Source: Pelagicoccus enzymogenes (GTDB lineage: Bacteria; Verrucomicrobiota; Verrucomicrobiia; Opitutales; Opitutaceae). From it: a stretch of 64,000 bases of DNA. Within the stretch, counting starts at the first letter, position 1; each line of letters begins with the position of its first letter. Below the pieces are notes generated by a model. It saw only the letters and a program-made list of their open reading frames with translations, was not told the origin of the DNA and searched no databases. Positions 1 through 64,000 of this stretch are shown piece after piece. Location of the stretch: assembly GCF_014803405.1 (NCBI RefSeq), contig NZ_JACYFG010000051.1:496001-560000 (forward strand), given 5' to 3'. Made by a program: the position numbers and the translations under genes.

Positions 1-467
1 CCGGCGTCGGCCATGTGTTGGCTGTAGCCGGAGAGGTCGCCTGCGTCGTCCTTGCTGGAGCGCTTGAGCGTTTCTTCAGCGTGGGCGTTGAGCCCGTGCT
101 TCACGTGGTCGCGCAGCTCGATCAGCAGATCGTAGAAAACTTTCAGGTCGGCGGGCACCTTGCTGGCGTCGCGCTTCTTTGTTTCCTGGGCGGGGGCTGC
201 GGGGTTGTAGCCGAGAATGTCGGCGAGGGAGGCGGCGCCGAAGCTTTGCTTTTGCTTCTTGGCTTCTGCTTCCTCGAGGGCCTTGCGAGCCTTTTCCTTA
301 GCCGCGATGTCCGCCTTGCTTTGGGATTCTTCTTCGCCGCGAGTGCTGGCTACTGCGAGCGCATCGTCGAGCGAAAAGCCGCCTGACGCTGCAGCTGACT
401 TTTTCTTAGCTGCTTTGTTGGCTACTTTCTTGGCGGCTTTTTTGGCGGAGGTCTTCTTTTCGGGCAT
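1..467 (-). CDS. DksA/TraR-family zinc-finger protein with Lys/Ala-rich N-terminus (3' end beyond window)
   Basis: The reading frame begins MPEKKTSAKKAAKK and runs off the left edge after 155 codons. The first 25 or so residues are a Lys/Ala tail, followed by an Ala/Glu/Lys-rich linker and then a helical segment (ADLKVFYDLLIELRDHVKHG). The last readable residues (GDLSGYSQHMADAG) match the segment that precedes the C4 zinc finger in DksA/TraR proteins, which bind RNA polymerase through the secondary channel. The finger itself would lie outside the window. The ATG at 467 is only 6 bp after the ileS stop, so the two are co-transcribed; an ileS-dksA-lspA order is common in this phylum. The basic tail is unusual for DksA and resembles histone H1 tails. 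The family call rests on the short conserved segment and the context. Confidence 0.72.
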   Translation of the reverse strand, partial: MPEKKTSAKKAAKKVANKAAKKKSAAASGGFSLDDALAVASTRGEEESQSKADIAAKEKARKALEEAEAKKQKQSFGAASLADILGYNPAAPAQETKKRDASKVPADLKVFYDLLIELRDHVKHGLNAHAEETLKRSSKDDAGDLSGYSQHMADA

Positions 468-473
468 TTGATA

Positions 474-3260
474 TCAGGCTTTCTTTAAGGCTTGGTCGCA
501 GCGTGAGCATGTGCGCTCGTTGTCGGTTCCGTTGTTAAGTTGCGGTTCCCATCTCCAGCAGCGAGGGCAGCGGCCGCCGCTAGCTTTTTCTGCAGAAGCC
601 GTTAGCTCGGAGCCATCGACGGCCGCGAGTTCGACTTGAGAGACGATGAGGAGTTCCTCGAGAATGTGTTGGTAGCGATCGAGGCGGAGGTAGTTTTCCG
701 CTTTGGGATCGCCGGAGATGGTCACGAACGCGTCAAGGGACCGTCCGATTTCACCTGCGGAGCGAAGTGCTTCGAGTTTTTCGTTCACCTGGTCGCGGAA
801 GGCGAAGAGCTCGACGAAGTCGTCTGCCAGGTTAACGTCTTGCCATTCCTTGGCATCCGATGGCCAGTCTTGCAGGACGAGGGCGTCTTCGGTGAAGTCC
901 TCGCCGGCGGTGAAGTAAGACCATGCCTCGTCGGTTGTGAACGGGATTACCGGTCCCATCAAGCGGACGAGGGTCTTGAAGATGTGGTAGATCGCAGTCT
1001 GCGAGGAGCGGCGCAGGGGAGCGTCGGCGGCCAGCGTGTAAAGGCGATCCTTCAGGATGTCGTGGTACAGGGAGGAGAGGGTAACGGACGCGAACTGGTT
1101 GCAGAGCTGGTAGACCTTGTGGAACTCGTAGTTGTCGTAGGCCTTTTCGACGGCTTCGGCGAGTTCGCCGACCTTGTGCACAGCCCAACGGTCAAGCTCG
1201 TGAAGTTCGTCTATTTTGAGGGCGTCCTTCTCGTAGTCGAAGTCGTAGAGATTCGAGAGCTGGAAGCGGAAAGTGTTGCGGAACAAGCGGTAGGCGTCGC
1301 CCACGCCGGCGAGGATTTGCTCGGATATGCCGATGTCGGCTCGGAAGTCGGTGGAAGCGACCCAGAGGCGTACCACGTCGGAGCCGAACTTGTCCATGTA
1401 GTGCATCAGGGTCATGGCTCCGTCGCTCTTGGAGAGCTTGGATCCGTCCTGGTTTACGAGGAAGCCGTGTGTGAGGATGCTCTTGTAGGGAGCTCCACCG
1501 GAGCGGATGACGCCGGTCCAAAGGGAAGATTGGAACCAGCCGCGATGCTGGTCGCTTCCCTCTAGATAGAGATCGCAGGGCCAACCGAGGCCGTTCTCGC
1601 CTTGTAGGACGGAGAAATGGCTGGAGCCGGAGTCGATCCAAACGTCGAGCGTGTCGGTGCCGGCCTTGAGCTTCTTGCCGTTCCAAGATTCAGGGAGAGC
1701 GATACCGTCCAGAAGTTCTTCGACGGACGAAGTGTACCAGAGGTTGGTTCCGGCAGTGGCGACCTTGTCGGCGATGGCTTTGATGACGGCTGCGTCGAGG
1801 TAGGCTTCGCCGTCCTCGTCGTAAAATGCGGGAATGGGAACGCCCCATGAGCGTTGGCGGCTGATGCACCAGTCGGGGCGAGCTTCCACGTTGGCGGTGA
1901 TGCGCTTTTGGCCCCAGTCCGGGATCCATTTGACCTTCTCGATGGCGGCGACTGCCTTTTTGCGGGTGTCGTTCTTGTCGATGGCGACGAACCATTGGTC
2001 AACGGCGCGGAAGATGACGGGCGTTTTGGAGCGCCAGCAGTGTGGGTAGCTGTGGTTGATCTTCTTCTTTTTGAGAAGGGCTCCTGCTTCGTCCAGGGCT
2101 TTGAGGACCTTGCCGTTGGCGGGGACCCAGCCTTTTTCTTCGAGGACAGATTCGCCGACGAGGAAGTCGGGGATTTGGCCGTCGTCGGCGTACTTGCCCT
2201 CGTCGTTGACGGGGCAGTAGATGTCGAGACCGTACTTGAGGCCGGTCATGTAGTCCTCCTGACCGTGGCCGGGCGCGGTGTGAACGCAGCCGGTACCCGA
2301 CTCGGTGGTGACGTATTCAGCCAGCACGATGGGACTCGGGCGATCGATGAAAGGGTGGTGGGGCTGGACGTTCTCCAGCTCTTCGCCGCGCAATTCGTGC
2401 ACGATCTTCCAATCATCGAGTTCAAGGTCCTTGGCGAATTGCTCGGCGAGGTCCTTGGCGACGATGTGTACCTTTTCGCCGGTGTCTACGAAAGCGTAGG
2501 TGAGGCGAGGGTGGACGGCGACGGCGAGATTGGCCGGGATGGTCCAAGGTGTGGTCGTCCAGATGACGATGGAAAGCGGTTTTTCGATGCCGAACTTAGC
2601 TTTTTCGGCAATATCGAAGGCGACCCAGATGGAGGGGCTGGAGTGGTCCTTGTACTCGATTTCCGCTTCCGCGAGGGCGGTGGCGCAGGGGATGGACCAG
2701 TAGACCGGTTTTTTGGAGCGGTAGACGAGGTCTTGCTCGACGAAGGAGGCGAGGGTGCGGAGGATTTCCGCTTCGTAGGCTGGGTTCTTGGTTTTGTATT
2801 CGTTTTCCCAGTCGCCGAGCACTCCGAGTCGCTTGAACTGGGAGCGTTGCACGTCGATCCAGTGCTCGGAAAAGGCGTCGCACTTGTCGCGGAGCTCCGC
2901 GGTAGGCAGGTCCTTGCCTTCGGCCTGTAGTTCCTTGGTGACCTTGTGCTCGATGGGCAAGCCGTGGCAGTCCCAACCAGGGATGTAAGGCGTGCGGAAG
3001 CCCTGGGCGGCTTTGTAGCGCAGGACGATTTCCTTGAGGGTCTTGTTCAGGGCGTGTCCGAGGTGGAGTTCGCCGTTGGTGAACGGAGGTCCATCGTGGA
3101 GGAGGAAGGCGGGCTTGTCCGCGTTTTTGTCCTGCAGTTTCTGATACAACCCAATCTTGTCCCAGTGTTCGACTCTGGCTGGCTCGCGCTTGCCAAGATT
3201 TGCCCTCATGGGGAAGGCGGTTTTGGGAAGATTCAGGGTATCTTTGAAGTTATCTGACAT
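474..3260 (-). CDS. ileS: Isoleucyl-tRNA synthetase
   Basis: Cytoplasmic class I aminoacyl-tRNA synthetase that charges tRNA-Ile and edits misactivated valine. The 928-residue product starts MSDNFKDTLN, as IleRS proteins usually do. A longer open frame exists upstream, but its extra residues are low-complexity and look like non-coding DNA. The HIGH motif appears as HLGH at residues 66-69 and the KMSKS motif as KLSKS about two thirds along. The CP1 editing insertion lies between them. The C-terminus carries the zinc knuckle typical of bacterial IleRS, CPRCW followed by CSRCD. Length is close to the E. coli enzyme (938). It is the upstream partner of the dksA-like gene 6 bp downstream. No Shine-Dalgarno sequence precedes the ATG. 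Confidence 0.97.
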   Translation of the reverse strand: MSDNFKDTLNLPKTAFPMRANLGKREPARVEHWDKIGLYQKLQDKNADKPAFLLHDGPPFTNGELHLGHALNKTLKEIVLRYKAAQGFRTPYIPGWDCHGLPIEHKVTKELQAEGKDLPTAELRDKCDAFSEHWIDVQRSQFKRLGVLGDWENEYKTKNPAYEAEILRTLASFVEQDLVYRSKKPVYWSIPCATALAEAEIEYKDHSSPSIWVAFDIAEKAKFGIEKPLSIVIWTTTPWTIPANLAVAVHPRLTYAFVDTGEKVHIVAKDLAEQFAKDLELDDWKIVHELRGEELENVQPHHPFIDRPSPIVLAEYVTTESGTGCVHTAPGHGQEDYMTGLKYGLDIYCPVNDEGKYADDGQIPDFLVGESVLEEKGWVPANGKVLKALDEAGALLKKKKINHSYPHCWRSKTPVIFRAVDQWFVAIDKNDTRKKAVAAIEKVKWIPDWGQKRITANVEARPDWCISRQRSWGVPIPAFYDEDGEAYLDAAVIKAIADKVATAGTNLWYTSSVEELLDGIALPESWNGKKLKAGTDTLDVWIDSGSSHFSVLQGENGLGWPCDLYLEGSDQHRGWFQSSLWTGVIRSGGAPYKSILTHGFLVNQDGSKLSKSDGAMTLMHYMDKFGSDVVRLWVASTDFRADIGISEQILAGVGDAYRLFRNTFRFQLSNLYDFDYEKDALKIDELHELDRWAVHKVGELAEAVEKAYDNYEFHKVYQLCNQFASVTLSSLYHDILKDRLYTLAADAPLRRSSQTAIYHIFKTLVRLMGPVIPFTTDEAWSYFTAGEDFTEDALVLQDWPSDAKEWQDVNLADDFVELFAFRDQVNEKLEALRSAGEIGRSLDAFVTISGDPKAENYLRLDRYQHILEELLIVSQVELAAVDGSELTASAEKASGGRCPRCWRWEPQLNNGTDNERTCSRCDQALKKA

Positions 3261-3439
3261 GCCCGTTTTTAGGAATGCGCGGATACTGGCTAAGGGGGGA
3301 GGCGTGTCAAGGATGGAGGGAAACGGATTTCCTCGGCGGCCTTTTTTCGTCCTTTCTCCTTCCGCTGCAAGCGGATGCCAAGCGTTACCGCCTCGTTCGG
3401 CTCGAGCAGCGTGGTCGCCAGATTGATAAACCCGCCTTT

Positions 3440-3754
3440 TTAGATTCCGACGGCGCTGCGAATGCTTTGGAAAAGCTGGTGAGTATTTTCGGGGACGATG
3501 CGGTCGACTACGATGGATGGGGCGTATTGGTGCTCGATGTCGATGTGAAGCCCGTCCTCGGAGCCCGGGCTGACGAAGTCGGCGATGAAATCCATGCCGC
3601 CCCGCGGGCGAAGCCATTTATAATAGAGGTCGGCGTGCAGGCTTTCTATGAGGATGTCCGACTCCAGCCTGAGGCTGCAAATGAGGGTGAGGTCGCGGAA
3701 GGAAGCGAACCAAGTCGGGGGATTGAGAAGTTCGTCTCTTATTATGATAGTCAT
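3440..3754 (-). CDS. Small hypothetical protein (104 aa)
   Basis: A 104-residue frame (MTIIIRDELLNPPTW...) lies between ileS and aspS and points the same way as ileS. Its composition is protein-like: mixed hydrophobic and charged residues, a Tyr/Trp patch (DLYYKWLRP), and no low-complexity stretch. I recognise no family and see no signal peptide or membrane segment. There is no Shine-Dalgarno sequence, but that is common in this window. A longer frame on the opposite strand (3275-3847) covers the same DNA but looks like translated non-coding sequence. If this gene is not real, the 667 bp between ileS and aspS is empty apart from promoters. Confidence 0.45.
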   Translation of the reverse strand: MTIIIRDELLNPPTWFASFRDLTLICSLRLESDILIESLHADLYYKWLRPRGGMDFIADFVSPGSEDGLHIDIEHQYAPSIVVDRIVPENTHQLFQSIRSAVGI

Positions 3755-3927
3755 AATGTGGCGCGTTTTGCCGGTTGCTCTCGCGTTGCCTTAGCTAAGC
3801 CTCAACTGCGCCAAACTCAACAACGTCGCGACTCACGCGGCGATTGATAGGTTTTTCATCGTCTGGAGAATGGGTTTGCTTTCTCGGGGGGGATTTGCCC
3901 AATGTGCTGCCCTTTTTTCCAAGAGCT

Positions 3928-5733
<1,806 letters not shown>

Positions 5734-5784
5734 CGTTTCCTTGTCAATCGGGCTCAACAGAGCTTGATTGCGAAAATTTTGTTA

Positions 5785-5817
5785 AGAGCCGCTCAAATTC
5801 GAGCGGCTCTTTTTTTT
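5785..5817 (+). terminator. Rho-independent terminator of aspS
   Basis: A perfect 10-bp stem (AGAGCCGCTC / GAGCGGCTCT) with a 6-nt loop is followed directly by seven T residues, 51 bp after the aspS stop. Confidence 0.9.
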
Positions 5818-5943
5818 GCTCGGTTACATTTGAGCGCGGTCGCTCTGTCGGGTCATTAGATCTACCTAGTTCGCTGCTATGTAGAAATAATATTCATGGA
5901 TCTTGATAGGATTACTCGCGATTTTTTTGAGCGGAAAGGGGGC

Positions 5944-5959
5944 TGGCATGCCAGTTGCT
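5944..5959 (+). promoter_or_regulatory. Sigma-54 (RpoN) promoter of amtB-glnK
   Basis: TGGCATG-CCAG-TTGCT fits the -24/-12 consensus TGGCACG-N4-TTGCW with one mismatch. The invariant GG (5945-5946) and GC (5957-5958) are separated by exactly 10 bp. Transcription would start near 5970, about 56 bp before the amtB ATG. Nitrogen control of amtB-glnK by sigma-54 and an NtrC-type activator is standard in many bacteria, so motif and context agree. No NtrC gene is present in the window. Confidence 0.85.
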
Positions 5960-6025
5960 AAATGCTCGGGGTTGTTGATCTGCACGAGGCAGCGTCAATT
6001 CCTGAATAACAACTGATAGATCCAC

Positions 6026-7366
6026 ATGAAAAACCTCCTTAGAAATGTATCTGTATTGGCCCTGGCGGGAGTGGCCGCTGCAACGGCCTTTGCAGCTGAC
6101 TACGAAAGCTACGAAGCCTTTGCTGAAACAGAAGGCTACGCCCTATTCACCGCTAACAACCTCTGGCTGCTGATTTCTGCGGCTTTGGTTTTCACCATGC
6201 ACCTCGGGTTCTCGACTCTTGAGGTTGGCCTGACTCAGCAGAAGAATACGGTTAACATCCTCTTCAAGAACGTGTTCATCCTCGCGGCGGGTGTGCTCAC
6301 CTACGCGTTCTGGGGATTCAACGCGATGTACCCCGGTTTCGCGGAAGATTCCGCTGGCATCTTCGCGGCGGGCAGCTGGTTCGGCGCTGACAATGCGGAC
6401 GTCTCTCTCATGACGGATGCCTATGCGGCCTACACCTGGTGGACGGACTTCATCTTCCAGGCCATGTTCGCGGCGACTGCGGCAACCATCGTTTCGGGTG
6501 CGGTTGCTGAGCGTATCAAGCTCTCCTCTTTCATGATCTTCGCGGTTATCCTCGTGGGATTCGCTTACCCGCTCGCCGGCTCCTGGAAGTGGGGCGGTGG
6601 CTGGCTCGACGGCATGGGCTTCTACGACTTCGCTGGTTCTTCCATCGTGCACGCTTTCGGTGGTTTTGCAGCTCTGGCTTGTGTGCTCATCCTCGGCCCG
6701 CGTAAGGGCAAGTACACCAAGGATGGGAAGATCAAGCCAATCCTCGGTCACAGCATGCCGCTCGCTACGATCGGTGTATTCCTCCTCTTCCTCGGCTGGT
6801 TCGGATTCAACGGCGGTTCGGTTCTCTCCGCTGATCCATTGCTCGTCTCCTACGTTTTCGTAACGACAGCTCTCGCAGCTTGCGCTGGCGCGATCGCTTC
6901 CATGGCCACCAGTGCCATCGTGCTCAAGAAGCCAGACCTCTCCATGGCTCTCAACGGTATTCTCGCGGGTCTCGTTGGTATCACTGCTGGAGCGGACACG
7001 GTCGGCGTTTTCAGCTCCGTGATCATCGGCTTGGTTGCGGGTGTGCTCGTGGTCTTCGCTATCCTCTTCTTCGACAAGATCAAGGTCGACGACCCAGTGG
7101 GTGCCATCTCTGTACACGGTATCTGCGGTATTTGGGGTACCCTCGCAGTAGGCATCTTCTCCACCAACGCTGACCATTCCTTCGGTACGCAGTTGATCGG
7201 CACACTTTCTTACGGAGCTTTCGCTTTCATCTTCTCTCTCGTAGTCTTCGGCGCTATCAAGGCAGTGATGGGAGTTCGGGTCTCGGAGGAAGAAGAATTC
7301 GAAGGCCTCGACATCGGCGAGCATGGTCAGGAAGCTTATCCTGACTTCTCGATCACTTCCCGCTAG
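6026..7366 (+). CDS. amtB: Ammonium transporter, Amt family
   Basis: Inner-membrane channel that takes up ammonium. The 446-residue product has a cleavable signal peptide ending near AFAAD (residue ~24), as E. coli AmtB does, followed by about 11 membrane segments. The twin pore histidines lie in SSIVHAFGG and SVHGICGIWG. The family's hallmark segments (STLEVGLTQQKN, FNGGSVLSAD) are intact. The C-terminal cytoplasmic tail (FEGLDIGEHGQEAYPDF) is the conserved site that docks the PII protein, encoded next. A sigma-54 promoter lies upstream and glnK follows 88 bp downstream, so expression is probably switched on by nitrogen limitation. Confidence 0.97.
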   Translation: MKNLLRNVSVLALAGVAAATAFAADYESYEAFAETEGYALFTANNLWLLISAALVFTMHLGFSTLEVGLTQQKNTVNILFKNVFILAAGVLTYAFWGFNAMYPGFAEDSAGIFAAGSWFGADNADVSLMTDAYAAYTWWTDFIFQAMFAATAATIVSGAVAERIKLSSFMIFAVILVGFAYPLAGSWKWGGGWLDGMGFYDFAGSSIVHAFGGFAALACVLILGPRKGKYTKDGKIKPILGHSMPLATIGVFLLFLGWFGFNGGSVLSADPLLVSYVFVTTALAACAGAIASMATSAIVLKKPDLSMALNGILAGLVGITAGADTVGVFSSVIIGLVAGVLVVFAILFFDKIKVDDPVGAISVHGICGIWGTLAVGIFSTNADHSFGTQLIGTLSYGAFAFIFSLVVFGAIKAVMGVRVSEEEEFEGLDIGEHGQEAYPDFSITSR

Positions 7367-7387
7367 GGAATGCCTGTAAGGTTAAGA

Positions 7388-7403
7388 AGGACATTTACTT
7401 GCA
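7388..7403 (+). promoter_or_regulatory. Possible weak second sigma-54 promoter before glnK
   Basis: In the amtB-glnK gap, AGGACAT-TTAC-TTGCA has GG (7389-7390) and GC (7401-7402) spaced exactly 10 bp, with a perfect -12 element but a poor -24 element. It would give glnK its own nitrogen-regulated start about 40 bp before its ATG. One promoter-like match of this quality could be chance. Confidence 0.35.
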
Positions 7404-7406
7404 TAA

Positions 7407-7793
<387 letters not shown>

Positions 7794-7825
7794 GCTTAGC
7801 CGACAAGGTTCATTCCTTTTTCTGG

Positions 7826-7862
7826 CCGACTTTCCCTCGTGGAAGGTCGGTCTTTTTTTTTA
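7826..7862 (+). terminator. Rho-independent terminator of amtB-glnK
   Basis: A 10-bp stem (CCGACTTTCC / GGAAGGTCGG, one G-T pair) with a 5-nt loop is followed by a run of T residues, 33 bp after the glnK stop. Confidence 0.9.
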
Positions 7863-8153
7863 TTGAGTAAGCGCCTTTGCATGAAAGGGGCGGCTGGTTC
7901 GTTATCCGTTTTCAGTCGGCTGCCTTCAAGTCGCAGCTCAGAGTCGGTGGTTCGCCAGTCCGGACTGCGGGACTCTCTCGGGTTGCTCTATTGGTGCCGG
8001 GTGGGGCCAGTCCTTCCGGGAGCCGGGAACAGTGCGGTGCCTTCGCGTCTTCAGGCGTTGCTAGAGGTCTCGACCGTGTCGTCTAGGGATGCTCCTGGCG
8101 CCATTTTGTCGGGTCGAGCGGCCTCGGGTGCCTTTTTGCGGGCCTGCGAGGCT
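7863..8153. other. Intergenic region with no recognisable gene
   Basis: Between the glnK terminator and the convergent membrane-protein gene there is about 290 bp of GC-rich DNA. The open frames across it are low-complexity and extend antisense into the neighbour. I see no tRNA, clear hairpin terminator or repeat here. Confidence 0.6.
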
Positions 8154-8990
8154 TTAAGCGGCCTCTGGGCCGATGCCTTTGATCTTATTGCGAAGGCTCT
8201 GCACGTCTTCTGGGATTTGCAGGCCAGCCTTTGCTTCCAGGGCTTCGAGGAGGAAAATGTTGGCCCGCAGGCGTTCGCACTCGTGGCTCTGGTTTGCGAT
8301 GCGCGAGCGGCGAATCGCTTCGCCTGCCCGCACTGCGAGGTTGAGGGCGATCTGCTGTTCTCGGGTCAGGGGGGATTCCTTGACGACGAGTTCTTCGGCT
8401 TCCGCGACAAGGCTTTCGTACAGGCTCGCGAGGTGGCGGGCTAGTTCTTCGCCGCAGAGTTTGTCTTGTTCGGGCGAGTAGTAGGCGATGGCCTTCTTGA
8501 AGGTGTTGGGGTGGATGGCGGAGACGTATTGTACGGTGTTGACGTGTTGGATGAAGCGAAAGATGCGAAGGGAGTTGGGGAGCTCCGCTAGCATGAGCAC
8601 CATGTACAGCAGGTAGAACACGGTGAGCATCAGTTTTGCCCCGATGAATGCCGATACCGCTAGCAGCACCATATTGAGGAAGAGGCCGGTGAAGAGCACG
8701 ATGATGGCGAGCACGCAGCGGTCGAACTGGCGGGCGAAGGGTACGGGAAAGGGTTTCAGTACCTTCAGGTCGTAGTAGCGAGCAGGCACGTCGCCGTAAA
8801 CGATTCCCAGCAAATAGAGAATGAGGGGAATGAACAGCATGGGCCAGAGCCAGCCGCCTGTTTCGTTGATTCCGCCGCGGTAGTACTCGAAGAGGGTTCC
8901 GCCGAACAGCAGGGCCACTGCGAGGAGCATCGCCTTTTTCCAAGGCGTGATGGGAATCGGGTCTGGTTTGGGTTCGGCGTCGGCAGGCAT
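8154..8990 (-). CDS. Hypothetical membrane protein (278 aa)
   Basis: Not recognised as a named family. The N-terminus is short and cytoplasmic (MPADAEPKPDPIPITPWKK). About four hydrophobic segments follow in the first half: AMLLAVALLFGG, LWPMLFIPLILYLLG, LAIIVLFTGLFLNMVLLAV and LMLTVFYLLYMVLM. The C-terminal ~130 residues are hydrophilic, mostly helical and Glu/Arg-rich, ending IKGIGPEAA, so they probably form a cytoplasmic domain. The gene stands alone, converging on glnK, and lies downstream of the tRNA-Val gene on the same strand. No function can be assigned. Confidence 0.75.
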   Translation of the reverse strand: MPADAEPKPDPIPITPWKKAMLLAVALLFGGTLFEYYRGGINETGGWLWPMLFIPLILYLLGIVYGDVPARYYDLKVLKPFPVPFARQFDRCVLAIIVLFTGLFLNMVLLAVSAFIGAKLMLTVFYLLYMVLMLAELPNSLRIFRFIQHVNTVQYVSAIHPNTFKKAIAYYSPEQDKLCGEELARHLASLYESLVAEAEELVVKESPLTREQQIALNLAVRAGEAIRRSRIANQSHECERLRANIFLLEALEAKAGLQIPEDVQSLRNKIKGIGPEAA

Positions 8991-9121
8991 GTTGGAAAGG
9001 GCAAGACCCCAATGGCATGGGCGAACGCAGGTTGCCTTTCAAGTAGAACTTGGCTGCTAAGCCGTGTCTTTTATTGGAGCCACGGCCTGAGGCGGTGGCG
9101 AATTTCTCGCATAACGAGAAA

Positions 9122-9199
<78 letters not shown>

Positions 9200-9264
9200 A
9201 TGGGAAAGGCCGCAAATAAGAATCTGAGAATGCGGCTTGGCAAGGCAAAATTTAAGAAAATCGA

Positions 9265-9298
9265 GTTCGGGTAAACATGCTCCTTGCATGACCCGAAC
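9265..9298 (+). promoter_or_regulatory. Extended hairpin in the ilvN leader
   Basis: GTTCGGGT (9265-9272) pairs with ACCCGAAC (9291-9298), and inside it CATGC pairs with GCATG around a 5-nt loop, leaving only an AAA bulge. It lies 43 bp before the ilvN ATG, and a run of seven T residues follows about 20 bp later. It may be a leader control element or simply a hairpin between the divergent tRNA and ilvN units. Confidence 0.4.
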
Positions 9299-9340
9299 CG
9301 CTCGGCTAAGAAGGCGCCCTTTTTTTAATCCTGATCACTC

Positions 9341-9811
9341 ATGCGACACACCATTTCCGTCCTCGTAGAAAACAAATTTGGCGTACTGGCACGCATCGCT
9401 GGCCTCTTCAGCGGCCGCGGTTTCAATATCGACACGCTCAACGTGGCTCCGACTCACGACTCGGAGTTGTCCCGTGTCACGGCAGTGGTTCGCGGCGACG
9501 ACGCGGTGCTCGACCAGATCACCAAGCAGCTCAAGAAGCTGATCAATGTTGTAGAGGTGCATGACTTCAAGACAGGGCAGGCGGTCTCCCGCGAGCTCGT
9601 GATGGTCAAGCTGAAGACGACTTCCGAGAATCGCGGCGAGATTATCCAGATCTGCGACCTTTTCCGCGCCAAGATCATCAGCGTAACGCATTCCGATGTC
9701 GTAGCCGAGATCACAGGTGACGAAGGTAAGATCGAAGCCTTCCTCAATCTCATCGAATCCTTCGGAATCATCGAGTTGGGGCGTACGGGCAACCTCGCCA
9801 TGGAGCGCTAG
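9341..9811 (+). CDS. ilvN: Acetolactate synthase small (regulatory) subunit
   Basis: Regulatory subunit of acetohydroxyacid synthase, the first common step of branched-chain amino-acid synthesis; it binds valine for feedback inhibition. The N-terminal ACT domain is clear (HTISVLVENKFGVLARIAGLFSGRGFNIDTL), and the C-terminal half (LVMVKLKTTSENRGEI...) is the usual second domain. Length 156 residues is slightly under the ~160 typical. The catalytic subunit ilvB is not in the window. hemC follows after 35 bp on the same strand, so they may share a transcript despite unrelated functions. The name ilvH is equally valid. Confidence 0.95.
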   Translation: MRHTISVLVENKFGVLARIAGLFSGRGFNIDTLNVAPTHDSELSRVTAVVRGDDAVLDQITKQLKKLINVVEVHDFKTGQAVSRELVMVKLKTTSENRGEIIQICDLFRAKIISVTHSDVVAEITGDEGKIEAFLNLIESFGIIELGRTGNLAMER

Positions 9812-9846
9812 GTTCCTCCTTCATTTTTGCCGAACACTTACTCAGG

Positions 9847-10722
9847 ATGATCAAGCCCGCTCGGGAATACGTCATCGCTACGCGCAAAAGCCCGTTAGCC
9901 ATGGCCCAGACTCATCTGGCCAAGGAGCTATTCGAGCGCGGAATGCCGGACGCGATCTTCCGTATCGAAAAAATGGTGACCACCGGAGACAAACGTCAAG
10001 AGTGGTCGCTAGAAAAGCAGGGCGGGAAAGGGCTGTTCACGAAGGAGCTGGAAGACGCCTTGCTTGAGGGGAGGGCGGACTTTGCGGTGCACAGCGCCAA
10101 GGACCTTCCCTCTGAAATGCCGGAGGGCCTCGCTTTGGCAGGTTTCTTGCCGCGTCAAACCTGCGAGGATGTCTTGGTCCTGCGCGAGGGTGTGGAGAAG
10201 CCCAAGTTGATTGCGACGGGTAGTCCGCGGCGTCGCATCCAACTGCGCTACCTTTTTCCGGAGGCGGAGTTCACGGAGATCCGGGGCAATGTGGATACGC
10301 GTCTGAACAAGATCGCCCGCGGCGATGCGGACGCGACCGTATTGGCCTCTGCTGGATTGAATCGTCTTGGTATCGAATCTTGGGAGGGCGTCAGCTTCCG
10401 CAAGCTCACTCTAGACGAGTGCGTACCTGCAGTCGGACAGGCGGCTGTGGCAATTCAATGTCGGGCGGAAGATGTAGATACGTTTGCGGCGCATCTCGAT
10501 CCTCAAACGGCGACGGCCGTCAATTTGGAGCGCGCGTTTCTTCAGGAGCTGGGGGGTGGTTGCCAGGTTGCTTTCGCAGTCAACTATGTCGGAGGGAAGC
10601 TACGCATCTACCACAAGCAATGCGGCAAGGAAGTGCGTGAGCTTCCTGAAGAGTATGTAGCGACTCACTACGAGAAAATCGCTGCTAAGCTGATCGAGCA
10701 GCTCGAACTCAAAGATGCCTAA
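9847..10722 (+). CDS. hemC: Porphobilinogen deaminase (hydroxymethylbilane synthase)
   Basis: Cytoplasmic tetrapyrrole enzyme that joins four porphobilinogens into hydroxymethylbilane. The motifs are present in order: YVIATRKSPLAMAQT at the N-terminus, the catalytic Asp in HSAKDLPSEMP, the substrate-binding ATGSPRRRIQL, and the cofactor cysteine in LGGGCQVAFA. The product of 291 residues is slightly short of the E. coli enzyme (313). It overlaps the following cobA-hemD fusion by 8 bp, so the two are translationally coupled and act consecutively. Confidence 0.97.
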   Translation: MIKPAREYVIATRKSPLAMAQTHLAKELFERGMPDAIFRIEKMVTTGDKRQEWSLEKQGGKGLFTKELEDALLEGRADFAVHSAKDLPSEMPEGLALAGFLPRQTCEDVLVLREGVEKPKLIATGSPRRRIQLRYLFPEAEFTEIRGNVDTRLNKIARGDADATVLASAGLNRLGIESWEGVSFRKLTLDECVPAVGQAAVAIQCRAEDVDTFAAHLDPQTATAVNLERAFLQELGGGCQVAFAVNYVGGKLRIYHKQCGKEVRELPEEYVATHYEKIAAKLIEQLELKDA

Positions 10723-12238
10723 AGGAGTCGTCTATCTCGTGGGGGCAGGGCCGGGAAATCCGGACTTGCTTACCGTGCGAGCCAAGCAACTGATCGAGTC
10801 GGCGGAGGTTTTGGTGTACGATTATTTGGTGCACCCGGCCTTTACCCATTTGCTTCCGGAGGGCTGCGAGCAAATTTGCGTCGGAAAGCGCAAGGGCTTC
10901 CATTCCAAGAAGCAGGAGGAGATCCAAGAGATTCTCTTGGCGAAGGCGGGCGAAGGAAAGCGGGTGGTTCGGCTGAAAGGTGGAGATCCGTTTATTTTCG
11001 GTCGAGGAGGCGAGGAAGCGCTTGCCTTGGCGGAAGCGGGCATTCCGTTCGAAGTGGTGCCAGGCATCACATCCGCGATGGGGGCGTCCGCTTTCAGCGG
11101 GATTCCTCTGACGAATCGCAATACCAATGCGACGCTGGTCTTTGTGACCGGGCACGAAGATCCTGAAAAGATGGATACGACCGTGGATTGGGGAAGCTTG
11201 CCTAAGCAGAACGCTACGATTTGCATCTACATGGGGGTGGCTAACCTTTCGCGGATCGCTGGGCGTCTCTCGGAAGGTGGTTTTTCTATGGATACGCCAG
11301 TTGCCTGTGTCGAATGGGCGACCATGGGGCATCAACGCATTTGTCGTGGCCAGCTGGGTACGATTTCAGAAACGGCTAAGGCTTTTGGCCTGAAGGCTCC
11401 GGCCATAATTATAGTAGGAGAAACAGCGGGTATGAGTGAAGATTTGTCATGGTTTGAAAAGAAGCCGCTGCAAGGGCGTCGGTTGGTCGTCACCCGCAGC
11501 CAAGGGCAAGCGAGCGAATTGAGTTCCATGTTGGAGAAGCTCGGAGCGGAAGTGATCGGCCTGCCGTTGATTACAATCTCCGGAAACGTGAATCCCAAAA
11601 CGGCGGAGGACGTATTTTCGGAAATCGCCTCCTACGATTGGTTGGTATTTTCCAGTCCGAATGGGGTGCGTTACTTCTTCGAGGCCTTCTTCAAGAAATT
11701 TGAAGACATCCGTTCGCTCGGCTTCCTCCGCATCGCTGCGGTCGGCAAGTCGACAGCTAAGGAAATAAAGAAGTACTTTGTCTCCACAGACCTGGTACCG
11801 GAGCAAGCCAATGCGGAGAGCTTGGCGGAAGCGTTGGTGGCGACGGACAGCTTGGACAGCGCGAAGGTGCTGGTGGTCGCGGGCAATCTCGGCCGTGACG
11901 TGCTGCTCGACAAGTTGGAGGAAGCGCGCGCCATTGTGGATCGATTCGAGGTTTATAAGACGGAGCAGACCGACTTGAGCGAGAACCCGGCAGCGAAGAT
12001 GTTTCGCGAGCAAGGAGCGGACGGAATCCTCTTCACTAGCTCTTCAGGGGTTCGTTCCTTCATCGACCAAGCGAAGCACCTGCAACTTTCGGGCGACGCT
12101 TTGCGCCCCAAGACGATCAGCATCGGTCCCATCACCTCCGCGACCATGAAGCAAATCGGGATGCCGGTGGATCTGGAGGCGAAGGAGGCGAGTTTGGAAA
12201 GCCTTGTAGAATCGGTCGTGAAGCGGTTTGGTAAGTAA
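10715..12238 (+). CDS. cobA-hemD: Fused uroporphyrinogen-III C-methyltransferase / uroporphyrinogen-III synthase
   Basis: The N-terminal ~245 residues are the SAM-dependent methyltransferase that makes precorrin-2 for siroheme and corrinoids: VYLVGAGPGNPDLLTVRA, then VRLKGGDPFIFGRGGEEA. From about residue 255 (LQGRRLVVTRSQGQASEL) the HemD domain follows, which cyclises hydroxymethylbilane to uroporphyrinogen III; it includes FSSPNGVRYF and FTSSSGVRSF. The fusion thus uses the HemC product and can pass uroporphyrinogen III straight to methylation. Such fusions are known in several phyla. At 507 residues both domains look complete. The gene overlaps hemC by 8 bp and is followed 12 bp after its stop by a palindromic repeat. 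Confidence 0.95.
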   Translation: MPKGVVYLVGAGPGNPDLLTVRAKQLIESAEVLVYDYLVHPAFTHLLPEGCEQICVGKRKGFHSKKQEEIQEILLAKAGEGKRVVRLKGGDPFIFGRGGEEALALAEAGIPFEVVPGITSAMGASAFSGIPLTNRNTNATLVFVTGHEDPEKMDTTVDWGSLPKQNATICIYMGVANLSRIAGRLSEGGFSMDTPVACVEWATMGHQRICRGQLGTISETAKAFGLKAPAIIIVGETAGMSEDLSWFEKKPLQGRRLVVTRSQGQASELSSMLEKLGAEVIGLPLITISGNVNPKTAEDVFSEIASYDWLVFSSPNGVRYFFEAFFKKFEDIRSLGFLRIAAVGKSTAKEIKKYFVSTDLVPEQANAESLAEALVATDSLDSAKVLVVAGNLGRDVLLDKLEEARAIVDRFEVYKTEQTDLSENPAAKMFREQGADGILFTSSSGVRSFIDQAKHLQLSGDALRPKTISIGPITSATMKQIGMPVDLEAKEASLESLVESVVKRFGK

Positions 12239-12249
12239 TTCTTTTTGAA

Positions 12250-12304
12250 GGAGCGTGCTTGTCACGCGATTGGTTGTAAGGGGAACGCGTGACAAGCACG
12301 CTCC
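12250..12304. repeat. REP-like palindrome, family A, copy 1
   Basis: A perfect 19-bp inverted repeat (12250-12268 and 12286-12304, arm GGAGCGTGCTTGTCACGCG) with a 17-nt loop begins 12 bp after the cobA-hemD stop. It is related to the palindromes at 24658-24720 and 25726-25783, sharing the core GGAGCG-x-GCTTGTC-x-CGCGATT. It lacks a T-run, so it is a repeat rather than a simple terminator. Confidence 0.8.
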
Positions 12305-12325
12305 CACGAGAATGTTTTATTTGAG

Positions 12326-13423
12326 ATGAAGGTTCCTTTTATCGATCTGCAGCGGGCGCACGAACCGCTTAGGGAAGAGTTGCTCGCGGCGTTCGCAAAC
12401 ACGCTCGACCATGGTGGCTTTTGCCTGGGGCCGGATGTAGATGCCTTCGAGCAAGGTTTTGCCGAGGTGCAAGAAGTTGCGGGATGCGTGGGCGTGGGCA
12501 GTGGAACCGAAGCGTTGCACCTGATCGCGCTCGCTATGGGAATCGGTCCCGGAGACGAGGTGATCGTGCCGGCTTTTACCTTCATCGCTTCCGCCTGGTT
12601 CGCCCAGTATGTTGGCGCCAAGATTGTCTTTGCCGACATCAATCCGCAGACTTTCACTTTAGATCCGGAGGGGCTGGAAGAGCTCGTCACGGACAAGACC
12701 AAGGCAATTGTCGTGACCCACCTTTTTGGGCAGGCCGCGAACATGGAGCCTATCCTCGCGCTCGCGGCAAAGCGCGGCATCAAGGTTGTGGAAGACGCCG
12801 CCCAAGCCCACCTCGCCCAATACAATGGACGTACGGTTGGAGACATTGGCGACGCGGGAGCGTTTTCCTTTTATCCGACGAAGAACCTCGGCGGTTTGGG
12901 AGAAGGAGGGGCGGTCACTTCTCGCAATGCGGAGCTGCTGGAGAAGATCAAGGTCTTGCGGGCCCATGGTTCCAAGGAGCGTTACCTCAACCATTTCGTG
13001 GGCTACAATAATCGAATGGAAGGGCTGCAAGCCGCTTCGCTCAATGTGAAGCTTCCGCACCTACGCGGCAAGACGGCGCGTCGCCAACGGATCGCCCGCT
13101 GTTACCTCGGAGGGATAGAAAATCCCAGCATTTCGCTTCCGGTACCTGCTCGCTATGGAGAATCGGTCTACCACATGTTCACGATTAGACATGCCGAACG
13201 CGACCGCCTGAAAGCTTACTTGGCAGAGGAGGGAATCGGGAGCGATATCGTCTATCCGCATCCCTTGCACCTTCAGCCATGCTTCAACTTCCTAGGCTAC
13301 AAGGAGGGGGACTTTCCGGTGGCGGAAGAGTTGGCGAAAACCTGCCTCAGCCTGCCGATCGTGCCGGAACTCACGGATGAAGAGGTCAATTACGTTATCG
13401 AAAAGCTAAATGCGTTTCAGTAA
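12326..13423 (+). CDS. DegT/DnrJ/EryC1/StrS-type PLP-dependent sugar aminotransferase
   Basis: Members transaminate nucleotide-linked keto-sugars for polysaccharide or glycoconjugate synthesis. The 365-residue product starts KVPFIDLQRAHEPL, typical of the family. It has GVGSGTEALHLIALAMGIG (cofactor phosphate site), VVEDAAQAHLAQYNG with the ring-stacking Asp/Gln region, and the PLP lysine in SFYPTKNLGGLGEGG at about residue 186. No other nucleotide-sugar genes are nearby; trpF follows after 9 bp. The substrate is undetermined: WecE, ArnB and WbpE/PglE-like activities are all possible. The start follows a family A repeat and lacks a strong Shine-Dalgarno. Confidence 0.9.
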   Translation: MKVPFIDLQRAHEPLREELLAAFANTLDHGGFCLGPDVDAFEQGFAEVQEVAGCVGVGSGTEALHLIALAMGIGPGDEVIVPAFTFIASAWFAQYVGAKIVFADINPQTFTLDPEGLEELVTDKTKAIVVTHLFGQAANMEPILALAAKRGIKVVEDAAQAHLAQYNGRTVGDIGDAGAFSFYPTKNLGGLGEGGAVTSRNAELLEKIKVLRAHGSKERYLNHFVGYNNRMEGLQAASLNVKLPHLRGKTARRQRIARCYLGGIENPSISLPVPARYGESVYHMFTIRHAERDRLKAYLAEEGIGSDIVYPHPLHLQPCFNFLGYKEGDFPVAEELAKTCLSLPIVPELTDEEVNYVIEKLNAFQ

Positions 13424-13432
13424 GCTTGGCGG

Positions 13433-14095
13433 ATGATCAACGGAATCCAGTTCAAGGTTTGCGGCCTCACGCGCGCCCGTGACGCCCAGGCGGCGGCGGC
13501 GGCGGGTGCTGACTATCTGGGGTTCATTTTCTACCCGAAGTCGCCTCGCTGCATTCGCTTCGAGCGGTACCGAGACATTCAGCCGCGATTGCCGGACGTG
13601 CCGAAAGTGGCGGTGACGGTGGCTCCCGACCTTTACACGCTCTCCCAGCTGGAGGGGGCTGGCTTCGACTATTTTCAGATTCATTTCCCTCTGGGCTTGG
13701 CGGAAGAGATCCCGGCCTGGTCGAAATTGGTGGGGAAAGAGCGTCTCTGGCTGGCTCCGAAGATGCCGCCGCAAGGCGAGTTGGATCCGCGGTGGATGGA
13801 GTTTGCGGACGGATTTCTTTGGGACGCTTTCAAGAAGGACGCCAGCACCTTTGGCGGTACTGGATCGCTCAGCGATTGGGAGTCTTTTAGGCAAATGCGT
13901 GAGCGTTACCCAGAGAAGCGCTGGATCCTCGCTGGCGGAATTTCGCCAGAAAACGCTGCCGAGGCTCTCGCCCAGACGGGGGCGACCTGCCTGGACTTCA
14001 ACAGTTCGCTGGAAATTGAGCCAGGCGTGAAGGATCTTGAACGTATTTCGCAGGTCAGAGTCTCTCTATCGGAAGCTCCTTCAGGGAACTCCTAG
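13433..14095 (+). CDS. trpF: Phosphoribosylanthranilate isomerase
   Basis: TIM-barrel enzyme of tryptophan synthesis (PRA to CdRP). The catalytic cysteine lies in FKVCGLTRARDA near the N-terminus, followed by AGADYLGFIFYPKSPR, the second hallmark. The C-terminal phosphate-binding region (WILAGGISPENAAEAL) is intact. The usual DVSSGVE motif is diverged to LDFNSSLEIEPGVKD, but the general-acid Asp is retained. At 220 residues the length is normal. No other trp genes are in the window; it follows the DegT aminotransferase by 9 bp and is probably co-transcribed. A small hairpin with T-run covers its stop codon. Confidence 0.9.
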   Translation: MINGIQFKVCGLTRARDAQAAAAAGADYLGFIFYPKSPRCIRFERYRDIQPRLPDVPKVAVTVAPDLYTLSQLEGAGFDYFQIHFPLGLAEEIPAWSKLVGKERLWLAPKMPPQGELDPRWMEFADGFLWDAFKKDASTFGGTGSLSDWESFRQMRERYPEKRWILAGGISPENAAEALAQTGATCLDFNSSLEIEPGVKDLERISQVRVSLSEAPSGNS

Positions 14096-14113
14096 TTTTT
14101 TAGTGGAGTTTTT
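14087..14113 (+). terminator. Probable terminator overlapping the trpF stop
   Basis: AACTCC (14087-14092) pairs with GGAGTT (14105-14110) and runs into five T residues. The stem is short, so efficiency is uncertain. Confidence 0.45.
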
Positions 14114-14162
14114 ACCCTTAGGGTATTTTCATTGAATCACTAATCTCTGCCCCATACGCCTT

Positions 14163-14768
14163 ATGCCAAAGACAAAGTGCCTCAGCTCGTTCGTTTTCGC
14201 TTCAATTTTTTCAGCGGCATCCCTGTTTGCTCAGGACAAGGAGGCGGAGGACGTTTCTCCCCTCGTTGAGTCGGAATCCAAGGAAGTGGAAGCTCCCCCT
14301 GCGGAATCCGCCACGGTCGGGACCAAGTCTTTTGACGCGGCAACCGTCAACGAGCTGTTCGAAACCTACAAGGCGGAAAACGAGCGCGCGGCGGAGGAGC
14401 TCGCTCCGCATATGAACTTCGACAACCTGGAAGTCATCGAGCTGGGAGCGGTCAACGCGCAGGCTTACGAGGTGCGCAATCTAGACCTTTTGATCGAGAA
14501 GCTCGATCCGAAGCCACGCCAACGTCTCGCTCGTCTTGCCGAGCTCGATCCGGTAGCGGCGGCCAATATTCAGGTGACGGCCCGCTCCGAAGAGCGATTC
14601 TTCGCGGGCGAGCACGATTACGGCACGGATATGAACGCTGGCTCTACGGCCAACGTCGATTTCCGCAAGGTGGGAACCGCCTTGAGCGACGCCCTGAAAA
14701 AGGCAAAGGCGTCCATGCGCGAAAAGAAGGCGACGGACGACCAAGCGGAATTGCCGACCGGCGATTAA
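14163..14768 (+). CDS. Hypothetical secreted acidic protein (201 aa)
   Basis: No family recognised. The N-terminus is a good signal peptide (MPKTKCLSSFVFASIFSAASLFAQ, cleavage after FAQ), so the protein is exported. An acidic low-complexity stretch (KEAEDVSPLVESESKEVE) follows, then a folded-looking segment rich in Leu/Glu/Ala (FDNLEVIELGAVNAQAYEV, LDLLIEKLDPKPRQRLARL). The C-terminus is Lys-rich (DALKKAKASMREKKA). It stands alone between trpF and the convergent ffh. The ATG is preceded by a pyrimidine-rich leader (CCCCATACGCCTT) without Shine-Dalgarno. Confidence 0.8.
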   Translation: MPKTKCLSSFVFASIFSAASLFAQDKEAEDVSPLVESESKEVEAPPAESATVGTKSFDAATVNELFETYKAENERAAEELAPHMNFDNLEVIELGAVNAQAYEVRNLDLLIEKLDPKPRQRLARLAELDPVAAANIQVTARSEERFFAGEHDYGTDMNAGSTANVDFRKVGTALSDALKKAKASMREKKATDDQAELPTGD

Positions 14769-14790
14769 GTGACGTGTGATGCGTCAAGTG

Positions 14791-14864
14791 GAGCGTCGAG
14801 CTTTAGTCGGCGTCCACGCTGCAGGATCTGTCCTCTGCGGTCGCTGGCTAAAGCTCAGCGCTAC
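14791..14864. repeat. Imperfect palindromic repeat (family C)
   Basis: GAGCGTCGAGCTTTAGTCGGCG (split: 14791-14802 and 14803-14812) faces an imperfect inverted copy at 14842-14864 that contains GGCTAAAGCTCAGCGCTAC; the shared core is GAGCTTTAG-[TC]-C. It starts 23 bp after the stop of the secreted protein gene. Only one copy is in the window, so calling it a repeat family is inference. A second imperfect hairpin (about 14922-14953, GCGAC/GTCGC core) follows and may terminate the same gene. Confidence 0.5.
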
Positions 14865-15044
14865 GTCGCAAGCGACATTCGCCGCGTGAAAGCGCGCTAG
14901 TCGGATTGGATCATTGAACTTAGAAGGGCGACTCCACGCGGGGTCGCCTTCTTCATTTGCGGGCAATCGGAGTTCGAACTCTGCAGCGAGGCCGCGGGCT
15001 GAGCTACGGGGTATGGCCCTCGGCTTCCGCGCTGCAGCGGTGCC

Positions 15045-16463
15045 CTAGAACTTCAAGTTGTCGAGGTTGGGCATGCTGCCGCCCATTCCTCCCATGCCTC
15101 CCATTTGGTTCGGGTCCATGCCGGAAGCTTTCATTTGCTTCATCATCTTCTTCATGTTGCCGGCTTTCTTCCCGCCGCCTTGCATCTTTTTCATCATCTT
15201 TTTCATCTGCATGTGCTGCTTGATGAGTTGGTTGACTTCGGCGAGCTTGACGCCGGAGCCGCGGGCGATGCGGGTGCGTCGGCTGGAATTGAGAAGCTGA
15301 GGCTTTTGGCGTTCGATCTTGGTCATGGAGAGGATGATCGCCTCGCTGCGTTTCATCTGCTTCTCCGCCTTGTCGTCCATGCCCATGTTGCCGGCCAACT
15401 TACCCATGCCGGGCAGCATGCCCATGATGGAGGACATGGAGCCGAGTTTCTTGATTTGGCGGAACTGCTTGAGCATATCCTCGAAGTTGAAGTCGCCCGA
15501 CATCATGCGCTCGGCCATGTTGGCGGCGTCTTTTTCGTCGATCGTTTCCTGGGCTTTTTCGACGAGGGAAACCACGTCGCCCATGCCGAGGATGCGGCTG
15601 GCCATACGGTCCGGGTGGAAGACGTCGAAGTCGTCGAGCTTTTCGCCGGTACCCGCAAACTTGATGGGGACTTCCGTGATCTCCTTCATGGAGAGGGCGG
15701 CGCCGCCGCGGGCGTCGCCGTCGAGCTTGGTCATCACGATACCGGTCAACTGCACGGCCTCGTTAAAGGTCTTGGCGACGTTGACGGCTTCCTGGCCGAT
15801 GGCCCCGTCGACGACGAGCAGGACTTCGTCGGGTTGGACGCGGCGCTTGAGCTCCTTGATTTCCTCGATCAACTGGTCGTCGATCTGCAAGCGGCCGGCG
15901 GTGTCGAAGATGATAAGGTCGTCGCCGGAGGCCTTGGCGACGGAGAGACCTTCTTCGCCGATGGCGGGAACGTCCGGAGTGCCGCGTTTGGCGAAGCAGG
16001 GCACGTCGATCTGGCGGGCCACGGTTTCGAGCTGGTCGATGGCGGCGGGGCGATAGACGTCACAGGCTACGAGGTGTGGCTTGTAGCCGTCTTTCTTGAG
16101 GGCCTTGGCGAGCTTGGCGGAGGTGGTGGTCTTGCCGCCGCCTTGCAGGCCGACCATCATGATCTTGAGCGGCTTCTTCTTGGAAAGTTCGGTGGAGCCT
16201 TCTCCGAGGAGGGCGGTGAGCTCGTCGTTGATGATCTTGATGATCTGCTGGCCCGGGGTGACGGTCTTGAGGACGTCTTGGCCTACGCACTTCTCTTTGA
16301 CGCGTTCGATGAAGGAGCGGGCCACCTTGAAGTGCACGTCGGCGGAAAGCAGGGCGGCGCGGACTTCCTTGAGCGCTTCGGCCATGTTTTCCTCGGAAAG
16401 CTTGGCGGTGCCGCGCAAGTGGCGCATGGCGTTGGTGAGCTTGTCTGTGAGGCTTTCGAACAT
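15045..16463 (-). CDS. ffh: Signal recognition particle protein Ffh (SRP54)
   Basis: GTPase that, with 4.5S RNA and FtsY, targets nascent membrane proteins to the translocon. The 472-residue product has the N-domain ([18 protein letters not shown]), a P-loop [10 protein letters not shown] at about residue 105 (most homologues have Ala or Ser at the third variable position), [26 protein letters not shown], and a Met-rich M-domain ending [16 protein letters not shown]. All functional regions are present. It is flanked by intergenic gaps on both sides and is probably transcribed alone. No 4.5S RNA was identified in the window. Confidence 0.97.
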
Positions 16464-16600
16464 AAGGCGGGGAGGTTAGGGCATTGTGGGCGTTGGTAAA
16501 GCCTGCTTAGCGGCAAATTGATGCGCTCGGGATTTTGCAAATCGTTGGAGGTCCGAAGCGCGTAGGGCCGCTGGCGGCTCGGACCGGCGTTGCCTGAACG

Positions 16601-16632
16601 AAAAAGCCCGATCTGCTGGCGATCGGGCTTTT
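16601..16632 (-). terminator. Terminator of the lpoB cluster
   Basis: A 12-bp stem (16602-16613, AAAAGCCCGATC, with 16621-16632) and 7-nt loop lie 31 bp after the last gene of the minus-strand envelope cluster. The As at 16601-16605 read as a T-run on the minus strand. Confidence 0.85.
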
Positions 16633-16662
16633 CGGTTTAGAGTTGATTCTTGGGGCGGCGGC

Positions 16663-17292
16663 TCACCAGCCCACGGAGGGCTTCTTGCCTTGTTTGGTGA
16701 TCTGTACCTCGTCTTCCCAGATGGCGAGGCCAGTTTTGATCTGGGTGAGGGTGAGTTGGAAGGTGAAGGTGGATTGGTAGGTTTTCTTCACGCGAACGCG
16801 GTCTTCCAGGAGTTTGCCGGTCAGCGAAAGGGTGGGGAGCTTGATGTCAGCTTCTTCGCCTTCGAGGTAGGCGGCGTAAGCGGCGGCTTCGGCGGCGGTT
16901 TCGTCTTCGACCTTTCCTCCGTGTGCCATGGCGGTAGTGGTCAGGGCTTTGCCGCTGCCGTTGAGGCCGACGCGGATCTTTTTAATCAGGTTGTCGGTAT
17001 CGACTTGTGTGGTGGTGTCGTTGACGAAGCGTCCGATCACGAGGATGTCGGGATCGGCCTCGGTTTTTTCGAACACGTCTGAGGCGAGCAGGGAAGAGGT
17101 GAGCAAGTCCGCCGCTTGGGCCCAATCCTGTACGTCGATGCGGGAAGCGTCGATGATGGTGTCGGTGCCCTTGGAGTCGATGTACTTGTCGTCGTCCTTT
17201 GGTTTCTTTTTGGCTTCGAGGGTGCCGACGAGGACGAGGGAGGAGGCGACAGCCCAGAGGGCGAGGCGAGTGACGTTTTTCAAATTGAGCAT
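16663..17292 (-). CDS. lpoB: LpoB-like penicillin-binding-protein activator
   Basis: In enterobacteria LpoB is an outer-membrane lipoprotein that reaches through the peptidoglycan to activate PBP1b. This 209-residue protein shares the family's core: QDWAQAADLLTSSLLASDVF, ILVIGRFVNDTTTQVDTD, and the closing GLAIWEDEVQITKQGKKP. The N-terminus is a signal peptide (LWAVASSLVLVGTLEAKKK) without a lipobox cysteine, so unlike E. coli LpoB it may be soluble in the periplasm. It is the last gene of a five-gene cluster with a ycfL-like lipoprotein, an order also seen in gammaproteobacteria, which supports the assignment. Confidence 0.82.
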   Translation of the reverse strand: MLNLKNVTRLALWAVASSLVLVGTLEAKKKPKDDDKYIDSKGTDTIIDASRIDVQDWAQAADLLTSSLLASDVFEKTEADPDILVIGRFVNDTTTQVDTDNLIKKIRVGLNGSGKALTTTAMAHGGKVEDETAAEAAAYAAYLEGEEADIKLPTLSLTGKLLEDRVRVKKTYQSTFTFQLTLTQIKTGLAIWEDEVQITKQGKKPSVGW

Positions 17293-17303
17293 CCGTGTGG
17301 TGG

Positions 17304-17708
17304 CTAGGTTGTTTTAACGAGCTTGAGGGTGTAGCCCTCGGCTTTCGGATTGGGAGCGATCCCGGTGATGGTGATCGTTTCCTGCGGCATGAGGCGAACG
17401 GTCTTCATGGTAGAGGTCGCGCTGCGAACTGCAAACCCATTGGCGTCCTGCCACTCGAACTTGTAGTTGAAGGCGCGTTCCTTTCCGCCCTTGTTCTTGA
17501 GCACGACTTGGACCTTGGTGATCCCGCCTTCGGTTTTAGCGGTGTTGACCGATTCGACGAAGACGTGCTTGCGGGTGTCGGAATCTGGCGTGTACCAGGC
17601 GTAGTCGGTTCCGCCGGTGGCGGAGCTGACGGTGTTGACTCCAGTTGACTCGCAGCCGGCGAAAAGAAGGGCGAAAGCGGTGGTGAGGGTGATTAGGATG
17701 GATTTCAT
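17304..17708 (-). CDS. YcfL-like (DUF1425) lipoprotein
   Basis: Small exported lipoprotein, 134 residues. The signal peptide ends in a lipobox (ALLFAGCES), giving an N-terminal lipidated Cys at residue 19. The rest is a beta-rich domain (VQVVLKNKGGKERAFNYKFEW, TVRLMPQETITITGIAPNP) resembling the YcfL/DUF1425 family, which is encoded beside lpoB in E. coli and vibrios. Its function is not established. The start overlaps the upstream gene by 4 bp (ATGA), so the two are translationally coupled, and lpoB follows 11 bp downstream. Confidence 0.75.
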   Translation of the reverse strand: MKSILITLTTAFALLFAGCESTGVNTVSSATGGTDYAWYTPDSDTRKHVFVESVNTAKTEGGITKVQVVLKNKGGKERAFNYKFEWQDANGFAVRSATSTMKTVRLMPQETITITGIAPNPKAEGYTLKLVKTT

Positions 17709-19192
17709 AGCAGGTCGAAAGTTTGGATCATTGGTTCGTCACCCTTGTTTATGGTCTGCACGTAGACGACTTGGCATTGGGCGTCCGCATTCAGTTCTAC
17801 GGTCTTTGTCTGACCGCCAGCGGTCGTGAGGGTGAGGGTGGCGTCCTCGGGGAGTGGAAGCCGGGCAGATTGGAATTCTTTCGGCAAGGCGCTCCAGCAG
17901 CGGAGGTCGGCTTTGTTGGTGGCCTTGTTGAAGGCCTTCTTGCCAGCTCCGGCCAGCATGGACCCGGCGAGCCCGAATTGTCCCCCGATCTTTTTGGAGG
18001 CCTTATCGGTCGCCCACGCTTTGGCTCCGACGGTGCGGATGGTACGGCTGACTACGGATGGGTTGGTGTTTTGGAATTCCTTGGCGATGACGCTGTCCAT
18101 GCTGCAGATGAGCTGGGTCGTCAGCTCCGTGTCGCCGACTTGAACGGTCAGGTGCTCGTCGTAGTTGTCGTTTTCCTGCAAGTTGGGGAGCGGAAAGGAG
18201 ATGTTGTTCAGCTCTGGAACGAGAAAGCCGAGGGGCAGTTTCACATCGTTCTGAATGCGGGAAGCGGAGCGTCCGGTTTCGAAAACGACATAGACGGTGG
18301 CTGGGATGTCGCTTTCGGAGATTTCTTCCGTGAGAAGTTTTTCGATGAGTTCGACGTCTTGCTCTACGAAGTCGGAGTGACCGGCGTTCATGTCGGCGAC
18401 GCGTCTGAGGGAGAGCGCGGCGCGTTCCCAGTCGGTTGCATCCACGCCGTTGGTCATGTAGTAGAGGCCGTCGAGGTATACGGCGAAGGGGTTCACGTAG
18501 TCGGCGTAGATGGCGAGTTCCTTGATGCGACGGTACTCTTCTTCGAGGGCTCCTTGCACGCGCTCGTCCTGCAGGGCCTTGTCCATTTTTTCGGCGTTTT
18601 TCTTGTCCTTCTTGTCGGTTGCCTTGTCGAGGGCCGCTTGCTCGTTGGCGATCTTCTTCTCGAATTGCGTGACGGCGTCGCGCTGGCGTTCGTAGGCTTG
18701 GCGGAACGCGACGCGGGCGGCTTCGCGGTCCCCGAGGCTGAGGTAGTTCAGGCCTTTGTAGACCGAGACCATGATTCGCTCGTAGAAAAATCCGTCGTAG
18801 GGGAGGGCTCGCAGGTTGCTGAAGAGCGAGGCGGCTTCCTTCGACACCTGTACTTCCGCGGCGGCGTCGTGCTCGAGGATAAGCTCGTCAACGCGATCGA
18901 AGAAATCGATGCTCTTCTGGTATTCGCCGGCGGCCCGCAGGGCGAGGGAGGCTTCCATGCCCCATTCGATCTTATCCTTTTCGGCGCCGTTTTTGGTGAG
19001 GTTTCCGAAGGCGGTGTCGTGAGCTTTGTCGAAGTCGGTGGCGACCCATTGTTCGACGAACTCTTCTTTAGATGTCTCGGCTCCGCCGCCTCCGCCACCG
19101 AAGGCGGGTTTCTTGATCTTGAAGCCTGCATGGAGCGAGCAAGCGAGGAGGGGGATGGTAGCGAGGGCTACGAATCGTAGAGGTGGTTTCAT
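17705..19192 (-). CDS. COG3014-like TPR-type exported protein
   Basis: A 495-residue protein with a signal peptide (LATIPLLACSLHAGF). It has a Gly-rich spacer (FGGGGGGAE) and an alpha-helical N-terminal half that looks like TPR repeats (ALRAAGEYQKSIDFFDRVDEL, YLSLGDREAARVAFRQAYERQ). A Lys-rich coiled-coil stretch follows, then a C-terminal beta-rich half. The layout and its position next to CsgG-, YcfL- and LpoB-like genes fit the uncharacterised COG3014 family that accompanies lpoB in vibrios. The signal peptide contains Cys (LLACSLHAG), but a lipobox is not convincing. It probably acts in the periplasm or outer membrane with its neighbours; the role is unknown. Confidence 0.68.
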   Translation of the reverse strand: MKPPLRFVALATIPLLACSLHAGFKIKKPAFGGGGGGAETSKEEFVEQWVATDFDKAHDTAFGNLTKNGAEKDKIEWGMEASLALRAAGEYQKSIDFFDRVDELILEHDAAAEVQVSKEAASLFSNLRALPYDGFFYERIMVSVYKGLNYLSLGDREAARVAFRQAYERQRDAVTQFEKKIANEQAALDKATDKKDKKNAEKMDKALQDERVQGALEEEYRRIKELAIYADYVNPFAVYLDGLYYMTNGVDATDWERAALSLRRVADMNAGHSDFVEQDVELIEKLLTEEISESDIPATVYVVFETGRSASRIQNDVKLPLGFLVPELNNISFPLPNLQENDNYDEHLTVQVGDTELTTQLICSMDSVIAKEFQNTNPSVVSRTIRTVGAKAWATDKASKKIGGQFGLAGSMLAGAGKKAFNKATNKADLRCWSALPKEFQSARLPLPEDATLTLTTAGGQTKTVELNADAQCQVVYVQTINKGDEPMIQTFDLL

Positions 19193-19237
19193 TTGTCTAG
19201 AGCAGGTTTGTTTGGAGGATGTGAGAAAGGGGATGGC

Positions 19238-20125
19238 TTATTGCTGGGGCTGGTAGGGGCGGGAGACCTGTCCGCGCTCGATGCCGAAGTCAGCGAGGAC
19301 TTTGCCCTTGGCGAACTTGGGGAGGACTTGCGTGATTTCGATGGTTCCGACCTCGGTTTCTTCGCGTCCCAGATTTTCTCCCGTATCGAAATCGATCATT
19401 TCCTCGCCGAGGGCGTAGGCCTTCCAGATCTGTCCGACGGCGATGCCGGTGCCCTCGCCTCGGTTGATGGTGGCTTGGTCGTCGCTGATGGCGATGACTC
19501 TGGGAGGGAAGATGCGGTCGGCGACTTTGTTGGAAACTTCTTGGGCGATGGAGGCGGAGATGTCGCGCATGAGTACGTCGGAAAGCTCGCCGTCCCCTTG
19601 CACGAAGTCGTTTACTTTTTCCATCTTGCGTTCGTTGCGTTGCACGCTGACAGACTCGATGAGCTTCCCTCCTTGGGTAAGGTCGTAGATCTTAGCGATC
19701 ACGGAGAAGCGGATGATGCGAGTCTTGGCAGCTTTGCCGATGTTCTTGAACTCGGCTTCTTCCTTGTAGTCTTGGAAGCTATCGATGTCGATATCGAGCA
19801 GGTACTCCGCAGCTGCGACCTCGTTGGCCTGCGGCGAGGTAACGAGGCCCGAATTCTGGAGGTCCATTTCCTTCATCACGGAGTCGAGGTCGGTGCGGGC
19901 CACGATCTCGAACTTACGGGTTTGGTTTAGGGCGGTGATGACTTGGTCCTTCAGGGACTGGCGGACGAGGTTGAGCGAGTCGAGGTAGCCGTTCGATTGG
20001 GCGTTGGCCTCGACGGCGTCGTTGGTCTGGATCTCGGCGATGCCGATGGTCTTGCGCTGAGCGTGGCTCGCGGTGGCAAGGAGGCCGCAGGCGGCGAGGG
20101 TGATCAGAGTTCGGTAGGAGGTCAT
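19238..20125 (-). CDS. CsgG-family exported protein
   Basis: CsgG family proteins form outer-membrane channels in curli export, and distant members occur in many envelope clusters. This 295-residue protein has a signal peptide (LAACGLLATASHAQRK), then the CsgG-type core: KFEIVARTDLDSVMKEMDLQNSG and AAAEYLLDIDIDSFQDY. The C-terminal part (ISDDQATINRGEGTGIAVGQIW) resembles a domain found in related proteins that handle surface polysaccharide or motility. No lipobox is visible, although true CsgG is a lipoprotein, so pore formation is uncertain. It follows the PEGA-domain gene by 6 bp. Confidence 0.75.
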   Translation of the reverse strand: MTSYRTLITLAACGLLATASHAQRKTIGIAEIQTNDAVEANAQSNGYLDSLNLVRQSLKDQVITALNQTRKFEIVARTDLDSVMKEMDLQNSGLVTSPQANEVAAAEYLLDIDIDSFQDYKEEAEFKNIGKAAKTRIIRFSVIAKIYDLTQGGKLIESVSVQRNERKMEKVNDFVQGDGELSDVLMRDISASIAQEVSNKVADRIFPPRVIAISDDQATINRGEGTGIAVGQIWKAYALGEEMIDFDTGENLGREETEVGTIEITQVLPKFAKGKVLADFGIERGQVSRPYQPQQ

Positions 20126-20131
20126 AGGAAG

Positions 20132-21262
20132 TTAGTTGCTGAAGACGTCGCGGAGCAGGTCGAGGGTTTGCGGGGTGTCGCCGATGTGCAGGTCCGTTTC
20201 CTCGACGGAGTCGGACTTTATTTGCGTATCGATGCGGTAGCCGCTCTGGCGTAGGGCTTGGGCTCTGCCTTTGAGGACTTCCGCTTCGGCGGCGCTGAGG
20301 GTGGTTTGTTTGCTCAAGCCTTGGAAGTAGGAGACGAGCTCTTTCATTTTCGCCAATTCGGCGGCGGTTTGAGCGGCTTCGATCTTAAGCGTCATGCCCT
20401 CGCGGATGTTCACCATGCGAGACCAGTCCTTGTAGCCTTCGCGGGTAATTTTGAGTCGGTGGAGGCCGGGCAGGGCGGTGAACTCGGTGGCGGAGCCGGC
20501 GCTGCCGATGGTGAGGCCATCGAGCTCCACGGTGAAGTCCGCGGGTTCCACGCTGTAGGTGGAAGGCTTGACGTCGAAGGTGCCGTCTTCGCGGGCGGTC
20601 ACGGAGGGGATGGCGATGGTTTGGGAAGTGATGGCGAGGGTGAAGGTGACTTCCTTCTCGCTCTTCTTGGCTGCGATCGCCCCGATGTCCGTGGATTTTG
20701 TCTTGTTTGCGAATGCGGTGGCCAGCTTGCTCGCGGCCTCGTCGAGGAGATTTGGAAGCATGCTCCCTCCGTCGTCGTTGAGGTTGCCGGTCTGGCGAAT
20801 GGTGGCTTGGGCGGAAACGGTGTCGGCCAACACGCTCGCTCCGTCAGCAACATCGAGCAACTGGTAGGAAACCCGCAGGGTGTGGATCTCGTTCGTTCCT
20901 TTCACTCCGTAGGAGTCGAAGCTCTTGGTGTTCTTATTGTAGCTGGTGATCGTGGCGGAGAGGGCGAAGTCGGCCCCTAGGTTTTGGGCGACCCGCTGCA
21001 GGCTGGAGCCGTCCGTCACGCTGTCGGCCGCTGCATCGTTATCGCCGCTGAAGGCCTCCAGGGCGCCACGGGCGCTGACGATGCGAAGTCCGGCGCTGCT
21101 GAAGCGGGAGCTGATCGAATCTTCGAAGGCCCCCAAGTAGCTTTCCAAGCTGGGGCCGGCGTTATTCTTGAGGTGTAGCGCGGCAACCGTGGGTTCGGCG
21201 GAATAAGCTTGGCTGGCAACGACTACTACACCGGCGAGGAGGGCGAGGAACGACTTTGTCAT
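20132..21262 (-). CDS. Exported PEGA-domain protein, first gene of envelope cluster
   Basis: This 376-residue protein has a signal peptide (LLAGVVVVASQAYSAEP). Its N-terminal ~200 residues resemble the CsgG/TolB-N type fold (AALHLKNNAGPSLESYLGAFEDSISSRF, LGADFALSATITSYN). A PEGA-type domain lies at about residues 245-295 (DGLTIGSAGSATEFTALPG, HRLKITREGYKDWSRMV), which in other proteins binds sugars or envelope partners. A helical C-terminus follows. It heads the cluster with a good sigma-70 promoter upstream, so its five genes (to lpoB) are one operon. The specific role is not known. Confidence 0.7.
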   Translation of the reverse strand: MTKSFLALLAGVVVVASQAYSAEPTVAALHLKNNAGPSLESYLGAFEDSISSRFSSAGLRIVSARGALEAFSGDNDAAADSVTDGSSLQRVAQNLGADFALSATITSYNKNTKSFDSYGVKGTNEIHTLRVSYQLLDVADGASVLADTVSAQATIRQTGNLNDDGGSMLPNLLDEAASKLATAFANKTKSTDIGAIAAKKSEKEVTFTLAITSQTIAIPSVTAREDGTFDVKPSTYSVEPADFTVELDGLTIGSAGSATEFTALPGLHRLKITREGYKDWSRMVNIREGMTLKIEAAQTAAELAKMKELVSYFQGLSKQTTLSAAEAEVLKGRAQALRQSGYRIDTQIKSDSVEETDLHIGDTPQTLDLLRDVFSN

Positions 21263-21294
21263 ACTAGGTATTAATGAAGTATTCGAGGGTGTAA

Positions 21295-21323
21295 TTTATC
21301 CTATTTTGTAAACTTATCGTCAA
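21295..21323 (-). promoter_or_regulatory. Sigma-70-type promoter of the envelope cluster
   Basis: On the minus strand, TTGACG (21318-21323) and GATAAA (21295-21300) are separated by 17 bp. Transcription would begin near 21288, about 26 bp before the ATG at 21262. Confidence 0.6.
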
Positions 21324-21422
21324 GGAGTCATTCCCCTTTAGCGCTTGTAGTCGGCTCTCGTAGTGGTAGAGCGAATTTCCTTCTGGATCTTCCAAGGGAA
21401 ACGCGCAATGTGACGGCCCATT

Positions 21423-21905
21423 ATGAACGAGGTATTCAAGCTGCTAGCAGAGGGCGAGCGACTCAACGAAAGCCAAATGGCCGAAATATTGGGCCTGTCG
21501 AAGGAGGAGGTTGAGCTGCAATTGGCTGCGCTGAAGGAGAAGGAGCTGCTCCTCGGCTGGATTCCCGTGCTCAATCCTGAGAAGGACGATTCCCTGATGG
21601 TTCGCGCCGCGATCGAGGTAAAGATCTCTCCGGAACGCGACGGCGGCTTCAACCGCTTGGCCCAACGCATCAGCCGTTTCGACGAAGTCGAATCCTGCTA
21701 CTTGATGTCCGGTGGTTACGATTTGCTGGTGGTGGTGAAGGGCTCTTCCTTGCACAAGGTTGCCAGCTTCGTCTCCGAGCGCCTCTCTACCATCGAGGGC
21801 GTTCTCTCCACCGCGACCCACTTCATGCTGCGAGCGTACAAGGAACAAGGTTACTTGATCGAGCAGCCAGCGGAAGACAAGGCGCGTCTCGACGTGACGC
21901 CGTAG
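21423..21905 (+). CDS. Lrp/AsnC-family transcriptional regulator
   Basis: DNA-binding regulator with an amino-acid-sensing RAM (ACT-like) domain. The 160-residue product opens with a winged-helix DNA-binding segment (LNESQMAEILGLSKEEVELQLAALKE), then the RAM domain (AAIEVKISPERDGGFNRLAQRI, VESCYLMSGGYDLLVVVKG). The N-terminal HTH is shorter and more diverged than in Lrp. It is followed by an alanine-transaminase-like aminotransferase, the same pairing as alaR-alaT (yugG-yugH) in Bacillus subtilis, so it may control that gene in response to alanine. Confidence 0.88.
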   Translation: MNEVFKLLAEGERLNESQMAEILGLSKEEVELQLAALKEKELLLGWIPVLNPEKDDSLMVRAAIEVKISPERDGGFNRLAQRISRFDEVESCYLMSGGYDLLVVVKGSSLHKVASFVSERLSTIEGVLSTATHFMLRAYKEQGYLIEQPAEDKARLDVTP

Positions 21906-22041
21906 CGGGAAGCGAAAGCAGATTTCGACTCCTTTCGAGCGGCCGCGACACTAGTCACGCCGCTCTTCGAGTTTCTATATGTAGCCAATTTTCGAATACG
22001 CAGCCGCAAGAGAGCTGCATTTCACCAAAACCAAAAATACA

Positions 22042-23214
22042 ATGTCTCAAGATCAAAACCGTTTTATCGCCGATCATGTTATCGGGCTCCCGCGTTCGGG
22101 AATCCGCGACTTCTTCGAGCTGGTGGCGGCGATGAAGGACGTCATTTCGCTGGGCATCGGCGAGCCGGACTTCACCACCCCCTGGCACATACGCGAGGCG
22201 GCGATCTATGCGTTGGAGAAGGGTCGCACCCACTACACTTCGAACCTCGGGCTCATCGAGTTGCGTCGCGAAATCTCCGCTTACGTGGGGCGTAACTTTG
22301 GTTTGCAGTACAATCCGAACAACGAAGTGCTCGTTGCGGTGGGCGTTTCCGAGGCTATGGACATTGCCCTGAGGGCGGTGATAAATCCAGGAGACAAGGT
22401 GCTCTACCAAGACCCTTGTTTCGTCTCCTATCATCCGACGGTCCTGCTCGCTCACGGAGTTGGGGTGCCCATCAAGACCGATGCCAAGTCGGCGTTTACG
22501 TTGAAGGCGGAAGAAGTGAAGAAAGCATGGGAGCCCGGCTGCAAGGTGCTGATGATCAATCTTCCTTGTAATCCTACGGGTGGCGTAGCCGAGCGCAAGG
22601 AGCTGGAGGAGATCGCCAAGTTCGCGGTCGAGAAGGACATGCTGGTCATCAGCGACGAGATCTACGCGGAGATGACCTACGAGGGGGAGCACGTGAGCAT
22701 CGGGATCTTCCCAGGCATGAGGGAGCGTACCATTTTCTTGCATGGTTTCTCGAAGGGCTGGGCCATGACCGGCTGGCGCTTGGGCTACGCCTGCGCGCCT
22801 GCTCCGTTGACGGAAGCGATGATGAAGGTGCATCAGTATTCTATGATGTGCGCTTCGATCGTGGCTCAGGACGCTGGGATCGAAGCTTTGCGCAACGGGG
22901 ACGAAGCGGTGGCCAAGATGCGGCAAGCTTACAAGCGTCGCCGCGATCTCGTGGTCCGTCGCTTCAATGAAATCGGGCTTACCTGCCACAATCCGAACGC
23001 TACCTTCTACGCTTTCCCGAACATCACTTCTACGGGGCTCGACTCCGTTACCTTCTCCAAGCGCTTGCTTGAAGAGGAACGCGTGGCTATGGTGCCGGGT
23101 ACCGCTTTCGGCAAGTATGGCGAAGGCTTCGTTCGCTGTAGTTTCGCAACCGGCTACGATCAGATCGTGGAGGCCTGCAACCGCATCGAGCGCTTTGTAA
23201 ACAAACTCAAGTAA
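22042..23214 (+). CDS. Class I/II PLP-dependent aminotransferase, probably alanine transaminase (AlaT-like)
   Basis: A fold-type I aminotransferase of 390 residues. It opens with [25 protein letters not shown] and [20 protein letters not shown], with [11 protein letters not shown] in the middle. The PLP lysine lies in [16 protein letters not shown], and [13 protein letters not shown] near the C-terminus provides the substrate-carboxylate Arg. Members of this subgroup act on alanine, aspartate or aromatic residues with 2-oxoglutarate. Pairing with an Lrp-type regulator 136 bp upstream is the alaR-alaT arrangement of B. subtilis, hence the suggestion of alanine. der follows after 32 bp. Confidence 0.88.
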
Positions 23215-23246
23215 GGCGAACGAACTCGCGTAACAACTTTCTGGAT

Positions 23247-24653
23247 ATGAACTTCAATGTGGCAATCGTAGGCCGACCCAACGTCGGCAAAAGCCGCCTT
23301 TTTAACCGATTGGCGGGCAAGCGCATTTCCATCGTTCACGATATGCCGGGGGTCACGCGCGACGTTATCACCCGTGATCTGGACGATGGCTATACGCTGA
23401 TGGATACGGGAGGCATGGGCCTGCTCGAGGGAATGAGCGACACGCCGGGCAAGATCGTCAACGCGGTGGAGGGGCAGATCGACTTCTCCATCGACGCGGC
23501 GGACTTGGTTCTGTTCGTGGTCGATGGACGCGAAGGCTTGATGGCTCTGGACAAGCAAATGGCCGAGCGTCTTCGCCGCAGCGAGAAGCGGGTAATGCTG
23601 ATCGTTAACAAGGTCGATACCGAGACCACTGCCATCAACGACAAGGAGTTCTATCGCTACGGCTTCGGCGAACCGCACCTTGTATCCGCGGAACACGGAC
23701 GTGGAATCAGTACCCTACGCAAGGCGATCTTAAAGCTGCGCGACGAAGTTGCGGGGCCTCCCATCAAGGAAGAGGACGATGGCAAGAAGGTCCTGAAGGT
23801 TTGCTTCATCGGCCGTCCGAACGTTGGCAAGTCCTCCTTGAGCAACTGCTTGGTGCAGTCCGATCGCTTCATCGTGAGCGACGTTCCGGGGACCACTCGC
23901 GACTCTATCGAAATGCCTTTCGTTTGGAAGTCGAAGCGCGGCGAGGATTGGCATTTCATGCTGACCGATACGGCGGGTATTCGGAAGCAGACCAAGCTGA
24001 ACTCTTCGGTTGAGTACTTTTCTCGGGTCCGCTCTTTGGACGCTATTCGCGGAGTGGATGTGGTCTTCATGGTGATCGACGCCAAGGAAGGACCCACCAA
24101 TCAGGACAAAGCGATTGCTGGCGAGGCGACCAAGGCGAACAAGCCGGTGGTTATCGTAGTCAACAAGTGGGACCTTGCCCTGGAAGCGTGGGAAAAGGAA
24201 GAAATCGACGGTTTCGAAACCGAGAAGGAATTCCGAGAAGCTTTCGAGAAGGGCATCCAGCGCGAGCTCTTCTTTGTACCCGGTTCTCCGATACGTTTCG
24301 TTTCAGCGAAAGAGGGAATCGACGTTGAGAAAATCCTCTTGTCCGCTCGCCAGTTGAACAAGCGCCAAAGCCGTCGCATCCCGACGGGCCGCTTGAACAA
24401 CAAACTCTACAAGATGTCGGAACGCTTGCCCGCGCCGAAACGGGATGGGAAGCGTTTTCGTATCTACTACGCGGTGCACACCGGAAACTATCCGTATCGC
24501 TTCAAGATCTTCTGCAACCAGGCCAAGAAGCTGGACGACTCCTATCGCCGCTTCCTGCTCAAGGGTTTGGTGCAAGAGTTCGAGTTGGACGGTTGTCCCA
24601 TGGTTTTCGACTTGGTCAACAAGACGAACCCCTACGTGCGGGAGGAAGATTAG
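23247..24653 (+). CDS. der: Ribosome-assembly GTPase Der (EngA)
   Basis: Essential GTPase with two tandem G domains that acts in 50S subunit maturation. P-loops GRPNVGKS occur at residues 9-16 and again at about 188-195. Each has its DTGG/DTAG switch ([20 protein letters not shown]) and NKxD motif (VNKVDTE, VNKWDLA). The C-terminal KH-like domain ([22 protein letters not shown]) contacts rRNA. At 468 residues the length is typical. A palindromic repeat starts 5 bp after its stop and fmt follows. Confidence 0.97.
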
Positions 24654-24657
24654 GATT

Positions 24658-24720
24658 GTGGGAAGCGGCCTTGCTCTGCGATTGGACCCATAAGTCGCGA
24701 CGGAAGGTCGCTTCCTACCT
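24658..24720. repeat. REP-like palindrome, family A, copy 2 (diverged)
   Basis: GTGGGAAGCGGCCTTGCTC (from 24658) faces an imperfect inverted copy ending at 24720 (GGAAGGTCGCTTCCTACC). The arm and the loop-side segment (GCGATTGG) resemble copies 1 and 3. It fills the gap between der and fmt. Confidence 0.6.
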
Positions 24721-24729
24721 GCCTTTATT

Positions 24730-25716
24730 ATGAGTTATCGAATGATATTCATGGGTTCTGACCCCATCGCCTTGCCCGGAATAGAGGCGATTGTTGCGGG
24801 GCGATGCGGCGACATCGAATTGGTCGCGGTCTACACGCAGCCCGATCGTCCGCGGGGTCGCGGCAAGAAGGTCGTGCCCAACGAAATCAAGACTTGGGCC
24901 CTTGAACACGGTCTGCCGGTTTGCCAGCCGGAGAAGATGGGCAAGGTGGAGCGGCTGGAGATCGAAGCGATGCAGGTCGATTCCATCTTGGTCATGGCTT
25001 ATGGACATCTCTTGTCGCAAAAGCTCATCGATACGCCACGTTTGGGTATTTGGAATCTTCATACGTCTCTCCTTCCCAAGTATCGAGGGGCTTCTCCGAT
25101 CCAGTGCGCGGTGGCGAGTGGTGACAGCGAAACGGGCGTTTCCTTGATGAAGCTCGTGCTCGAGATGGATGCGGGACCGGTTTTGGATGTCGAGCGAGTC
25201 TGTATCGGAGAAGAGGATACGGCACTTGATGTTGAAGCTCGCCTTGCGGCGGCTTGCGCTCCGCTTTTGGAAAAGGGACTGCCTCTGGTGCATGCGGAGA
25301 AGGCGAAGGTTGTGGAGCAGGATGCCTCCCAAGTGAGCTTTGTTCGCAAACTGGTAAAGGAAGATGGCGAGCTCGACTTCAAGGCTCCGGCTTCGGTCTT
25401 GGCGCGTCGTATCAACGGGTTGTTTCCGTGGCCGGCGACGCGAGCGCGCTTGGGAGATGTCTCGATCAAGCTCGGCTTGGCCGTCGCGGAGGCGCAGTCG
25501 TTCGCGGGCGAACCCGGTACGGTGATCGGGGTTGAGGCGGGTGGCTTGCGCATCGCTTGCGGCGCCGGGTCGCTGCTGTTGAAGAAGCTGCAACGTCCGG
25601 GGGGCAAGATGCTGGACGCTGCGGATTTCGCCCGCGGTTTCGAGCTGCCGAAGAATGCGATGTTCGAATCGCGAGAGATGTCGGAACTTGTGACCTCCCA
25701 GCGCGTCAAGGGGTAG
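24730..25716 (+). CDS. fmt: Methionyl-tRNA formyltransferase
   Basis: Formylates initiator Met-tRNA using 10-formyl-THF. The catalytic signature WNLHTSLLPKYRGASPIQ supplies the conserved Asn and His. AYGHLLSQKLIDTP precedes it and GDSETGVSLMKLVLEMDAGP follows. The C-terminal tRNA-binding domain (RRINGLFPWPATRARL) is intact. At 328 residues it has normal length. The ATG (ATGAGTTATCGAATG) follows a T-rich leader without Shine-Dalgarno. A family A repeat lies on each side. Confidence 0.96.
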   Translation: MSYRMIFMGSDPIALPGIEAIVAGRCGDIELVAVYTQPDRPRGRGKKVVPNEIKTWALEHGLPVCQPEKMGKVERLEIEAMQVDSILVMAYGHLLSQKLIDTPRLGIWNLHTSLLPKYRGASPIQCAVASGDSETGVSLMKLVLEMDAGPVLDVERVCIGEEDTALDVEARLAAACAPLLEKGLPLVHAEKAKVVEQDASQVSFVRKLVKEDGELDFKAPASVLARRINGLFPWPATRARLGDVSIKLGLAVAEAQSFAGEPGTVIGVEAGGLRIACGAGSLLLKKLQRPGGKMLDAADFARGFELPKNAMFESREMSELVTSQRVKG

Positions 25717-25725
25717 GTTTTTGTC

Positions 25726-25783
25726 GTGGGAGCGGGCTTGTCGCGCGATTAGCTGCAGATTCGCCCGACAAGCGCGCTCCCGC
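25726..25783. repeat. REP-like palindrome, family A, copy 3
   Basis: Arms of 23 bp with three mismatches (25726-25748 and 25761-25783), core GGGAGCGGGCTTGTCGCGCG, begin 10 bp after the fmt stop. Copy 1 has the same design, also just behind a stop codon. Confidence 0.8.
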
Positions 25784-25834
25784 ATCCTCTAAACGCTTGT
25801 TTTCGAAATCAGAATTACCCAGCATTTTAGTACC

Positions 25835-26449
25835 ATGACACGATCCTTTCCCTTTATCGCCGCCCTCGTCTTCGCCGCCTTTTGCCTCGCGTTCCAAGTG
25901 AAGGCGCAGTCGACCAATCTGCAGTACCAGGTCGCCAACATCATGGAGGACCAGCGATTGATGATGGAGCAAATGCGCGGCTTGTTGGCGGAGATGGATG
26001 AGATGCGCCGCGAGAATGCCCGTTTGCGGGCGTTGGTGGAAGACTTCGAGGCGAAGGCGGCTCGCCAGTCCGGCAGCTACGCAACGGTGGCTCAGGTGAA
26101 CGAGCTCGTGCGCAAGACAGCTGCCGACTTGTCGGCTCGCGACGAAGTGATCCAGCGCGAGCTGACCGCCATGGTGAATCGCGAGCTGAAGAAGTTTGCC
26201 AAGGACGTGCAAGATGCGGTCGCGACGGTGCCGACCGTTTCCAAGCCGGATCCCAACGTGAAAACCGATTTTCCGGACAATTATCCCAAGACGGGAATCC
26301 CCTACGATGTGGCTCCGGGCGACAGCTTGGCGGGAATTGCGAAGAAGTTGAATTCTCGTGTCGACTGGATTCAAAACGCCAACAAGATCTCGGACCCTCG
26401 ACTCCTTCAGGTCGGACAAAAAATCTTTATTCCTCAAGCATCCGAATAG
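25835..26449 (+). CDS. Exported coiled-coil protein with C-terminal LysM domain
   Basis: A 204-residue protein with a signal peptide (FIAALVFAAFCLAFQVKAQS). Residues ~30-130 form a long coiled coil (EDQRLMMEQMRGLLAEMDEM, RENARLRALVEDFEAKA). The C-terminal ~45 residues are a LysM peptidoglycan-binding domain (YDVAPGDSLAGIAKKLNSRV, LLQVGQKIFIPQ). It probably sits on peptidoglycan in the periplasm. It lies 15 bp before parB, but a functional link to segregation is not evident. Homologues with this layout may act as septum or wall factors; that is speculation. Confidence 0.85.
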   Translation: MTRSFPFIAALVFAAFCLAFQVKAQSTNLQYQVANIMEDQRLMMEQMRGLLAEMDEMRRENARLRALVEDFEAKAARQSGSYATVAQVNELVRKTAADLSARDEVIQRELTAMVNRELKKFAKDVQDAVATVPTVSKPDPNVKTDFPDNYPKTGIPYDVAPGDSLAGIAKKLNSRVDWIQNANKISDPRLLQVGQKIFIPQASE

Positions 26450-26464
26450 ATCCCCACACGACAC

Positions 26465-27463
26465 ATGGCGAAAGCGAAACCCAGATTGGGTAAAGGGCTA
26501 GCCGGCCTCATCTCCGGCAACACAGCAAAGAAAGCGGATTCTCCAGCTGCCAAGCCTGCTCCTTCCAAGGCGCCAGCGAAAAAGGCTGCTGCTGGCGCTG
26601 CCAAGGCGAAGCCGGCGGTCGCCCAAGCGCCAGCTCCGGCTACCGAGAAGGCGCCGGCAGGAAATCCGGATTTCATGGAGCTGGCGGTGGCCAAGGTTGA
26701 GCCCAATCCGCACCAGCCGCGTCGCGAGTTCGAGGAGAGCCAACTCACCGATTTGGCGGAGAGTATCCGCAGCGAGGGGTTGATCCAGCCGATCGTGGTG
26801 CGCGAGGTGGACGGTCGGTTTCAGCTGATCGCCGGAGAGAGGCGCTTGCGAGCCTTCAAGATGCTGAAGCTCAGCAAGATCCCGGCTCGTATCATCAAGG
26901 CAGGGGATTCCTCTTCGGCCTCCATGGCCCTGATCGAAAACTTGCAGCGCGAGAACCTGAACCCGATCGAGGAATCTATGGGTTACGCAAGCTTGCTGAG
27001 GGATTTTGATCTGACTCAAGAGCAAGTGGCGGAACGCGTGGGCAAAGGGCGCGCGACCATCGCCAACTCCTTGCGCTTGCTCACTTTGCCCGACGAAGTT
27101 CGTGGCTATCTTTCCACGGGCTTGCTCTCTACCGGTCACGCGAAGGTCTTGCTCGGTTTGGAGGCGAAGCAGGAGCAGACCCTGATCGCCCGTCGCATCA
27201 TCGAAGAAGGGGTCAGCGTGCGCGGGGCCGAGGGCTTGATCGAGTCTCTCAAGCGTTCCGGCAAGGGGAAGCAATCTGGCGGGCGGACGGTGACTCCGGC
27301 CGAAGCGGCGGCGATCGAGGACATCGAAAAGCGCATGGTTTCCTACCTGAACGCCAAGGTGGCGCTCAAGCATGCTCCCAAGAAGGGCAAGATCGTGATC
27401 GAGTATACCGGCAACGACGACTTGCAGCGCATTCTCGACCGGATAGGCCTCGAGGAGCGCTAG
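26465..27463 (+). CDS. parB: Chromosome-partitioning protein ParB
   Basis: CTP-dependent DNA clamp that loads at parS sites and organises the origin region. The N-terminal ParA-contact motif is RLGKGLAGLISGN. It is followed by an unusually long Ala/Lys/Pro linker (residues ~20-62). The CTPase/ParB core shows NPHQPRREFEE, AGERRLRAFKML and ENLQRENLNPIEE. The HTH (LTQEQVAERVGKGRATIANSLRLL) and a C-terminal dimerisation region follow. At 332 residues it is slightly long because of the linker. parA is not in the window, so this is a solitary parB here. No parS site was found by eye. Confidence 0.93.
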   Translation: MAKAKPRLGKGLAGLISGNTAKKADSPAAKPAPSKAPAKKAAAGAAKAKPAVAQAPAPATEKAPAGNPDFMELAVAKVEPNPHQPRREFEESQLTDLAESIRSEGLIQPIVVREVDGRFQLIAGERRLRAFKMLKLSKIPARIIKAGDSSSASMALIENLQRENLNPIEESMGYASLLRDFDLTQEQVAERVGKGRATIANSLRLLTLPDEVRGYLSTGLLSTGHAKVLLGLEAKQEQTLIARRIIEEGVSVRGAEGLIESLKRSGKGKQSGGRTVTPAEAAAIEDIEKRMVSYLNAKVALKHAPKKGKIVIEYTGNDDLQRILDRIGLEER

Positions 27464-27591
27464 GGCGCGTTTCCGGCTCTCCTTTTTTGGGGTGGGCGCC
27501 TGCTACATTATTAAAGGGAACATTGGCTCAGCTTGTCGGTTTCGGTACTTGACAAGGCTATTTCCTTTTTCGACTGTCTCCGGCTCTCATT

Positions 27592-28038
27592 ATGGATTTT
27601 CTCAACGGCTTTCTCACAGTAGTACTGGTCCTCGTTTCTCTCTTCATGATCCTCCTGGTTCTGATGCAGCGCGGAAACGCGAATGGTGGCCTAGGAGCTG
27701 CGATGGGTGGCGGCATGGCTGAATCGGCCTTGGGCGCCGAGACTTCCAGCGTGCTTTCCAAGTGGACCAAGAATACGGCTATCGTCTTCTTCGTTCTTGG
27801 ATTCGGGCTTTACCTTTCCAAGCTCCACCAGCACGAGCTGGCAAAGGTCGAGCAAGACGGAGCGTTGCCGACCATTGAGTCGACTGAGCCAAGCCCTGCG
27901 TCTGACGCTTTCCGCGAACTGGTCTCTCAGGCTGAAGAAGCGGCCGAAGAAACGGAAGCCGAGGCAACTGAGGCTGCTGCCGCAACCGAGAACGCAGTCG
28001 AGGACGCGGCGGAAGCGGCACCTAAAGCTGCTGAATAG
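27592..28038 (+). CDS. secG: Preprotein translocase subunit SecG
   Basis: Small integral membrane partner of SecYE. Two membrane segments (TVVLVLVSLFMILLVLMQRG and TAIVFFVLGFGLYL) flank the conserved cytoplasmic loop (GNANGGLGAAMGGGMAESALG). The 148-residue product is longer than usual because of an acidic Ala/Glu-rich C-terminal tail of about 60 residues (EEAAEETEAEATEAAAATEN). It stands between parB and a LolA-like gene, and a hairpin with T-run follows its stop. Confidence 0.92.
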   Translation: MDFLNGFLTVVLVLVSLFMILLVLMQRGNANGGLGAAMGGGMAESALGAETSSVLSKWTKNTAIVFFVLGFGLYLSKLHQHELAKVEQDGALPTIESTEPSPASDAFRELVSQAEEAAEETEAEATEAAAATENAVEDAAEAAPKAAE

Positions 28039-28064
28039 CTTTCAGCCGGAAACTTTTTCGAATG

Positions 28065-28106
28065 GCCGGGTCTATCCTTCCCATGGGATTGCGCCCGGCT
28101 TTTTTT
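28065..28106 (+). terminator. Probable terminator after secG
   Basis: GCCGGG (28065-28070) pairs with CCCGGC (28094-28099), with a small inner hairpin, and is followed by seven T residues. It ends right at the ATG at 28107, which argues that the next gene starts there and not at the in-frame ATGs at 28062 and 28083. Confidence 0.5.
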
Positions 28107-29030
28107 ATGCCTGCTGCCAAGTCTTTCTGGGCAGCCTTTTTGTTGTTAGCGGTCGCCTCCGTTGAGCTCACTGCGCAGCGCCGCCACGGATCGAGTCCGC
28201 TCGATACTTTGGGCGAGGAGGTCAGCCAAGCCGATGGCTTGGAGATCCTGAATGCGTTTCGCCGCTTGGGTATCGCGGGCGAGTATCGGTTGAGCTTCAA
28301 GTTGGAGATTCGTCCGCGTCGCGACAAGACGACCACGGTCTCTGGCGTCTTGCTGGGAACGCAAACGACTTTTGGCCCGCTTTCGCGCATCGATATCGCC
28401 CTCGAGCCAGCCGATGTTACGGAACAGGGGGAACTGGTTCCAGCCAAGGTGAAGCGGCTTTTGCTGCAGAATGGAATCTTCGCCAACGCCCTGGAGGTGG
28501 ATGCTTGGAGGTCCGGGGCTGAAGAGGCGCGCTTGATCGAATCCGACGCGTTTTTCGAGAAAATAGCGGGAAGCGATTTCACCGTGTTTGACCTTTTGAT
28601 GCCTTTCTCCTTTTGGCAGGAGTTCAGGTACGAGGGTCGCACCACCATGCGAAGCCGGCCTACCCACGTCTTCAGCTTGTATCCGCCGAGCGAGGACAAG
28701 GCATTGCAGGAGAAGGTTTCGCGGGTGCGCATTTATCTGGACGAGGAGTTCAATGCTTTGAATCGGGTCGAGGTTTACGATGCGGAGGAGAATTTGGCCA
28801 AGACGATCACCGTGGTGGCCTTCAAAATCGTGGACGGGCAGGGCGTGCTCAGCCAGGTCGACGTGCGCAATGAGCTCACCCGAGACAAGACGCGGTTCCG
28901 CGTGACGGATGCGGCGATCGGAGTCGAAGTGCCGGATTGGGTGTTTTCTCCGGAAGGCTTGGAGCGGGACATCTACGGTACGGAGGTGGCTCGGCTGCGA
29001 GCTCCGGCGAAGGAGGGAGCGACGGAGTGA
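28107..29030 (+). CDS. Exported LolA-like / outer-membrane lipoprotein-sorting-type protein
   Basis: A 307-residue protein. Starting at MPAAKSFWAAFLLLAVASVELTAQ gives a standard signal peptide. Two upstream in-frame ATGs (28062 and 28083) would place the n-region inside the secG terminator, so I prefer 28107. The central part (LFDLLMPFSFWQEFRYEG, VTEQGELVPAKVKRLLLQNG) matches proteins annotated as outer-membrane lipoprotein-sorting proteins (LolA-like beta half-barrel). It may carry lipid or lipoprotein in the periplasm. The gene is followed 16 bp later by a convergent lipoprotein gene. Confidence 0.72.
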   Translation: MPAAKSFWAAFLLLAVASVELTAQRRHGSSPLDTLGEEVSQADGLEILNAFRRLGIAGEYRLSFKLEIRPRRDKTTTVSGVLLGTQTTFGPLSRIDIALEPADVTEQGELVPAKVKRLLLQNGIFANALEVDAWRSGAEEARLIESDAFFEKIAGSDFTVFDLLMPFSFWQEFRYEGRTTMRSRPTHVFSLYPPSEDKALQEKVSRVRIYLDEEFNALNRVEVYDAEENLAKTITVVAFKIVDGQGVLSQVDVRNELTRDKTRFRVTDAAIGVEVPDWVFSPEGLERDIYGTEVARLRAPAKEGATE

Positions 29031-29046
29031 AATCCGTGGTTGCTGT

Positions 29047-29661
29047 TCACTCTGGCACTTTTTCGTAGGCCTTGAAGAAGCGGTACAGCTCTGCTCGGAG
29101 CTCTTTCCAGTAGGCCTCGTTGGCCCGTTTCGAGCTCCAGTTTTGGTTTGTGGCGGAGATGAGAGGAGCGACCATGCCGATGACGCGTTCCTCCTGCCAT
29201 GAGAATTGGAACTCGTCTTGCGTTTCCAGCACCTGAAAGGCCACTCCGTGGTTTTCTTTTTCCCAAAGCGGAAAGACGCCGAGGTATATCAAGATCATGG
29301 GATCGTCGAAGCCAGTCCGCTCATGGAGACGCGGGAGTGCTTTGAGGGTAAGGCTGCCGTTTTTCCTCTCATTTGGCTCGCCGGTAAGCACCTGTTCGAA
29401 GAGCTGGCACTTGCGGAGCAGCATTGCCAGTCGTTCCGATTCGTAGACGGCTCGATTGTAGATCCAGGTTTTGGTTTCCTCAGGTATGATGTCGTCCAAA
29501 TCTTCCCTCTGGGGCTTCTTGACGTGTACGGTGAGCTTCAAGGTTTGCGACACATCGGGTTCGCTGAAGCTTGGGAAGGCGGAGGGGCCCGGGTTTTTTA
29601 CGCTGGCGCAGCCGATAAGGAAGGTGGACGCAGCAAGCAGGCAAACTGGAAGCTTTTTCAT
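29047..29661 (-). CDS. Hypothetical lipoprotein (204 aa)
   Basis: Starting at MKKLPVCLLAASTFLIGCASV gives a signal peptide with a clear lipobox (FLIGC, lipidated Cys at residue 18). The upstream frame extends to 30018 but without any signal and overlaps the next small gene. The mature part is mixed alpha/beta with several Trp/Tyr (YNRAVYESERLAMLLRK, NQNWSSKRANEAYWKELRAEL). I do not recognise the family. It follows the small gene at 29664 by 2 bp and is probably coupled to it. Confidence 0.82.
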   Translation of the reverse strand: MKKLPVCLLAASTFLIGCASVKNPGPSAFPSFSEPDVSQTLKLTVHVKKPQREDLDDIIPEETKTWIYNRAVYESERLAMLLRKCQLFEQVLTGEPNERKNGSLTLKALPRLHERTGFDDPMILIYLGVFPLWEKENHGVAFQVLETQDEFQFSWQEERVIGMVAPLISATNQNWSSKRANEAYWKELRAELYRFFKAYEKVPE

Positions 29662-29663
29662 GT

Positions 29664-29876
29664 CTAGTAGAGGAGCTGTTCCGCGGCTTGCTGGATCGCG
29701 TCGCTTAGGGGGCGCAGGAAGCGCAAACCGTGGTCGATTTTCCGGTCGTTGTTGAGCACTCCCATCTTGAGGACCCCCGACATTAGAACCGCGGTACCTG
29801 CGATGCTGAAACAGCTGAGGCAGACTTTCACGATGCGAAGGGAAATGCTTTGGTGGATTGCGGTTAGCTTGCTCAT
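29664..29876 (-). CDS. Small hypothetical membrane protein (70 aa)
   Basis: A 70-residue frame (MSKLTAIHQSISLRIVKVC) with one hydrophobic segment (IVKVCLSCFSIAGTAVLMSGVLKMGVL). Its stop lies 2 bp before the lipoprotein ATG, which suggests translational coupling. It shares the intergenic region with the divergent regulator gene at 30032. No Shine-Dalgarno and no family are recognised, so the call is tentative. Confidence 0.5.
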   Translation of the reverse strand: MSKLTAIHQSISLRIVKVCLSCFSIAGTAVLMSGVLKMGVLNNDRKIDHGLRFLRPLSDAIQQAAEQLLY

Positions 29877-29997
29877 GCAAGCAGGATTGCAGGCTCGATG
29901 CCAATGGGAGGTGGCGTTTCTTAAGTTGTTCTTCTTCAGGTATAAGCGAATAGTTGGTGGGATTCTTTGGCGAAAGTTCTCGCGTGCATGTCAACCA

Positions 29998-30028
29998 TTG
30001 ACGGATCGACGTGTACAAATAGTGTACA
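29998..30028 (+). promoter_or_regulatory. Promoter with TGTACA-N5-TGTACA operator before the enhancer-binding regulator
   Basis: TTGACG (29998-30003), 16-bp spacer, and TAGTGT (30020-30025) form a sigma-70-like promoter. TGTACA occurs at 30012-30017 and 30023-30028, 11 bp centre to centre, straddling the -10. The predicted start falls near 30032, the ATG itself, so the message may be leaderless. The spacer end and -10 (TGTACAAATA) recur at 31628-31637 before the next gene. Confidence 0.55.
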
Positions 30029-30031
30029 GAG

Positions 30032-31558
<1,527 letters not shown>

Positions 31559-31613
31559 GGAACCTTGATTGATCAGCGGATGGGGGCCTGGATGGAGCGA
31601 TGGATTGTAGAAA

Positions 31614-31641
31614 TTGCGTGCGGACAATGTACAAATAATGC
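31614..31641 (+). promoter_or_regulatory. Promoter of the LplT-PlsC-Aas fusion with TGTACAAATAATG motif
   Basis: TTGCGT (31614-31619) and TAATGC (31636-31641), 16-bp spacer, with TGTACAAATAATG at 31628-31640. The geometry (-35, 8 bp, TGTACAAA, -10) is the same as in front of the preceding regulator. Confidence 0.5.
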
Positions 31642-31736
31642 ATGAAGCATTGTCTCCCTTTGGTGGGGATGTTCGGTAAGGTGTTGATATACAGTAGGCA
31701 GGCTCGGATTGGCGCGAGCTGAGCGAATGGGGGAGC

Positions 31737-34700
31737 ATGAGCACACATGCACCTCTTTCTTCTTCCTATCGTTTGATCGTGACGCAGGGCTTGAACGCCT
31801 TCGGCGATCACGCGGCAAAGATCACCGCCTCCGCCTTGGTGGCCGCTTGTTTTCCCGAACGGCAAGCTGCGGTTTGGGTAGGCGTCGTTTCAGCCTTGTA
31901 TGTTCTGCCGTATATTTTCCTCGCGCCGGTCGCAGGGCGCTTGACCAACCGTTTCTCTAAGGTGGCGGTGGTGCGCGGGAGCTTGCTGATGCAGACGACG
32001 GCTATGACGCTGCTTTCGGTGAGCGCCTTGCTCCACTCCTTTGTCGGCGTTTTGCTGTCGTTGGCGGCGGTGGCTTGCCAATCCAGTTTCTTGGCTCCTT
32101 CGCGAAATGCCTTGCTGAAAGACCTGTGCGGTGAGGCTCGGATCGGCCAAATGATGGGGCTGCTGGGTTTGGCGGGCGTGGGGGCGACCCTCGCTGGCTT
32201 GGCTTTGGGAGGTTGGTCTTTCGATCAGGTTTGGAGCCTGCTCGGCTCGCCTTGGTCGGCAGCTTCGGTTGCCGGGTTGGGCGCTGCGGCCATTTCGGCT
32301 TTGGCTTATGTCGTGGTTTCGGGAATACGGGTGGATTCCGAAGCTTCCAGCGAAACGGATGCCCCGTTTGGGAGCGTGCTAAAGGAAGTGCTTTCGCTGC
32401 CCGTGCTTCGCTGGTCGTCTTTGGGGCTCGCCTGGTTTTACGGAGTGGGAGCGATGTTAGTGATGATCCTTTTGCAGGACAGTCGCTGGGATCACGGTCA
32501 GGAAATCGGGTCGGCCAGTCAGGGGGGGATGATGGCAGCCTTATTGGGGCTGGGAGTCGCGTCGGGCAGCGGATTGGCGGCTTACCTTTGTCGCCGGCGC
32601 ATCGAGGTCGGGCTGTCGTTTTTGGGAGCGTTGATGTTGGTGGTGTTGGTTCCAGCGACGGCCCTGTTTTGGAATGCCGGTTGGGGGGCGGTCCTTTGCG
32701 TTTTTATGCTCGGTGTGGGCGGCGGGCTTTTTTCAGCTCCGCTCAACGCTCTCTTCGTCGCCTCCGCGAGAGACGAAGTCCGAGTTGGCTCAATCGCCGC
32801 GAATAACCTTTTCATCAACCTGATGTCGGGCGCGTTTGTAGGCTTGGCCTCCTTGATGGGATACCTGGCTTGGAGCCCGCAAGCGCAGCTTTGGGTGGTT
32901 GCGGTCACGACGATTGTGGTCGTCGGTTTCATGACGGTCTTGGTGCCGGAAAGTTTGTTGCGGGTCCTCTTGCTGGGCATCGCCAAGGTGTTTTATCCGA
33001 TGCGCTTAAAGGGACTGGAAAACATGCCGCAATCCGGCGGCGTGCTGGTGGTGGCAAATCATGTCAGCTATGTAGATGCGATTTTGATCTATCTGGCTTC
33101 GCCTCGCCCGGTACGATTCATGGGGACTGACGAGATGCTACGCTTTCCGCTGATGCGTTGGGCGTATCGAAAATTTAACGTCATTGCGGTTTCGCCGAAA
33201 GCTGCGAAGGAAGCGGTGTCGAAGTCGGTAAAGGCTTTGAAGGCGGGAGATGTTGTCTGCATCTTTCCGGAAGGCGCTTTGACACGCACGGGCATGATCA
33301 TGCCGTTCAAGAAGGGGGCCGAATTGATGGCTCGCTTGTCGGGGGCGGCTGTTTTGCCTGCGGCCATTGATGGGATGTGGGGATCCGTATTCAGTTTTGC
33401 GGACAAGCCTTTTCGATACCGATTGGGCATGCCGCTACGGCGTGCGGTGAGCGTGTCCTTTGGCCGTCCTTTGCGAGATGAAGAGGCGACTGCGGATACG
33501 ATGCAGGAGGCGGTGACGGAATTGGAGCATGTCGCCTTCTGCGCTCGTGCGGAGTTGAGTCAGAATCTTGGGTTGCTGGTCTTCAAGGCGCTCAAGATAA
33601 GGTTGTTCGCGTTGCGTCTGGTGGATCGTGGTCTTGGAAATATAAAGGTAAGGGGGTTCGCTCTCTTAGGTTTGGGATTGGGCTTTGCTCGCTTGATCAA
33701 GAAAACGGATACGGCGCGTCGCGTTGGAATCTTGTTGCCGCCAGGACTGCCCGGATTTGCGGCAAACCTCGGCGCGTTGTGGGCGGGCAGGTCGAGCGTC
33801 AACTTGAACCCGACCGTGAGTAGCGAAGCCTTCTCCCAGATGCTTGAGGCTTCGGGCGTGCGATCGGTCATCACCTCGCGCAAGGCCTTGGATCGATTCA
33901 AGGATTTGGACTTTTCTAGCGTGCAGCTCGTATTTGTAGAGGACGTCATGCCGCAGATGCGAGGGCCGGGTTTGTTGCTCGATCTGGTTGCGGTAGCGTT
34001 GCTGCCCCTAAGGATGCTTCGCCGCATGTATTCGATTTCTCTTACGGGTGGCGATCGTGAGGCTGCATTGCTTTTTTCCAGCGGCAGTTCCGCTGCGCCG
34101 AAAGGCATCCCGCTTTCGCATCGAAACCTGGTGGCGAACGCAACTCAGCTATCGGAGTGCTACTTGATGCGCTCGACGGATCGCCTGTTGGCGAACCTGC
34201 CGTTGTTCCACAGCTTCGGGCTGACCGGAGGATTCCTTTTGCCCTTGCTTAAGGGGATGCAAGTGGTGTCCACGCCGTCGCCTCTCCAAGCGAAGGAAAA
34301 CGTGGCGGCTGTTCGGAAGGAGGCGGTCACAGTGATGTTGGGCACGCCGACCTTTTTGCGCGCTTACCTCAAGCGTGCGGATGCGGAAGACTTTGCGAGC
34401 TTGCGTTTAACGGTGGCGGGAGCGGAGAAGTTGCCAGCGGATTTGGCGGAAGAGTGGGAGGCCCGTTTCGGAATCCCCGTTCTCGAAGGCTATGGTTTGA
34501 CCGAGTGTTCGCCGGTGCTGACCGCGAATTGCCTGCACAGTCGGGAGATGCTGGGGCGCTACGCATTGAGTCAAGTTGGCTATAAGATGGGGACCGCGGG
34601 GCGGCCGATGCCGGGCGTTTGGATACGCATTGTCGACGAAGAGAATCTTCTGGTTCGCAAGCCGCGGGGAGAGTCGGGATTGATCCTTGCGAAAGGCCCC

Positions 34701-35153
34701 AACGTTTTTCGTGTCTACCTGGACCCCGCGATCGAGAATCGATTTGAAGAAGGAGGCTGGTTTAACACGGGCGACATCGGTCGCTTGGACGAAGATGGTT
34801 GCTTGGTGATAGAAGGGCGTCTGTCCCGCTTTTCCAAGATTGCCGGTGAAATGGTTTCGCATGCGAACGTGGAATCCGAGATCGGAAAGTTGTATCCAGA
34901 AACCGAGGTATTCGTTGGCTCGCGCGAATGCGGGCGCAAAGGGGAAGCTTTGGTGCTGCTGGCAACGAAGGTCGTGGAGCTGGCTGACCTAGGGAGGCGG
35001 CTGAGGGGGCGCGGATTGCCCAACCTCTGGATACCGCAGGATGTGGTCAAGGTTGATGCCTTGCCGTTGCTGGGCACTGGCAAGCTCGACTTGAAGCGAT
35101 GCAAGGCCTTGTGTTTGGGCCAAGCTTTGCGGGAGCGGGAAGCGATGGCTTGA
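31737..35153 (+). CDS. aas: Fused lysophospholipid transporter / acyltransferase / acyl-ACP synthetase (LplT-PlsC-Aas)
   Basis: In E. coli LplT flips lysophospholipids inward and Aas re-acylates them; here all three modules lie in one 1138-residue chain. Residues ~1-410 are an MFS transporter with about 12 membrane segments. At about 441 the PlsC-type acyltransferase begins (NHVSYVDAI, the HX4D box; later FPEGALTRTG). From about 640 there is an AMP-binding acyl-ACP synthetase: LLFSSGSSAAPKG, slightly unlike the usual TSGSTGxPKG, then GYGLTECSPV and FNTGDIGRLDEDGCLVIEGR. Such fusions are known in Verrucomicrobia and Planctomycetes. A GGGGGAG immediately before the ATG is one of the few ribosome sites here. 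The gene ends 2 bp before the convergent ATPase gene. Confidence 0.92.
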   Translation: MSTHAPLSSSYRLIVTQGLNAFGDHAAKITASALVAACFPERQAAVWVGVVSALYVLPYIFLAPVAGRLTNRFSKVAVVRGSLLMQTTAMTLLSVSALLHSFVGVLLSLAAVACQSSFLAPSRNALLKDLCGEARIGQMMGLLGLAGVGATLAGLALGGWSFDQVWSLLGSPWSAASVAGLGAAAISALAYVVVSGIRVDSEASSETDAPFGSVLKEVLSLPVLRWSSLGLAWFYGVGAMLVMILLQDSRWDHGQEIGSASQGGMMAALLGLGVASGSGLAAYLCRRRIEVGLSFLGALMLVVLVPATALFWNAGWGAVLCVFMLGVGGGLFSAPLNALFVASARDEVRVGSIAANNLFINLMSGAFVGLASLMGYLAWSPQAQLWVVAVTTIVVVGFMTVLVPESLLRVLLLGIAKVFYPMRLKGLENMPQSGGVLVVANHVSYVDAILIYLASPRPVRFMGTDEMLRFPLMRWAYRKFNVIAVSPKAAKEAVSKSVKALKAGDVVCIFPEGALTRTGMIMPFKKGAELMARLSGAAVLPAAIDGMWGSVFSFADKPFRYRLGMPLRRAVSVSFGRPLRDEEATADTMQEAVTELEHVAFCARAELSQNLGLLVFKALKIRLFALRLVDRGLGNIKVRGFALLGLGLGFARLIKKTDTARRVGILLPPGLPGFAANLGALWAGRSSVNLNPTVSSEAFSQMLEASGVRSVITSRKALDRFKDLDFSSVQLVFVEDVMPQMRGPGLLLDLVAVALLPLRMLRRMYSISLTGGDREAALLFSSGSSAAPKGIPLSHRNLVANATQLSECYLMRSTDRLLANLPLFHSFGLTGGFLLPLLKGMQVVSTPSPLQAKENVAAVRKEAVTVMLGTPTFLRAYLKRADAEDFASLRLTVAGAEKLPADLAEEWEARFGIPVLEGYGLTECSPVLTANCLHSREMLGRYALSQVGYKMGTAGRPMPGVWIRIVDEENLLVRKPRGESGLILAKGPNVFRVYLDPAIENRFEEGGWFNTGDIGRLDEDGCLVIEGRLSRFSKIAGEMVSHANVESEIGKLYPETEVFVGSRECGRKGEALVLLATKVVELADLGRRLRGRGLPNLWIPQDVVKVDALPLLGTGKLDLKRCKALCLGQALREREAMA

Positions 35154-35155
35154 AT

Positions 35156-36283
35156 TCAGTAGGCGGTAAGGTTCGCCTCGGTTTGTGGGTCGAAAAGGTG
35201 GGCCTTGGCTTGGTCGAACCAGACGGTGATGGTCTTGTTTATTTGCGGACGTACGTCGCTGTGGATACGACCAATCAGGCTTTGGCTGCCGTTTGAAAGG
35301 TAGAGCATCGTTTCGTTGCCCATCGGTTCCGCAACGTCGATGGTCAGCTTGGCGGTGTGCTCCGTTTCGTAGTTGCTGCTCTCTTCTGCCTGATGGATGT
35401 TCTCTGGGCGGACGCCGAAGATAATATCGCGATCGACGTATTCTGCGGCAGCTTCGGCGAGGCGATTGCTCAGTCTTAGCGTAATCATGGAGTCCGTCGC
35501 TTGGAAGTACAGGGTGCCCTCCTTGCGCTCGATGCGCCCAGGCAAGAGGTTCATGGGCGGACTGCCGATGAAGGATGCGACGAACATGTTTGCTGGTTGA
35601 TTGTAGAGCGTAAGCGGTTCGTCGACCTGCATGATGTCGCCGCCGTTCATCACGCAAATGCGGTCGCCCATAGTCATCGCTTCCACTTGATCGTGAGTGA
35701 CGTAGATCATGGTGGAGGCTAGGCGGGCGTGCAGCTTGGAGATTTCAGCTCGCGTGGATACGCGCATCTTGGCGTCCAAGTTGGATAGCGGTTCGTCGAA
35801 AAGGAACACTTTGGGCTTTCGAACGATGGCGCGGCCGACGGCGACCCGCTGACGTTGCCCGCCCGAGAGGGCTGCTGGCTTGCGTTGCAGCAGGTCTTCA
35901 ATCCCTAGAATCTCTGCGGCGTCTTTCACGCGACGGTCGATTTCCGCTTTGCTGTACTTCCTGAGTTTCAAGCCAAAGGCCATGTTCTGGTAGACGCTCA
36001 TGTGCGGATACAAGGCGTAGTTCTGGAAGACCATGGCGATGTCGCGGTCTTTGGGCTGAACGTCATTGATGACTTTTCCGTCGATGCGAATTTCGCCGCC
36101 AGTTATGTCCTCCAGTCCTGCGATCATGCGCAGCGAAGTCGATTTTCCGCAACCGGATGGACCGACGAGGACCATGAACTCCCGGTCCCTTATCGAAAGG
36201 TCTATTTCGTTTACTGCTTTTACGCCTTCGCCTTTTCGGTTCGGGTAGATTTTCAGCAGCTTCTTGAGTTCGACGGTAGCCAT
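35156..36283 (-). CDS. ABC-transporter ATPase of the MalK/MsmX/UgpC type
   Basis: Sugar-type importer ATPase, 375 residues. Walker A is GPSGCGKST at about residue 39, the signature [16 protein letters not shown] and Walker [17 protein letters not shown] follow, then the H-loop [12 protein letters not shown]. The C-terminal TOBE/regulatory domain ([25 protein letters not shown]) is present. No permease or binding-protein genes are nearby. In several phyla a single orphan ATPase of this kind serves many sugar transporters, and that is the likely role here. Its promoter must lie in the 500-bp gap upstream. Confidence 0.9.
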
Positions 36284-36784
36284 TTCTGCTTGGTGGTTCG
36301 TGTGTTGGAGGCGGGGCTGGCGAGTAGTGCGAGACTAAGCTCGTGCTTTAGGCGGGAGACTGTCAATCCGATTGTCCGAGAGCTCTTTTAACGCTCGCTG
36401 AAGGTGTCGACGATCGCTTTGGAGGAGGTTTGGTGTGATGGGAGAGTGTTAGTTTTTGGGTTCGGAAAATTGGATACGGAAGCTGTGTATCGAGGATCCT
36501 GTTACCCCCCTTTTTTTACGGTTGCGGGCGTGATTCGTTTGGGAAGTATTACCCATGTATCCGGTTTTATGATCTGGATACGTTGTGAGGATTTGGGCTC
36601 CCGAAAGGGTTCGAGAATCTGAATACGGGCGAAAAACGGCACAATTTTTTGTAAAAACTTGCTGTACCCAAAAAATACTAACAGGAATATGATTGAAAAA
36701 CTAAGGTTTTTCGGTAATTGAACGCTACCTTAGGTTTAATATTTCTCACCGAATAAACCGTTAATCCAAACCATACATACTGTT
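36284..36784. promoter_or_regulatory. Intergenic control region between the orphan ATPase and the histone-like gene
   Basis: This 501-bp gap is AT-rich toward its right end and holds no convincing gene. It contains two inverted pairs of the same hexamer: GGATAC-N9-GTATCG (36472-36492) and GTATCC-N13-GGATAC (36557-36581). There is also a small hairpin AAAAAC-TAAG-GTTTTT (36696-36711) and an A/T-rich stretch before the histone-like ATG. The GGATAC pairs lie 190-300 bp upstream of the ATPase gene and could be its operators. No clear -35/-10 was found. Confidence 0.4.
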
Positions 36785-37465
36785 ATGGCCGCAAAAAAAG
36801 GCGCTGAGAGTTCTCCTCTCACATTCGATCTGAAGGCAGACTTGATCGCTGTCCTCGACAAATACCAAAAGCAGCTTGGTGTATCCAAAAGCGAAATTAT
36901 TCGCCACGCGATCGCCGGCTTTGACTACGCTGGATTTGCTCCAGCAGCTGAAGACCATCGTCAAATCTCGGTACGTCTTCCGCTCGACCAGAAGAAGGAC
37001 CTCGTAAAGCTCGCCAAGGGCAAGAAGGTAAGCATCGGTGAACTGCTTCGCGCAGCTCTCGAGAAGTTGCCGACTGTTCCTGCGAAGTCTGGAATCGAAA
37101 AGGCGGCTCCAAAGCCGAAGGCAGCCAAGAAGGCCGCCAAGAAGGCTGCGAAGAAAGCCGCTAAGAAGGCACCTGCCAAGAAGGCTGCGAAGAAGGCCGC
37201 AAAGAAAGCTGCTCCTAAGAAGGCAGCTAAGAAGGTTGCCAAGAAAGCTGCCAAGAAGGTAGCTAAGAAAGCGGCAACCAAGGCCGCCAAGAAGGCAGCT
37301 CCCAAGAAAGCCGCTAAGAAGGCAGCTCCCAAGAAGGCAGCCGCCAAGAAGGCAGCTCCTAAGAAAGCCGCCAAGAAAGTAGCTAAGAAGGCTGCTAAGA
37401 AGGTTGCCAAGAAGGCGCCTGCCAAAAAGGCAGCTAAGAAGGTCGCCAAGAAAAAGAAGAAGTAA
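36785..37465 (+). CDS. Tandem ribbon-helix-helix protein with histone-H1-like tail
   Basis: The 226-residue protein has two similar N-terminal units, each with the beta-helix-helix pattern of MetJ/Arc/CopG (RHH) DNA-binding domains. Unit 1 is residues ~11-46 (PLTFDLKADLIAVLDKYQ, SKSEIIRHAIAGF). Unit 2 is ~58-95 (HRQISVRLPLDQKKDLVK, VSIGELLRAALEKL). The remaining ~120 residues are repeats of KKAAKKA, APKKAA and KVAKKA, like histone H1 tails, with about every other residue Lys. Two RHH units in one chain could form an intramolecular fold without dimerising. A specific DNA-binding head fused to a non-specific basic tail suggests a nucleoid protein or global regulator; this is inference. No operon partner; a strong terminator follows. 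Confidence 0.8.
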   Translation: MAAKKGAESSPLTFDLKADLIAVLDKYQKQLGVSKSEIIRHAIAGFDYAGFAPAAEDHRQISVRLPLDQKKDLVKLAKGKKVSIGELLRAALEKLPTVPAKSGIEKAAPKPKAAKKAAKKAAKKAAKKAPAKKAAKKAAKKAAPKKAAKKVAKKAAKKVAKKAATKAAKKAAPKKAAKKAAPKKAAAKKAAPKKAAKKVAKKAAKKVAKKAPAKKAAKKVAKKKKK

Positions 37466-37490
37466 TCGCTTCAATCCTTTTCAAAAACAA

Positions 37491-37522
37491 AGCCGAGGCT
37501 CGTGAGCCTCGGCTTTTTTTTT
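37491..37522 (+). terminator. Terminator of the histone-like gene
   Basis: A perfect 10-bp stem (AGCCGAGGCT / AGCCTCGGCT) with a 4-nt loop is followed by nine T residues, 26 bp after the stop. Confidence 0.92.
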
Positions 37523-37676
37523 CGCTCGTATTGGCAGTGGATGATGGTGCCTGTCTTCAGGCGCTTGACTCCGCGCGCGGCATTTACTCCCGAGAAGCGG
37601 AACGGGTGGAGCCGGTCCCTCCCCAATGGCAAAGATGCAGGCTAGCTGCGTTTCCTCCGCGGCTGCGGCTCGCGGC

Positions 37677-39176
37677 TCAGAGAGGGGCCTTGTGGGCTCG
37701 CTTGATCGCTTTTTTGAGGGCGTGGATCACTGTATCTAAAACTTCGATGCGGGCACGCATTTTACAAGTTGCGGGCACTATGTGCCAAGGGGCGTAAGGC
37801 GTATTCGTTTTTTCGATCATCTCGTTGATCGATTCCTCGTACTTTTCCCATTTCTCGCGGTTGCGCCAATCTTCCTCGGTTATCTTCCAGTTCTTGAGCG
37901 GATCGACTTGGCGAGCTTCGAAGCGCTCCAGCTGAGTGTCCTTGTCGATATGGAGCCAGAATTTAACGATAGTGGTGCCGTAGTTCACGAGGTGTTGCTC
38001 CATTTCGTCGATCTCTTGGTAGGCTGCTTTCCATTCGTCGTTGGTGCAGAGCGCTTCTACCCGCTCGACGAGCACGCGTCCGTACCAGGAGCGGTCGAAG
38101 ATGGCGATCTTGCCGCGACGCGGCATTTCTTTCCAGAACCGCCAGAGGTAGTGGTGGCTGAGCTCGACCTTCGTGGGGGCGGCGACCGGAGTGACGTCGT
38201 ATCCACGCGGGTCGATGCTTTGCACGAGGCGTTTTATGCAACCGCCTTTTCCGGCTGCATCCCATCCGCAAAATACGATGACGACAGGGATTTGGTGGGT
38301 ATGGATTTCGTGAACGAGCTCGTGTATCTTTTCCTGGCGCTTCCTCAGGGTCGCCTTGTACTTTTGGCGGTCCATGGGGCCTTGGAATTCGGTGTCGGCC
38401 AGAAAGTTGTGTCCTTTGTAGGGTATCCAGGCGTTGGTGACGCTTTTGGCGGCGGGGCTGCTCAGCTCCTTCTTTTTGCGGCTAATGGCAGACTGCAGGC
38501 TATCGATGATGCGATTGTAGATTTCGACGAGGGCGCCCTTGAAGTGTTCGGTATCGATGATGTGCCACTTTGCGTAATCGCGATCGGTGGTTTCGATGGC
38601 CTTGAGGGCGGTGTCGCGGTAGCCGCGGTACTGGCGATGGCGACGCCAGTCTTTTGGGGTCACTCGCCATGATGTCTTGGGGTTTTCTTCCAGTTTTCGG
38701 AAGCGTCTGGCTTGGGACTTTTTGGATACGTCGAGGAAGATCTTCATGATTTCCACCCCGCTGTCATGTAGTTGCCGTTCGAAGTTTACGATATCGCTCC
38801 AGTACTGCCCAAGCTGGCTTTCGTGCAGCTTGCCTTCTGCCCAGGCGTCGAGCACGAGGTAGTAGGGTCCCCGGTCGTAGAATTGAATTTTGCCTTTGGC
38901 GGGGGTGTTGTTCCAGAAGCGGTGGAGCAGGGGATAGTTGCGCGGCTCTTCGTGCGAGGCATGCGTGGAGTAGACCTTGAAGGAGCGGCTATCGATCTCG
39001 AGCAGGATCTGGTTGAGCAGTTTTCCTTTTGTGGATGCGTCGAGCCCTTCGATGATGACGAGGCTAGGGATGCCGAGGCTGCCGGCCTCGCGCTGAACGA
39101 CACCGAGTTTTTGAGCGAGGAGCTTGAGCGGCGACTTGGCCGGCTTGTCCGTACGTGGTTCTGGAGCGTCTGTCAT
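37677..39176 (-). CDS. pap: Polyphosphate:AMP phosphotransferase (double PPK2 domain)
   Basis: Transfers phosphate from polyphosphate to AMP, making ADP. The ATG at 39176 gives 499 residues, the usual size for the two-domain class; the open frame upstream is non-coding. The N-terminal PPK2 domain has the degenerate loop IEGLDASTKGKLL; the C-terminal one has an intact VIVFCGWDAAGKGGCIKRL, plus AIFDRSWYGRVLVERVE. In known double-domain enzymes only the C-terminal half is active, and this one fits. It lies 26 bp after the 502-residue gene and is probably co-transcribed with it. A short AT-poor gap precedes the histone-like gene's terminator. Confidence 0.93.
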   Translation of the reverse strand: MTDAPEPRTDKPAKSPLKLLAQKLGVVQREAGSLGIPSLVIIEGLDASTKGKLLNQILLEIDSRSFKVYSTHASHEEPRNYPLLHRFWNNTPAKGKIQFYDRGPYYLVLDAWAEGKLHESQLGQYWSDIVNFERQLHDSGVEIMKIFLDVSKKSQARRFRKLEENPKTSWRVTPKDWRRHRQYRGYRDTALKAIETTDRDYAKWHIIDTEHFKGALVEIYNRIIDSLQSAISRKKKELSSPAAKSVTNAWIPYKGHNFLADTEFQGPMDRQKYKATLRKRQEKIHELVHEIHTHQIPVVIVFCGWDAAGKGGCIKRLVQSIDPRGYDVTPVAAPTKVELSHHYLWRFWKEMPRRGKIAIFDRSWYGRVLVERVEALCTNDEWKAAYQEIDEMEQHLVNYGTTIVKFWLHIDKDTQLERFEARQVDPLKNWKITEEDWRNREKWEKYEESINEMIEKTNTPYAPWHIVPATCKMRARIEVLDTVIHALKKAIKRAHKAPL

Positions 39177-39202
39177 AGGCGTAGTAGATTGGCGGGGCGG
39201 CA

Positions 39203-40711
39203 CTAGTGGGTGTATCCAAAAAGTTGTTTCGACTTGATGAATTCGATGGCTGCCGGTGGTACCATCTGTTCCCAGATCGGGTCTTTGTCGGCAATGGCGG
39301 CGAGAATGTCTCGAGAGAATATCTCGAGGAGCTGGTCGTCGATGCCGCGGATGTGTTCGATGTATCCGTTTTCCAGGAGGTGGAGGTAAAGGTTGGAGAG
39401 CTGCGGTTTTACGCGCAGGTTGTTGCAGGTGATGAGAAGGTCGTCGGTGAGGCTGCCTTTGGTCTCGGAGGAAGCGCTTTTTGGGGGAGAGTCTTCGCCG
39501 TTTCCTTCCCCTTTGTGGATTTTCAGATAGCGGCGGTAGGCTTTCTGTTTCATGGGATAAATGTATAGGCGAACCGAGTTTTTGAGAAGCCGGCCGAAGG
39601 ATTCCAGGATGCCGCCAGCGAGGTTGGCGTAGTATTTCTCGTTGAAGATTTCGAGGAGGTTGTTGATGCCCATGCAAACGCCGATCATCTCGCCGGTGTA
39701 TCGACGGAAGTATGACGTAAGGCGATAAAACTCGAAGTAGTTGGAGATGAGAACGTAGTTGCCGGTGGCTCCGATGGTGTCGATGCGGGCCAGGTAGTCT
39801 TCGTAGTCGAGCTTTCCGGATGCGAGCAGGTTGTTCATGGTGATTTCCGCTAGCACGATGACGTCTTTGCCTTGCACGGAAGGTTCTTGGATGAACTGGG
39901 CTCCGGAGCACTTGAGCATGTCGATATTGACGCGCGTGACGGGGCGGAAGCTGCCGCGCTCCACGAGAATCGCTTTTTTGTAGAGGGCTTCGGAGGGCTG
40001 GGTGATCTCGCCTTCGGGCGAGAAGAGGACGGCGTTGGTCAGGCCGCGGCGAACGAGGTGCAGGTTGGCGATGCGGTCGTCAACGCCCTTGAAGGCGGGG
40101 CCGCGGAACTTGATGAAGTCGACCTCTATCCGTTCGTTCCCGACGTTGTCGACGAGGGACTCGATGAAGGCCTCCACGTTTTCGTTCAGGTAGCAGGCTC
40201 CGTAGATCAAGTTGGTGCCGAGGATGCCTACGGCGTGCTGTTGCTGCACGTTTTCGGGATCCCACATGCGGCAGTGCAGGTAGATCTCGCTGGGCTCGCA
40301 GCCCGGTGAGGTCTGGAAGCGGATGCCCATCCAGCCGTGGGTGTCGTCGCCGCCTTTGTAGCTCTTGGCCTTCATCGTGTTCGCGTAGGCGAAGAAGGTT
40401 TTTTCTTCCCCAACATCCTCCTTCAGCCGCTCCTCCAGCAGGGCATACTCGTGGTCGATCATCTTGATGACGCGTTCCAGGGAAACGTAGCGGCCGACCT
40501 TCCCGTAGATCGAGTCACTGAAGGTCATGTCGTAGGCGGAGATGGTCTTGGCGATGGTTCCGGCGGCTCCGCCGGCTTGGAAGAAATTGCGGCAGGTCTC
40601 CTGTCCGGCTCCGATTTCGGCGAAGGTTCCGTACTTCTCGTTGTCGAGATTGATGGTGAGGGCCTTGCGGTTGGTGGTGAGAAACTCTTGTGGTTCCGCG
40701 TGGGTTTCCAT
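39203..40711 (-). CDS. Conserved protein of unknown function (502 aa)
   Basis: I do not recognise this family. The ATG at 40711 (METHAEPQEFLTTN) is preferred over the TTG at 40753. The protein is soluble-looking, without signal peptide or membrane segments. It starts KALTINLDNEKYGTFAEIGA and GQETCRNFFQAGGAAGT and is evenly mixed alpha/beta. Conserved-looking patches include HGWMGIRFQTSPGCEPSEIY, LHCRMWDPENVQQQHAVGI and GTNLIYGACYLNENVEAFI. A low-complexity linker (EGNGEDSPPKSASSET) lies about 60 residues before the helical C-terminus. It is upstream of pap in the same direction with 26 bp between, so a role linked to polyphosphate or nucleotides is possible. Confidence 0.85.
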   Translation of the reverse strand: METHAEPQEFLTTNRKALTINLDNEKYGTFAEIGAGQETCRNFFQAGGAAGTIAKTISAYDMTFSDSIYGKVGRYVSLERVIKMIDHEYALLEERLKEDVGEEKTFFAYANTMKAKSYKGGDDTHGWMGIRFQTSPGCEPSEIYLHCRMWDPENVQQQHAVGILGTNLIYGACYLNENVEAFIESLVDNVGNERIEVDFIKFRGPAFKGVDDRIANLHLVRRGLTNAVLFSPEGEITQPSEALYKKAILVERGSFRPVTRVNIDMLKCSGAQFIQEPSVQGKDVIVLAEITMNNLLASGKLDYEDYLARIDTIGATGNYVLISNYFEFYRLTSYFRRYTGEMIGVCMGINNLLEIFNEKYYANLAGGILESFGRLLKNSVRLYIYPMKQKAYRRYLKIHKGEGNGEDSPPKSASSETKGSLTDDLLITCNNLRVKPQLSNLYLHLLENGYIEHIRGIDDQLLEIFSRDILAAIADKDPIWEQMVPPAAIEFIKSKQLFGYTH

Positions 40712-40907
40712 GTTCGTGGTCTTAGGTCGTTGTTTAGGCGTCTGAGCTGGCAATTTCTACGGGGCTCACCGATGAGTCAAACTGGGATCGGGCTTGTGAG
40801 CGACAATTGCGTGTCTGGACGCCCGGGCGAAAAGGATTGCTTAGGTCGCTGCGGGGGATTACATGGCTGGGCTTACTCCTTTTTGAACCGAGACCCCTGC
40901 TTGCGTT

Positions 40908-42800
40908 ATGTCTACCCTTCTGATCGCCCTCGGCGTCGGCGCCCTGTACCTTGTCGTCTACCATACCTACGGTCGTTTCCTTGCCCGCAGGATCTTCAAG
41001 CTGCGCGACGACGTGGAGGCGCCGAGCGTGGCTTTGAACGACGACAAGGATTTTGTGCCGACTGACAAGTTCGTGGTTTTTGGGCATCATTTCACGTCCA
41101 TAGCAGGAACGGGGCCGATCGTGGGACCGGCGATCGCGGTGATATGGGGATGGGTCCCCGCATTGTTGTGGGTGCTGTTCGGGTCCGTGCTGCTGGGGGC
41201 CGTGCACGACTTTGGCTCCTTGGTGGTGTCCATGCGCAATCGCGGGCAAACCGTTGGCGAGATTTCGGGGCGTGTATTGAATCCTCGGATACGGTTCCTC
41301 TTTTTGCTGATCCTTTTCCTGGCTCTGACGATCGTGCTGGCGATTTTCGGGCTGGTGATCGCGGTCGTGTTCAAGACCTATCCGGGAGCGATCTTCCCAT
41401 GTTTGGTGCAGATCCCGCTCGCGGTGGCGATCGGCGTTTGGCTTCATCGCAAGGGGATTGGATTGATGGTTCCCTCTTTGATCGCCTTGGCGCTGATGTA
41501 TCTCTCAGTGGTCTTTGGCGACCGTGAAGGCTGGATACATAGCTTCAATATGACTTTGGCTGCCTGGCCGGTGGCTCACTGGGTGGCGTTGTTGCTTGCC
41601 TATTCCTACATCGCTTCGGTCTTGCCCGTTTGGTCTTTGCTGCAGCCGCGGGACTTCATCAACAGCCTGCAGCTGATCACCGCTCTCGCTCTGGTCGTCG
41701 TGGGCTTGGTGGTTGCTGCTTTTGTTGGCGGTAGCCCGATCGGCGACTCGGAATTGCGCCCCAGCTTGGACATTGCGGCTCCGGCTTTTCGCGCCGGCGT
41801 GGCAGGCGCTCCCGTAATGTTTCCCTTCCTTTTCATCACCATCGCTTGCGGTGCGATCAGCGGGTTCCATTGCCTGGTGTCCAGCGGCACTTCCAGCAAG
41901 CAGCTGCGTTGCGAGACGGATGCCCAGTTCGTGGGATTTGGCTCGATGTTGCTCGAAGGCTTCTTGGCGACCCTGGTGATCCTGGCTTGCGTGGCGGGCT
42001 TGGGGCTTGGAATTCAAGGAGCAGGGGGAGAGGTTCTCTTGGGCGAAGCCGCCTATGCGGCTCGCTACGAGTCGTGGGCGGCAGCTGGCGGTCTGGCTGC
42101 CAAGGTAGGCGCTTTCGTGGACGGGGCCGCGAATTTCCTGAAGGCCTTAGGGCTGGCTCCCCAGTTCGCGGTGGCTCTGATGGGGGTATTGGTGGCCTCG
42201 TTCGCGGCGACGACCCTCGATACGGCCTGCCGTTTGCAACGCTACGTCGTGCAGGAGTTGGCGAGCACGTTCGTGGCCAAGGATGGGGAAGGGAAGACGG
42301 CCCTGTCGGGCAATCCGCTCTTTTGGCTGACGGACAAGCACGGGGCTACTATCTTTGCGGTGATCCTCGCCTTTTGGGTGGCGGCCATTCCTCCGCAAGG
42401 AATGGATTGGACCTGGGGCAACGTCGGCAAAGGCGGGCTGATCTTGTGGCCGATGTTTGGGGCGACGAACCAGCTGCTCGGCGGCTTGGCTTTTCTGGTG
42501 ATCGCTTTTTGGATGTGGAGGCGCCGCCTGCCGGTTTGGTTCGTGGCGATCCCGACGGTTTTCATGCTGGTGATGCCGGCTTGGGCGATGGGCTACCAAT
42601 TGTTCACGGAAGGAGGATGGCTTGCCGAGGAAACCAAGAACTGGCCGCTCATTTTCATCGCCGTGGCCACGCTTGCTCTAGAGGTGTGGATGGTGGCGGA
42701 AGCCATCCTTTGTTGGCCTAGGGCCCGCGGCGTTTTGGAGGAAGCCTTGGAGCCTTTGCCTCGACGAGGGTCCCAGGTAGATGGTGGCCGGTCGTGCTAG
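40908..42800 (+). CDS. cstA: CstA-family carbon-starvation (pyruvate/peptide) transporter
   Basis: Inner-membrane transporter with about 16 hydrophobic segments, 630 residues. The N-terminal hallmark is VYHTYGRFLARRIFKLRDDV, followed by VVFGHHFTSIAGTGPIVGPA, and then LLGAVHDFGSL. The second half holds AISGFHCLVSSGTSSKQ and FAATTLDTACRLQR, and GATNQLLGGLAFLV near the end. It is shorter than E. coli CstA (701) but complete for the family. CstA-type proteins take up peptides or pyruvate during carbon starvation. No regulator is nearby. The gene is flanked by a repeat-rich gap downstream. Confidence 0.93.
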   Translation: MSTLLIALGVGALYLVVYHTYGRFLARRIFKLRDDVEAPSVALNDDKDFVPTDKFVVFGHHFTSIAGTGPIVGPAIAVIWGWVPALLWVLFGSVLLGAVHDFGSLVVSMRNRGQTVGEISGRVLNPRIRFLFLLILFLALTIVLAIFGLVIAVVFKTYPGAIFPCLVQIPLAVAIGVWLHRKGIGLMVPSLIALALMYLSVVFGDREGWIHSFNMTLAAWPVAHWVALLLAYSYIASVLPVWSLLQPRDFINSLQLITALALVVVGLVVAAFVGGSPIGDSELRPSLDIAAPAFRAGVAGAPVMFPFLFITIACGAISGFHCLVSSGTSSKQLRCETDAQFVGFGSMLLEGFLATLVILACVAGLGLGIQGAGGEVLLGEAAYAARYESWAAAGGLAAKVGAFVDGAANFLKALGLAPQFAVALMGVLVASFAATTLDTACRLQRYVVQELASTFVAKDGEGKTALSGNPLFWLTDKHGATIFAVILAFWVAAIPPQGMDWTWGNVGKGGLILWPMFGATNQLLGGLAFLVIAFWMWRRRLPVWFVAIPTVFMLVMPAWAMGYQLFTEGGWLAEETKNWPLIFIAVATLALEVWMVAEAILCWPRARGVLEEALEPLPRRGSQVDGGRSC

Positions 42801-42888
42801 AGATTCTTCGAAGGTCTCGCGACTTCCGCTATTCCGGGAATGATGCGGATTTTGCTAAGAATCCGGTTTCGCGGGGTGCCATTTATAA

Positions 42889-43042
42889 ATCGGCGCTCTG
42901 AAGTAGAGGTGTGATTAAGCCTGTGCGTAGCTAGAGCGGACTGGCTCTGTCCGCCGTGGATGGATGATCCTGCAACACGGCTGTCTGGGCCAGACAGCCC
43001 TACCCTCGCGAATACAGGACACCGTTTTGATCGGCGCTCTGA
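42889..43042. repeat. Segment bounded by 13-bp direct repeats, with inner hairpins
   Basis: ATCGGCGCTCTGA occurs at 42889-42901 and again at 43030-43042. Between them are two hairpins: GCGGAC facing GTCCGC, and the family B palindrome (42979-42999). The direct repeats could mark a small mobile element or a deletion/duplication footprint. The segment lies in the 348-bp gap between cstA and sppA, which otherwise holds no gene. Confidence 0.5.
42979..43009. repeat. REP-like palindrome, family B, copy 1
   Basis: GGCTGTCTGG (42979-42988), one base, and CCAGACAGCC (42990-42999) form a perfect 10-bp hairpin followed by CTACCCTCG. A second copy with a longer loop and the same tail is at 60136-60190. 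Confidence 0.75.
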
Positions 43043-43148
43043 TAGGAGGAGGCTGGCAGTTTAGGTTTGCGACTGGAGGCCGATGAAGGTGTCTAGTGTT
43101 GCCGGCCCCTATGGGCTGGGATTTTGTTTTTACCTAACTGTTGTAGCT

Positions 43149-44945
43149 ATGAAGGGATTTTTTAAGACGTTTCTCGCGTCCTTGTTGGCGATCGTTTTCG
43201 CCGCTGGAGGCTTGGCGCTGTTCATTGTCGTCTTGTTCGGCATGCTTGCTGCGATGAGCCAGCCGGTGCCTCAGGTGCGCGACGGCAGCGTGCTGGTCTT
43301 CGACATGTCGGCGACGGTGCAAGATCGCCCGGTCGGCATGACGCGCGACGCGATCATCGACGAGGCGATCGGAGGCAAGCGGCAGCGGGCCTTTTCGCTC
43401 CTGTCCTTGAAGCGGGCCTTGATTGCGGCAGGAGAGGACGATCGCATCGAAGGATTGCTGCTCACCGGCTCGTTTTCGGTGGATGGCTACGGTTCGGGTT
43501 TCGCGGCTCTGAAGGAAGTGAGAGAAGCGATCGAAGCGTTCAAGGAGTCGGGCAAGCCGGTAGCTGCCTATGTCGTGTATCCAAGCGCTCGGGACATGTA
43601 CGTGACGTCGGTGGCTGACACGATTTACATGAATCCGGAGGGCGTGGTTTCGGATACCGGCATGTCGATGAGCTACCCGTACCTCGGTGGGTTCATGAAG
43701 AAGTATGGGATCGGAGTGCAGGTGACGCGTGCTGGCGATTACAAGGCGGCGGCGGAGAGTTTCGTGCTGGAAGGCATGAGCGACCCTTCTCGCGAGGCGA
43801 ATGCAGCCGTGTTGGAAGACTTTTGGGCGGAGTACCTCGAAGCCCTTGCGGAAGGGTCGGGAATCGCCCCGGAACGTTACGAGGCGAAGCTGAACGAGCT
43901 CGGCATGCTGGTAGCCAAGGATGCTCAGGAACTGGGTTTGGTTGACGAGCTGCTCTACACCGACGAGTTGATCGCCAAGATGCAGTCGGTTTCGGGAGTG
44001 GACGAAGCGACGCAGTCCTTCGCGCAAACCTCGCTGGACGATTATTTGCTGGAATCGGTTCGCCCTGAGTATTCGAGCCAAGGCTTTGTCGCCGTTATCT
44101 ACGCGGAGGGGTCGATCGTGAATGGAGAAGGCGAGGACGGGCAAGTGGGCGGAAGTTCGCTCGCCCGCGAAATTCGCAAGGCGAGGCAGAACGACAAGGT
44201 AAAGGCGATCGTCCTGCGAGTGAACTCGCCGGGCGGCAGCGCCTTAGCGAGCGAGGTCATCCAGCGAGAAATGCGCCTAGCCAAGGAAAAGGTGCCAGTA
44301 GTCGTCTCCATGGGGAGCCTCGCGGCATCGGGCGGGTATTGGATTTCTGCATACGCGGACAAGATTTACGCCCAGCCGAACACCTTGACCGGGTCGATCG
44401 GGGTGATCGGCGTTTTTTTCAACTATGAAGAGTTGGCCGCCAAGCATGGCGTGAATTTCGATACCGTGAAGACCACCGAGCACGCTGACTTTATGGGCAT
44501 GTTCCGAGCCAAGACTGATCGAGAGATGGAGTTGGTGCAGCGTCAGGTGGATCTCGTCTACGACTCTTTTCTGGCCAAGGTGGCGGAAGGGCGAGGCCTG
44601 GAGCTTGCGGAGGTAGCCAAGATTGCGGAAGGGCGGATCTGGTCTGGTGTGGACGCCTTGGACATCGGGCTCGTCGACGAGCTGGGCGGCCTGGGCGATG
44701 CCATCGCTTTTGCCGGCGAAAAGGCGGGGTTAGGGGAGGCGCCTGCCGTGATGGAGCTTCCCAGGGCGAAGAACTTCCTCGACGAGCTGTTCAAGAACGT
44801 TTCCCAGCAAACGGCGGACGCGTCCGCCAACGTAGCCTTGCAGCCTTTGGTTGACCTCTACCGGGAAGCCAGTGAAATGACCGCTCGCTTCAACGATCCG
44901 AAGGGGGTGTACGCGGTTTTGCCCTACACGGTTTCGATCGACTGA
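43149..44945 (+). CDS. sppA: Signal peptide peptidase SppA (long form)
   Basis: Inner-membrane serine protease that degrades cleaved signal peptides. I start at 43149 (MKGFFKTFLASLLAIVFAAG), which gives the standard N-terminal anchor and 598 residues, close to E. coli SppA (618). An in-frame ATG at 43083 with GGAGG three bases upstream is an alternative. The tandem ClpP-fold halves supply the lysine (AGDYKAAAESF, first half) and the catalytic serine (SLAASGGYWISAYA, second half). Other landmarks are AIVLRVNSPGGSALASEVI and GSIGVIGVFFNYEEL. sufT follows after 31 bp. Confidence 0.93.
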   Translation: MKGFFKTFLASLLAIVFAAGGLALFIVVLFGMLAAMSQPVPQVRDGSVLVFDMSATVQDRPVGMTRDAIIDEAIGGKRQRAFSLLSLKRALIAAGEDDRIEGLLLTGSFSVDGYGSGFAALKEVREAIEAFKESGKPVAAYVVYPSARDMYVTSVADTIYMNPEGVVSDTGMSMSYPYLGGFMKKYGIGVQVTRAGDYKAAAESFVLEGMSDPSREANAAVLEDFWAEYLEALAEGSGIAPERYEAKLNELGMLVAKDAQELGLVDELLYTDELIAKMQSVSGVDEATQSFAQTSLDDYLLESVRPEYSSQGFVAVIYAEGSIVNGEGEDGQVGGSSLAREIRKARQNDKVKAIVLRVNSPGGSALASEVIQREMRLAKEKVPVVVSMGSLAASGGYWISAYADKIYAQPNTLTGSIGVIGVFFNYEELAAKHGVNFDTVKTTEHADFMGMFRAKTDREMELVQRQVDLVYDSFLAKVAEGRGLELAEVAKIAEGRIWSGVDALDIGLVDELGGLGDAIAFAGEKAGLGEAPAVMELPRAKNFLDELFKNVSQQTADASANVALQPLVDLYREASEMTARFNDPKGVYAVLPYTVSID

Positions 44946-44976
44946 CCAGAATAATCACCTGCTAGAACAAATAGAA

Positions 44977-45510
44977 ATGGAAACGGTACTTACACGAGAC
45001 TGCAGCGCGACGGCGATCCCGGCCGGCGACGCGGTGACGCTAGAAAAGGGCACGCAAGTATTTATCGCTCAAACCCTCGGAGGAAACGTTACGGTGCGGA
45101 CCGACCGCGGTCTGTTTCGTATCGCCAGCTTTGACGTGGATGCCTTGGAGGGAGTAGAGCTAGGGGAGGACGACGCTGCGGGCGTCGACTCTGGCGAGTC
45201 TTTGGAGGATCAGGTTTGGGGCGCCCTGCGCCAGTGCTTCGATCCGGAAATTCCCATCAACATCGTCGATCTCGGCCTTATTTACGACTTGCGCATCGAA
45301 GATGCGGAGGGGGGGCAGTCGTCGGTCTTTGTGAAGATGACGCTGACGGCCCAAGGTTGCGGCATGGGGCCGGTGATCGCGGAAGATGCCCGTACCCGCA
45401 TCCAGCAGCTGGACCAGGTCGCGGAGGCGACGGTGGACATCGTCTGGGACCCCGTCTGGAATCCCCAGATGATTTCGGAGGAAGGCCGCAAGATCCTCGG
45501 AATCACCTGA
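44977..45510 (+). CDS. sufT: Iron-sulfur cluster assembly factor SufT
   Basis: Maturation factor of the SUF system with a C-terminal DUF59 (MIP18-like) domain. The 177-residue product has an N-terminal module (METVLTRDCSATAIPAGDAV, LGGNVTVRTDRGLFRI) characteristic of SufT. The DUF59 part follows (VWGALRQCFDPEIPINIVDL, GLIYDLRIED), with the conserved cysteine in TAQGCGMGPVIAEDA and DIVWDPVWNPQMIS. No other suf genes are in the window. It follows sppA by 31 bp and ends at a strong terminator. Confidence 0.92.
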   Translation: METVLTRDCSATAIPAGDAVTLEKGTQVFIAQTLGGNVTVRTDRGLFRIASFDVDALEGVELGEDDAAGVDSGESLEDQVWGALRQCFDPEIPINIVDLGLIYDLRIEDAEGGQSSVFVKMTLTAQGCGMGPVIAEDARTRIQQLDQVAEATVDIVWDPVWNPQMISEEGRKILGIT

Positions 45511-45536
45511 GGCCTAGCCAGTTTATTTCTGCGAAG

Positions 45537-45568
45537 AGCGACCCGCCAGCCAGCGGGTCGCTTTTTTT
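45537..45568 (+). terminator. Terminator after sufT
   Basis: A 10-bp stem (AGCGACCCGC / GCGGGTCGCT) with a 6-nt loop is followed by seven T residues, 26 bp after the stop. Confidence 0.9.
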
Positions 45569-45610
45569 GTATGCCGACGGAAACGCCTACGGGGCTGCTT
45601 TAAAATGGGG

Positions 45611-45681
45611 TTATTACTATCAGGTCTGGAATTATAAATATCAGATTTCATTGACAGGGTGCGTTTGCTGATAATTATAAG
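45611..45681 (+). promoter_or_regulatory. Promoter and triple LacI-type operator of the first TonB receptor
   Basis: TTGACA (45651-45656) with TTATAA (45675-45680), 18 bp apart, forms the promoter. Three copies of the 13-bp motif TTATAAnTATCAG lie here: 45611-45623 (11 of 12 fixed bases), 45632-45644 (12 of 12), and 45668-45680 on the other strand (12 of 12), the last covering the -10. The first two are 21 bp apart, two helical turns. The same motif precedes the seven-gene operon and the first LacI gene. Confidence 0.75.
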
Positions 45682-45759
45682 GAGCCAAGTTGGCCGGCTT
45701 GGGTAATGTTCGGCCGATTGGATTACCCCCCAATAAGACAACCCTAACCCTATCGACTT

Positions 45760-48700
45760 ATGAAACTATCTTCTCGTGGGAGATTTGCGCGAGTATCTGC
45801 CAACGCGTGTGCGTTGCCTCGCTTTTTAAGCCTATTCGTGGCCGTGATGGCCATGGGTATTAGCGCCTTTGGCCAGGACAATGGTCGCATCACTGGGCGT
45901 GTACAGGATGCCTCGTCCGATCGCTACATGGAAAACGTGACGGTGACGGTGACGGAAACTGGCGATTCGGTAAGAACCGTTTCGGACGGAACCTACCGTT
46001 TGTCGGGGCTGCCCTCAGGAACCTACTCCTTGGACATCGAGCACGTGGGCTACTTTTCGCGTTCGATCATGGTAGAGGTCACCGCGGGACAGACCGCGAC
46101 CCCTGCTACCGTCGTTCTCAAAAGCCGCAACACCTTCAATGACAGCGACGAAGTGTTCGAGCTAGAGGCCTTCGAGGTGAAAAACGAAGCCGACGCTTAC
46201 AGCCGCGCGATCAACCAGCAGCGGGTGTCCGACTACAACGTAAACGTGGTAGACTCGGGCGCCTTCGGCGACGTGACGGAGGGCAACGTGGGCGAGTTCG
46301 TCAAGTTCCTGCCGGGCGTGAACATCAACTACGTGGCGGCGGACGCTCGCACCATCACGGTTCGGGGCATGGCGGACAACTTTACGCCGGTCACAGTGGA
46401 CGGCAATCGCATGGCGAGCGCCGCATCGGGCGCCAAGGCTCGCGACTTCGAGCTGGAGCAGCTTTCCATCAACAACATCGAACGTGTGGAAGTGGCCAAG
46501 GTGCCCACTCCGGACATCGCAGCGGACTCTTTGGGAGGCGCGGTTAATCTCGTGAGCAAGAGCGCCTTCGAGCGCGATGGCCGTGAGATCAAGTACCGAG
46601 TCTACTTTAGCGGCAACAGCGAGGACTTGGACTTGGGGTCGACTCCAGGTCATGGCGACTTCACCAGCCACAAGATCAAGCCAGGTTTCGACCTGACTTA
46701 TTCCGACGTCTTCAAGGACGGAACCTTGGGGGTTATCTTCAACTACACGAACTCCAACCAGTTCAACGAACAGCACCGCGCTCGTTCGCGTTGGGTAACT
46801 GACAACTCCGGGGAGGGGATCGGCACGCCGATCTTGCGTCGCTACCAGATCCAGGACGGGCCCAAGTACACGCACCGCGAGTCGTACCATGTCAAGACCG
46901 ACTACAAGCTCGGCGAGAACACGGTGATTTCCGGTAGCTTGCAGTTCAACGACTACTCTTCCGAGTTCCGCAACCGCAACATCACTTGGGATACGAACAT
47001 CACGAGCACGACCGACAGCGACGGCAACGACGCGGATTCGGTCATTTCACCTGATTACATGCTAGGCGACGTGGGACGTGGCGACATCGACCTCGGCGGT
47101 TCCTGGAGAAACAAGTACGGGGACACCTGGCATGGCGATTTCAAGATCAAGCACTACGGCGACGTTTGGACCTACGAAGCGGGAGCCTTCTCTTCGACGG
47201 CAACCAACTTCTACGATGACTTTTCGCAGGGCATGATCATGGCCGTGATCGGCGATGACGACTACACGGGCCGCTTCGAATTCAGCAATCTGGGCGATCC
47301 GATGGGAGGACGTATTGAATATACCCCTACGTTGACGCTTTACGATTCCAGTGGAGCTGTGGACCCAACCTACGGCGTTGGTAGCCTCTCCACTTTCGAC
47401 CTCGACGAAGTGCAAACACGCGAGCAAGACGCTCAGGACGACTTCACTGGCTTCAACTTCGACATGAAGCGTAACATCCGAGTCGGCGACAGCACGGGCT
47501 ACTTCAAGATGGGAGTTCGCTACCAAAAGCAGGAGCGTCACGCGGATCGTAACCGTACTCGTTTGCGCCACGTTAGCTCGACCTATGACGACACTGGATT
47601 GCCAGCTGAGCAGTATTACTCCGGGGAAGGCGCCATACACATTGGCCCTGGCATTATCCAATGGCCCGACTACGAGGATATCTACGACTACTACGCGGCG
47701 AACCAGGACAACTTCGAATGGGGCAGCCGTACGGAGGAAAACATCGTCGAGATGGCGAACCAGCTCTACACTGCGGAAGAAAAGATCTCAGCGGCCTACA
47801 TGATGGGGCAGTTGAACTTCATGGATTCCAAACTCAAGGTCACTGGTGGTTTCCGCTACGAAAAAACGGAGATGACAGGCGAGGGCGGCTTCTTCAACGA
47901 GTCGCTAGGGGACGGAATCACGGACGAAACAGAGCGCTTGATGGCTCAGTGGAGTCAACGCAAGGTATCCTCTACTTCGTACGACGATCTGTATCCAAGC
48001 ATTCACTTCGTATACGACTTCAACGAGCACTTCTTGATGCGTCTTGCTTACGCGAATACGATCGGACGCCAAGACTTCAGCTCCATCATTCCCCAGATCG
48101 AAATCGACACGCCAGACGAAAGCGAGATGGAGTCGGACGGTTCTGTTGAGTTCAACAACACGGGCCTCAAACCGCAGGATGCGGACAACTACGATTTGAC
48201 CTTCGAGTTCTATCCAGATGCGGGTGGCACCATTTCCGCAGGTCTCTTCCGCAAGGAGATCTCGAACTACATCATTGGATACAATGGTATCTTGAGCCAG
48301 CTCAGCGATGCGGAGTTTGCCGCTTTTGACTTGCCGAACTTCTTGGCCGATACGCCGGAGTACCAGTTCGAAACTCAAATCAATGGCGGTGAGGCGACAA
48401 TCGATGGCATGGAGTTCAGCTACTTCCGTTCCTTGAACGGCAGCGGCATGCCGGATTGGTTGAGCAGCTTCAGCGTCTTGGCCAACGCGACCTTCATCGA
48501 CGTGAAGCGCAACATCAACGGAACGGTCATCAACGAGTTGGAAGACATGGTGGAAGAGAGTTACAACCTCGGCCTGACCTACGACCGTGATCCGCTGAAG
48601 ATCCAGTTGAAGTTCAACAGCAAGGGCGAGCAGCTGGTCGGCGGATTCTCGGACATGAGGACCTTCGACTCCAACGGAGACTTCGTGAGCAACTTCCAGC

Positions 48701-48903
48701 TCTACCGCGACAAGCTCGAGCAAGTTGACCTTAACATTGACTACAAGATCAACGACAAGGCGAAGATCTTCGTCAGCGGACGTAACATCTTCAACAAGGA
48801 GCAGAAGCAGTTCGTTGCCAACGCGGACCGTAGCATCATGGTGCCGGACCGCATTGAAGAGTTCGGCGTCCAGTGGGCGGTGGGCGTCAAGGGGAAGTTC
48901 TAG
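45760..48903 (+). CDS. TonB-dependent receptor with carboxypeptidase-regulatory-like domain
   Basis: Outer-membrane receptor for active import, 1047 residues. A signal peptide (FVAVMAMGISAFGQD) is followed by a CarboxypepD_reg-like domain (NGRITGRVQDASSDRYMENV) and the Opitutae-type leader VFELEAFEVKNE. The plug domain is next (FVKFLPGVNINYVAADARTI, VTVDGNRMASA), then a 22-strand beta-barrel ending in Phe (VQWAVGVKGKF). This layout resembles SusC-like and oligosaccharide receptors, but no SusD partner is present. A strong promoter with three LacI-type operators lies upstream and a terminator follows, so it is a monocistronic part of the sugar regulon. Its A/C-rich leader has no Shine-Dalgarno. 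Confidence 0.93.
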   Translation: MKLSSRGRFARVSANACALPRFLSLFVAVMAMGISAFGQDNGRITGRVQDASSDRYMENVTVTVTETGDSVRTVSDGTYRLSGLPSGTYSLDIEHVGYFSRSIMVEVTAGQTATPATVVLKSRNTFNDSDEVFELEAFEVKNEADAYSRAINQQRVSDYNVNVVDSGAFGDVTEGNVGEFVKFLPGVNINYVAADARTITVRGMADNFTPVTVDGNRMASAASGAKARDFELEQLSINNIERVEVAKVPTPDIAADSLGGAVNLVSKSAFERDGREIKYRVYFSGNSEDLDLGSTPGHGDFTSHKIKPGFDLTYSDVFKDGTLGVIFNYTNSNQFNEQHRARSRWVTDNSGEGIGTPILRRYQIQDGPKYTHRESYHVKTDYKLGENTVISGSLQFNDYSSEFRNRNITWDTNITSTTDSDGNDADSVISPDYMLGDVGRGDIDLGGSWRNKYGDTWHGDFKIKHYGDVWTYEAGAFSSTATNFYDDFSQGMIMAVIGDDDYTGRFEFSNLGDPMGGRIEYTPTLTLYDSSGAVDPTYGVGSLSTFDLDEVQTREQDAQDDFTGFNFDMKRNIRVGDSTGYFKMGVRYQKQERHADRNRTRLRHVSSTYDDTGLPAEQYYSGEGAIHIGPGIIQWPDYEDIYDYYAANQDNFEWGSRTEENIVEMANQLYTAEEKISAAYMMGQLNFMDSKLKVTGGFRYEKTEMTGEGGFFNESLGDGITDETERLMAQWSQRKVSSTSYDDLYPSIHFVYDFNEHFLMRLAYANTIGRQDFSSIIPQIEIDTPDESEMESDGSVEFNNTGLKPQDADNYDLTFEFYPDAGGTISAGLFRKEISNYIIGYNGILSQLSDAEFAAFDLPNFLADTPEYQFETQINGGEATIDGMEFSYFRSLNGSGMPDWLSSFSVLANATFIDVKRNINGTVINELEDMVEESYNLGLTYDRDPLKIQLKFNSKGEQLVGGFSDMRTFDSNGDFVSNFQLYRDKLEQVDLNIDYKINDKAKIFVSGRNIFNKEQKQFVANADRSIMVPDRIEEFGVQWAVGVKGKF

Positions 48904-48943
48904 CCAAGCGACTCATAGGTTCAGTATCTGAGTTTTGACTACA

Positions 48944-48977
48944 AGCGCGTAGCCCGAGCGGCTGCGCGCTTTTTTTT
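48944..48977 (+). terminator. Terminator of the first TonB receptor
   Basis: An 11-bp stem (AGCGCGTAGCC / GGCTGCGCGCT, one G-T pair) with a 5-nt loop is followed by eight T residues, 40 bp after the stop. Confidence 0.88.
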
Positions 48978-49115
48978 GTTGGTTTATGGAGGAAGCTGAT
49001 CCTGCGCGTCGGACCGGGTAGTGCCGAGCGTAGCGACACGTTCATCGATCCCTCCCGGACGTGTATCGATGGTGGGAGGACCTCCTTGTCGTCCGCTATG
49101 CGAGAGCTAATTCCG

Positions 49116-50177
49116 CTATCTTGCGACTGCGGTAGGGACCGGTCCGGTCGATTCTCTGACTTTCAGGACTGCGGGCAGAGTGACGTCGGTGAGGCCTGGT
49201 GATTTCGTCTCCAGGGAGTGCGTTAGGATACGGCCAGCTTCCCGGCCCATGACCTCGGGGTCCGCTCCGGCGGAGGTGAGGGTGGGGTGCTCTTCCTCGC
49301 AGACCCGCGTCATGTCGAAGGCGGCGATGCTGACAGTGGTTCCGATTTCGACTTGATGCTGCAGCAGGCGGTTGATGGCTCCGCGGGCCATCAAGGCGTT
49401 CAGGCAGATCCATGCGGTGGGCAAGGGATCCATCTGCGAAATGATTTGTTTGGCGGCTTGGTAGCCCTCGTTGCGGTCGGCGCCGTCGAGAGTGACCTTG
49501 GCTGGCTTTTCCAAGCTGAGCCCTCTTTTGGCCAAGGCAGCTTCTACGGCTGTCAGGCGATCGTCGTGTCGCCCCTTGGGCTTGCCGCCGCCCAGCCAAG
49601 CGAAGCTTCGATGGCCTAGATCGTAGAGGTGCTTGACTAGGAGCTCTCCGGATTCGAACTCGTTCGAGAGCACGGAGTGGCACTGTCCGGAAGCTCGGGC
49701 GGACACATAGACGACTGGCCGGTCCGTCTCCAGCACTTGGCTGAGGAAAGTGGGCCTGACCTCGCCCATGATAGCGATGCCGCGAACCGACTCCGGGAAA
49801 TGGGAGGCGAAGCTGCCCGCCGAGCTGTTGATGTCGTCCTCGGAGCCGAGGTAGACGGTCTTGAGCTTGTGCTCCAAGAGGTGCTCGTGGAGGCCTTGGT
49901 GGATGTGGCTGAAAAAGTTGCTCTTGTTGGCGAGCTTCAGCGGGGAACGCAGGATGTAGCCGATGGTGCGTTGCTGGAATTCGCCCAGCGAGCCCTCGAT
50001 CTTCATGCCCTTGGGGGTGTAGCCTTGCTGGGCTGCCAGTTCGCGGATGGCGTTGTAGGTCTTTTCGGAGATGCCTTTGGTGTGGCCGTTGAGCGCCATC
50101 GATACCAAGGCTTGGGAGCAGCCGATCTCCTTGGCGATTTGGGCTTGGGAAATGCGTTTCTTCTTGGGTTGGGTCAT
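49116..50177 (-). CDS. LacI-family transcriptional repressor (first copy)
   Basis: Sugar-responsive repressor, 353 residues. I start at 50177 (MTQPKKKRISQAQIAKEIG); the open frame runs upstream but without conserved sequence. The HTH (SQAQIAKEIGCSQALVSMALNG) and hinge helix are followed by a periplasmic-binding-protein-like effector domain (GHRSFAWLGGGKPKGRHDDR, LNALMARGAINRLLQHQ). It is divergent from the symporter operon and very similar to the second LacI at 60182. Operator motifs lie at 50209-50221 and 50308-50320. Most likely it represses the operon, the first receptor and itself until an intermediate of the sugar route binds. Confidence 0.92.
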   Translation of the reverse strand: MTQPKKKRISQAQIAKEIGCSQALVSMALNGHTKGISEKTYNAIRELAAQQGYTPKGMKIEGSLGEFQQRTIGYILRSPLKLANKSNFFSHIHQGLHEHLLEHKLKTVYLGSEDDINSSAGSFASHFPESVRGIAIMGEVRPTFLSQVLETDRPVVYVSARASGQCHSVLSNEFESGELLVKHLYDLGHRSFAWLGGGKPKGRHDDRLTAVEAALAKRGLSLEKPAKVTLDGADRNEGYQAAKQIISQMDPLPTAWICLNALMARGAINRLLQHQVEIGTTVSIAAFDMTRVCEEEHPTLTSAGADPEVMGREAGRILTHSLETKSPGLTDVTLPAVLKVRESTGPVPTAVAR

Positions 50178-50187
50178 TCGAGGAAGT

Positions 50188-50221
50188 CTGAATTTATCAG
50201 TTTCCTCTTTATATATATCAG
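50188..50221. promoter_or_regulatory. LacI-type operators next to the first repressor gene
   Basis: TTATATATATCAG (50209-50221, 11 of 12 fixed bases of TTATAAnTATCAG) and a weaker CTGAATTTATCAG (50188-50200) lie just before the repressor ATG at 50177, suggesting autoregulation. Confidence 0.6.
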
Positions 50222-50291
50222 AATCTGTGGATGTGAAGCTGCAAATCTTGCTGCGGCAAGGATCGGAGCGCATAGATTCCGCCTAAAAGAG

Positions 50292-50321
50292 TTGACTCTG
50301 ATAATAGCTGATAATTATAAG
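50292..50321 (+). promoter_or_regulatory. Promoter/operator of the seven-gene sugar operon
   Basis: TTGACT (50292-50297) and TTATAA (50315-50320) are 17 bp apart. CTGATAATTATAAG (50308-50321), identical to the element at 45668-45681, covers the -10. A half-site CTGATAATA (50298-50306) and a weak copy at 50389-50401 are nearby. The arrangement is a classic repressor-over-promoter design. Confidence 0.75.
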
Positions 50322-50405
50322 TTGGTCATTTTAAGCGAAACCCCTGTTTTGACCGCTTCAATTAGGGCCGATCGAATCGGCTCCTACCCAATACTTATCA
50401 GCTCG

Positions 50406-52163
50406 ATGGATACTACCCTCACTCAGTTCGACTACGGCGTCGTCGCCTTCTATTTTTTGTTCATGTTGGCCATTGGTCTGCTTTTTCGGAAGTTCATCGG
50501 CAACACGAGCGACTTTTTCCGTGGCGGCGGCCAGATGGCTTGGTGGATGGCTGGCAGCAGCGCCTTCATGGTGCAGTTCAGCGCTTGGACTTTTACGGGG
50601 GCTGCGAGCAAGGCCTACCAGGATGGGCTTTTGGTCTTGGTCATATTCTTGGGCAACGCAGTCGGCTTTCTCGCCAACTACTGGTATTTTGCGGCCAAGT
50701 GTCGGCAAACGCGTGTCGTTACGGCGGTTGAGGCCATGCGTATCCGTTTTGGCAAGACAGCTGAGCAGGTCTTTACCTGGCTGCAGTTGCCGATCGGAAC
50801 GCTTTACGCGGGTATTTGGTTAAATGGACTCGGCGTGTTCTTTAGCGCCGTATTTGGGTTCGACATCGCGACGACCGTTTTGGTTACGGGCTTGGTAGTG
50901 CTCATTCTCTCCGTTACGGGAGGGAGCTGGGCGGTCGTCGCTTCCGATTTCATGCAAGTGCTGGTGCTGATGCCGATCAGCGTGGTGGCGGCATTCTTTG
51001 CCCTGAAGGAAGTGGGGGGCGTTGGCGAACTGGTGGAACGTTTTCCGGCGGATCGCTTTTGGGGCGGCGACACCAATTATTCGACCCTGATCTGGATTTG
51101 GGTGGTAGTGATCTTGCTCAAGCAATTTGCCTCGACCAACAACCTGATGGATGCCTCCCGCTACCTTTGCGCTCGGGACTCGAAGGAGGCTCGCAAGGGA
51201 GCTCTCCTGGCGTCCGCTCTCTTCGTCATCGGTCCGGCTGTTTGGTTCATTCCGCCAATGGCCTCAGCCATTTTGTATCCAGATCTTGGAGAAATGTTTC
51301 CGCAGCTCAAGAAGCCCGAGGAAGCTAGCTACGTCGCGATCTGTATCATGACTTTGCCGGCAGGCATGCTGGGACTGTTGATGTCCGGCATCTTTGCGGC
51401 TACCATGTCTTCCATGGATAGTGGTCTAAACCGCAACGCCGGCATATTCGTGCGCAACTTCTATTTGCCGATTCTCAGGCCGCAGGCGAGCGAGAAGGAA
51501 CTGCTGCTTGTGAGCAAGGTTTCCACGGTGGTCTTCGGCTTGTGCATCATCGTGGCGGGTATCCAGTTTAGCCAATTGAAGGACATTGGCTTGTTCGACC
51601 TTATGCTGCAGTTTGGCGCCCTGATCGCGATTCCTATGCAGGTGCCCTTGATTTGGGGTATTCTGGTGAAGAAGGTGCCGGACTGGGCCAGTTGGGTGAC
51701 GATCTTGGTGGGGCTTTGCGTCTCCTTCGTGATCAAGACGTGGATGACGCCTGATTGGATTCAAGGTATCCTCGGTTTGGATACTCCCTTTTCGGGACGC
51801 GAAGGAAGCGACCTTTCTTTGATCCTCGGGGTCGTTATCAACCTGACGATCGGTTCCGCGGTCTATCTTGGCTCTACCGTCTTTTACAAGGACCAGTCTG
51901 AGCATCGGAAGAAGGAGGTAGACGATTTCTTCGTAAGCCTGAACACTCCAGTTGAAGCGAGCGAGACCGGCTCGGCGGAGCGTGACTCCTCTCAAGGAAA
52001 AGCGCTGGGCATTCTGTCGATGATATACGGCGGGTTTGTCTTTCTCTTGGCAGCAATTCCCAATCCACTGCTTGGACGCCTTGCCTTTGTCTTTTGCGGT
52101 TTGGTGTTGTTGGGGATTGGATACGCTCTCGCGCAGCAAGGAAAAGGAAAGGCTAAGGCATGA
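50406..52163 (+). CDS. Sodium/solute symporter (SSS, SLC5 family)
   Basis: Inner-membrane Na+-coupled transporter, 585 residues. I start at 50406 (MDTTLTQFDYGVVAFYFLFM); the open frame is longer but covers the promoter. It has about 14 hydrophobic segments. Landmarks are FLIGNTSDF-like FIGNTSDFFRGGGQMAWWM, SAWTFTGAASKAYQDG and FAATMSSMDSGLNRNAG, the sodium-site region of the family. In this context it probably imports the unsaturated uronate or disaccharide released by the secreted lyase, as SSS proteins often do in uronate loci. It is the first gene of the seven-gene operon and overlaps the next by 4 bp. Confidence 0.9.
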   Translation: MDTTLTQFDYGVVAFYFLFMLAIGLLFRKFIGNTSDFFRGGGQMAWWMAGSSAFMVQFSAWTFTGAASKAYQDGLLVLVIFLGNAVGFLANYWYFAAKCRQTRVVTAVEAMRIRFGKTAEQVFTWLQLPIGTLYAGIWLNGLGVFFSAVFGFDIATTVLVTGLVVLILSVTGGSWAVVASDFMQVLVLMPISVVAAFFALKEVGGVGELVERFPADRFWGGDTNYSTLIWIWVVVILLKQFASTNNLMDASRYLCARDSKEARKGALLASALFVIGPAVWFIPPMASAILYPDLGEMFPQLKKPEEASYVAICIMTLPAGMLGLLMSGIFAATMSSMDSGLNRNAGIFVRNFYLPILRPQASEKELLLVSKVSTVVFGLCIIVAGIQFSQLKDIGLFDLMLQFGALIAIPMQVPLIWGILVKKVPDWASWVTILVGLCVSFVIKTWMTPDWIQGILGLDTPFSGREGSDLSLILGVVINLTIGSAVYLGSTVFYKDQSEHRKKEVDDFFVSLNTPVEASETGSAERDSSQGKALGILSMIYGGFVFLLAAIPNPLLGRLAFVFCGLVLLGIGYALAQQGKGKAKA

Positions 52164-53236
52164 AGCTGACACGTAACTGCCTGCTACCGCTGCAAGCGAA
52201 TCGTGTTTGGCGGAGCTATCTTGGGGGGCGATCCTTGGATGAGATCGAGGGCCAACCGCAACCGGCTGACGGCAACTTTCCGGAAGACTGGATTGCTTCC
52301 TTAACCTTGGCGAACAATCCGGTGCAAGGGGACCCGGACGAAGGCTTGGCTAAGCTCACCAACGAGGATGGCGAATTGGTTCTGTTTTCAGATTTGGTCG
52401 AGAGCGACCCCGAGTTTTACTTGGGCAAGGAGCATGTCGCTCGTTTCGGTACGGATATGAGGATACTTGCCAAGTACTTGGATTCGGCGATCCGCTTGCA
52501 TTTCCAGGTGCATCCCACCACGGCATTCTCCGCGAAAAACCTTGGCATCAACAAGGGGAAGACGGAGGCCTATGTCATCTTGGCGATCCGCGACGAAATC
52601 GAGCAGCCTTACATCTACGCGGGTTTTCAGCGTCCGCCGAGCAAAGGGGAGTTGAGGAAGTGGATCGAGACGCAAGACATCGCCTCCTTGGAGGCTTGTT
52701 TTGACAAGATACCTGTCAAGGTTGGCGACGTCTTCCTCATTCCGGGCGGTTGTCCGCACGCGCTTGGCGAGGGGATCTTGATGGTCGAGCTCATGGAAGC
52801 GAGTGACCTGGTGGTGCGTTTCGAATTCGAGCGCGGCGGATATGTGCTTCCGGAAGAGTCACGCTTCATGGGGCGCGGACTGGACTTTTGCCTGAACGTT
52901 TTCGATCTGCGCCCGAAATCGGTTGCGGACTTTGCGTGCCAACCGCGGGTGTTGCACGAATTTGCGGACGGCTCCGTGCAGAAGCTGCTGATCGGGGAGG
53001 ATCGCACTCGCTGCTTCGAGGCTCGATCCACTCGTATTGAGAAAGCGGTTACGAAAAGCGAGGATGGGTTCTACATCTTGGTCGTGACAGCGGGATCGGG
53101 AACGGTGGAAATAGGTGGGCAAGTCTGCGAATTGAAGCAGTATGACCGTGTGTTCGTAGCCGCAGAGGCTGGCGAAGTAAGCTTTAAAACCCATGCTGGA
53201 CTCGAGTTTCTGGAACTTGCAGGGCCAGTCCTCTGA
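52160..53236 (+). CDS. Type I phosphomannose-isomerase-like cupin protein
   Basis: A 358-residue protein with the double beta-barrel of class I mannose-6-phosphate isomerases. Metal-binding candidates are HFQVHPTTAFSAKN, NKGKTEAYVIL and IPGGCPHALGEGILMVELME. A C-terminal cupin-like domain follows (VTAGSGTVEIGGQVCELKQY). Classical ManA makes mannose-6-P from fructose-6-P; inside this operon the substrate could be a ketose or ketouronate produced by the other enzymes. The true substrate is not evident. It overlaps the symporter by 4 bp (ATGA), showing translational coupling. Confidence 0.78.
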   Translation: MKLTRNCLLPLQANRVWRSYLGGRSLDEIEGQPQPADGNFPEDWIASLTLANNPVQGDPDEGLAKLTNEDGELVLFSDLVESDPEFYLGKEHVARFGTDMRILAKYLDSAIRLHFQVHPTTAFSAKNLGINKGKTEAYVILAIRDEIEQPYIYAGFQRPPSKGELRKWIETQDIASLEACFDKIPVKVGDVFLIPGGCPHALGEGILMVELMEASDLVVRFEFERGGYVLPEESRFMGRGLDFCLNVFDLRPKSVADFACQPRVLHEFADGSVQKLLIGEDRTRCFEARSTRIEKAVTKSEDGFYILVVTAGSGTVEIGGQVCELKQYDRVFVAAEAGEVSFKTHAGLEFLELAGPVL

Positions 53237-53247
53237 GGAACATTTTG

Positions 53248-54258
53248 ATGACTTCTACCAATCTCATCGTTGTAACATCCGTCGAGCGTGACACTTTTTT
53301 GGTGGACGGTCGGCTCGAGGAACTCAAAGGGCTAGTCGCTCCCTGTCGGGTCGTTGACGTGGAATCCTATTCGCAGGAATCCTGGATCGAACTGTTGCGG
53401 GAGACCAATCCGAAGATCCTGGTAGCGGGTTGGAAGGTGAAGCCGTTGCCGGTGAACACCCGCTCGGCGATCGCTCCGGCCTTGGAGTACATTTGCTATT
53501 TGCCGGGCTCGATTCGGCATTTCGTTCCGAGGGAATTGATCGAGGAGGGCGTCCAAGTTACGAATTGGAGCTCTTCGATAAGCCGTATCGTAGCGGAATG
53601 CGCTTTGTTGCTCAGTCTTTCGTGCATGCGGAGAGCGGCCTACTGGGCCCACCAGATGCACGACCGAGGAGGCTGGAAGGACGCGACGACGCAGACGCAG
53701 TCCTTGTTTGACCGTCGGGTCGGCATCCATGGGTTCGGAGCGATCGCCAAGGAGTTGCTGCGGCTTTTGCGTCCCTTCACCAACGAAATTTCAACCTACA
53801 CGGAAGGCGTTCCGGAAGCTGTTTTCGAGGAGCATGGAATTCGCAAGGTGGACAGCCTGGAGCGCCTCTTTGCCGAGAACGACTTGATTATCGAATTGGA
53901 GGCCTTGACGCCGGAGCGACACAAAATCGTGGGCGAGAAGCTGCTCAGAAGCATTCCGGAGGGAGGCGCGTTCGTCAACGTAGCCCGCGGCGCGCTTGTG
54001 GACGAGGACGCATTGGTGCGGGTTGCCGAAGAAGGGCGCATCCAGGTGGGCTTAGATGTCTATTCGGTGGAGCCCTTGCCGCCGGACCACCCGTTCCGAG
54101 GCTGTCGCAACATTAACATGCTGCCGCATTTGGGAGGTCCTACCACCGATCGTCGCCGCGATGCTGCAGATCGAGCCTTGGAGAATCTTCGTCGCTTCCA
54201 ACGCGATGAGCCGCTTCGCGACGCTATAACCCTTGAGGTGTACGATCGCTCGACTTGA
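53248..54258 (+). CDS. D-isomer-specific 2-hydroxyacid dehydrogenase
   Basis: NAD(P)-dependent dehydrogenase of 336 residues. ATG at 53248 is preferred over TTG at 53245 because of the Shine-Dalgarno-like TGAGGAAC nine bases upstream. The Rossmann motif is RRVGIHGFGAIAKELLRLL. Catalytic Arg is in VNVARGALVDED, Glu in VYSVEPLPPDHP and His in NMLPHLGGPT, all as in the family. The catalytic set is complete, so activity is likely. In the operon it could reduce a keto-acid or oxidise a hydroxy-acid from the sugar route; the substrate is unknown. Confidence 0.9.
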   Translation: MTSTNLIVVTSVERDTFLVDGRLEELKGLVAPCRVVDVESYSQESWIELLRETNPKILVAGWKVKPLPVNTRSAIAPALEYICYLPGSIRHFVPRELIEEGVQVTNWSSSISRIVAECALLLSLSCMRRAAYWAHQMHDRGGWKDATTQTQSLFDRRVGIHGFGAIAKELLRLLRPFTNEISTYTEGVPEAVFEEHGIRKVDSLERLFAENDLIIELEALTPERHKIVGEKLLRSIPEGGAFVNVARGALVDEDALVRVAEEGRIQVGLDVYSVEPLPPDHPFRGCRNINMLPHLGGPTTDRRRDAADRALENLRRFQRDEPLRDAITLEVYDRST

Positions 54259-54274
54259 ACGAATTTACAGAAAA

Positions 54275-56218
54275 ATGGATACGAAAGAATTAACACCGCG
54301 TTTCTTTGATCACGCAGATGTCCGCCGCGATGCGGTGCCTGCGTCCTTTAGGACTTGGCAGAATCATGCCCGGTCCTTGATGGAGCCGCTTGTCGCGTTG
54401 ATGGAGCCAGGCAAGGCGCAGCTCGACATAGAAGGAATGGCCAGCGACCACGACGCCAATGCCGATCGCTTGGAGGCGCTTGCTCGGCCCTTCGTTCTTT
54501 TTTGTCACTGGGAGCGTTCCACCAAGGCGTACCAAGACGAAAGGGATGCAAGCTTGTTGGCGAAGTCCAAGGCTTGGTTTCGCGAAGCGTTGTTGATTGG
54601 AAGCGACCCCGAGTCGGATCAGTTTTTTGGATACTCAGCCAATTTCCATCAGCACTCCGTGGAAATGGGTTTGTTGGTCATTGGCCTGGAGTTGAGCCGC
54701 GATTGGCTATGGGATGAGCTTTCCGCGAGCGAACGTGAAAGAATTCTTTCGTGGCTCGAGTCGGATGTGGGAAATGGGCACCATTGGAACAACCACATGT
54801 TCTTCGGTATTTTCGTGCTCGAGTTTTTGCAGCGCGAAGGACGCCTCCGCGAAGCCTATCGTGGAGTGGTAGACCGCTGGTTCGAGGAGCTGGAAGGGAT
54901 GTACGCGGACGAAGGCTGGTACATGGACGGTATGAACCAAGCCTTCGATTTCTACAATGCCTACGCCTGGCACTACTACAGCATGTGGTGGGTGGCCTTG
55001 TATGGCGAATCGGATACGGGGCGTTGCGATCGATTCAAGGTTCGGACGCGTCGCTTCTTGCAGGATTATCCCGCCTTTTTCGCCGATAGCGGAGAGCATC
55101 CAGCATTTGGTCGATCCATCGCTTATCGCTTCAATGCCACCGCTCCTTTTGGATTGGCTCAAGCGATGGGAGCTTTGCCGATGGAGGCAGCCGCGGCCCG
55201 CGGCCTCTGCCAGAGAAGCCTCGAGTTTTTCCTCTCCAAGCCGATCGCCCAAAGCCAAGGCTGCCTGTCGCTCGGTTGGTACGACGAATTTCTTCCTATG
55301 GTCGAAGTGTACTCGACAGGAGGTTCGCCCTATTGGGCGGCCAAGGCTTTTTCGCCGCTGCTCCTCTCGCCGGACGATCCGTTCTGGGCGGAAGATGAGG
55401 CTGGTTCGGAAGGTGGAAGCGCTAGATCGGCTATCGCTTTGAAGGCGCCGTGCTTGATCGTGCGAAAGGCCGATCGGGAGGTCGAAATCATCAATGCCGG
55501 CTCGCAAATCGCCTCCACCAATACGCGTTTCGGCCCCCACAAATGGGGTCGCCTCAGCTACAAAAGCGCTTGGGGATTTGCCTTGGCCAAGGATGCCTCC
55601 CTGTATCCGTTCGACGGAGGATTGACGGCTCAGAAACGAGGATCGGAGATTGTTTACGGGCGCCACTACACAGCTCCCTTTTCCATCGAGGAAGATCGCA
55701 TGGGCTGCCTTTACAGTTTGGGCGGTAAGCTCGAGCAGTTTCAGGTTTCGGTGGAAACTCGGGTTTGGTGGAAGGGGAATTGGCAATTGATCGTGCATCG
55801 GGCGATCGCCAAGGATGCTGCTACGCTTCGCCATGGAAGTTATGCTTTGCCTGTTTCAAATGATCAGGAGGCGCGTTTGTCCGAGTCTTTTCCGATGGTG
55901 TCGGCGAGCAACGGAAGTCAGGGGGTCGCTCTGTATTCGCTTTGTGGATTCGGCAATGCCAGCTACGATAATCGCTTGAAGGAAGCGGATGGACCGCGTC
56001 GCCACATTCAAACGCCATTTCATGCAACTGCGATCTTGGAGGCTGAATTGGGCGCCAACGAGACGCGGGATTTGGCGCTCCTGCACTGGGCAGGAACGAA
56101 CGAGGAAGAGGGACAGGCTTGGGCTGTGAGTTCGCTGAGCGAGGGGCTTTGGAAGTTAGAGCACCCATTGCTGGGCGAGTGGACCGTGGAAGACGACTCT
56201 CTTCCGAGTGTAGATTGA
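54275..56218 (+). CDS. DUF2264 protein, probable cytoplasmic glycoside hydrolase (GH154-like)
   Basis: The 647-residue protein has no signal peptide, so it acts in the cytoplasm. I start at 54275 (MDTKELTPRFFDHADVRRD). The N-terminal ~400 residues are alpha-helical, as in the (alpha/alpha)6 toroids of DUF2264. They are rich in Trp and acid residues (SWLESDVGNGHHWNNHMFFG, YADEGWYMDGMNQAFDFYNA, YAWHYYSMWWVALYGESD). The C-terminal ~250 residues look beta-rich. DUF2264 proteins include the GH154 beta-glucuronidases (my recollection of the CAZy link), so a role in removing a uronate residue from an imported oligosaccharide is plausible but not shown. It follows the dehydrogenase by 16 bp. Confidence 0.75.
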   Translation: MDTKELTPRFFDHADVRRDAVPASFRTWQNHARSLMEPLVALMEPGKAQLDIEGMASDHDANADRLEALARPFVLFCHWERSTKAYQDERDASLLAKSKAWFREALLIGSDPESDQFFGYSANFHQHSVEMGLLVIGLELSRDWLWDELSASERERILSWLESDVGNGHHWNNHMFFGIFVLEFLQREGRLREAYRGVVDRWFEELEGMYADEGWYMDGMNQAFDFYNAYAWHYYSMWWVALYGESDTGRCDRFKVRTRRFLQDYPAFFADSGEHPAFGRSIAYRFNATAPFGLAQAMGALPMEAAAARGLCQRSLEFFLSKPIAQSQGCLSLGWYDEFLPMVEVYSTGGSPYWAAKAFSPLLLSPDDPFWAEDEAGSEGGSARSAIALKAPCLIVRKADREVEIINAGSQIASTNTRFGPHKWGRLSYKSAWGFALAKDASLYPFDGGLTAQKRGSEIVYGRHYTAPFSIEEDRMGCLYSLGGKLEQFQVSVETRVWWKGNWQLIVHRAIAKDAATLRHGSYALPVSNDQEARLSESFPMVSASNGSQGVALYSLCGFGNASYDNRLKEADGPRRHIQTPFHATAILEAELGANETRDLALLHWAGTNEEEGQAWAVSSLSEGLWKLEHPLLGEWTVEDDSLPSVD

Positions 56219-56241
56219 TTTAAGGTACGAAAGATTCAGTT

Positions 56242-57009
56242 ATGATATCTGAGAAGTTAAAGGGTAAGCGCGTACTGGTGACAGCAGGGGCGCAAGGAAT
56301 TGGAGAGGCGATCACGCGACGCTTTATTGAAGCGGGCGCCCATGTGGCGGTTCACTATTTTTCCAGTGACACGGTGGCTCGATCATTGGTCGAGCTGGCC
56401 GAGTCGAAGGGCTTGAAGGCGGTGGCGGTACAAGGCGATCTTAGCAAGCGCGAGGATGCGAAGCGGGTTGCGTCCGAGGTAAGGTCCGCTTTGGGCGGCC
56501 TCGACGTATTGGTCAACAATGCCGGCTCCTTGATCGGCCGCCGCGATTTAAGCGATATCGAAGACGCGTTCTGGAAGTCGGTTTGGGATGTCAACGTGAC
56601 TTCGAATTTCCTGATTACCCAAGCGGTGCTCGATCTCCTGGTGGAGAACGAGGGGAGCAGTATCGTAAACCTCTCGTCCTTGGCGGGCCGCAAAGGCGGA
56701 CACGCAGGGTCGATCGTCTACTCGGCGGCGAAGGGAGGAATCCTTACTTGGACGCGGTCGCTTGCCACGGAGCTTGGACCCAAAGGGGTGAGGGTGAACG
56801 CGGTGGCTCCCGGTCTGATCTTGGGAACCTCTTTTCACAACACGCACACGACGCAAGAGTCGGCGGACGCAACGGTTCGCTCGCTCCCGCTCGAGCGAGC
56901 GGGCAATCCGGACGACGTGGCTCGAGCGGTTCTGTTCTTAGCTTCTGAATACGACGGTTTCATTAGTGGCGCGACTTTGGACATCAACGGAGGCGTGTAT
57001 GGCTGCTAA
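56242..57009 (+). CDS. Short-chain dehydrogenase/reductase (SDR)
   Basis: Classical SDR of 255 residues. The nucleotide motif is TAGAQGIGEAI, the structural NNAG follows (LVNNAGSLIG), then the catalytic Ser (NLSSLAGRKGG) and YxxxK (IVYSAAKGG). The C-terminal ERAGNPDDVARAVLFLASEY and DINGGVYGC are typical. SDRs in uronate loci reduce unsaturated uronate-derived ketones (as KduD or DEH reductase do), which is a reasonable guess. The next gene starts inside its last codons (11-bp overlap), so it is tightly linked to the secreted lyase. Confidence 0.92.
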   Translation: MISEKLKGKRVLVTAGAQGIGEAITRRFIEAGAHVAVHYFSSDTVARSLVELAESKGLKAVAVQGDLSKREDAKRVASEVRSALGGLDVLVNNAGSLIGRRDLSDIEDAFWKSVWDVNVTSNFLITQAVLDLLVENEGSSIVNLSSLAGRKGGHAGSIVYSAAKGGILTWTRSLATELGPKGVRVNAVAPGLILGTSFHNTHTTQESADATVRSLPLERAGNPDDVARAVLFLASEYDGFISGATLDINGGVYGC

Positions 57010-59287
57010 AACGATTTCACTAGTATTGGCGGGTGCCTGGGCATGTGCCGCGGCGTTCGGTTTGGACGAGGAAGAGTTTTACCATACCTACGACGGTTTC
57101 GAGCTTCCGGCGGAAGTTGTCATGCCGGAGGAAGAGGTGCACCCATCGCTTTGGTTCTCGGAGCAAGAGATCTGGGCGATCTCCCAAAAGCGTTCCGGCG
57201 ACGAGGTGTCCAGGGCCTATTGGGAGGCTGTTTTGAACAGCGAGTACGTGTTGGCCCAACTTCCCCCGATCCCAAGGCTGGAGGACGAAAAGCAGGTTGT
57301 GCACAAGTACTACGGAACCTTGACGCAGGTTGCGGCCTACAACGCCTTCCTGTATCAAGTGAGCAATGACGACAAGAAGCAGGCTTACCTCGAGAAGGCG
57401 GTGGAAGCCTTGAAGCGCGGATACGCGGGACCGCTTTACCAGCTCGATCCTATCGTGAAAGGCAGCGCGGTGGATGAGATCTACCAAGGGGTTTGGGCCC
57501 AGAACTTCGCGGCCGCTTACGACTGGGTGCAACCGGCTCTGTCAGCTGAAGACGATGCACTGATTCGAGGGCACTTGGTGGAGCATGCCCGTTATATGTA
57601 CGAGAACCTTTGGTCTTGGGCCAGCAGCCCGCACAACCATCTTTCCAAGCCCGCATGGGGATTGGGCAGCACGGCATTGTGCTTGTCGGACCATCCGGAG
57701 GCCAAGGCTTGGCTTGAGCGAGCGGTGGCCGCCTCGAACGCGAATACGCGCTATTTCTTCAGTGGAGACGGCATCTATCGCGAGGGATCGCACTACTATA
57801 TTTTCTCGATGATCAACTTTCTGCCGTTTCTCTATCATTACGAGAACACGAGCGGATACAACGCGTTTGGGCCTTTCCAGCCAGCCTTCGAGTGGCCCGT
57901 CTTGACCCGCAACGGCAAGGGGTGGATGCCAAACTTCGAGGACAGTTTCATTCGTCCCTATCCATCGCAGCTGGTCGCGAAGGCGTATCGTTACGCTCCG
58001 ACCCGATTGCACACCGAGGCTCCTCTTTCTGAGGTGTTGCAGTGGAATTTTCGGAACACGGACTATGAAGCCTTCGACAAGTCCGAGGAGCGTTCGGGCT
58101 TCAACTACACGGGAGCGAGCTGGGATTATCCAAAGGCCCTTGTCGAATACCTCTGTTATGAGCCCAGCATCGCGGCGACGGCTCCGGACGTGGCCCCGGT
58201 GCAGTTTTTGGGCTCGGGGCAAAGCGTGTTTCGCAGCGACTGGAAATCGGGCGACCCGAAGTCGCGTACCCTGATTTTTCAGGGTGTCGCGGAGGCTGAC
58301 AATCACGAGCACTACGACCACTTGAGCTTCGTCTTGCATGCGGAAAATCAAATGATGTCGTCGGACGCTGGATACACGAGGAAGAGTTACGGCGAGCCAA
58401 TGCGCAAGGAGTGGTATCTGACGGCCGAGGCTCACAACGTCGTTTTGGCGAATGGCGAGGCCCCGGTCGATGTCGCGGCGAATTTGGCTCCATTGTCGCG
58501 TTCGCAGCTGATGTCGCCTTTTTTCTCCAGCGAGATAAAGCAGGCTCCCTACGCGGCGGGGGGCAGTCACCAGCGTTTGGTCGCGATGCTGGAAGGGGAT
58601 CGCTTCGCTATCTTGGATTTGGTTGAATTGCCGGAGCCGGGACGCATGGAAATCGTGATGCACGGCGGGCGAGCGAGCCTGGATCGCGGCGAGGAGCTGA
58701 TGGCCTGGACGTATCAAGACGACGACTACGGACCGGCTGCTGGATTGAGGCAGTGGTTCTGGGGAAAAGGGTTTAAGACGAAAGAGCTCGCTGGCGAGCT
58801 GACCTACATCAAGGGCGATTACGCCGCCTTTCCGTACGTGAAGCATGAGAAGCAGGGAGCGAACGGCCTCGGGCTGACGCTCTTGGACCCCGTTGCTAAA
58901 AGCGAAGTGGGCGTCGATTACGCCTATGAACGAAAGTCGGATACCACGATCGTGGTTCGCAACAGCGAAGGAAGCGAGTGGATCGCGGCCAACGCCACTC
59001 GGGCGAGAATCGGCGAAGGCGGCTGGGAGTCTGACGCCTTGTTCACTTTTGTGAGATCAGGAACGGAAGGTCGGCTGCGGGCAGCTGCGGTAGAGGCTAC
59101 TTACCTCCGCGTCGGCGAGGGCGTCGAATTTGAGTTCAATGGTCCGGTTACGATGGCTACGGAAACGAGCAGGAATGGCGTCTACTTTTATTTCTCCACC
59201 TCGGTTCCGCTCCAAGGCATCGCTCGTTGCGGGGGAAAAGTTTATCGACTCGACCTAAGCGATAGCGGTTTAGTGGTCTTCCGATGA
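56999..59287 (+). CDS. Secreted heparinase II/III-type polysaccharide lyase
   Basis: The ATG at 56999 gives 762 residues with a signal peptide (TISLVLAGAWACAAAFGLDE), so it works in the periplasm or outside. The first half is an alpha-helical (alpha/alpha) barrel and the C-terminal half a beta-sandwich, as in PL12/15/17/21 lyases. Candidate catalytic residues are Asn-His in SPHNHLSKPAWG, Tyr in GDGIYREGSHYYIF, and the His-rich NHEHYDHLSFVLHAE. These match the Asn/His, Tyr and His positions I recall for PL17 (alginate oligosaccharide lyase). Such lyases cut uronate-containing chains by beta-elimination. The exact family and substrate cannot be set from sequence alone. It overlaps the SDR by 11 bp and the next gene by 4 bp. 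Confidence 0.82.
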   Translation: MAAKTISLVLAGAWACAAAFGLDEEEFYHTYDGFELPAEVVMPEEEVHPSLWFSEQEIWAISQKRSGDEVSRAYWEAVLNSEYVLAQLPPIPRLEDEKQVVHKYYGTLTQVAAYNAFLYQVSNDDKKQAYLEKAVEALKRGYAGPLYQLDPIVKGSAVDEIYQGVWAQNFAAAYDWVQPALSAEDDALIRGHLVEHARYMYENLWSWASSPHNHLSKPAWGLGSTALCLSDHPEAKAWLERAVAASNANTRYFFSGDGIYREGSHYYIFSMINFLPFLYHYENTSGYNAFGPFQPAFEWPVLTRNGKGWMPNFEDSFIRPYPSQLVAKAYRYAPTRLHTEAPLSEVLQWNFRNTDYEAFDKSEERSGFNYTGASWDYPKALVEYLCYEPSIAATAPDVAPVQFLGSGQSVFRSDWKSGDPKSRTLIFQGVAEADNHEHYDHLSFVLHAENQMMSSDAGYTRKSYGEPMRKEWYLTAEAHNVVLANGEAPVDVAANLAPLSRSQLMSPFFSSEIKQAPYAAGGSHQRLVAMLEGDRFAILDLVELPEPGRMEIVMHGGRASLDRGEELMAWTYQDDDYGPAAGLRQWFWGKGFKTKELAGELTYIKGDYAAFPYVKHEKQGANGLGLTLLDPVAKSEVGVDYAYERKSDTTIVVRNSEGSEWIAANATRARIGEGGWESDALFTFVRSGTEGRLRAAAVEATYLRVGEGVEFEFNGPVTMATETSRNGVYFYFSTSVPLQGIARCGGKVYRLDLSDSGLVVFR

Positions 59288-60105
59288 AGTTAGCATTTAC
59301 GACCTTGGCGTGTCCCGGTTGGGACTTGGAGACAATTATCGATAGCGCGGCCGATTACGGCTTCGATGGTATTGATTTTCGTGGAACCAGCGAGGGGATA
59401 GACGTGACGACGCAATCCGCTTTCACCACGGGTATCGAGGCGACGCGTAAACGCATCGAGGACAAGGGGCTAGTGGTTAGCGGCGTGAGTTCGAGTATCC
59501 GCATTTGCGATACCGACAAGTTTGGAAGCAACTTGGAAGAGGCCAAGCGGACGATTCCGGTGGCTTTAGCCCTCGGCGCCAAGCAAGTCCGCGTTTTTGG
59601 ATACGGCGACGAAGACGCCTCGACCGAAGACCGCGTGCGGCAGGGAGTGCGATGCATGGGCGCGATCTTGGAGTTGGATGGGGCGGATCAAATCGACTGG
59701 CTGCTGGAGATGCACGACTATTGGGTCGCCTCCTCGGATTGCCGCTTGCTGATCGACGGGGTGGACCATCCCCGTTTTCAAATCCTCTGGGACATCGGTC
59801 ACACCACCCGCATCGGGACGGAGTCACCCATGGAGACCTTTGCGGCTCTCGGGTCCCGAATTCCCTGCGTGCACCTGAAGGATGCGATCTTCGACGAGAA
59901 TCAGGAATTCGCCATGAAGGACGGTTGGCGCTATGCCTTGCCGGGCCGAGGGCAGCTTCCTCTTAAGGAGGCGGTTTCCGTGCTGCAGTCAGTGGGCTAC
60001 CAAGGGTGGTACGTTTTCGAACACGAGAAGCGCTGGCACGCGGACTTGGAGGAGCCGGAGGTGGCTTTGCCGGCATACGTCGCTTGGATGCGTTCCTTGG
60101 GCTAG
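59284..60105 (+). CDS. Sugar-phosphate isomerase/epimerase-like TIM-barrel protein
   Basis: AP-endonuclease-2-type TIM barrel (xylose isomerase-like), 273 residues. The N-terminus KLAFTTLACPGWDLETIIDS and YGFDGIDFRG are typical. Metal-ligand regions include LLEMHDYWVASSDCRLL, ILWDIGHTTR, VHLKDAIFDE and WYVFEHEKRWH near the C-terminus. The family isomerises or epimerises sugars and inositols, e.g. ketouronates and hydroxypyruvate. In this operon it would act after the dehydrogenases. It overlaps the lyase by 4 bp (ATGA) and ends the operon; a family B repeat starts 31 bp later. Confidence 0.88.
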   Translation: MKLAFTTLACPGWDLETIIDSAADYGFDGIDFRGTSEGIDVTTQSAFTTGIEATRKRIEDKGLVVSGVSSSIRICDTDKFGSNLEEAKRTIPVALALGAKQVRVFGYGDEDASTEDRVRQGVRCMGAILELDGADQIDWLLEMHDYWVASSDCRLLIDGVDHPRFQILWDIGHTTRIGTESPMETFAALGSRIPCVHLKDAIFDENQEFAMKDGWRYALPGRGQLPLKEAVSVLQSVGYQGWYVFEHEKRWHADLEEPEVALPAYVAWMRSLG

Positions 60106-60135
60106 TGTCCAAAGTTCTCTCGTTTGGATCGACGC

Positions 60136-60190
60136 GGCTGTCTGGGCCCTTCGACCTTTGTTCAGGCTAGACCAGACAGCCCTACCCTCG
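60136..60190. repeat. REP-like palindrome, family B, copy 2
   Basis: GGCTGTCTGG (60136-60145) and CCAGACAGCC (60172-60181) enclose a 26-nt loop and are followed by CTACCCTCG, as in copy 1 at 42979-43009. The first three bases of that tail (60182-60184) are the reverse complement of the stop codon TAG of the second LacI gene, so the repeat supplies its stop. Confidence 0.75.
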
Positions 60191-61252
60191 GGCGGCGGGC
60201 TTGGCGGCCGCGGTCGTGTCTCGCACGCTGAGGTGAGCGGGGAGGGTGAGGTCGCACAACGATTCGGACTCCTCCTCGATTGCTTGCAAAATGATGCGTC
60301 CCGCTTCCCTGCCGATCTTTTCCGGGTCGGAGCCGGCGGAGGTGATTTCAGGCCGCTCCTCGGTGCAGACGCGAGTCATATCGAAGGCGGCGAAGCTCAT
60401 GTCGCCGGGAATACGGAATCCGTTTTGGAAGAGGTAGTTGATGGCTCCGCGGGCCATGAGCGCGTTGAAGCCGATCCAGGCGGTGGGCATCTCCAGTCCC
60501 TTCGAGAGGGCGGTCTGGTGGATTTGCTGGGCGGCGTCGAAGCCTTGGTTGCGGTCGGCCTCCACGGTGGCGATGTTGAAAGAGGGAGCCAGCTTCAGTC
60601 CCCTTTGTTTGAGGGCGGCCTTCAGGGCAGTCAGGCGTTCCTCGCGACGGCCGATGGGCGTGCCGCCGATCCAAGCGAAGCTGCGGTGCCCTAGTTCGTA
60701 GAGGTGGTCAACCAGGAGCTCGGCGGAATCCGCTTCGTTGGAGAGCACGGAGTGGCACTTGCCGGTAGCGCGAGCGGATATGTAAACGAGCGGCTTTCCG
60801 ACCAGGCGGAGTTCCTCCAGCAGGCCGGGATTGATCTGGCCCATGACCGCAATCGCCTTGAGGGCGCTTGGAAGGTGCTCGCTCAGAGAATGGCGTTCGC
60901 CGGTAAAGTCGTCCTCGGAGCCGAGGTAGACGGTCTTGATTTGGTGTTGGCTGAGGTGCTCGTGAAGGCCTTGGTGGATGTGGCTGAAGAAGTTGCTTTT
61001 GTTCGCCAGCTTCAGGGGGGAGCGGAGGAGATAGCCTACCGTGCGGATGGGGTCGGCCCCCACAATTTCGTCGAGCTTCATGCCCCGAGGCGAGTAGCCG
61101 TGCTGGGCGGCGATGCGCCTCACCTTCTCCAGGGACTTGGCGGCGATCCCCTTGGTGCGGCCGTTGAGGATAAGCGAAACGAGAGCCTGCGAGCAGCCCG
61201 CCTCGCGGGCGATTTGGGCTTGGGATACGCGTTTATTAGATTTGGAGCTCAT
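60182..61252 (-). CDS. LacI-family transcriptional repressor (second copy)
   Basis: A 356-residue close paralogue of the LacI at 49116; I start at 61252 (MSSKSNKRVSQAQIAREAG) rather than the TTG at 61264. HTH: SQAQIAREAGCSQALVSLILNG. The effector domain shares LANKSNFFSHIHQGLHEHL and LNALMARGAINYL-like FNALMARGAINYLFQNG with the first copy, so they probably bind related effectors. The recognition-helix differences (SLILNG versus SMALNG) fit its different operator. It faces away from the second TonB receptor, with operator-like sites between them (61265-61278, 61405-61418), so it probably represses that receptor and itself. The last residues AARG and the stop lie in a family B repeat. Confidence 0.9.
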   Translation of the reverse strand: MSSKSNKRVSQAQIAREAGCSQALVSLILNGRTKGIAAKSLEKVRRIAAQHGYSPRGMKLDEIVGADPIRTVGYLLRSPLKLANKSNFFSHIHQGLHEHLSQHQIKTVYLGSEDDFTGERHSLSEHLPSALKAIAVMGQINPGLLEELRLVGKPLVYISARATGKCHSVLSNEADSAELLVDHLYELGHRSFAWIGGTPIGRREERLTALKAALKQRGLKLAPSFNIATVEADRNQGFDAAQQIHQTALSKGLEMPTAWIGFNALMARGAINYLFQNGFRIPGDMSFAAFDMTRVCTEERPEITSAGSDPEKIGREAGRIILQAIEEESESLCDLTLPAHLSVRDTTAAAKPAARG

Positions 61253-61264
61253 GATCGGGGCCAA

Positions 61265-61278
61265 TTAATAGGTATCAG
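61265..61278. promoter_or_regulatory. Operator-like site at the second LacI gene
   Basis: TTAATA-GG-TATCAG lies 12 bp before the ATG (61252, minus strand). It shares its left half with the site at 61405 and its right half (TATCAG) with the first repressor's motif. Autoregulation is suggested. Confidence 0.5.
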
Positions 61279-61404
61279 TTTATTAGTAGCAAGTGTTAGT
61301 TAATAAATTTTCAGAAACTTTGTAAGTATCTGAATGATAGGGTATAGTGTTATTAATGAGGGCCGAGTATGAGAGTGCTTGAATTAATAATATGAAAGTA
61401 AAAG

Positions 61405-61418
61405 TTAATAACTATTAA
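61405..61418. promoter_or_regulatory. Operator-like inverted repeat before the second TonB receptor
   Basis: TTAATA-AC-TATTAA is a perfect 6-bp inverted repeat with a 2-bp spacer, in the centre of the 339-bp gap between the second LacI gene and the second receptor. The rest of this gap holds AT-rich near-copies but no gene. Confidence 0.55.
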
Positions 61419-61591
61419 TTTTCGATTGACGGCGAAGCTTCCTTGGGGCGAAAGTTGCGGGGTCGCTGCGGTCGCACGTGGTGGCTTCTTATCCTACTAG
61501 AGGCGGCGCTCCTGGGCGCTTCTTCGGTCGTGCAAGGCAGGCGGGGCCTGTCCACGCGATTTGCCAGAACACCCCAACCCTACATCTCATC

Positions 61592-64000
61592 ATGAAATTT
61601 AGTCCCCCCGACTTGAGGACCTCTCGTGGGTCCGTACTAGGATCGGCCGTTGCCGGTTCTTTGCTCGTCGCCTTGCTGGCGATGCCTAGCTTCGCCCAGG
61701 AGGGCGAGGAAGAAGTGTTCACTCTGAGTCCGTTTTCGGTAACGGCTACGGACGAAGGTGGTTACTCGGCTGCGGAGTCGATCACGGGTTCGCGCATTCG
61801 GACTCGCATCGCGGAATTGCCCTATGCGGTAAACGTGGTGACGAACGAGTTCTTGGAAGACTTCGCAGCCGACTCCCTCGACGACCAGTTTGCCTATGTC
61901 AGCTCCTTTGCGGGCGACGAGGTGGAAGGCTGGTATCAGCTTCGTGGATTCAAGCAGCAGACGCAGTTGCGCAACGGGTTCACGCGTCTCGGTCTCATCG
62001 ATCGTGTAACGGTATCGCGGGCGGAGGTCATCAAAGGCCCTGCGGCAGGCAGCTATGGCAAGATCAACCCAGGCGGCATCATCAACATCGTCACCAAGTC
62101 GCCTTCTTCCACGCCTCAGCAAGAGTACTCGGTGGAAGTGGGCACGGACGACTACACGCGTCTTGCCTTGGCAACTACCGGTCCGATCACCAAGGACGAG
62201 AAGCTGCTCTATCGATTGGACAGCGCTTGGCTGACGCGCGACGACTGGGGCTTCACCGGTCGCGAACAGTTTGCCGTCTCTGGCGTACTGGAGTACAACC
62301 TTTCCGAGAACACTCAGTTCACCCTGGAGAAGGAGTACCTGGAACGCGCTCAATCGCGCGGGCGTTCGCTTTTGCCGATACGCGATAGCGGAGGCTCTCG
62401 CGACTACCTTCGCCTCGCCACGGAGCTCTACAACTACAGCTTCCTCGGCCCGGACGAAATCAACGACCGCGACATCGACACCACCGACTTCCGTTTCTCG
62501 CACAAGTTCAGCGAGACCTTTTCGATGCGAGCCGCGTACAACAACTACGATCGCTACTTCGATCAGTTCACAGGCTACCCGGGAGAAATCGCTATCGACG
62601 TGGACGGCCGCGATCCGAGCGAAATCACTGCAGAGGTGGTGATGGAGGAGGGCGTTGTTCGCTTCGTCGAACCTGTAAACTACGAGATTTGGGAATCCGG
62701 CGATTCCTTCCAGGTCGACTTCCTGAAGGAATTCAACACGGAGCGTATCCAAAACCGACTCTTGGTCACCTTCGACAAGAACGAGCAGCGTGACATCCGC
62801 GTGCGTTCGCGCTTGAACCGCAATACCACTGCCGAACAGCAGGCGATGCTGGAAGAGCGTTTCGGCATCGACATTACGAACAAGGACCTGCGCCGCAATT
62901 CCTTCTTCAACGCGATGCAGGACCGTCGCTTCGACGTTTCCAATCCCGACTACAGCTGGATCGACCAGCAGTCCCGCGACCTCGTTCGCGAAACGGACAC
63001 CTTCGGAATTGTGGGTGACAACACCGACCCCGTCGGTATTGGAGTTATTGATACAAATTCCGACCGTACAGTTGATGTGGAAGGCGTGTTCATCGCGAAC
63101 CAGATGAAGGCTCTCGACGGCGACTTGAATATCAACATGGGCGTTCGCTATGACGAAGTGACGACCGATCTCTACAACGCACCGTTCAGCTTGAGCTCCT
63201 CCGCGCAAAGCGCGCCCAGCACCACGAGCGAATCCGTTTCCGAAGAAACCTACCAGTTCGGCATCAACTACAAGCTTGCCGAAGGCTTGATGGTTTACGG
63301 AAACACCAGCACCTCCTTCTTGCCGAGCCGCGACTTCAATACGGTTGATCCGGTCACGGGCGAGCCGCTCGCCGAAGCTCAGATCTTTGAAAACGAGAAG
63401 GGCGACGGAATGGAGATTGGCTTTAAGGGGGACGGCTTCGGCGACAAGCTAAGCTTCACGCTGGCCTACTTCGACATCAAGCGCGAGGATGTGGTCATCA
63501 ACGTCAGCGCGCCGGATCCGAACAATCCGGGAGAAACCTTCACTTACAAGGCGCAAAACGGTTTGGAGCAAGCGACGGGTTACGAGTTTGACTTCAACTT
63601 CCAAGCGTCTCGGGCCCTTAGCATTACCGGTGGTATTGGATTTGTGGATTCGGAAATTGCGATCACGGACAATGCGGTCCTTGAAGGATTGCCAGTAGCG
63701 GAGATTCCTGACTACAGCGCCAATATCGTAATGAAGTACTCGATCCGCGAGGGGAAGGCCAAGGGCTTGTTCTATACCTTCGGCATTCGCGACACCGGCG
63801 AGTCTCGCTACTCGAACTCGGGCGGCCGCGAAACGATTATCCAAGACGGTTACACGCTCTTCGAAGGTGGCGTTGGCTACAACTGGGGACAGGATCGCAA
63901 GCACACCTTGCAGCTGACCGCCAAGAACATCTTCGACGAGGAATACACGCGAGCCTCTGCCAAGCGGGGTGATCCGCAGCGATTCATTTTCCGCTACCGC
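61592..64000 (+). CDS. TonB-dependent receptor (second; 3' end cut by window)
   Basis: The frame begins MKFSPPDLRTSRG and stays open for 803 codons to the window end, where it is within a few residues of a typical receptor terminus (KRGDPQRFIFRYR). A signal peptide (SLLVALLAMPSFAQEG) is followed by the leader VFTLSPFSVTATDEG and the plug (RTRIAELPYAVNVVTNEFL, KGPAAGSYGKINPGGIINIV). The barrel then follows. It has no carboxypeptidase-like domain, unlike the first receptor, and its plug resembles siderophore-type receptors. Position beside the sugar operon and the LacI pair suggests uptake of the same or a related oligosaccharide. The leader (CCCCAACCCTACATCTCATC) has no Shine-Dalgarno. Confidence 0.92.
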   Translation, partial: MKFSPPDLRTSRGSVLGSAVAGSLLVALLAMPSFAQEGEEEVFTLSPFSVTATDEGGYSAAESITGSRIRTRIAELPYAVNVVTNEFLEDFAADSLDDQFAYVSSFAGDEVEGWYQLRGFKQQTQLRNGFTRLGLIDRVTVSRAEVIKGPAAGSYGKINPGGIINIVTKSPSSTPQQEYSVEVGTDDYTRLALATTGPITKDEKLLYRLDSAWLTRDDWGFTGREQFAVSGVLEYNLSENTQFTLEKEYLERAQSRGRSLLPIRDSGGSRDYLRLATELYNYSFLGPDEINDRDIDTTDFRFSHKFSETFSMRAAYNNYDRYFDQFTGYPGEIAIDVDGRDPSEITAEVVMEEGVVRFVEPVNYEIWESGDSFQVDFLKEFNTERIQNRLLVTFDKNEQRDIRVRSRLNRNTTAEQQAMLEERFGIDITNKDLRRNSFFNAMQDRRFDVSNPDYSWIDQQSRDLVRETDTFGIVGDNTDPVGIGVIDTNSDRTVDVEGVFIANQMKALDGDLNINMGVRYDEVTTDLYNAPFSLSSSAQSAPSTTSESVSEETYQFGINYKLAEGLMVYGNTSTSFLPSRDFNTVDPVTGEPLAEAQIFENEKGDGMEIGFKGDGFGDKLSFTLAYFDIKREDVVINVSAPDPNNPGETFTYKAQNGLEQATGYEFDFNFQASRALSITGGIGFVDSEIAITDNAVLEGLPVAEIPDYSANIVMKYSIREGKAKGLFYTFGIRDTGESRYSNSGGRETIIQDGYTLFEGGVGYNWGQDRKHTLQLTAKNIFDEEYTRASAKRGDPQRFIFRYR

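Follow-up and report, generated by a model that had tools for sequence, protein, structure and literature searches.

In a 64,000-nucleotide stretch (hereafter the window) of the genome of Pelagicoccus enzymogenes, a marine bacterium, lies a carbohydrate locus whose gene content poses a puzzle. Why should a polysaccharide lyase and a short-chain dehydrogenase (SDR) be encoded together with a D-2-hydroxyacid dehydrogenase (HADH), a PMI-fold cupin and a DUF2264 protein, three components for which we know of no place in the textbook alginate route? Our answer, which we hold to be evenly balanced between right and wrong, is that the locus, under the control of LacI regulators, serves growth on the seaweed polysaccharide alginate or on a closely related 1,4-linked uronan, and that its cytoplasmic core would make, reduce and isomerise an unsaturated uronate.

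The center of the locus is an operon of seven genes, all on the plus strand (50406-60105), and its coordinates agree with the spacing given in the initial annotation (overlaps of 4-11 bp, gaps of 11-23 bp). Specifically, genes for an SSS (SSF) sodium symporter (50406-52163; PF00474, 126.9 bits), the PMI-fold cupin (52160-53236, overlapping the symporter gene by 4 bp), the HADH (53248-54258, after an 11 bp gap) and an H-type DUF2264 protein (54275-56218, after 16 bp) are followed by those for the SDR (56242-57009, after 23 bp), an exported-looking PL39-type lyase (56999-59287, overlapping the SDR gene by 11 bp) and a xylose-isomerase-like TIM barrel (59284-60105, overlapping the lyase gene by 4 bp). 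Pfam agrees with the names given earlier, including those of HADH, DUF2264, SDR and TIM barrel, with the cupin and the LacI DNA-binding matches under its cut-offs. The first four of these genes (SSS, PMI-fold cupin, HADH and DUF2264) form a core that recurs across many related bacteria.

Upstream on the plus strand is a TonB-dependent receptor (45760-48903) of the TIGR01782 type (362.2 bits against a cut-off of 310), with CarboxypepD_reg, plug and barrel regions. Two LacI-family regulators lie on the minus strand (49116-50177 and 60182-61252), and a second, siderophore-receptor-like TonB-dependent receptor on the plus strand (61592-64012) runs past the end of the window at 64000. All four genes are present as the initial annotation had it, but the second receptor does not close a bracket around the operon; rather, it opens a second half. 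The open reading frame at 474-3617, which equals receptor 1 in length and was once considered as an extra receptor, is a class I tRNA synthetase.

The locus is longer than the window and extends to about 70457, flanked on the left by an FeS-assembly protein (44977-45510) and on the right by Dus (70472-71533). Beyond receptor 2 are a beta-helix protein (64185-65768), SSS2 (65775-67535), HADH2 (67552-68562) and DUF2264-2 (68571-70457). Thus the locus is partly duplicated, with SSS, HADH and DUF2264 present again next to a BT3328-like lyase where the first half has PL39. The beta-helix protein scores 312.4 bits against NF058554, the NCBIfam model of the BT3328 hyaluronan lyase, over model positions 299-836 of 840 and below the equivalog cut-off of 1100. 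We take BT3328 to belong to family PL29, and the second-half lyase presumably to be PL29-type. Four other Pelagicoccus/DG1235 loci (L078, L079, L080 and L082) share the gene order, with variations, and because of this recurrence the order is more than chance.

The two LacI regulators are 57% identical to each other, and each matches Peripla_BP_3 at about 85 bits. An operator-like palindrome, CTGATAATTATAAG, is found on the plus strand upstream of receptor 1 (45668-45681) and, in a second exact copy, between regulator 1 and SSS1 (50308-50321, plus strand). Allowing up to two mismatches, it has 3 matches in the 64 kb against 0.17 expected. The site before SSS1 occupies the same place in L078, L079, L080 and L082 with 0-1 mismatch, and looser copies of the site before receptor 1 (1-2 mismatches) are present in L078, L079 and L080. 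At 45668-45681 the palindrome also covers part or all of the -10 element of a promoter-like site (45651-45678), of a kind whose number is not above chance. Regulator 1 would have CTKATAATTATMAG as its candidate binding site. Between regulator 2 and receptor 2 is an imperfect palindrome, AAGTTAATAACTATTAATTT (61402-61421, no strand assigned), with 2 mismatched pairs and with similar palindromes at equal distance in L078 and L079; we regard it as a candidate operator of regulator 2.

Which polymer might such a system degrade? The initial annotation saw no close named counterpart, and we considered calling the lyase uncharacterised, a description that its close match to the PL39 alginate lyase Dp0100 rules out. 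The two proteins align along residues 28-726 (E 3.2e-193), and 288 of 590 compared positions are identical (49%, counted over the first six alignment blocks). Among the conserved PL39 motifs ADNH, PHNH, YREG and RYLLF, as given in PMC10056287, the window lyase keeps PHNH (211-214), YREG (260-263) and ADNH (433-436), and the fourth reads RTLIF in the alignment to Dp0100. Pfam reports Hepar_II_III_C only and leaves DUF4962 unreported, although in Dp0100 the PL39 catalytic region is described as including DUF4962 (PMC9971899); the Dp0100 alignment spans both regions. On sequence grounds the lyase is a member of PL39, and alginate-lyase activity would be predicted for it.

Family evidence supports an alginate-type uronan as the probable substrate. 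AlyRm3, an active alginate lyase, is 40% identical to Dp0100 (PMC10056287), less than the window lyase. Moreover, 44 named H-type loci have flanks of 5 kb or more on each side; of these, 14 hold PL6-like genes and 5 hold genes like PF05426 ('Alginate_lyase'), counts that include self-matches of L140 and L106, from which queries were taken. The closeness to Dp0100 and these genes of related loci argue against another uronan, such as glucuronan, hyaluronan or a chondroitin-like polymer, as the substrate. A PL6-type gene is also found elsewhere in the P. enzymogenes genome, and a PL7 search of that genome was uninformative, its control being silent. We consider another uronan unlikely, even though the second-half lyase resembles a hyaluronan-lyase model, an enzyme of family PL17 from Opitutaceae bacterium TAV5 is described as acting on poly-glucuronic acid (PMC5966431), and characterised PL39 members are few, AlyRm3 being counted as the second in a 2023 paper (PMC10056287).

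The DUF2264 protein also has characterised relatives, the GH154/uronate dehydratases, a family recently re-read as dehydratases (PMC12269599). It belongs to PF10022 and combines an alpha/alpha barrel with a beta-sandwich. Its structure model (pLDDT 87.6) resembles the dehydratase 9o4u in the barrel and lyases of the PL15/PL17/PL39 type over the whole chain; the best matches are a mix of dehydratases and lyases, with full-length TM values to lyases of only about 0.45-0.6. Residues N172, N173, F177, Y227, R280, Y284 and Y346 are kept by alignment to 9nwf, as are E67 and R71 by family-wide conservation and alignment to 8oi4, and the BcGDH residues E74, R78, N176, N177, F181, Y229, R285, Y289 and Y354 are all retained. 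Both the lyase and the DUF2264 protein keep every catalytic residue that could be checked.

One position differs. Trp178 of BcGDH, whose Ala mutant is inactive (PMC12269599), corresponds to H174 in the window protein. His is present here in 22 of 22 rows of an alignment (A1) not selected by the NNH motif, versus Trp in 23 of 23 aligned Trp-branch relatives (7 of 30 were unaligned). In a set of 65 genes the position is His in 28, Trp in 36 and Glu in one (L044, which has Trp in a separate alignment). By these residues the window protein is a member of a His-bearing branch of the GH154/uronate-dehydratase family. His in our 72 named loci is partly built in, since these were found by two peptide patterns, one of which contains NNH. 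A1 and the 65-gene set were not chosen by this pattern; their loci came from a PF10022 search of relatives and were, by choice, mostly long-frame cases, and several genomes occur in both kinds of set.

Genomic partners divide along the same line. A neighboring HADH gene with the same orientation as DUF2264 is present in 58 of 68 evaluable named H-type loci, versus none of 27 evaluable Trp-branch loci (4 of 72 and 3 of 30, respectively, were dropped for short flanks). The ten H-type loci with no adjacent HADH by our criterion include L093, with an HADH 748 bp off, and L147 and L148, on contigs of 5.1 and 3.6 kb. In the 65-gene set four His genes have no adjoining HADH: L052, L069 (where the contig begins), L072 and L075, the last of which is absent from the tree and has just 25% identity. 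Of the 44 named H-type loci, 36 contain a gene of lyase-like or beta-helix type, within 500 bp in 26 of those, although the queries, as for PL6, were partly drawn from the same loci or genomes. For GH88/105, which partners the dehydratase, ten queries from the P. enzymogenes genome matched in 0 of 44 H-type loci (about 10-22 kb) versus 5 of 30 Trp-branch loci (about 2.5-4 kb). Because these queries were whole proteins carrying other domains, the search was repeated with the domain alone, giving 0 of 44, 0 of all 72 named loci and again 5 of 30 for the Trp branch. Therefore, the core looks not to be built for a hydrolase partner.

Might the H-type protein nevertheless be an ordinary, BcGDH-like 4,5-dehydratase of saturated terminal uronates, with a GH88/105 enzyme from another locus finishing the reaction? 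The retention of the mutation-tested BcGDH residues other than Trp178 favors this, as does a genome rich in PF07470 (GH88/105; 14 matches, 13 above the cut-off). The uniform His in A1 and the missing hydrolase neighbors oppose it, and we judge such an arrangement improbable.

The remaining enzymes, examined in rows passing a length filter, keep their key residues. The cupin has PMI-type metal ligands (Q116, H118, E136 and H200, all kept in 27 of 27 rows), and the best 17 of 50 listed matches in a fold search are PMI. It scores 69.6 bits against the TIGR00218 equivalog cut-off of 116.2. The HADH residues R247, E275 and H294 are kept in 45 of 45 rows, the SDR residues S146, Y160 and K164 in 19 of 19, and the TIM-barrel residues E142, D170, H197 and E246 in 18 of 18. 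Among 129 structure matches of the SDR, 3afm/3afn, listed as carbonyl reductase and which we take to be DEH reductase A1-R, is only seventh, with 4w7i, which the listing names DEH reductase A1-R', ranking lower still. We regard the SDR as a candidate DEH/diketo-acid reductase and the TIM barrel as a candidate sugar isomerase/epimerase.

Assignment of the HADH to the uronate route is weakened because some relatives are neighbors of NamZ, a setting in which uronate is not expected: those of L156 (together with glycerate kinase) and L168 sit directly beside it, and that of L159 lies one gene away. In the HADH tree these relatives nest among the core HADHs, in the Opitutaceae part; the count of core-group changes there is not meaningful, because the row labeled as the core HADH of L101 is the other HADH of that locus. 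An HADH handling a small hydroxy or keto acid outside uronate chemistry proper, such as glycerate, hydroxypyruvate or lactate, would fit these neighbors, but its tight adjacency to H-type DUF2264 and, in L165 and L170, to lyase-type genes with no DUF2264 leaves this rather doubtful.

On the alginate-type reading, the TonB receptors would bring chains into the periplasm, where the PL39-type lyase would cut them to unsaturated oligouronates and the symporter would carry small products (uronate monomers or oligomers) into the cytoplasm. By eye, the N-termini agree with the earlier view that the lyase is exported and that DUF2264 and the redox enzymes are cytoplasmic. There, we infer, the core acts as follows. 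The H-type DUF2264, which has two domains like an exolytic lyase and a Tyr/Tyr/Arg/Asn site as in uronate dehydratases, would convert the terminal uronate to an unsaturated sugar, which would open to the 2-keto acid DEH. The HADH, the SDR or both may reduce DEH, and the cupin and TIM barrel may perform aldose-ketose or epimer shifts. The final 2-keto-3-deoxy acid would pass to a KDPG aldolase encoded elsewhere. A bolder version, possible but on balance doubtful, is that H-type DUF2264 proteins, bearing His for Trp, act in the cytoplasm as oligouronate lyases of a new kind that substitute for PL15/PL17 exolyases, and that HADH and the PMI-fold isomerase form an undescribed keto-acid route replacing or accompanying the DehR route.

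The initial annotation reported SusD, sulfatase, KDG kinase and aldolase to be missing, and a Pfam scan of locus proteins likewise gave no match to SusD, sulfatase, sugar kinase or aldolase. The lack of an aldolase had been read as a sign of a new route, an argument we drop: a KDPG aldolase gene lies on another contig of the genome, so its absence from the locus says little. The neighbors of that gene gave no lead. In the open-licence papers searched we found neither a characterised locus with the same gene order nor a paper naming the operon's genes together, and we found no papers naming DUF4955.

The Trp/His split at a single GH154 active-site position, together with the swap of genomic partners, offers a testable way to divide the family, and lets the recurring core of Opitutales alginate-type loci be named. 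If the proposed core chemistry is true, an extra branch of uronate catabolism would be added.

Bacteroidota-type PULs carry a SusC/SusD pair, and here no SusD was matched among the scanned locus proteins. The textbook alginate route (lyases, DEH, DehR-type SDR, KDG kinase and KDPG aldolase) is shared as to lyase and SDR in the locus and aldolase in the genome. The cupin has the PMI fold and metal ligands of ManA (mannose-6-phosphate isomerase) but misses the TIGR00218 equivalog cut-off. The lyase resembles Dp0100 of Defluviitalea phaphyphila (PDB 6JP4, 6JPH and 6JPN) in sequence and in PHNH, YREG and ADNH, and is without the long CBM/FN3 tail described for that enzyme (PMC9971899). In another Opitutales bacterium, Verruconatronum alginivorum, an alginate-upregulated cluster (pgaptmp_000046-60) likewise brings together PL39, PL29 (two copies) and a putative uronate SSF transporter, along with PL15; the likeness is by description, and that paper has no occurrence of GH154 and, in the parts of Table 2 covered here, no 2-hydroxyacid dehydrogenase (PMC13274419). 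Finally, the H-type DUF2264 shares PF10022, the barrel fold and all but one active-site residue with the beta-D-glucuronate dehydratase BcGDH of GH154 (PDB 9O4U and 9NWF), and differs from it in bearing His for Trp178, in an extra beta-sandwich domain and in having HADH, cupin and SSS, rather than GH88/105, as neighbors.

The seven-gene operon proposed in the initial annotation was borne out, including its gene order, overlaps and gaps. Specifically, it opens with an SSS symporter (50406-52163), which is overlapped by 4 bp by a cupin of the phosphomannose isomerase fold (52160-53236), and continues with a D-2-hydroxyacid dehydrogenase (HADH; 53248-54258, after a gap of 11 bp), DUF2264 (54275-56218, 16 bp), an SDR (56242-57009, 23 bp), a lyase (56999-59287, overlapping the SDR by 11 bp) and a TIM barrel (59284-60105, overlapping the lyase by 4 bp). 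The claim that TonB receptors bracket this operon holds only in part: receptor 2 (61592-64012) is present, but the 32 kb beyond the window reveal that it opens a second half of the locus, which the window edge truncates. This half continues with a beta-helix protein with DUF4955 (64185-65768), SSS2 (65775-67535), HADH2 (67552-68562) and DUF2264-2 (68571-70457), after which Dus comes next. A PF10022 search of the organism's own genome (6.2 Mb, 60 contigs) also finds this second DUF2264 just outside the window.

The two halves share 84% identity in SSS, 66% in HADH, 58% in DUF2264 and 57% in LacI; their TonB receptors have no resemblance. The nearest named relatives of the window DUF2264 are from Pelagicoccus species, which points to a Pelagicoccus as the probable source of the DNA. 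The two copies diverge within the Pelagicoccus/DG1235 group (support 100/98 in the DUF2264 tree). One relative genome (G007) yields a single PF10022 match, and in a DG1235 locus (L082) a beta-helix gene lies immediately 5′ of SSS1. Receptor 2 resembles a siderophore receptor (TIGR01783, 207.3 bits, below the cut-off of 223.5), and Pfam reports a CarboxypepD_reg domain in receptor 1 and none in receptor 2.

The sequence CTKATAATTATMAG occurs exactly at 45668, 5′ of receptor 1, and at 50308, between LacI1 and SSS1. With up to two mismatches allowed, the 64 kb hold 3 matches versus 0.17 expected. The first copy coincides in part with the -10 of a promoter-like site, a kind of site that occurs there no more often than expected by chance. 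A scan of one strand in 11 loci places CTKATAATTATMAG between LacI1 and the next operon, with 0-1 mismatch, in L078, L079, L080 and L082; the first three also carry looser copies (1-2 mismatches) 5′ of receptor 1. Matches are at 2 mismatches only in L083, L084 and L088, and this one-strand scan finds none in L003, L081, L094 and L095. In the window, L078 and L079, the interval separating LacI2 from receptor 2 holds a related AT-rich palindrome.

The core formed by the symporter, cupin, HADH and DUF2264 is a real, conserved unit, the reactions of whose enzymes we infer. No description of it was found in the open-licence papers searched. Its DUF2264 is H-type, belonging to the PF10022 branch with His where the dehydratase BcGDH has Trp178. 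HADH (≥35% identity, ≤300 bp, same strand) adjoins DUF2264 in 58 of the 68 H-type loci with enough flank, from 72 named, versus 0 of 27 evaluable loci among 30 from the Trp branch. The Fisher p of ~1e-15 for this association ignores kinship and overstates its strength because related genomes are not independent. Counting against the core reading, the other 10 of the 68 loci have no adjacent HADH by the same criterion. Among the evaluable loci whose upstream flank reaches 9 kb or more, the cupin is present in 32/44, SSS in 34/44 and both in 31/44. Residues that we take from family knowledge to be catalytic are unchanged in all rows passing the length filter (cupin 27/27, HADH 45/45, TIM barrel 18/18, SDR 19/19).

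H-type DUF2264 without adjacent HADH was observed in a planctomycete (Aporhodopirellula, L096), an alphaproteobacterium (Tropicimonas, L114) and a Pontiellaceae bacterium (L146). Several Opitutales loci encode, upstream of the core, large glucose/sorbosone-dehydrogenase-type (GSDH) proteins (L053:3162-5780, L060:3557-5500, L067:109-2700, L088:5909-7789). Core genes on contigs assigned to Crocinitomicaceae (L089) and Akkermansia muciniphila (L149; perhaps L124) group with Opitutales, which suggests mislabelling or misbinning of these contigs.

Close HADHs (E ≤1e-60) occur in 32 of 387 genomes of the phylum sample, some without H-type DUF2264. Among 16 HADH regions, which were chosen rather than random, the gene adjoins lyase-type genes in L165 and L170, where DUF2264 is absent, and in L166 and L167, where it is present. 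Against the proposed reading, it also adjoins a NamZ exo-muramidase in L156 (6222-9953, where a glycerate kinase is also present) and L168 (8014-10519), and is one gene away in L159 (9044-13018). These NamZ-linked HADHs nest within the Opitutaceae core HADHs in the tree, and thus HADH may be a broader 2-keto-acid enzyme. Reuse of one dehydrogenase in peptidoglycan sugar use is possible.

Family evidence of several kinds supports an alginate-type substrate as the predicted one. The window lyase matches the catalytic domain of the PL39 alginate lyase Dp0100 over residues 28-726 (E 3.2e-193), with 288 of 590 compared positions identical in the first six alignment blocks (window residues 28-625). 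Of the PL39 motifs named in PMC10056287 (ADNH, PHNH, YREG and RYLLF), the first three are retained and RTLIF replaces the last. The same paper describes AlyRm3, 40% identical to Dp0100, as an active alginate lyase. Pfam reports Hepar_II_III_C and no other domain in the window lyase. Lyase-like or beta-helix genes occur in 36 of the 44 H-type loci flanked by ≥5 kb in both directions; PL6-like genes occur in 14/44 and Alginate_lyase-family genes in 5/44, some of these loci having supplied the queries. Against the alginate reading, the second-half lyase matches a hyaluronan-lyase model, albeit with a score under its cut-off.

Elsewhere, the genome holds 14 PF07470 matches (13 above cut-off), one KDPG aldolase and one PF14592 (PL6-type) gene, so shared enzymes may serve the canonical downstream steps; heparinase-type genes number five, window lyase included. 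About 12 kb downstream, beyond the window, a PcRGLX-like gene (L004:2673-5561; 82673-85561 in window coordinates) near an arabinofuranosidase-type gene marks a separate polysaccharide locus. Within the window, a single 1138-residue protein (31737-35153) combines MFS transporter, acyltransferase and AMP-binding domains, and another (37677-39911) has two PPK2 polyphosphate-kinase stretches.

All 17 best fold matches of the cupin model (pLDDT 93.3) are phosphomannose isomerases. The DUF2264 model (pLDDT 87.6, pTM 0.90) comprises an alpha/alpha barrel and, C-terminal to it, a beta-sandwich. In the best 50 of 123 Foldseek matches (E ≤0.001), GH154 and BcGDH superpose on its barrel (TM by target 0.76-0.79, rmsd 3.1-3.5), whereas two-domain lyases including PL15 Atu3025, PL17 Alg17C, GAGases and PL39 Dp0100 superpose on the full-length chain (TM ~0.45-0.6). 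By sequence, the only relatives of this DUF2264 with solved structures are BcGDH (9o4u, 9nwf) and a GH154 ‘beta-galactosidase’.

PMC12269599 describes BcGDH as a 4,5-dehydratase whose reaction prepares terminal glucuronate for GH88, Y229 being the proposed base and Y289 the acid; ten active-site alanine mutants had no detectable activity. GH88/105 genes were found, by whole-protein and domain-alone queries, in 0 of the 44 H-type loci that have ≥5 kb of flank in both directions, and in 5 of 30 Trp-branch loci despite their shorter length. In the alignment, N172, N173, F177, Y227, R280, Y284 and Y346 of the window DUF2264 correspond to N176, N177, F181, Y229, R285, Y289 and Y354 of BcGDH, and E67 and R71 are likewise retained. 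Tryptophan is present in 23/23 alignable Trp-branch relatives (7 of 30 could not be aligned), and histidine in 22/22 rows of an alignment that was not selected on the His motif. Among 65 DUF2264 genes in relatives’ loci, 28 carry H, 36 W and one E (L044, without HADH, read as W in another alignment); HADH lies within 700 bp of 24/28 H genes and 0/36 W genes. The DUF2264 tree separates 60 H-type rows from 5 Trp rows (support 97/94). Where BcGDH has W178, the window DUF2264 instead has H174.
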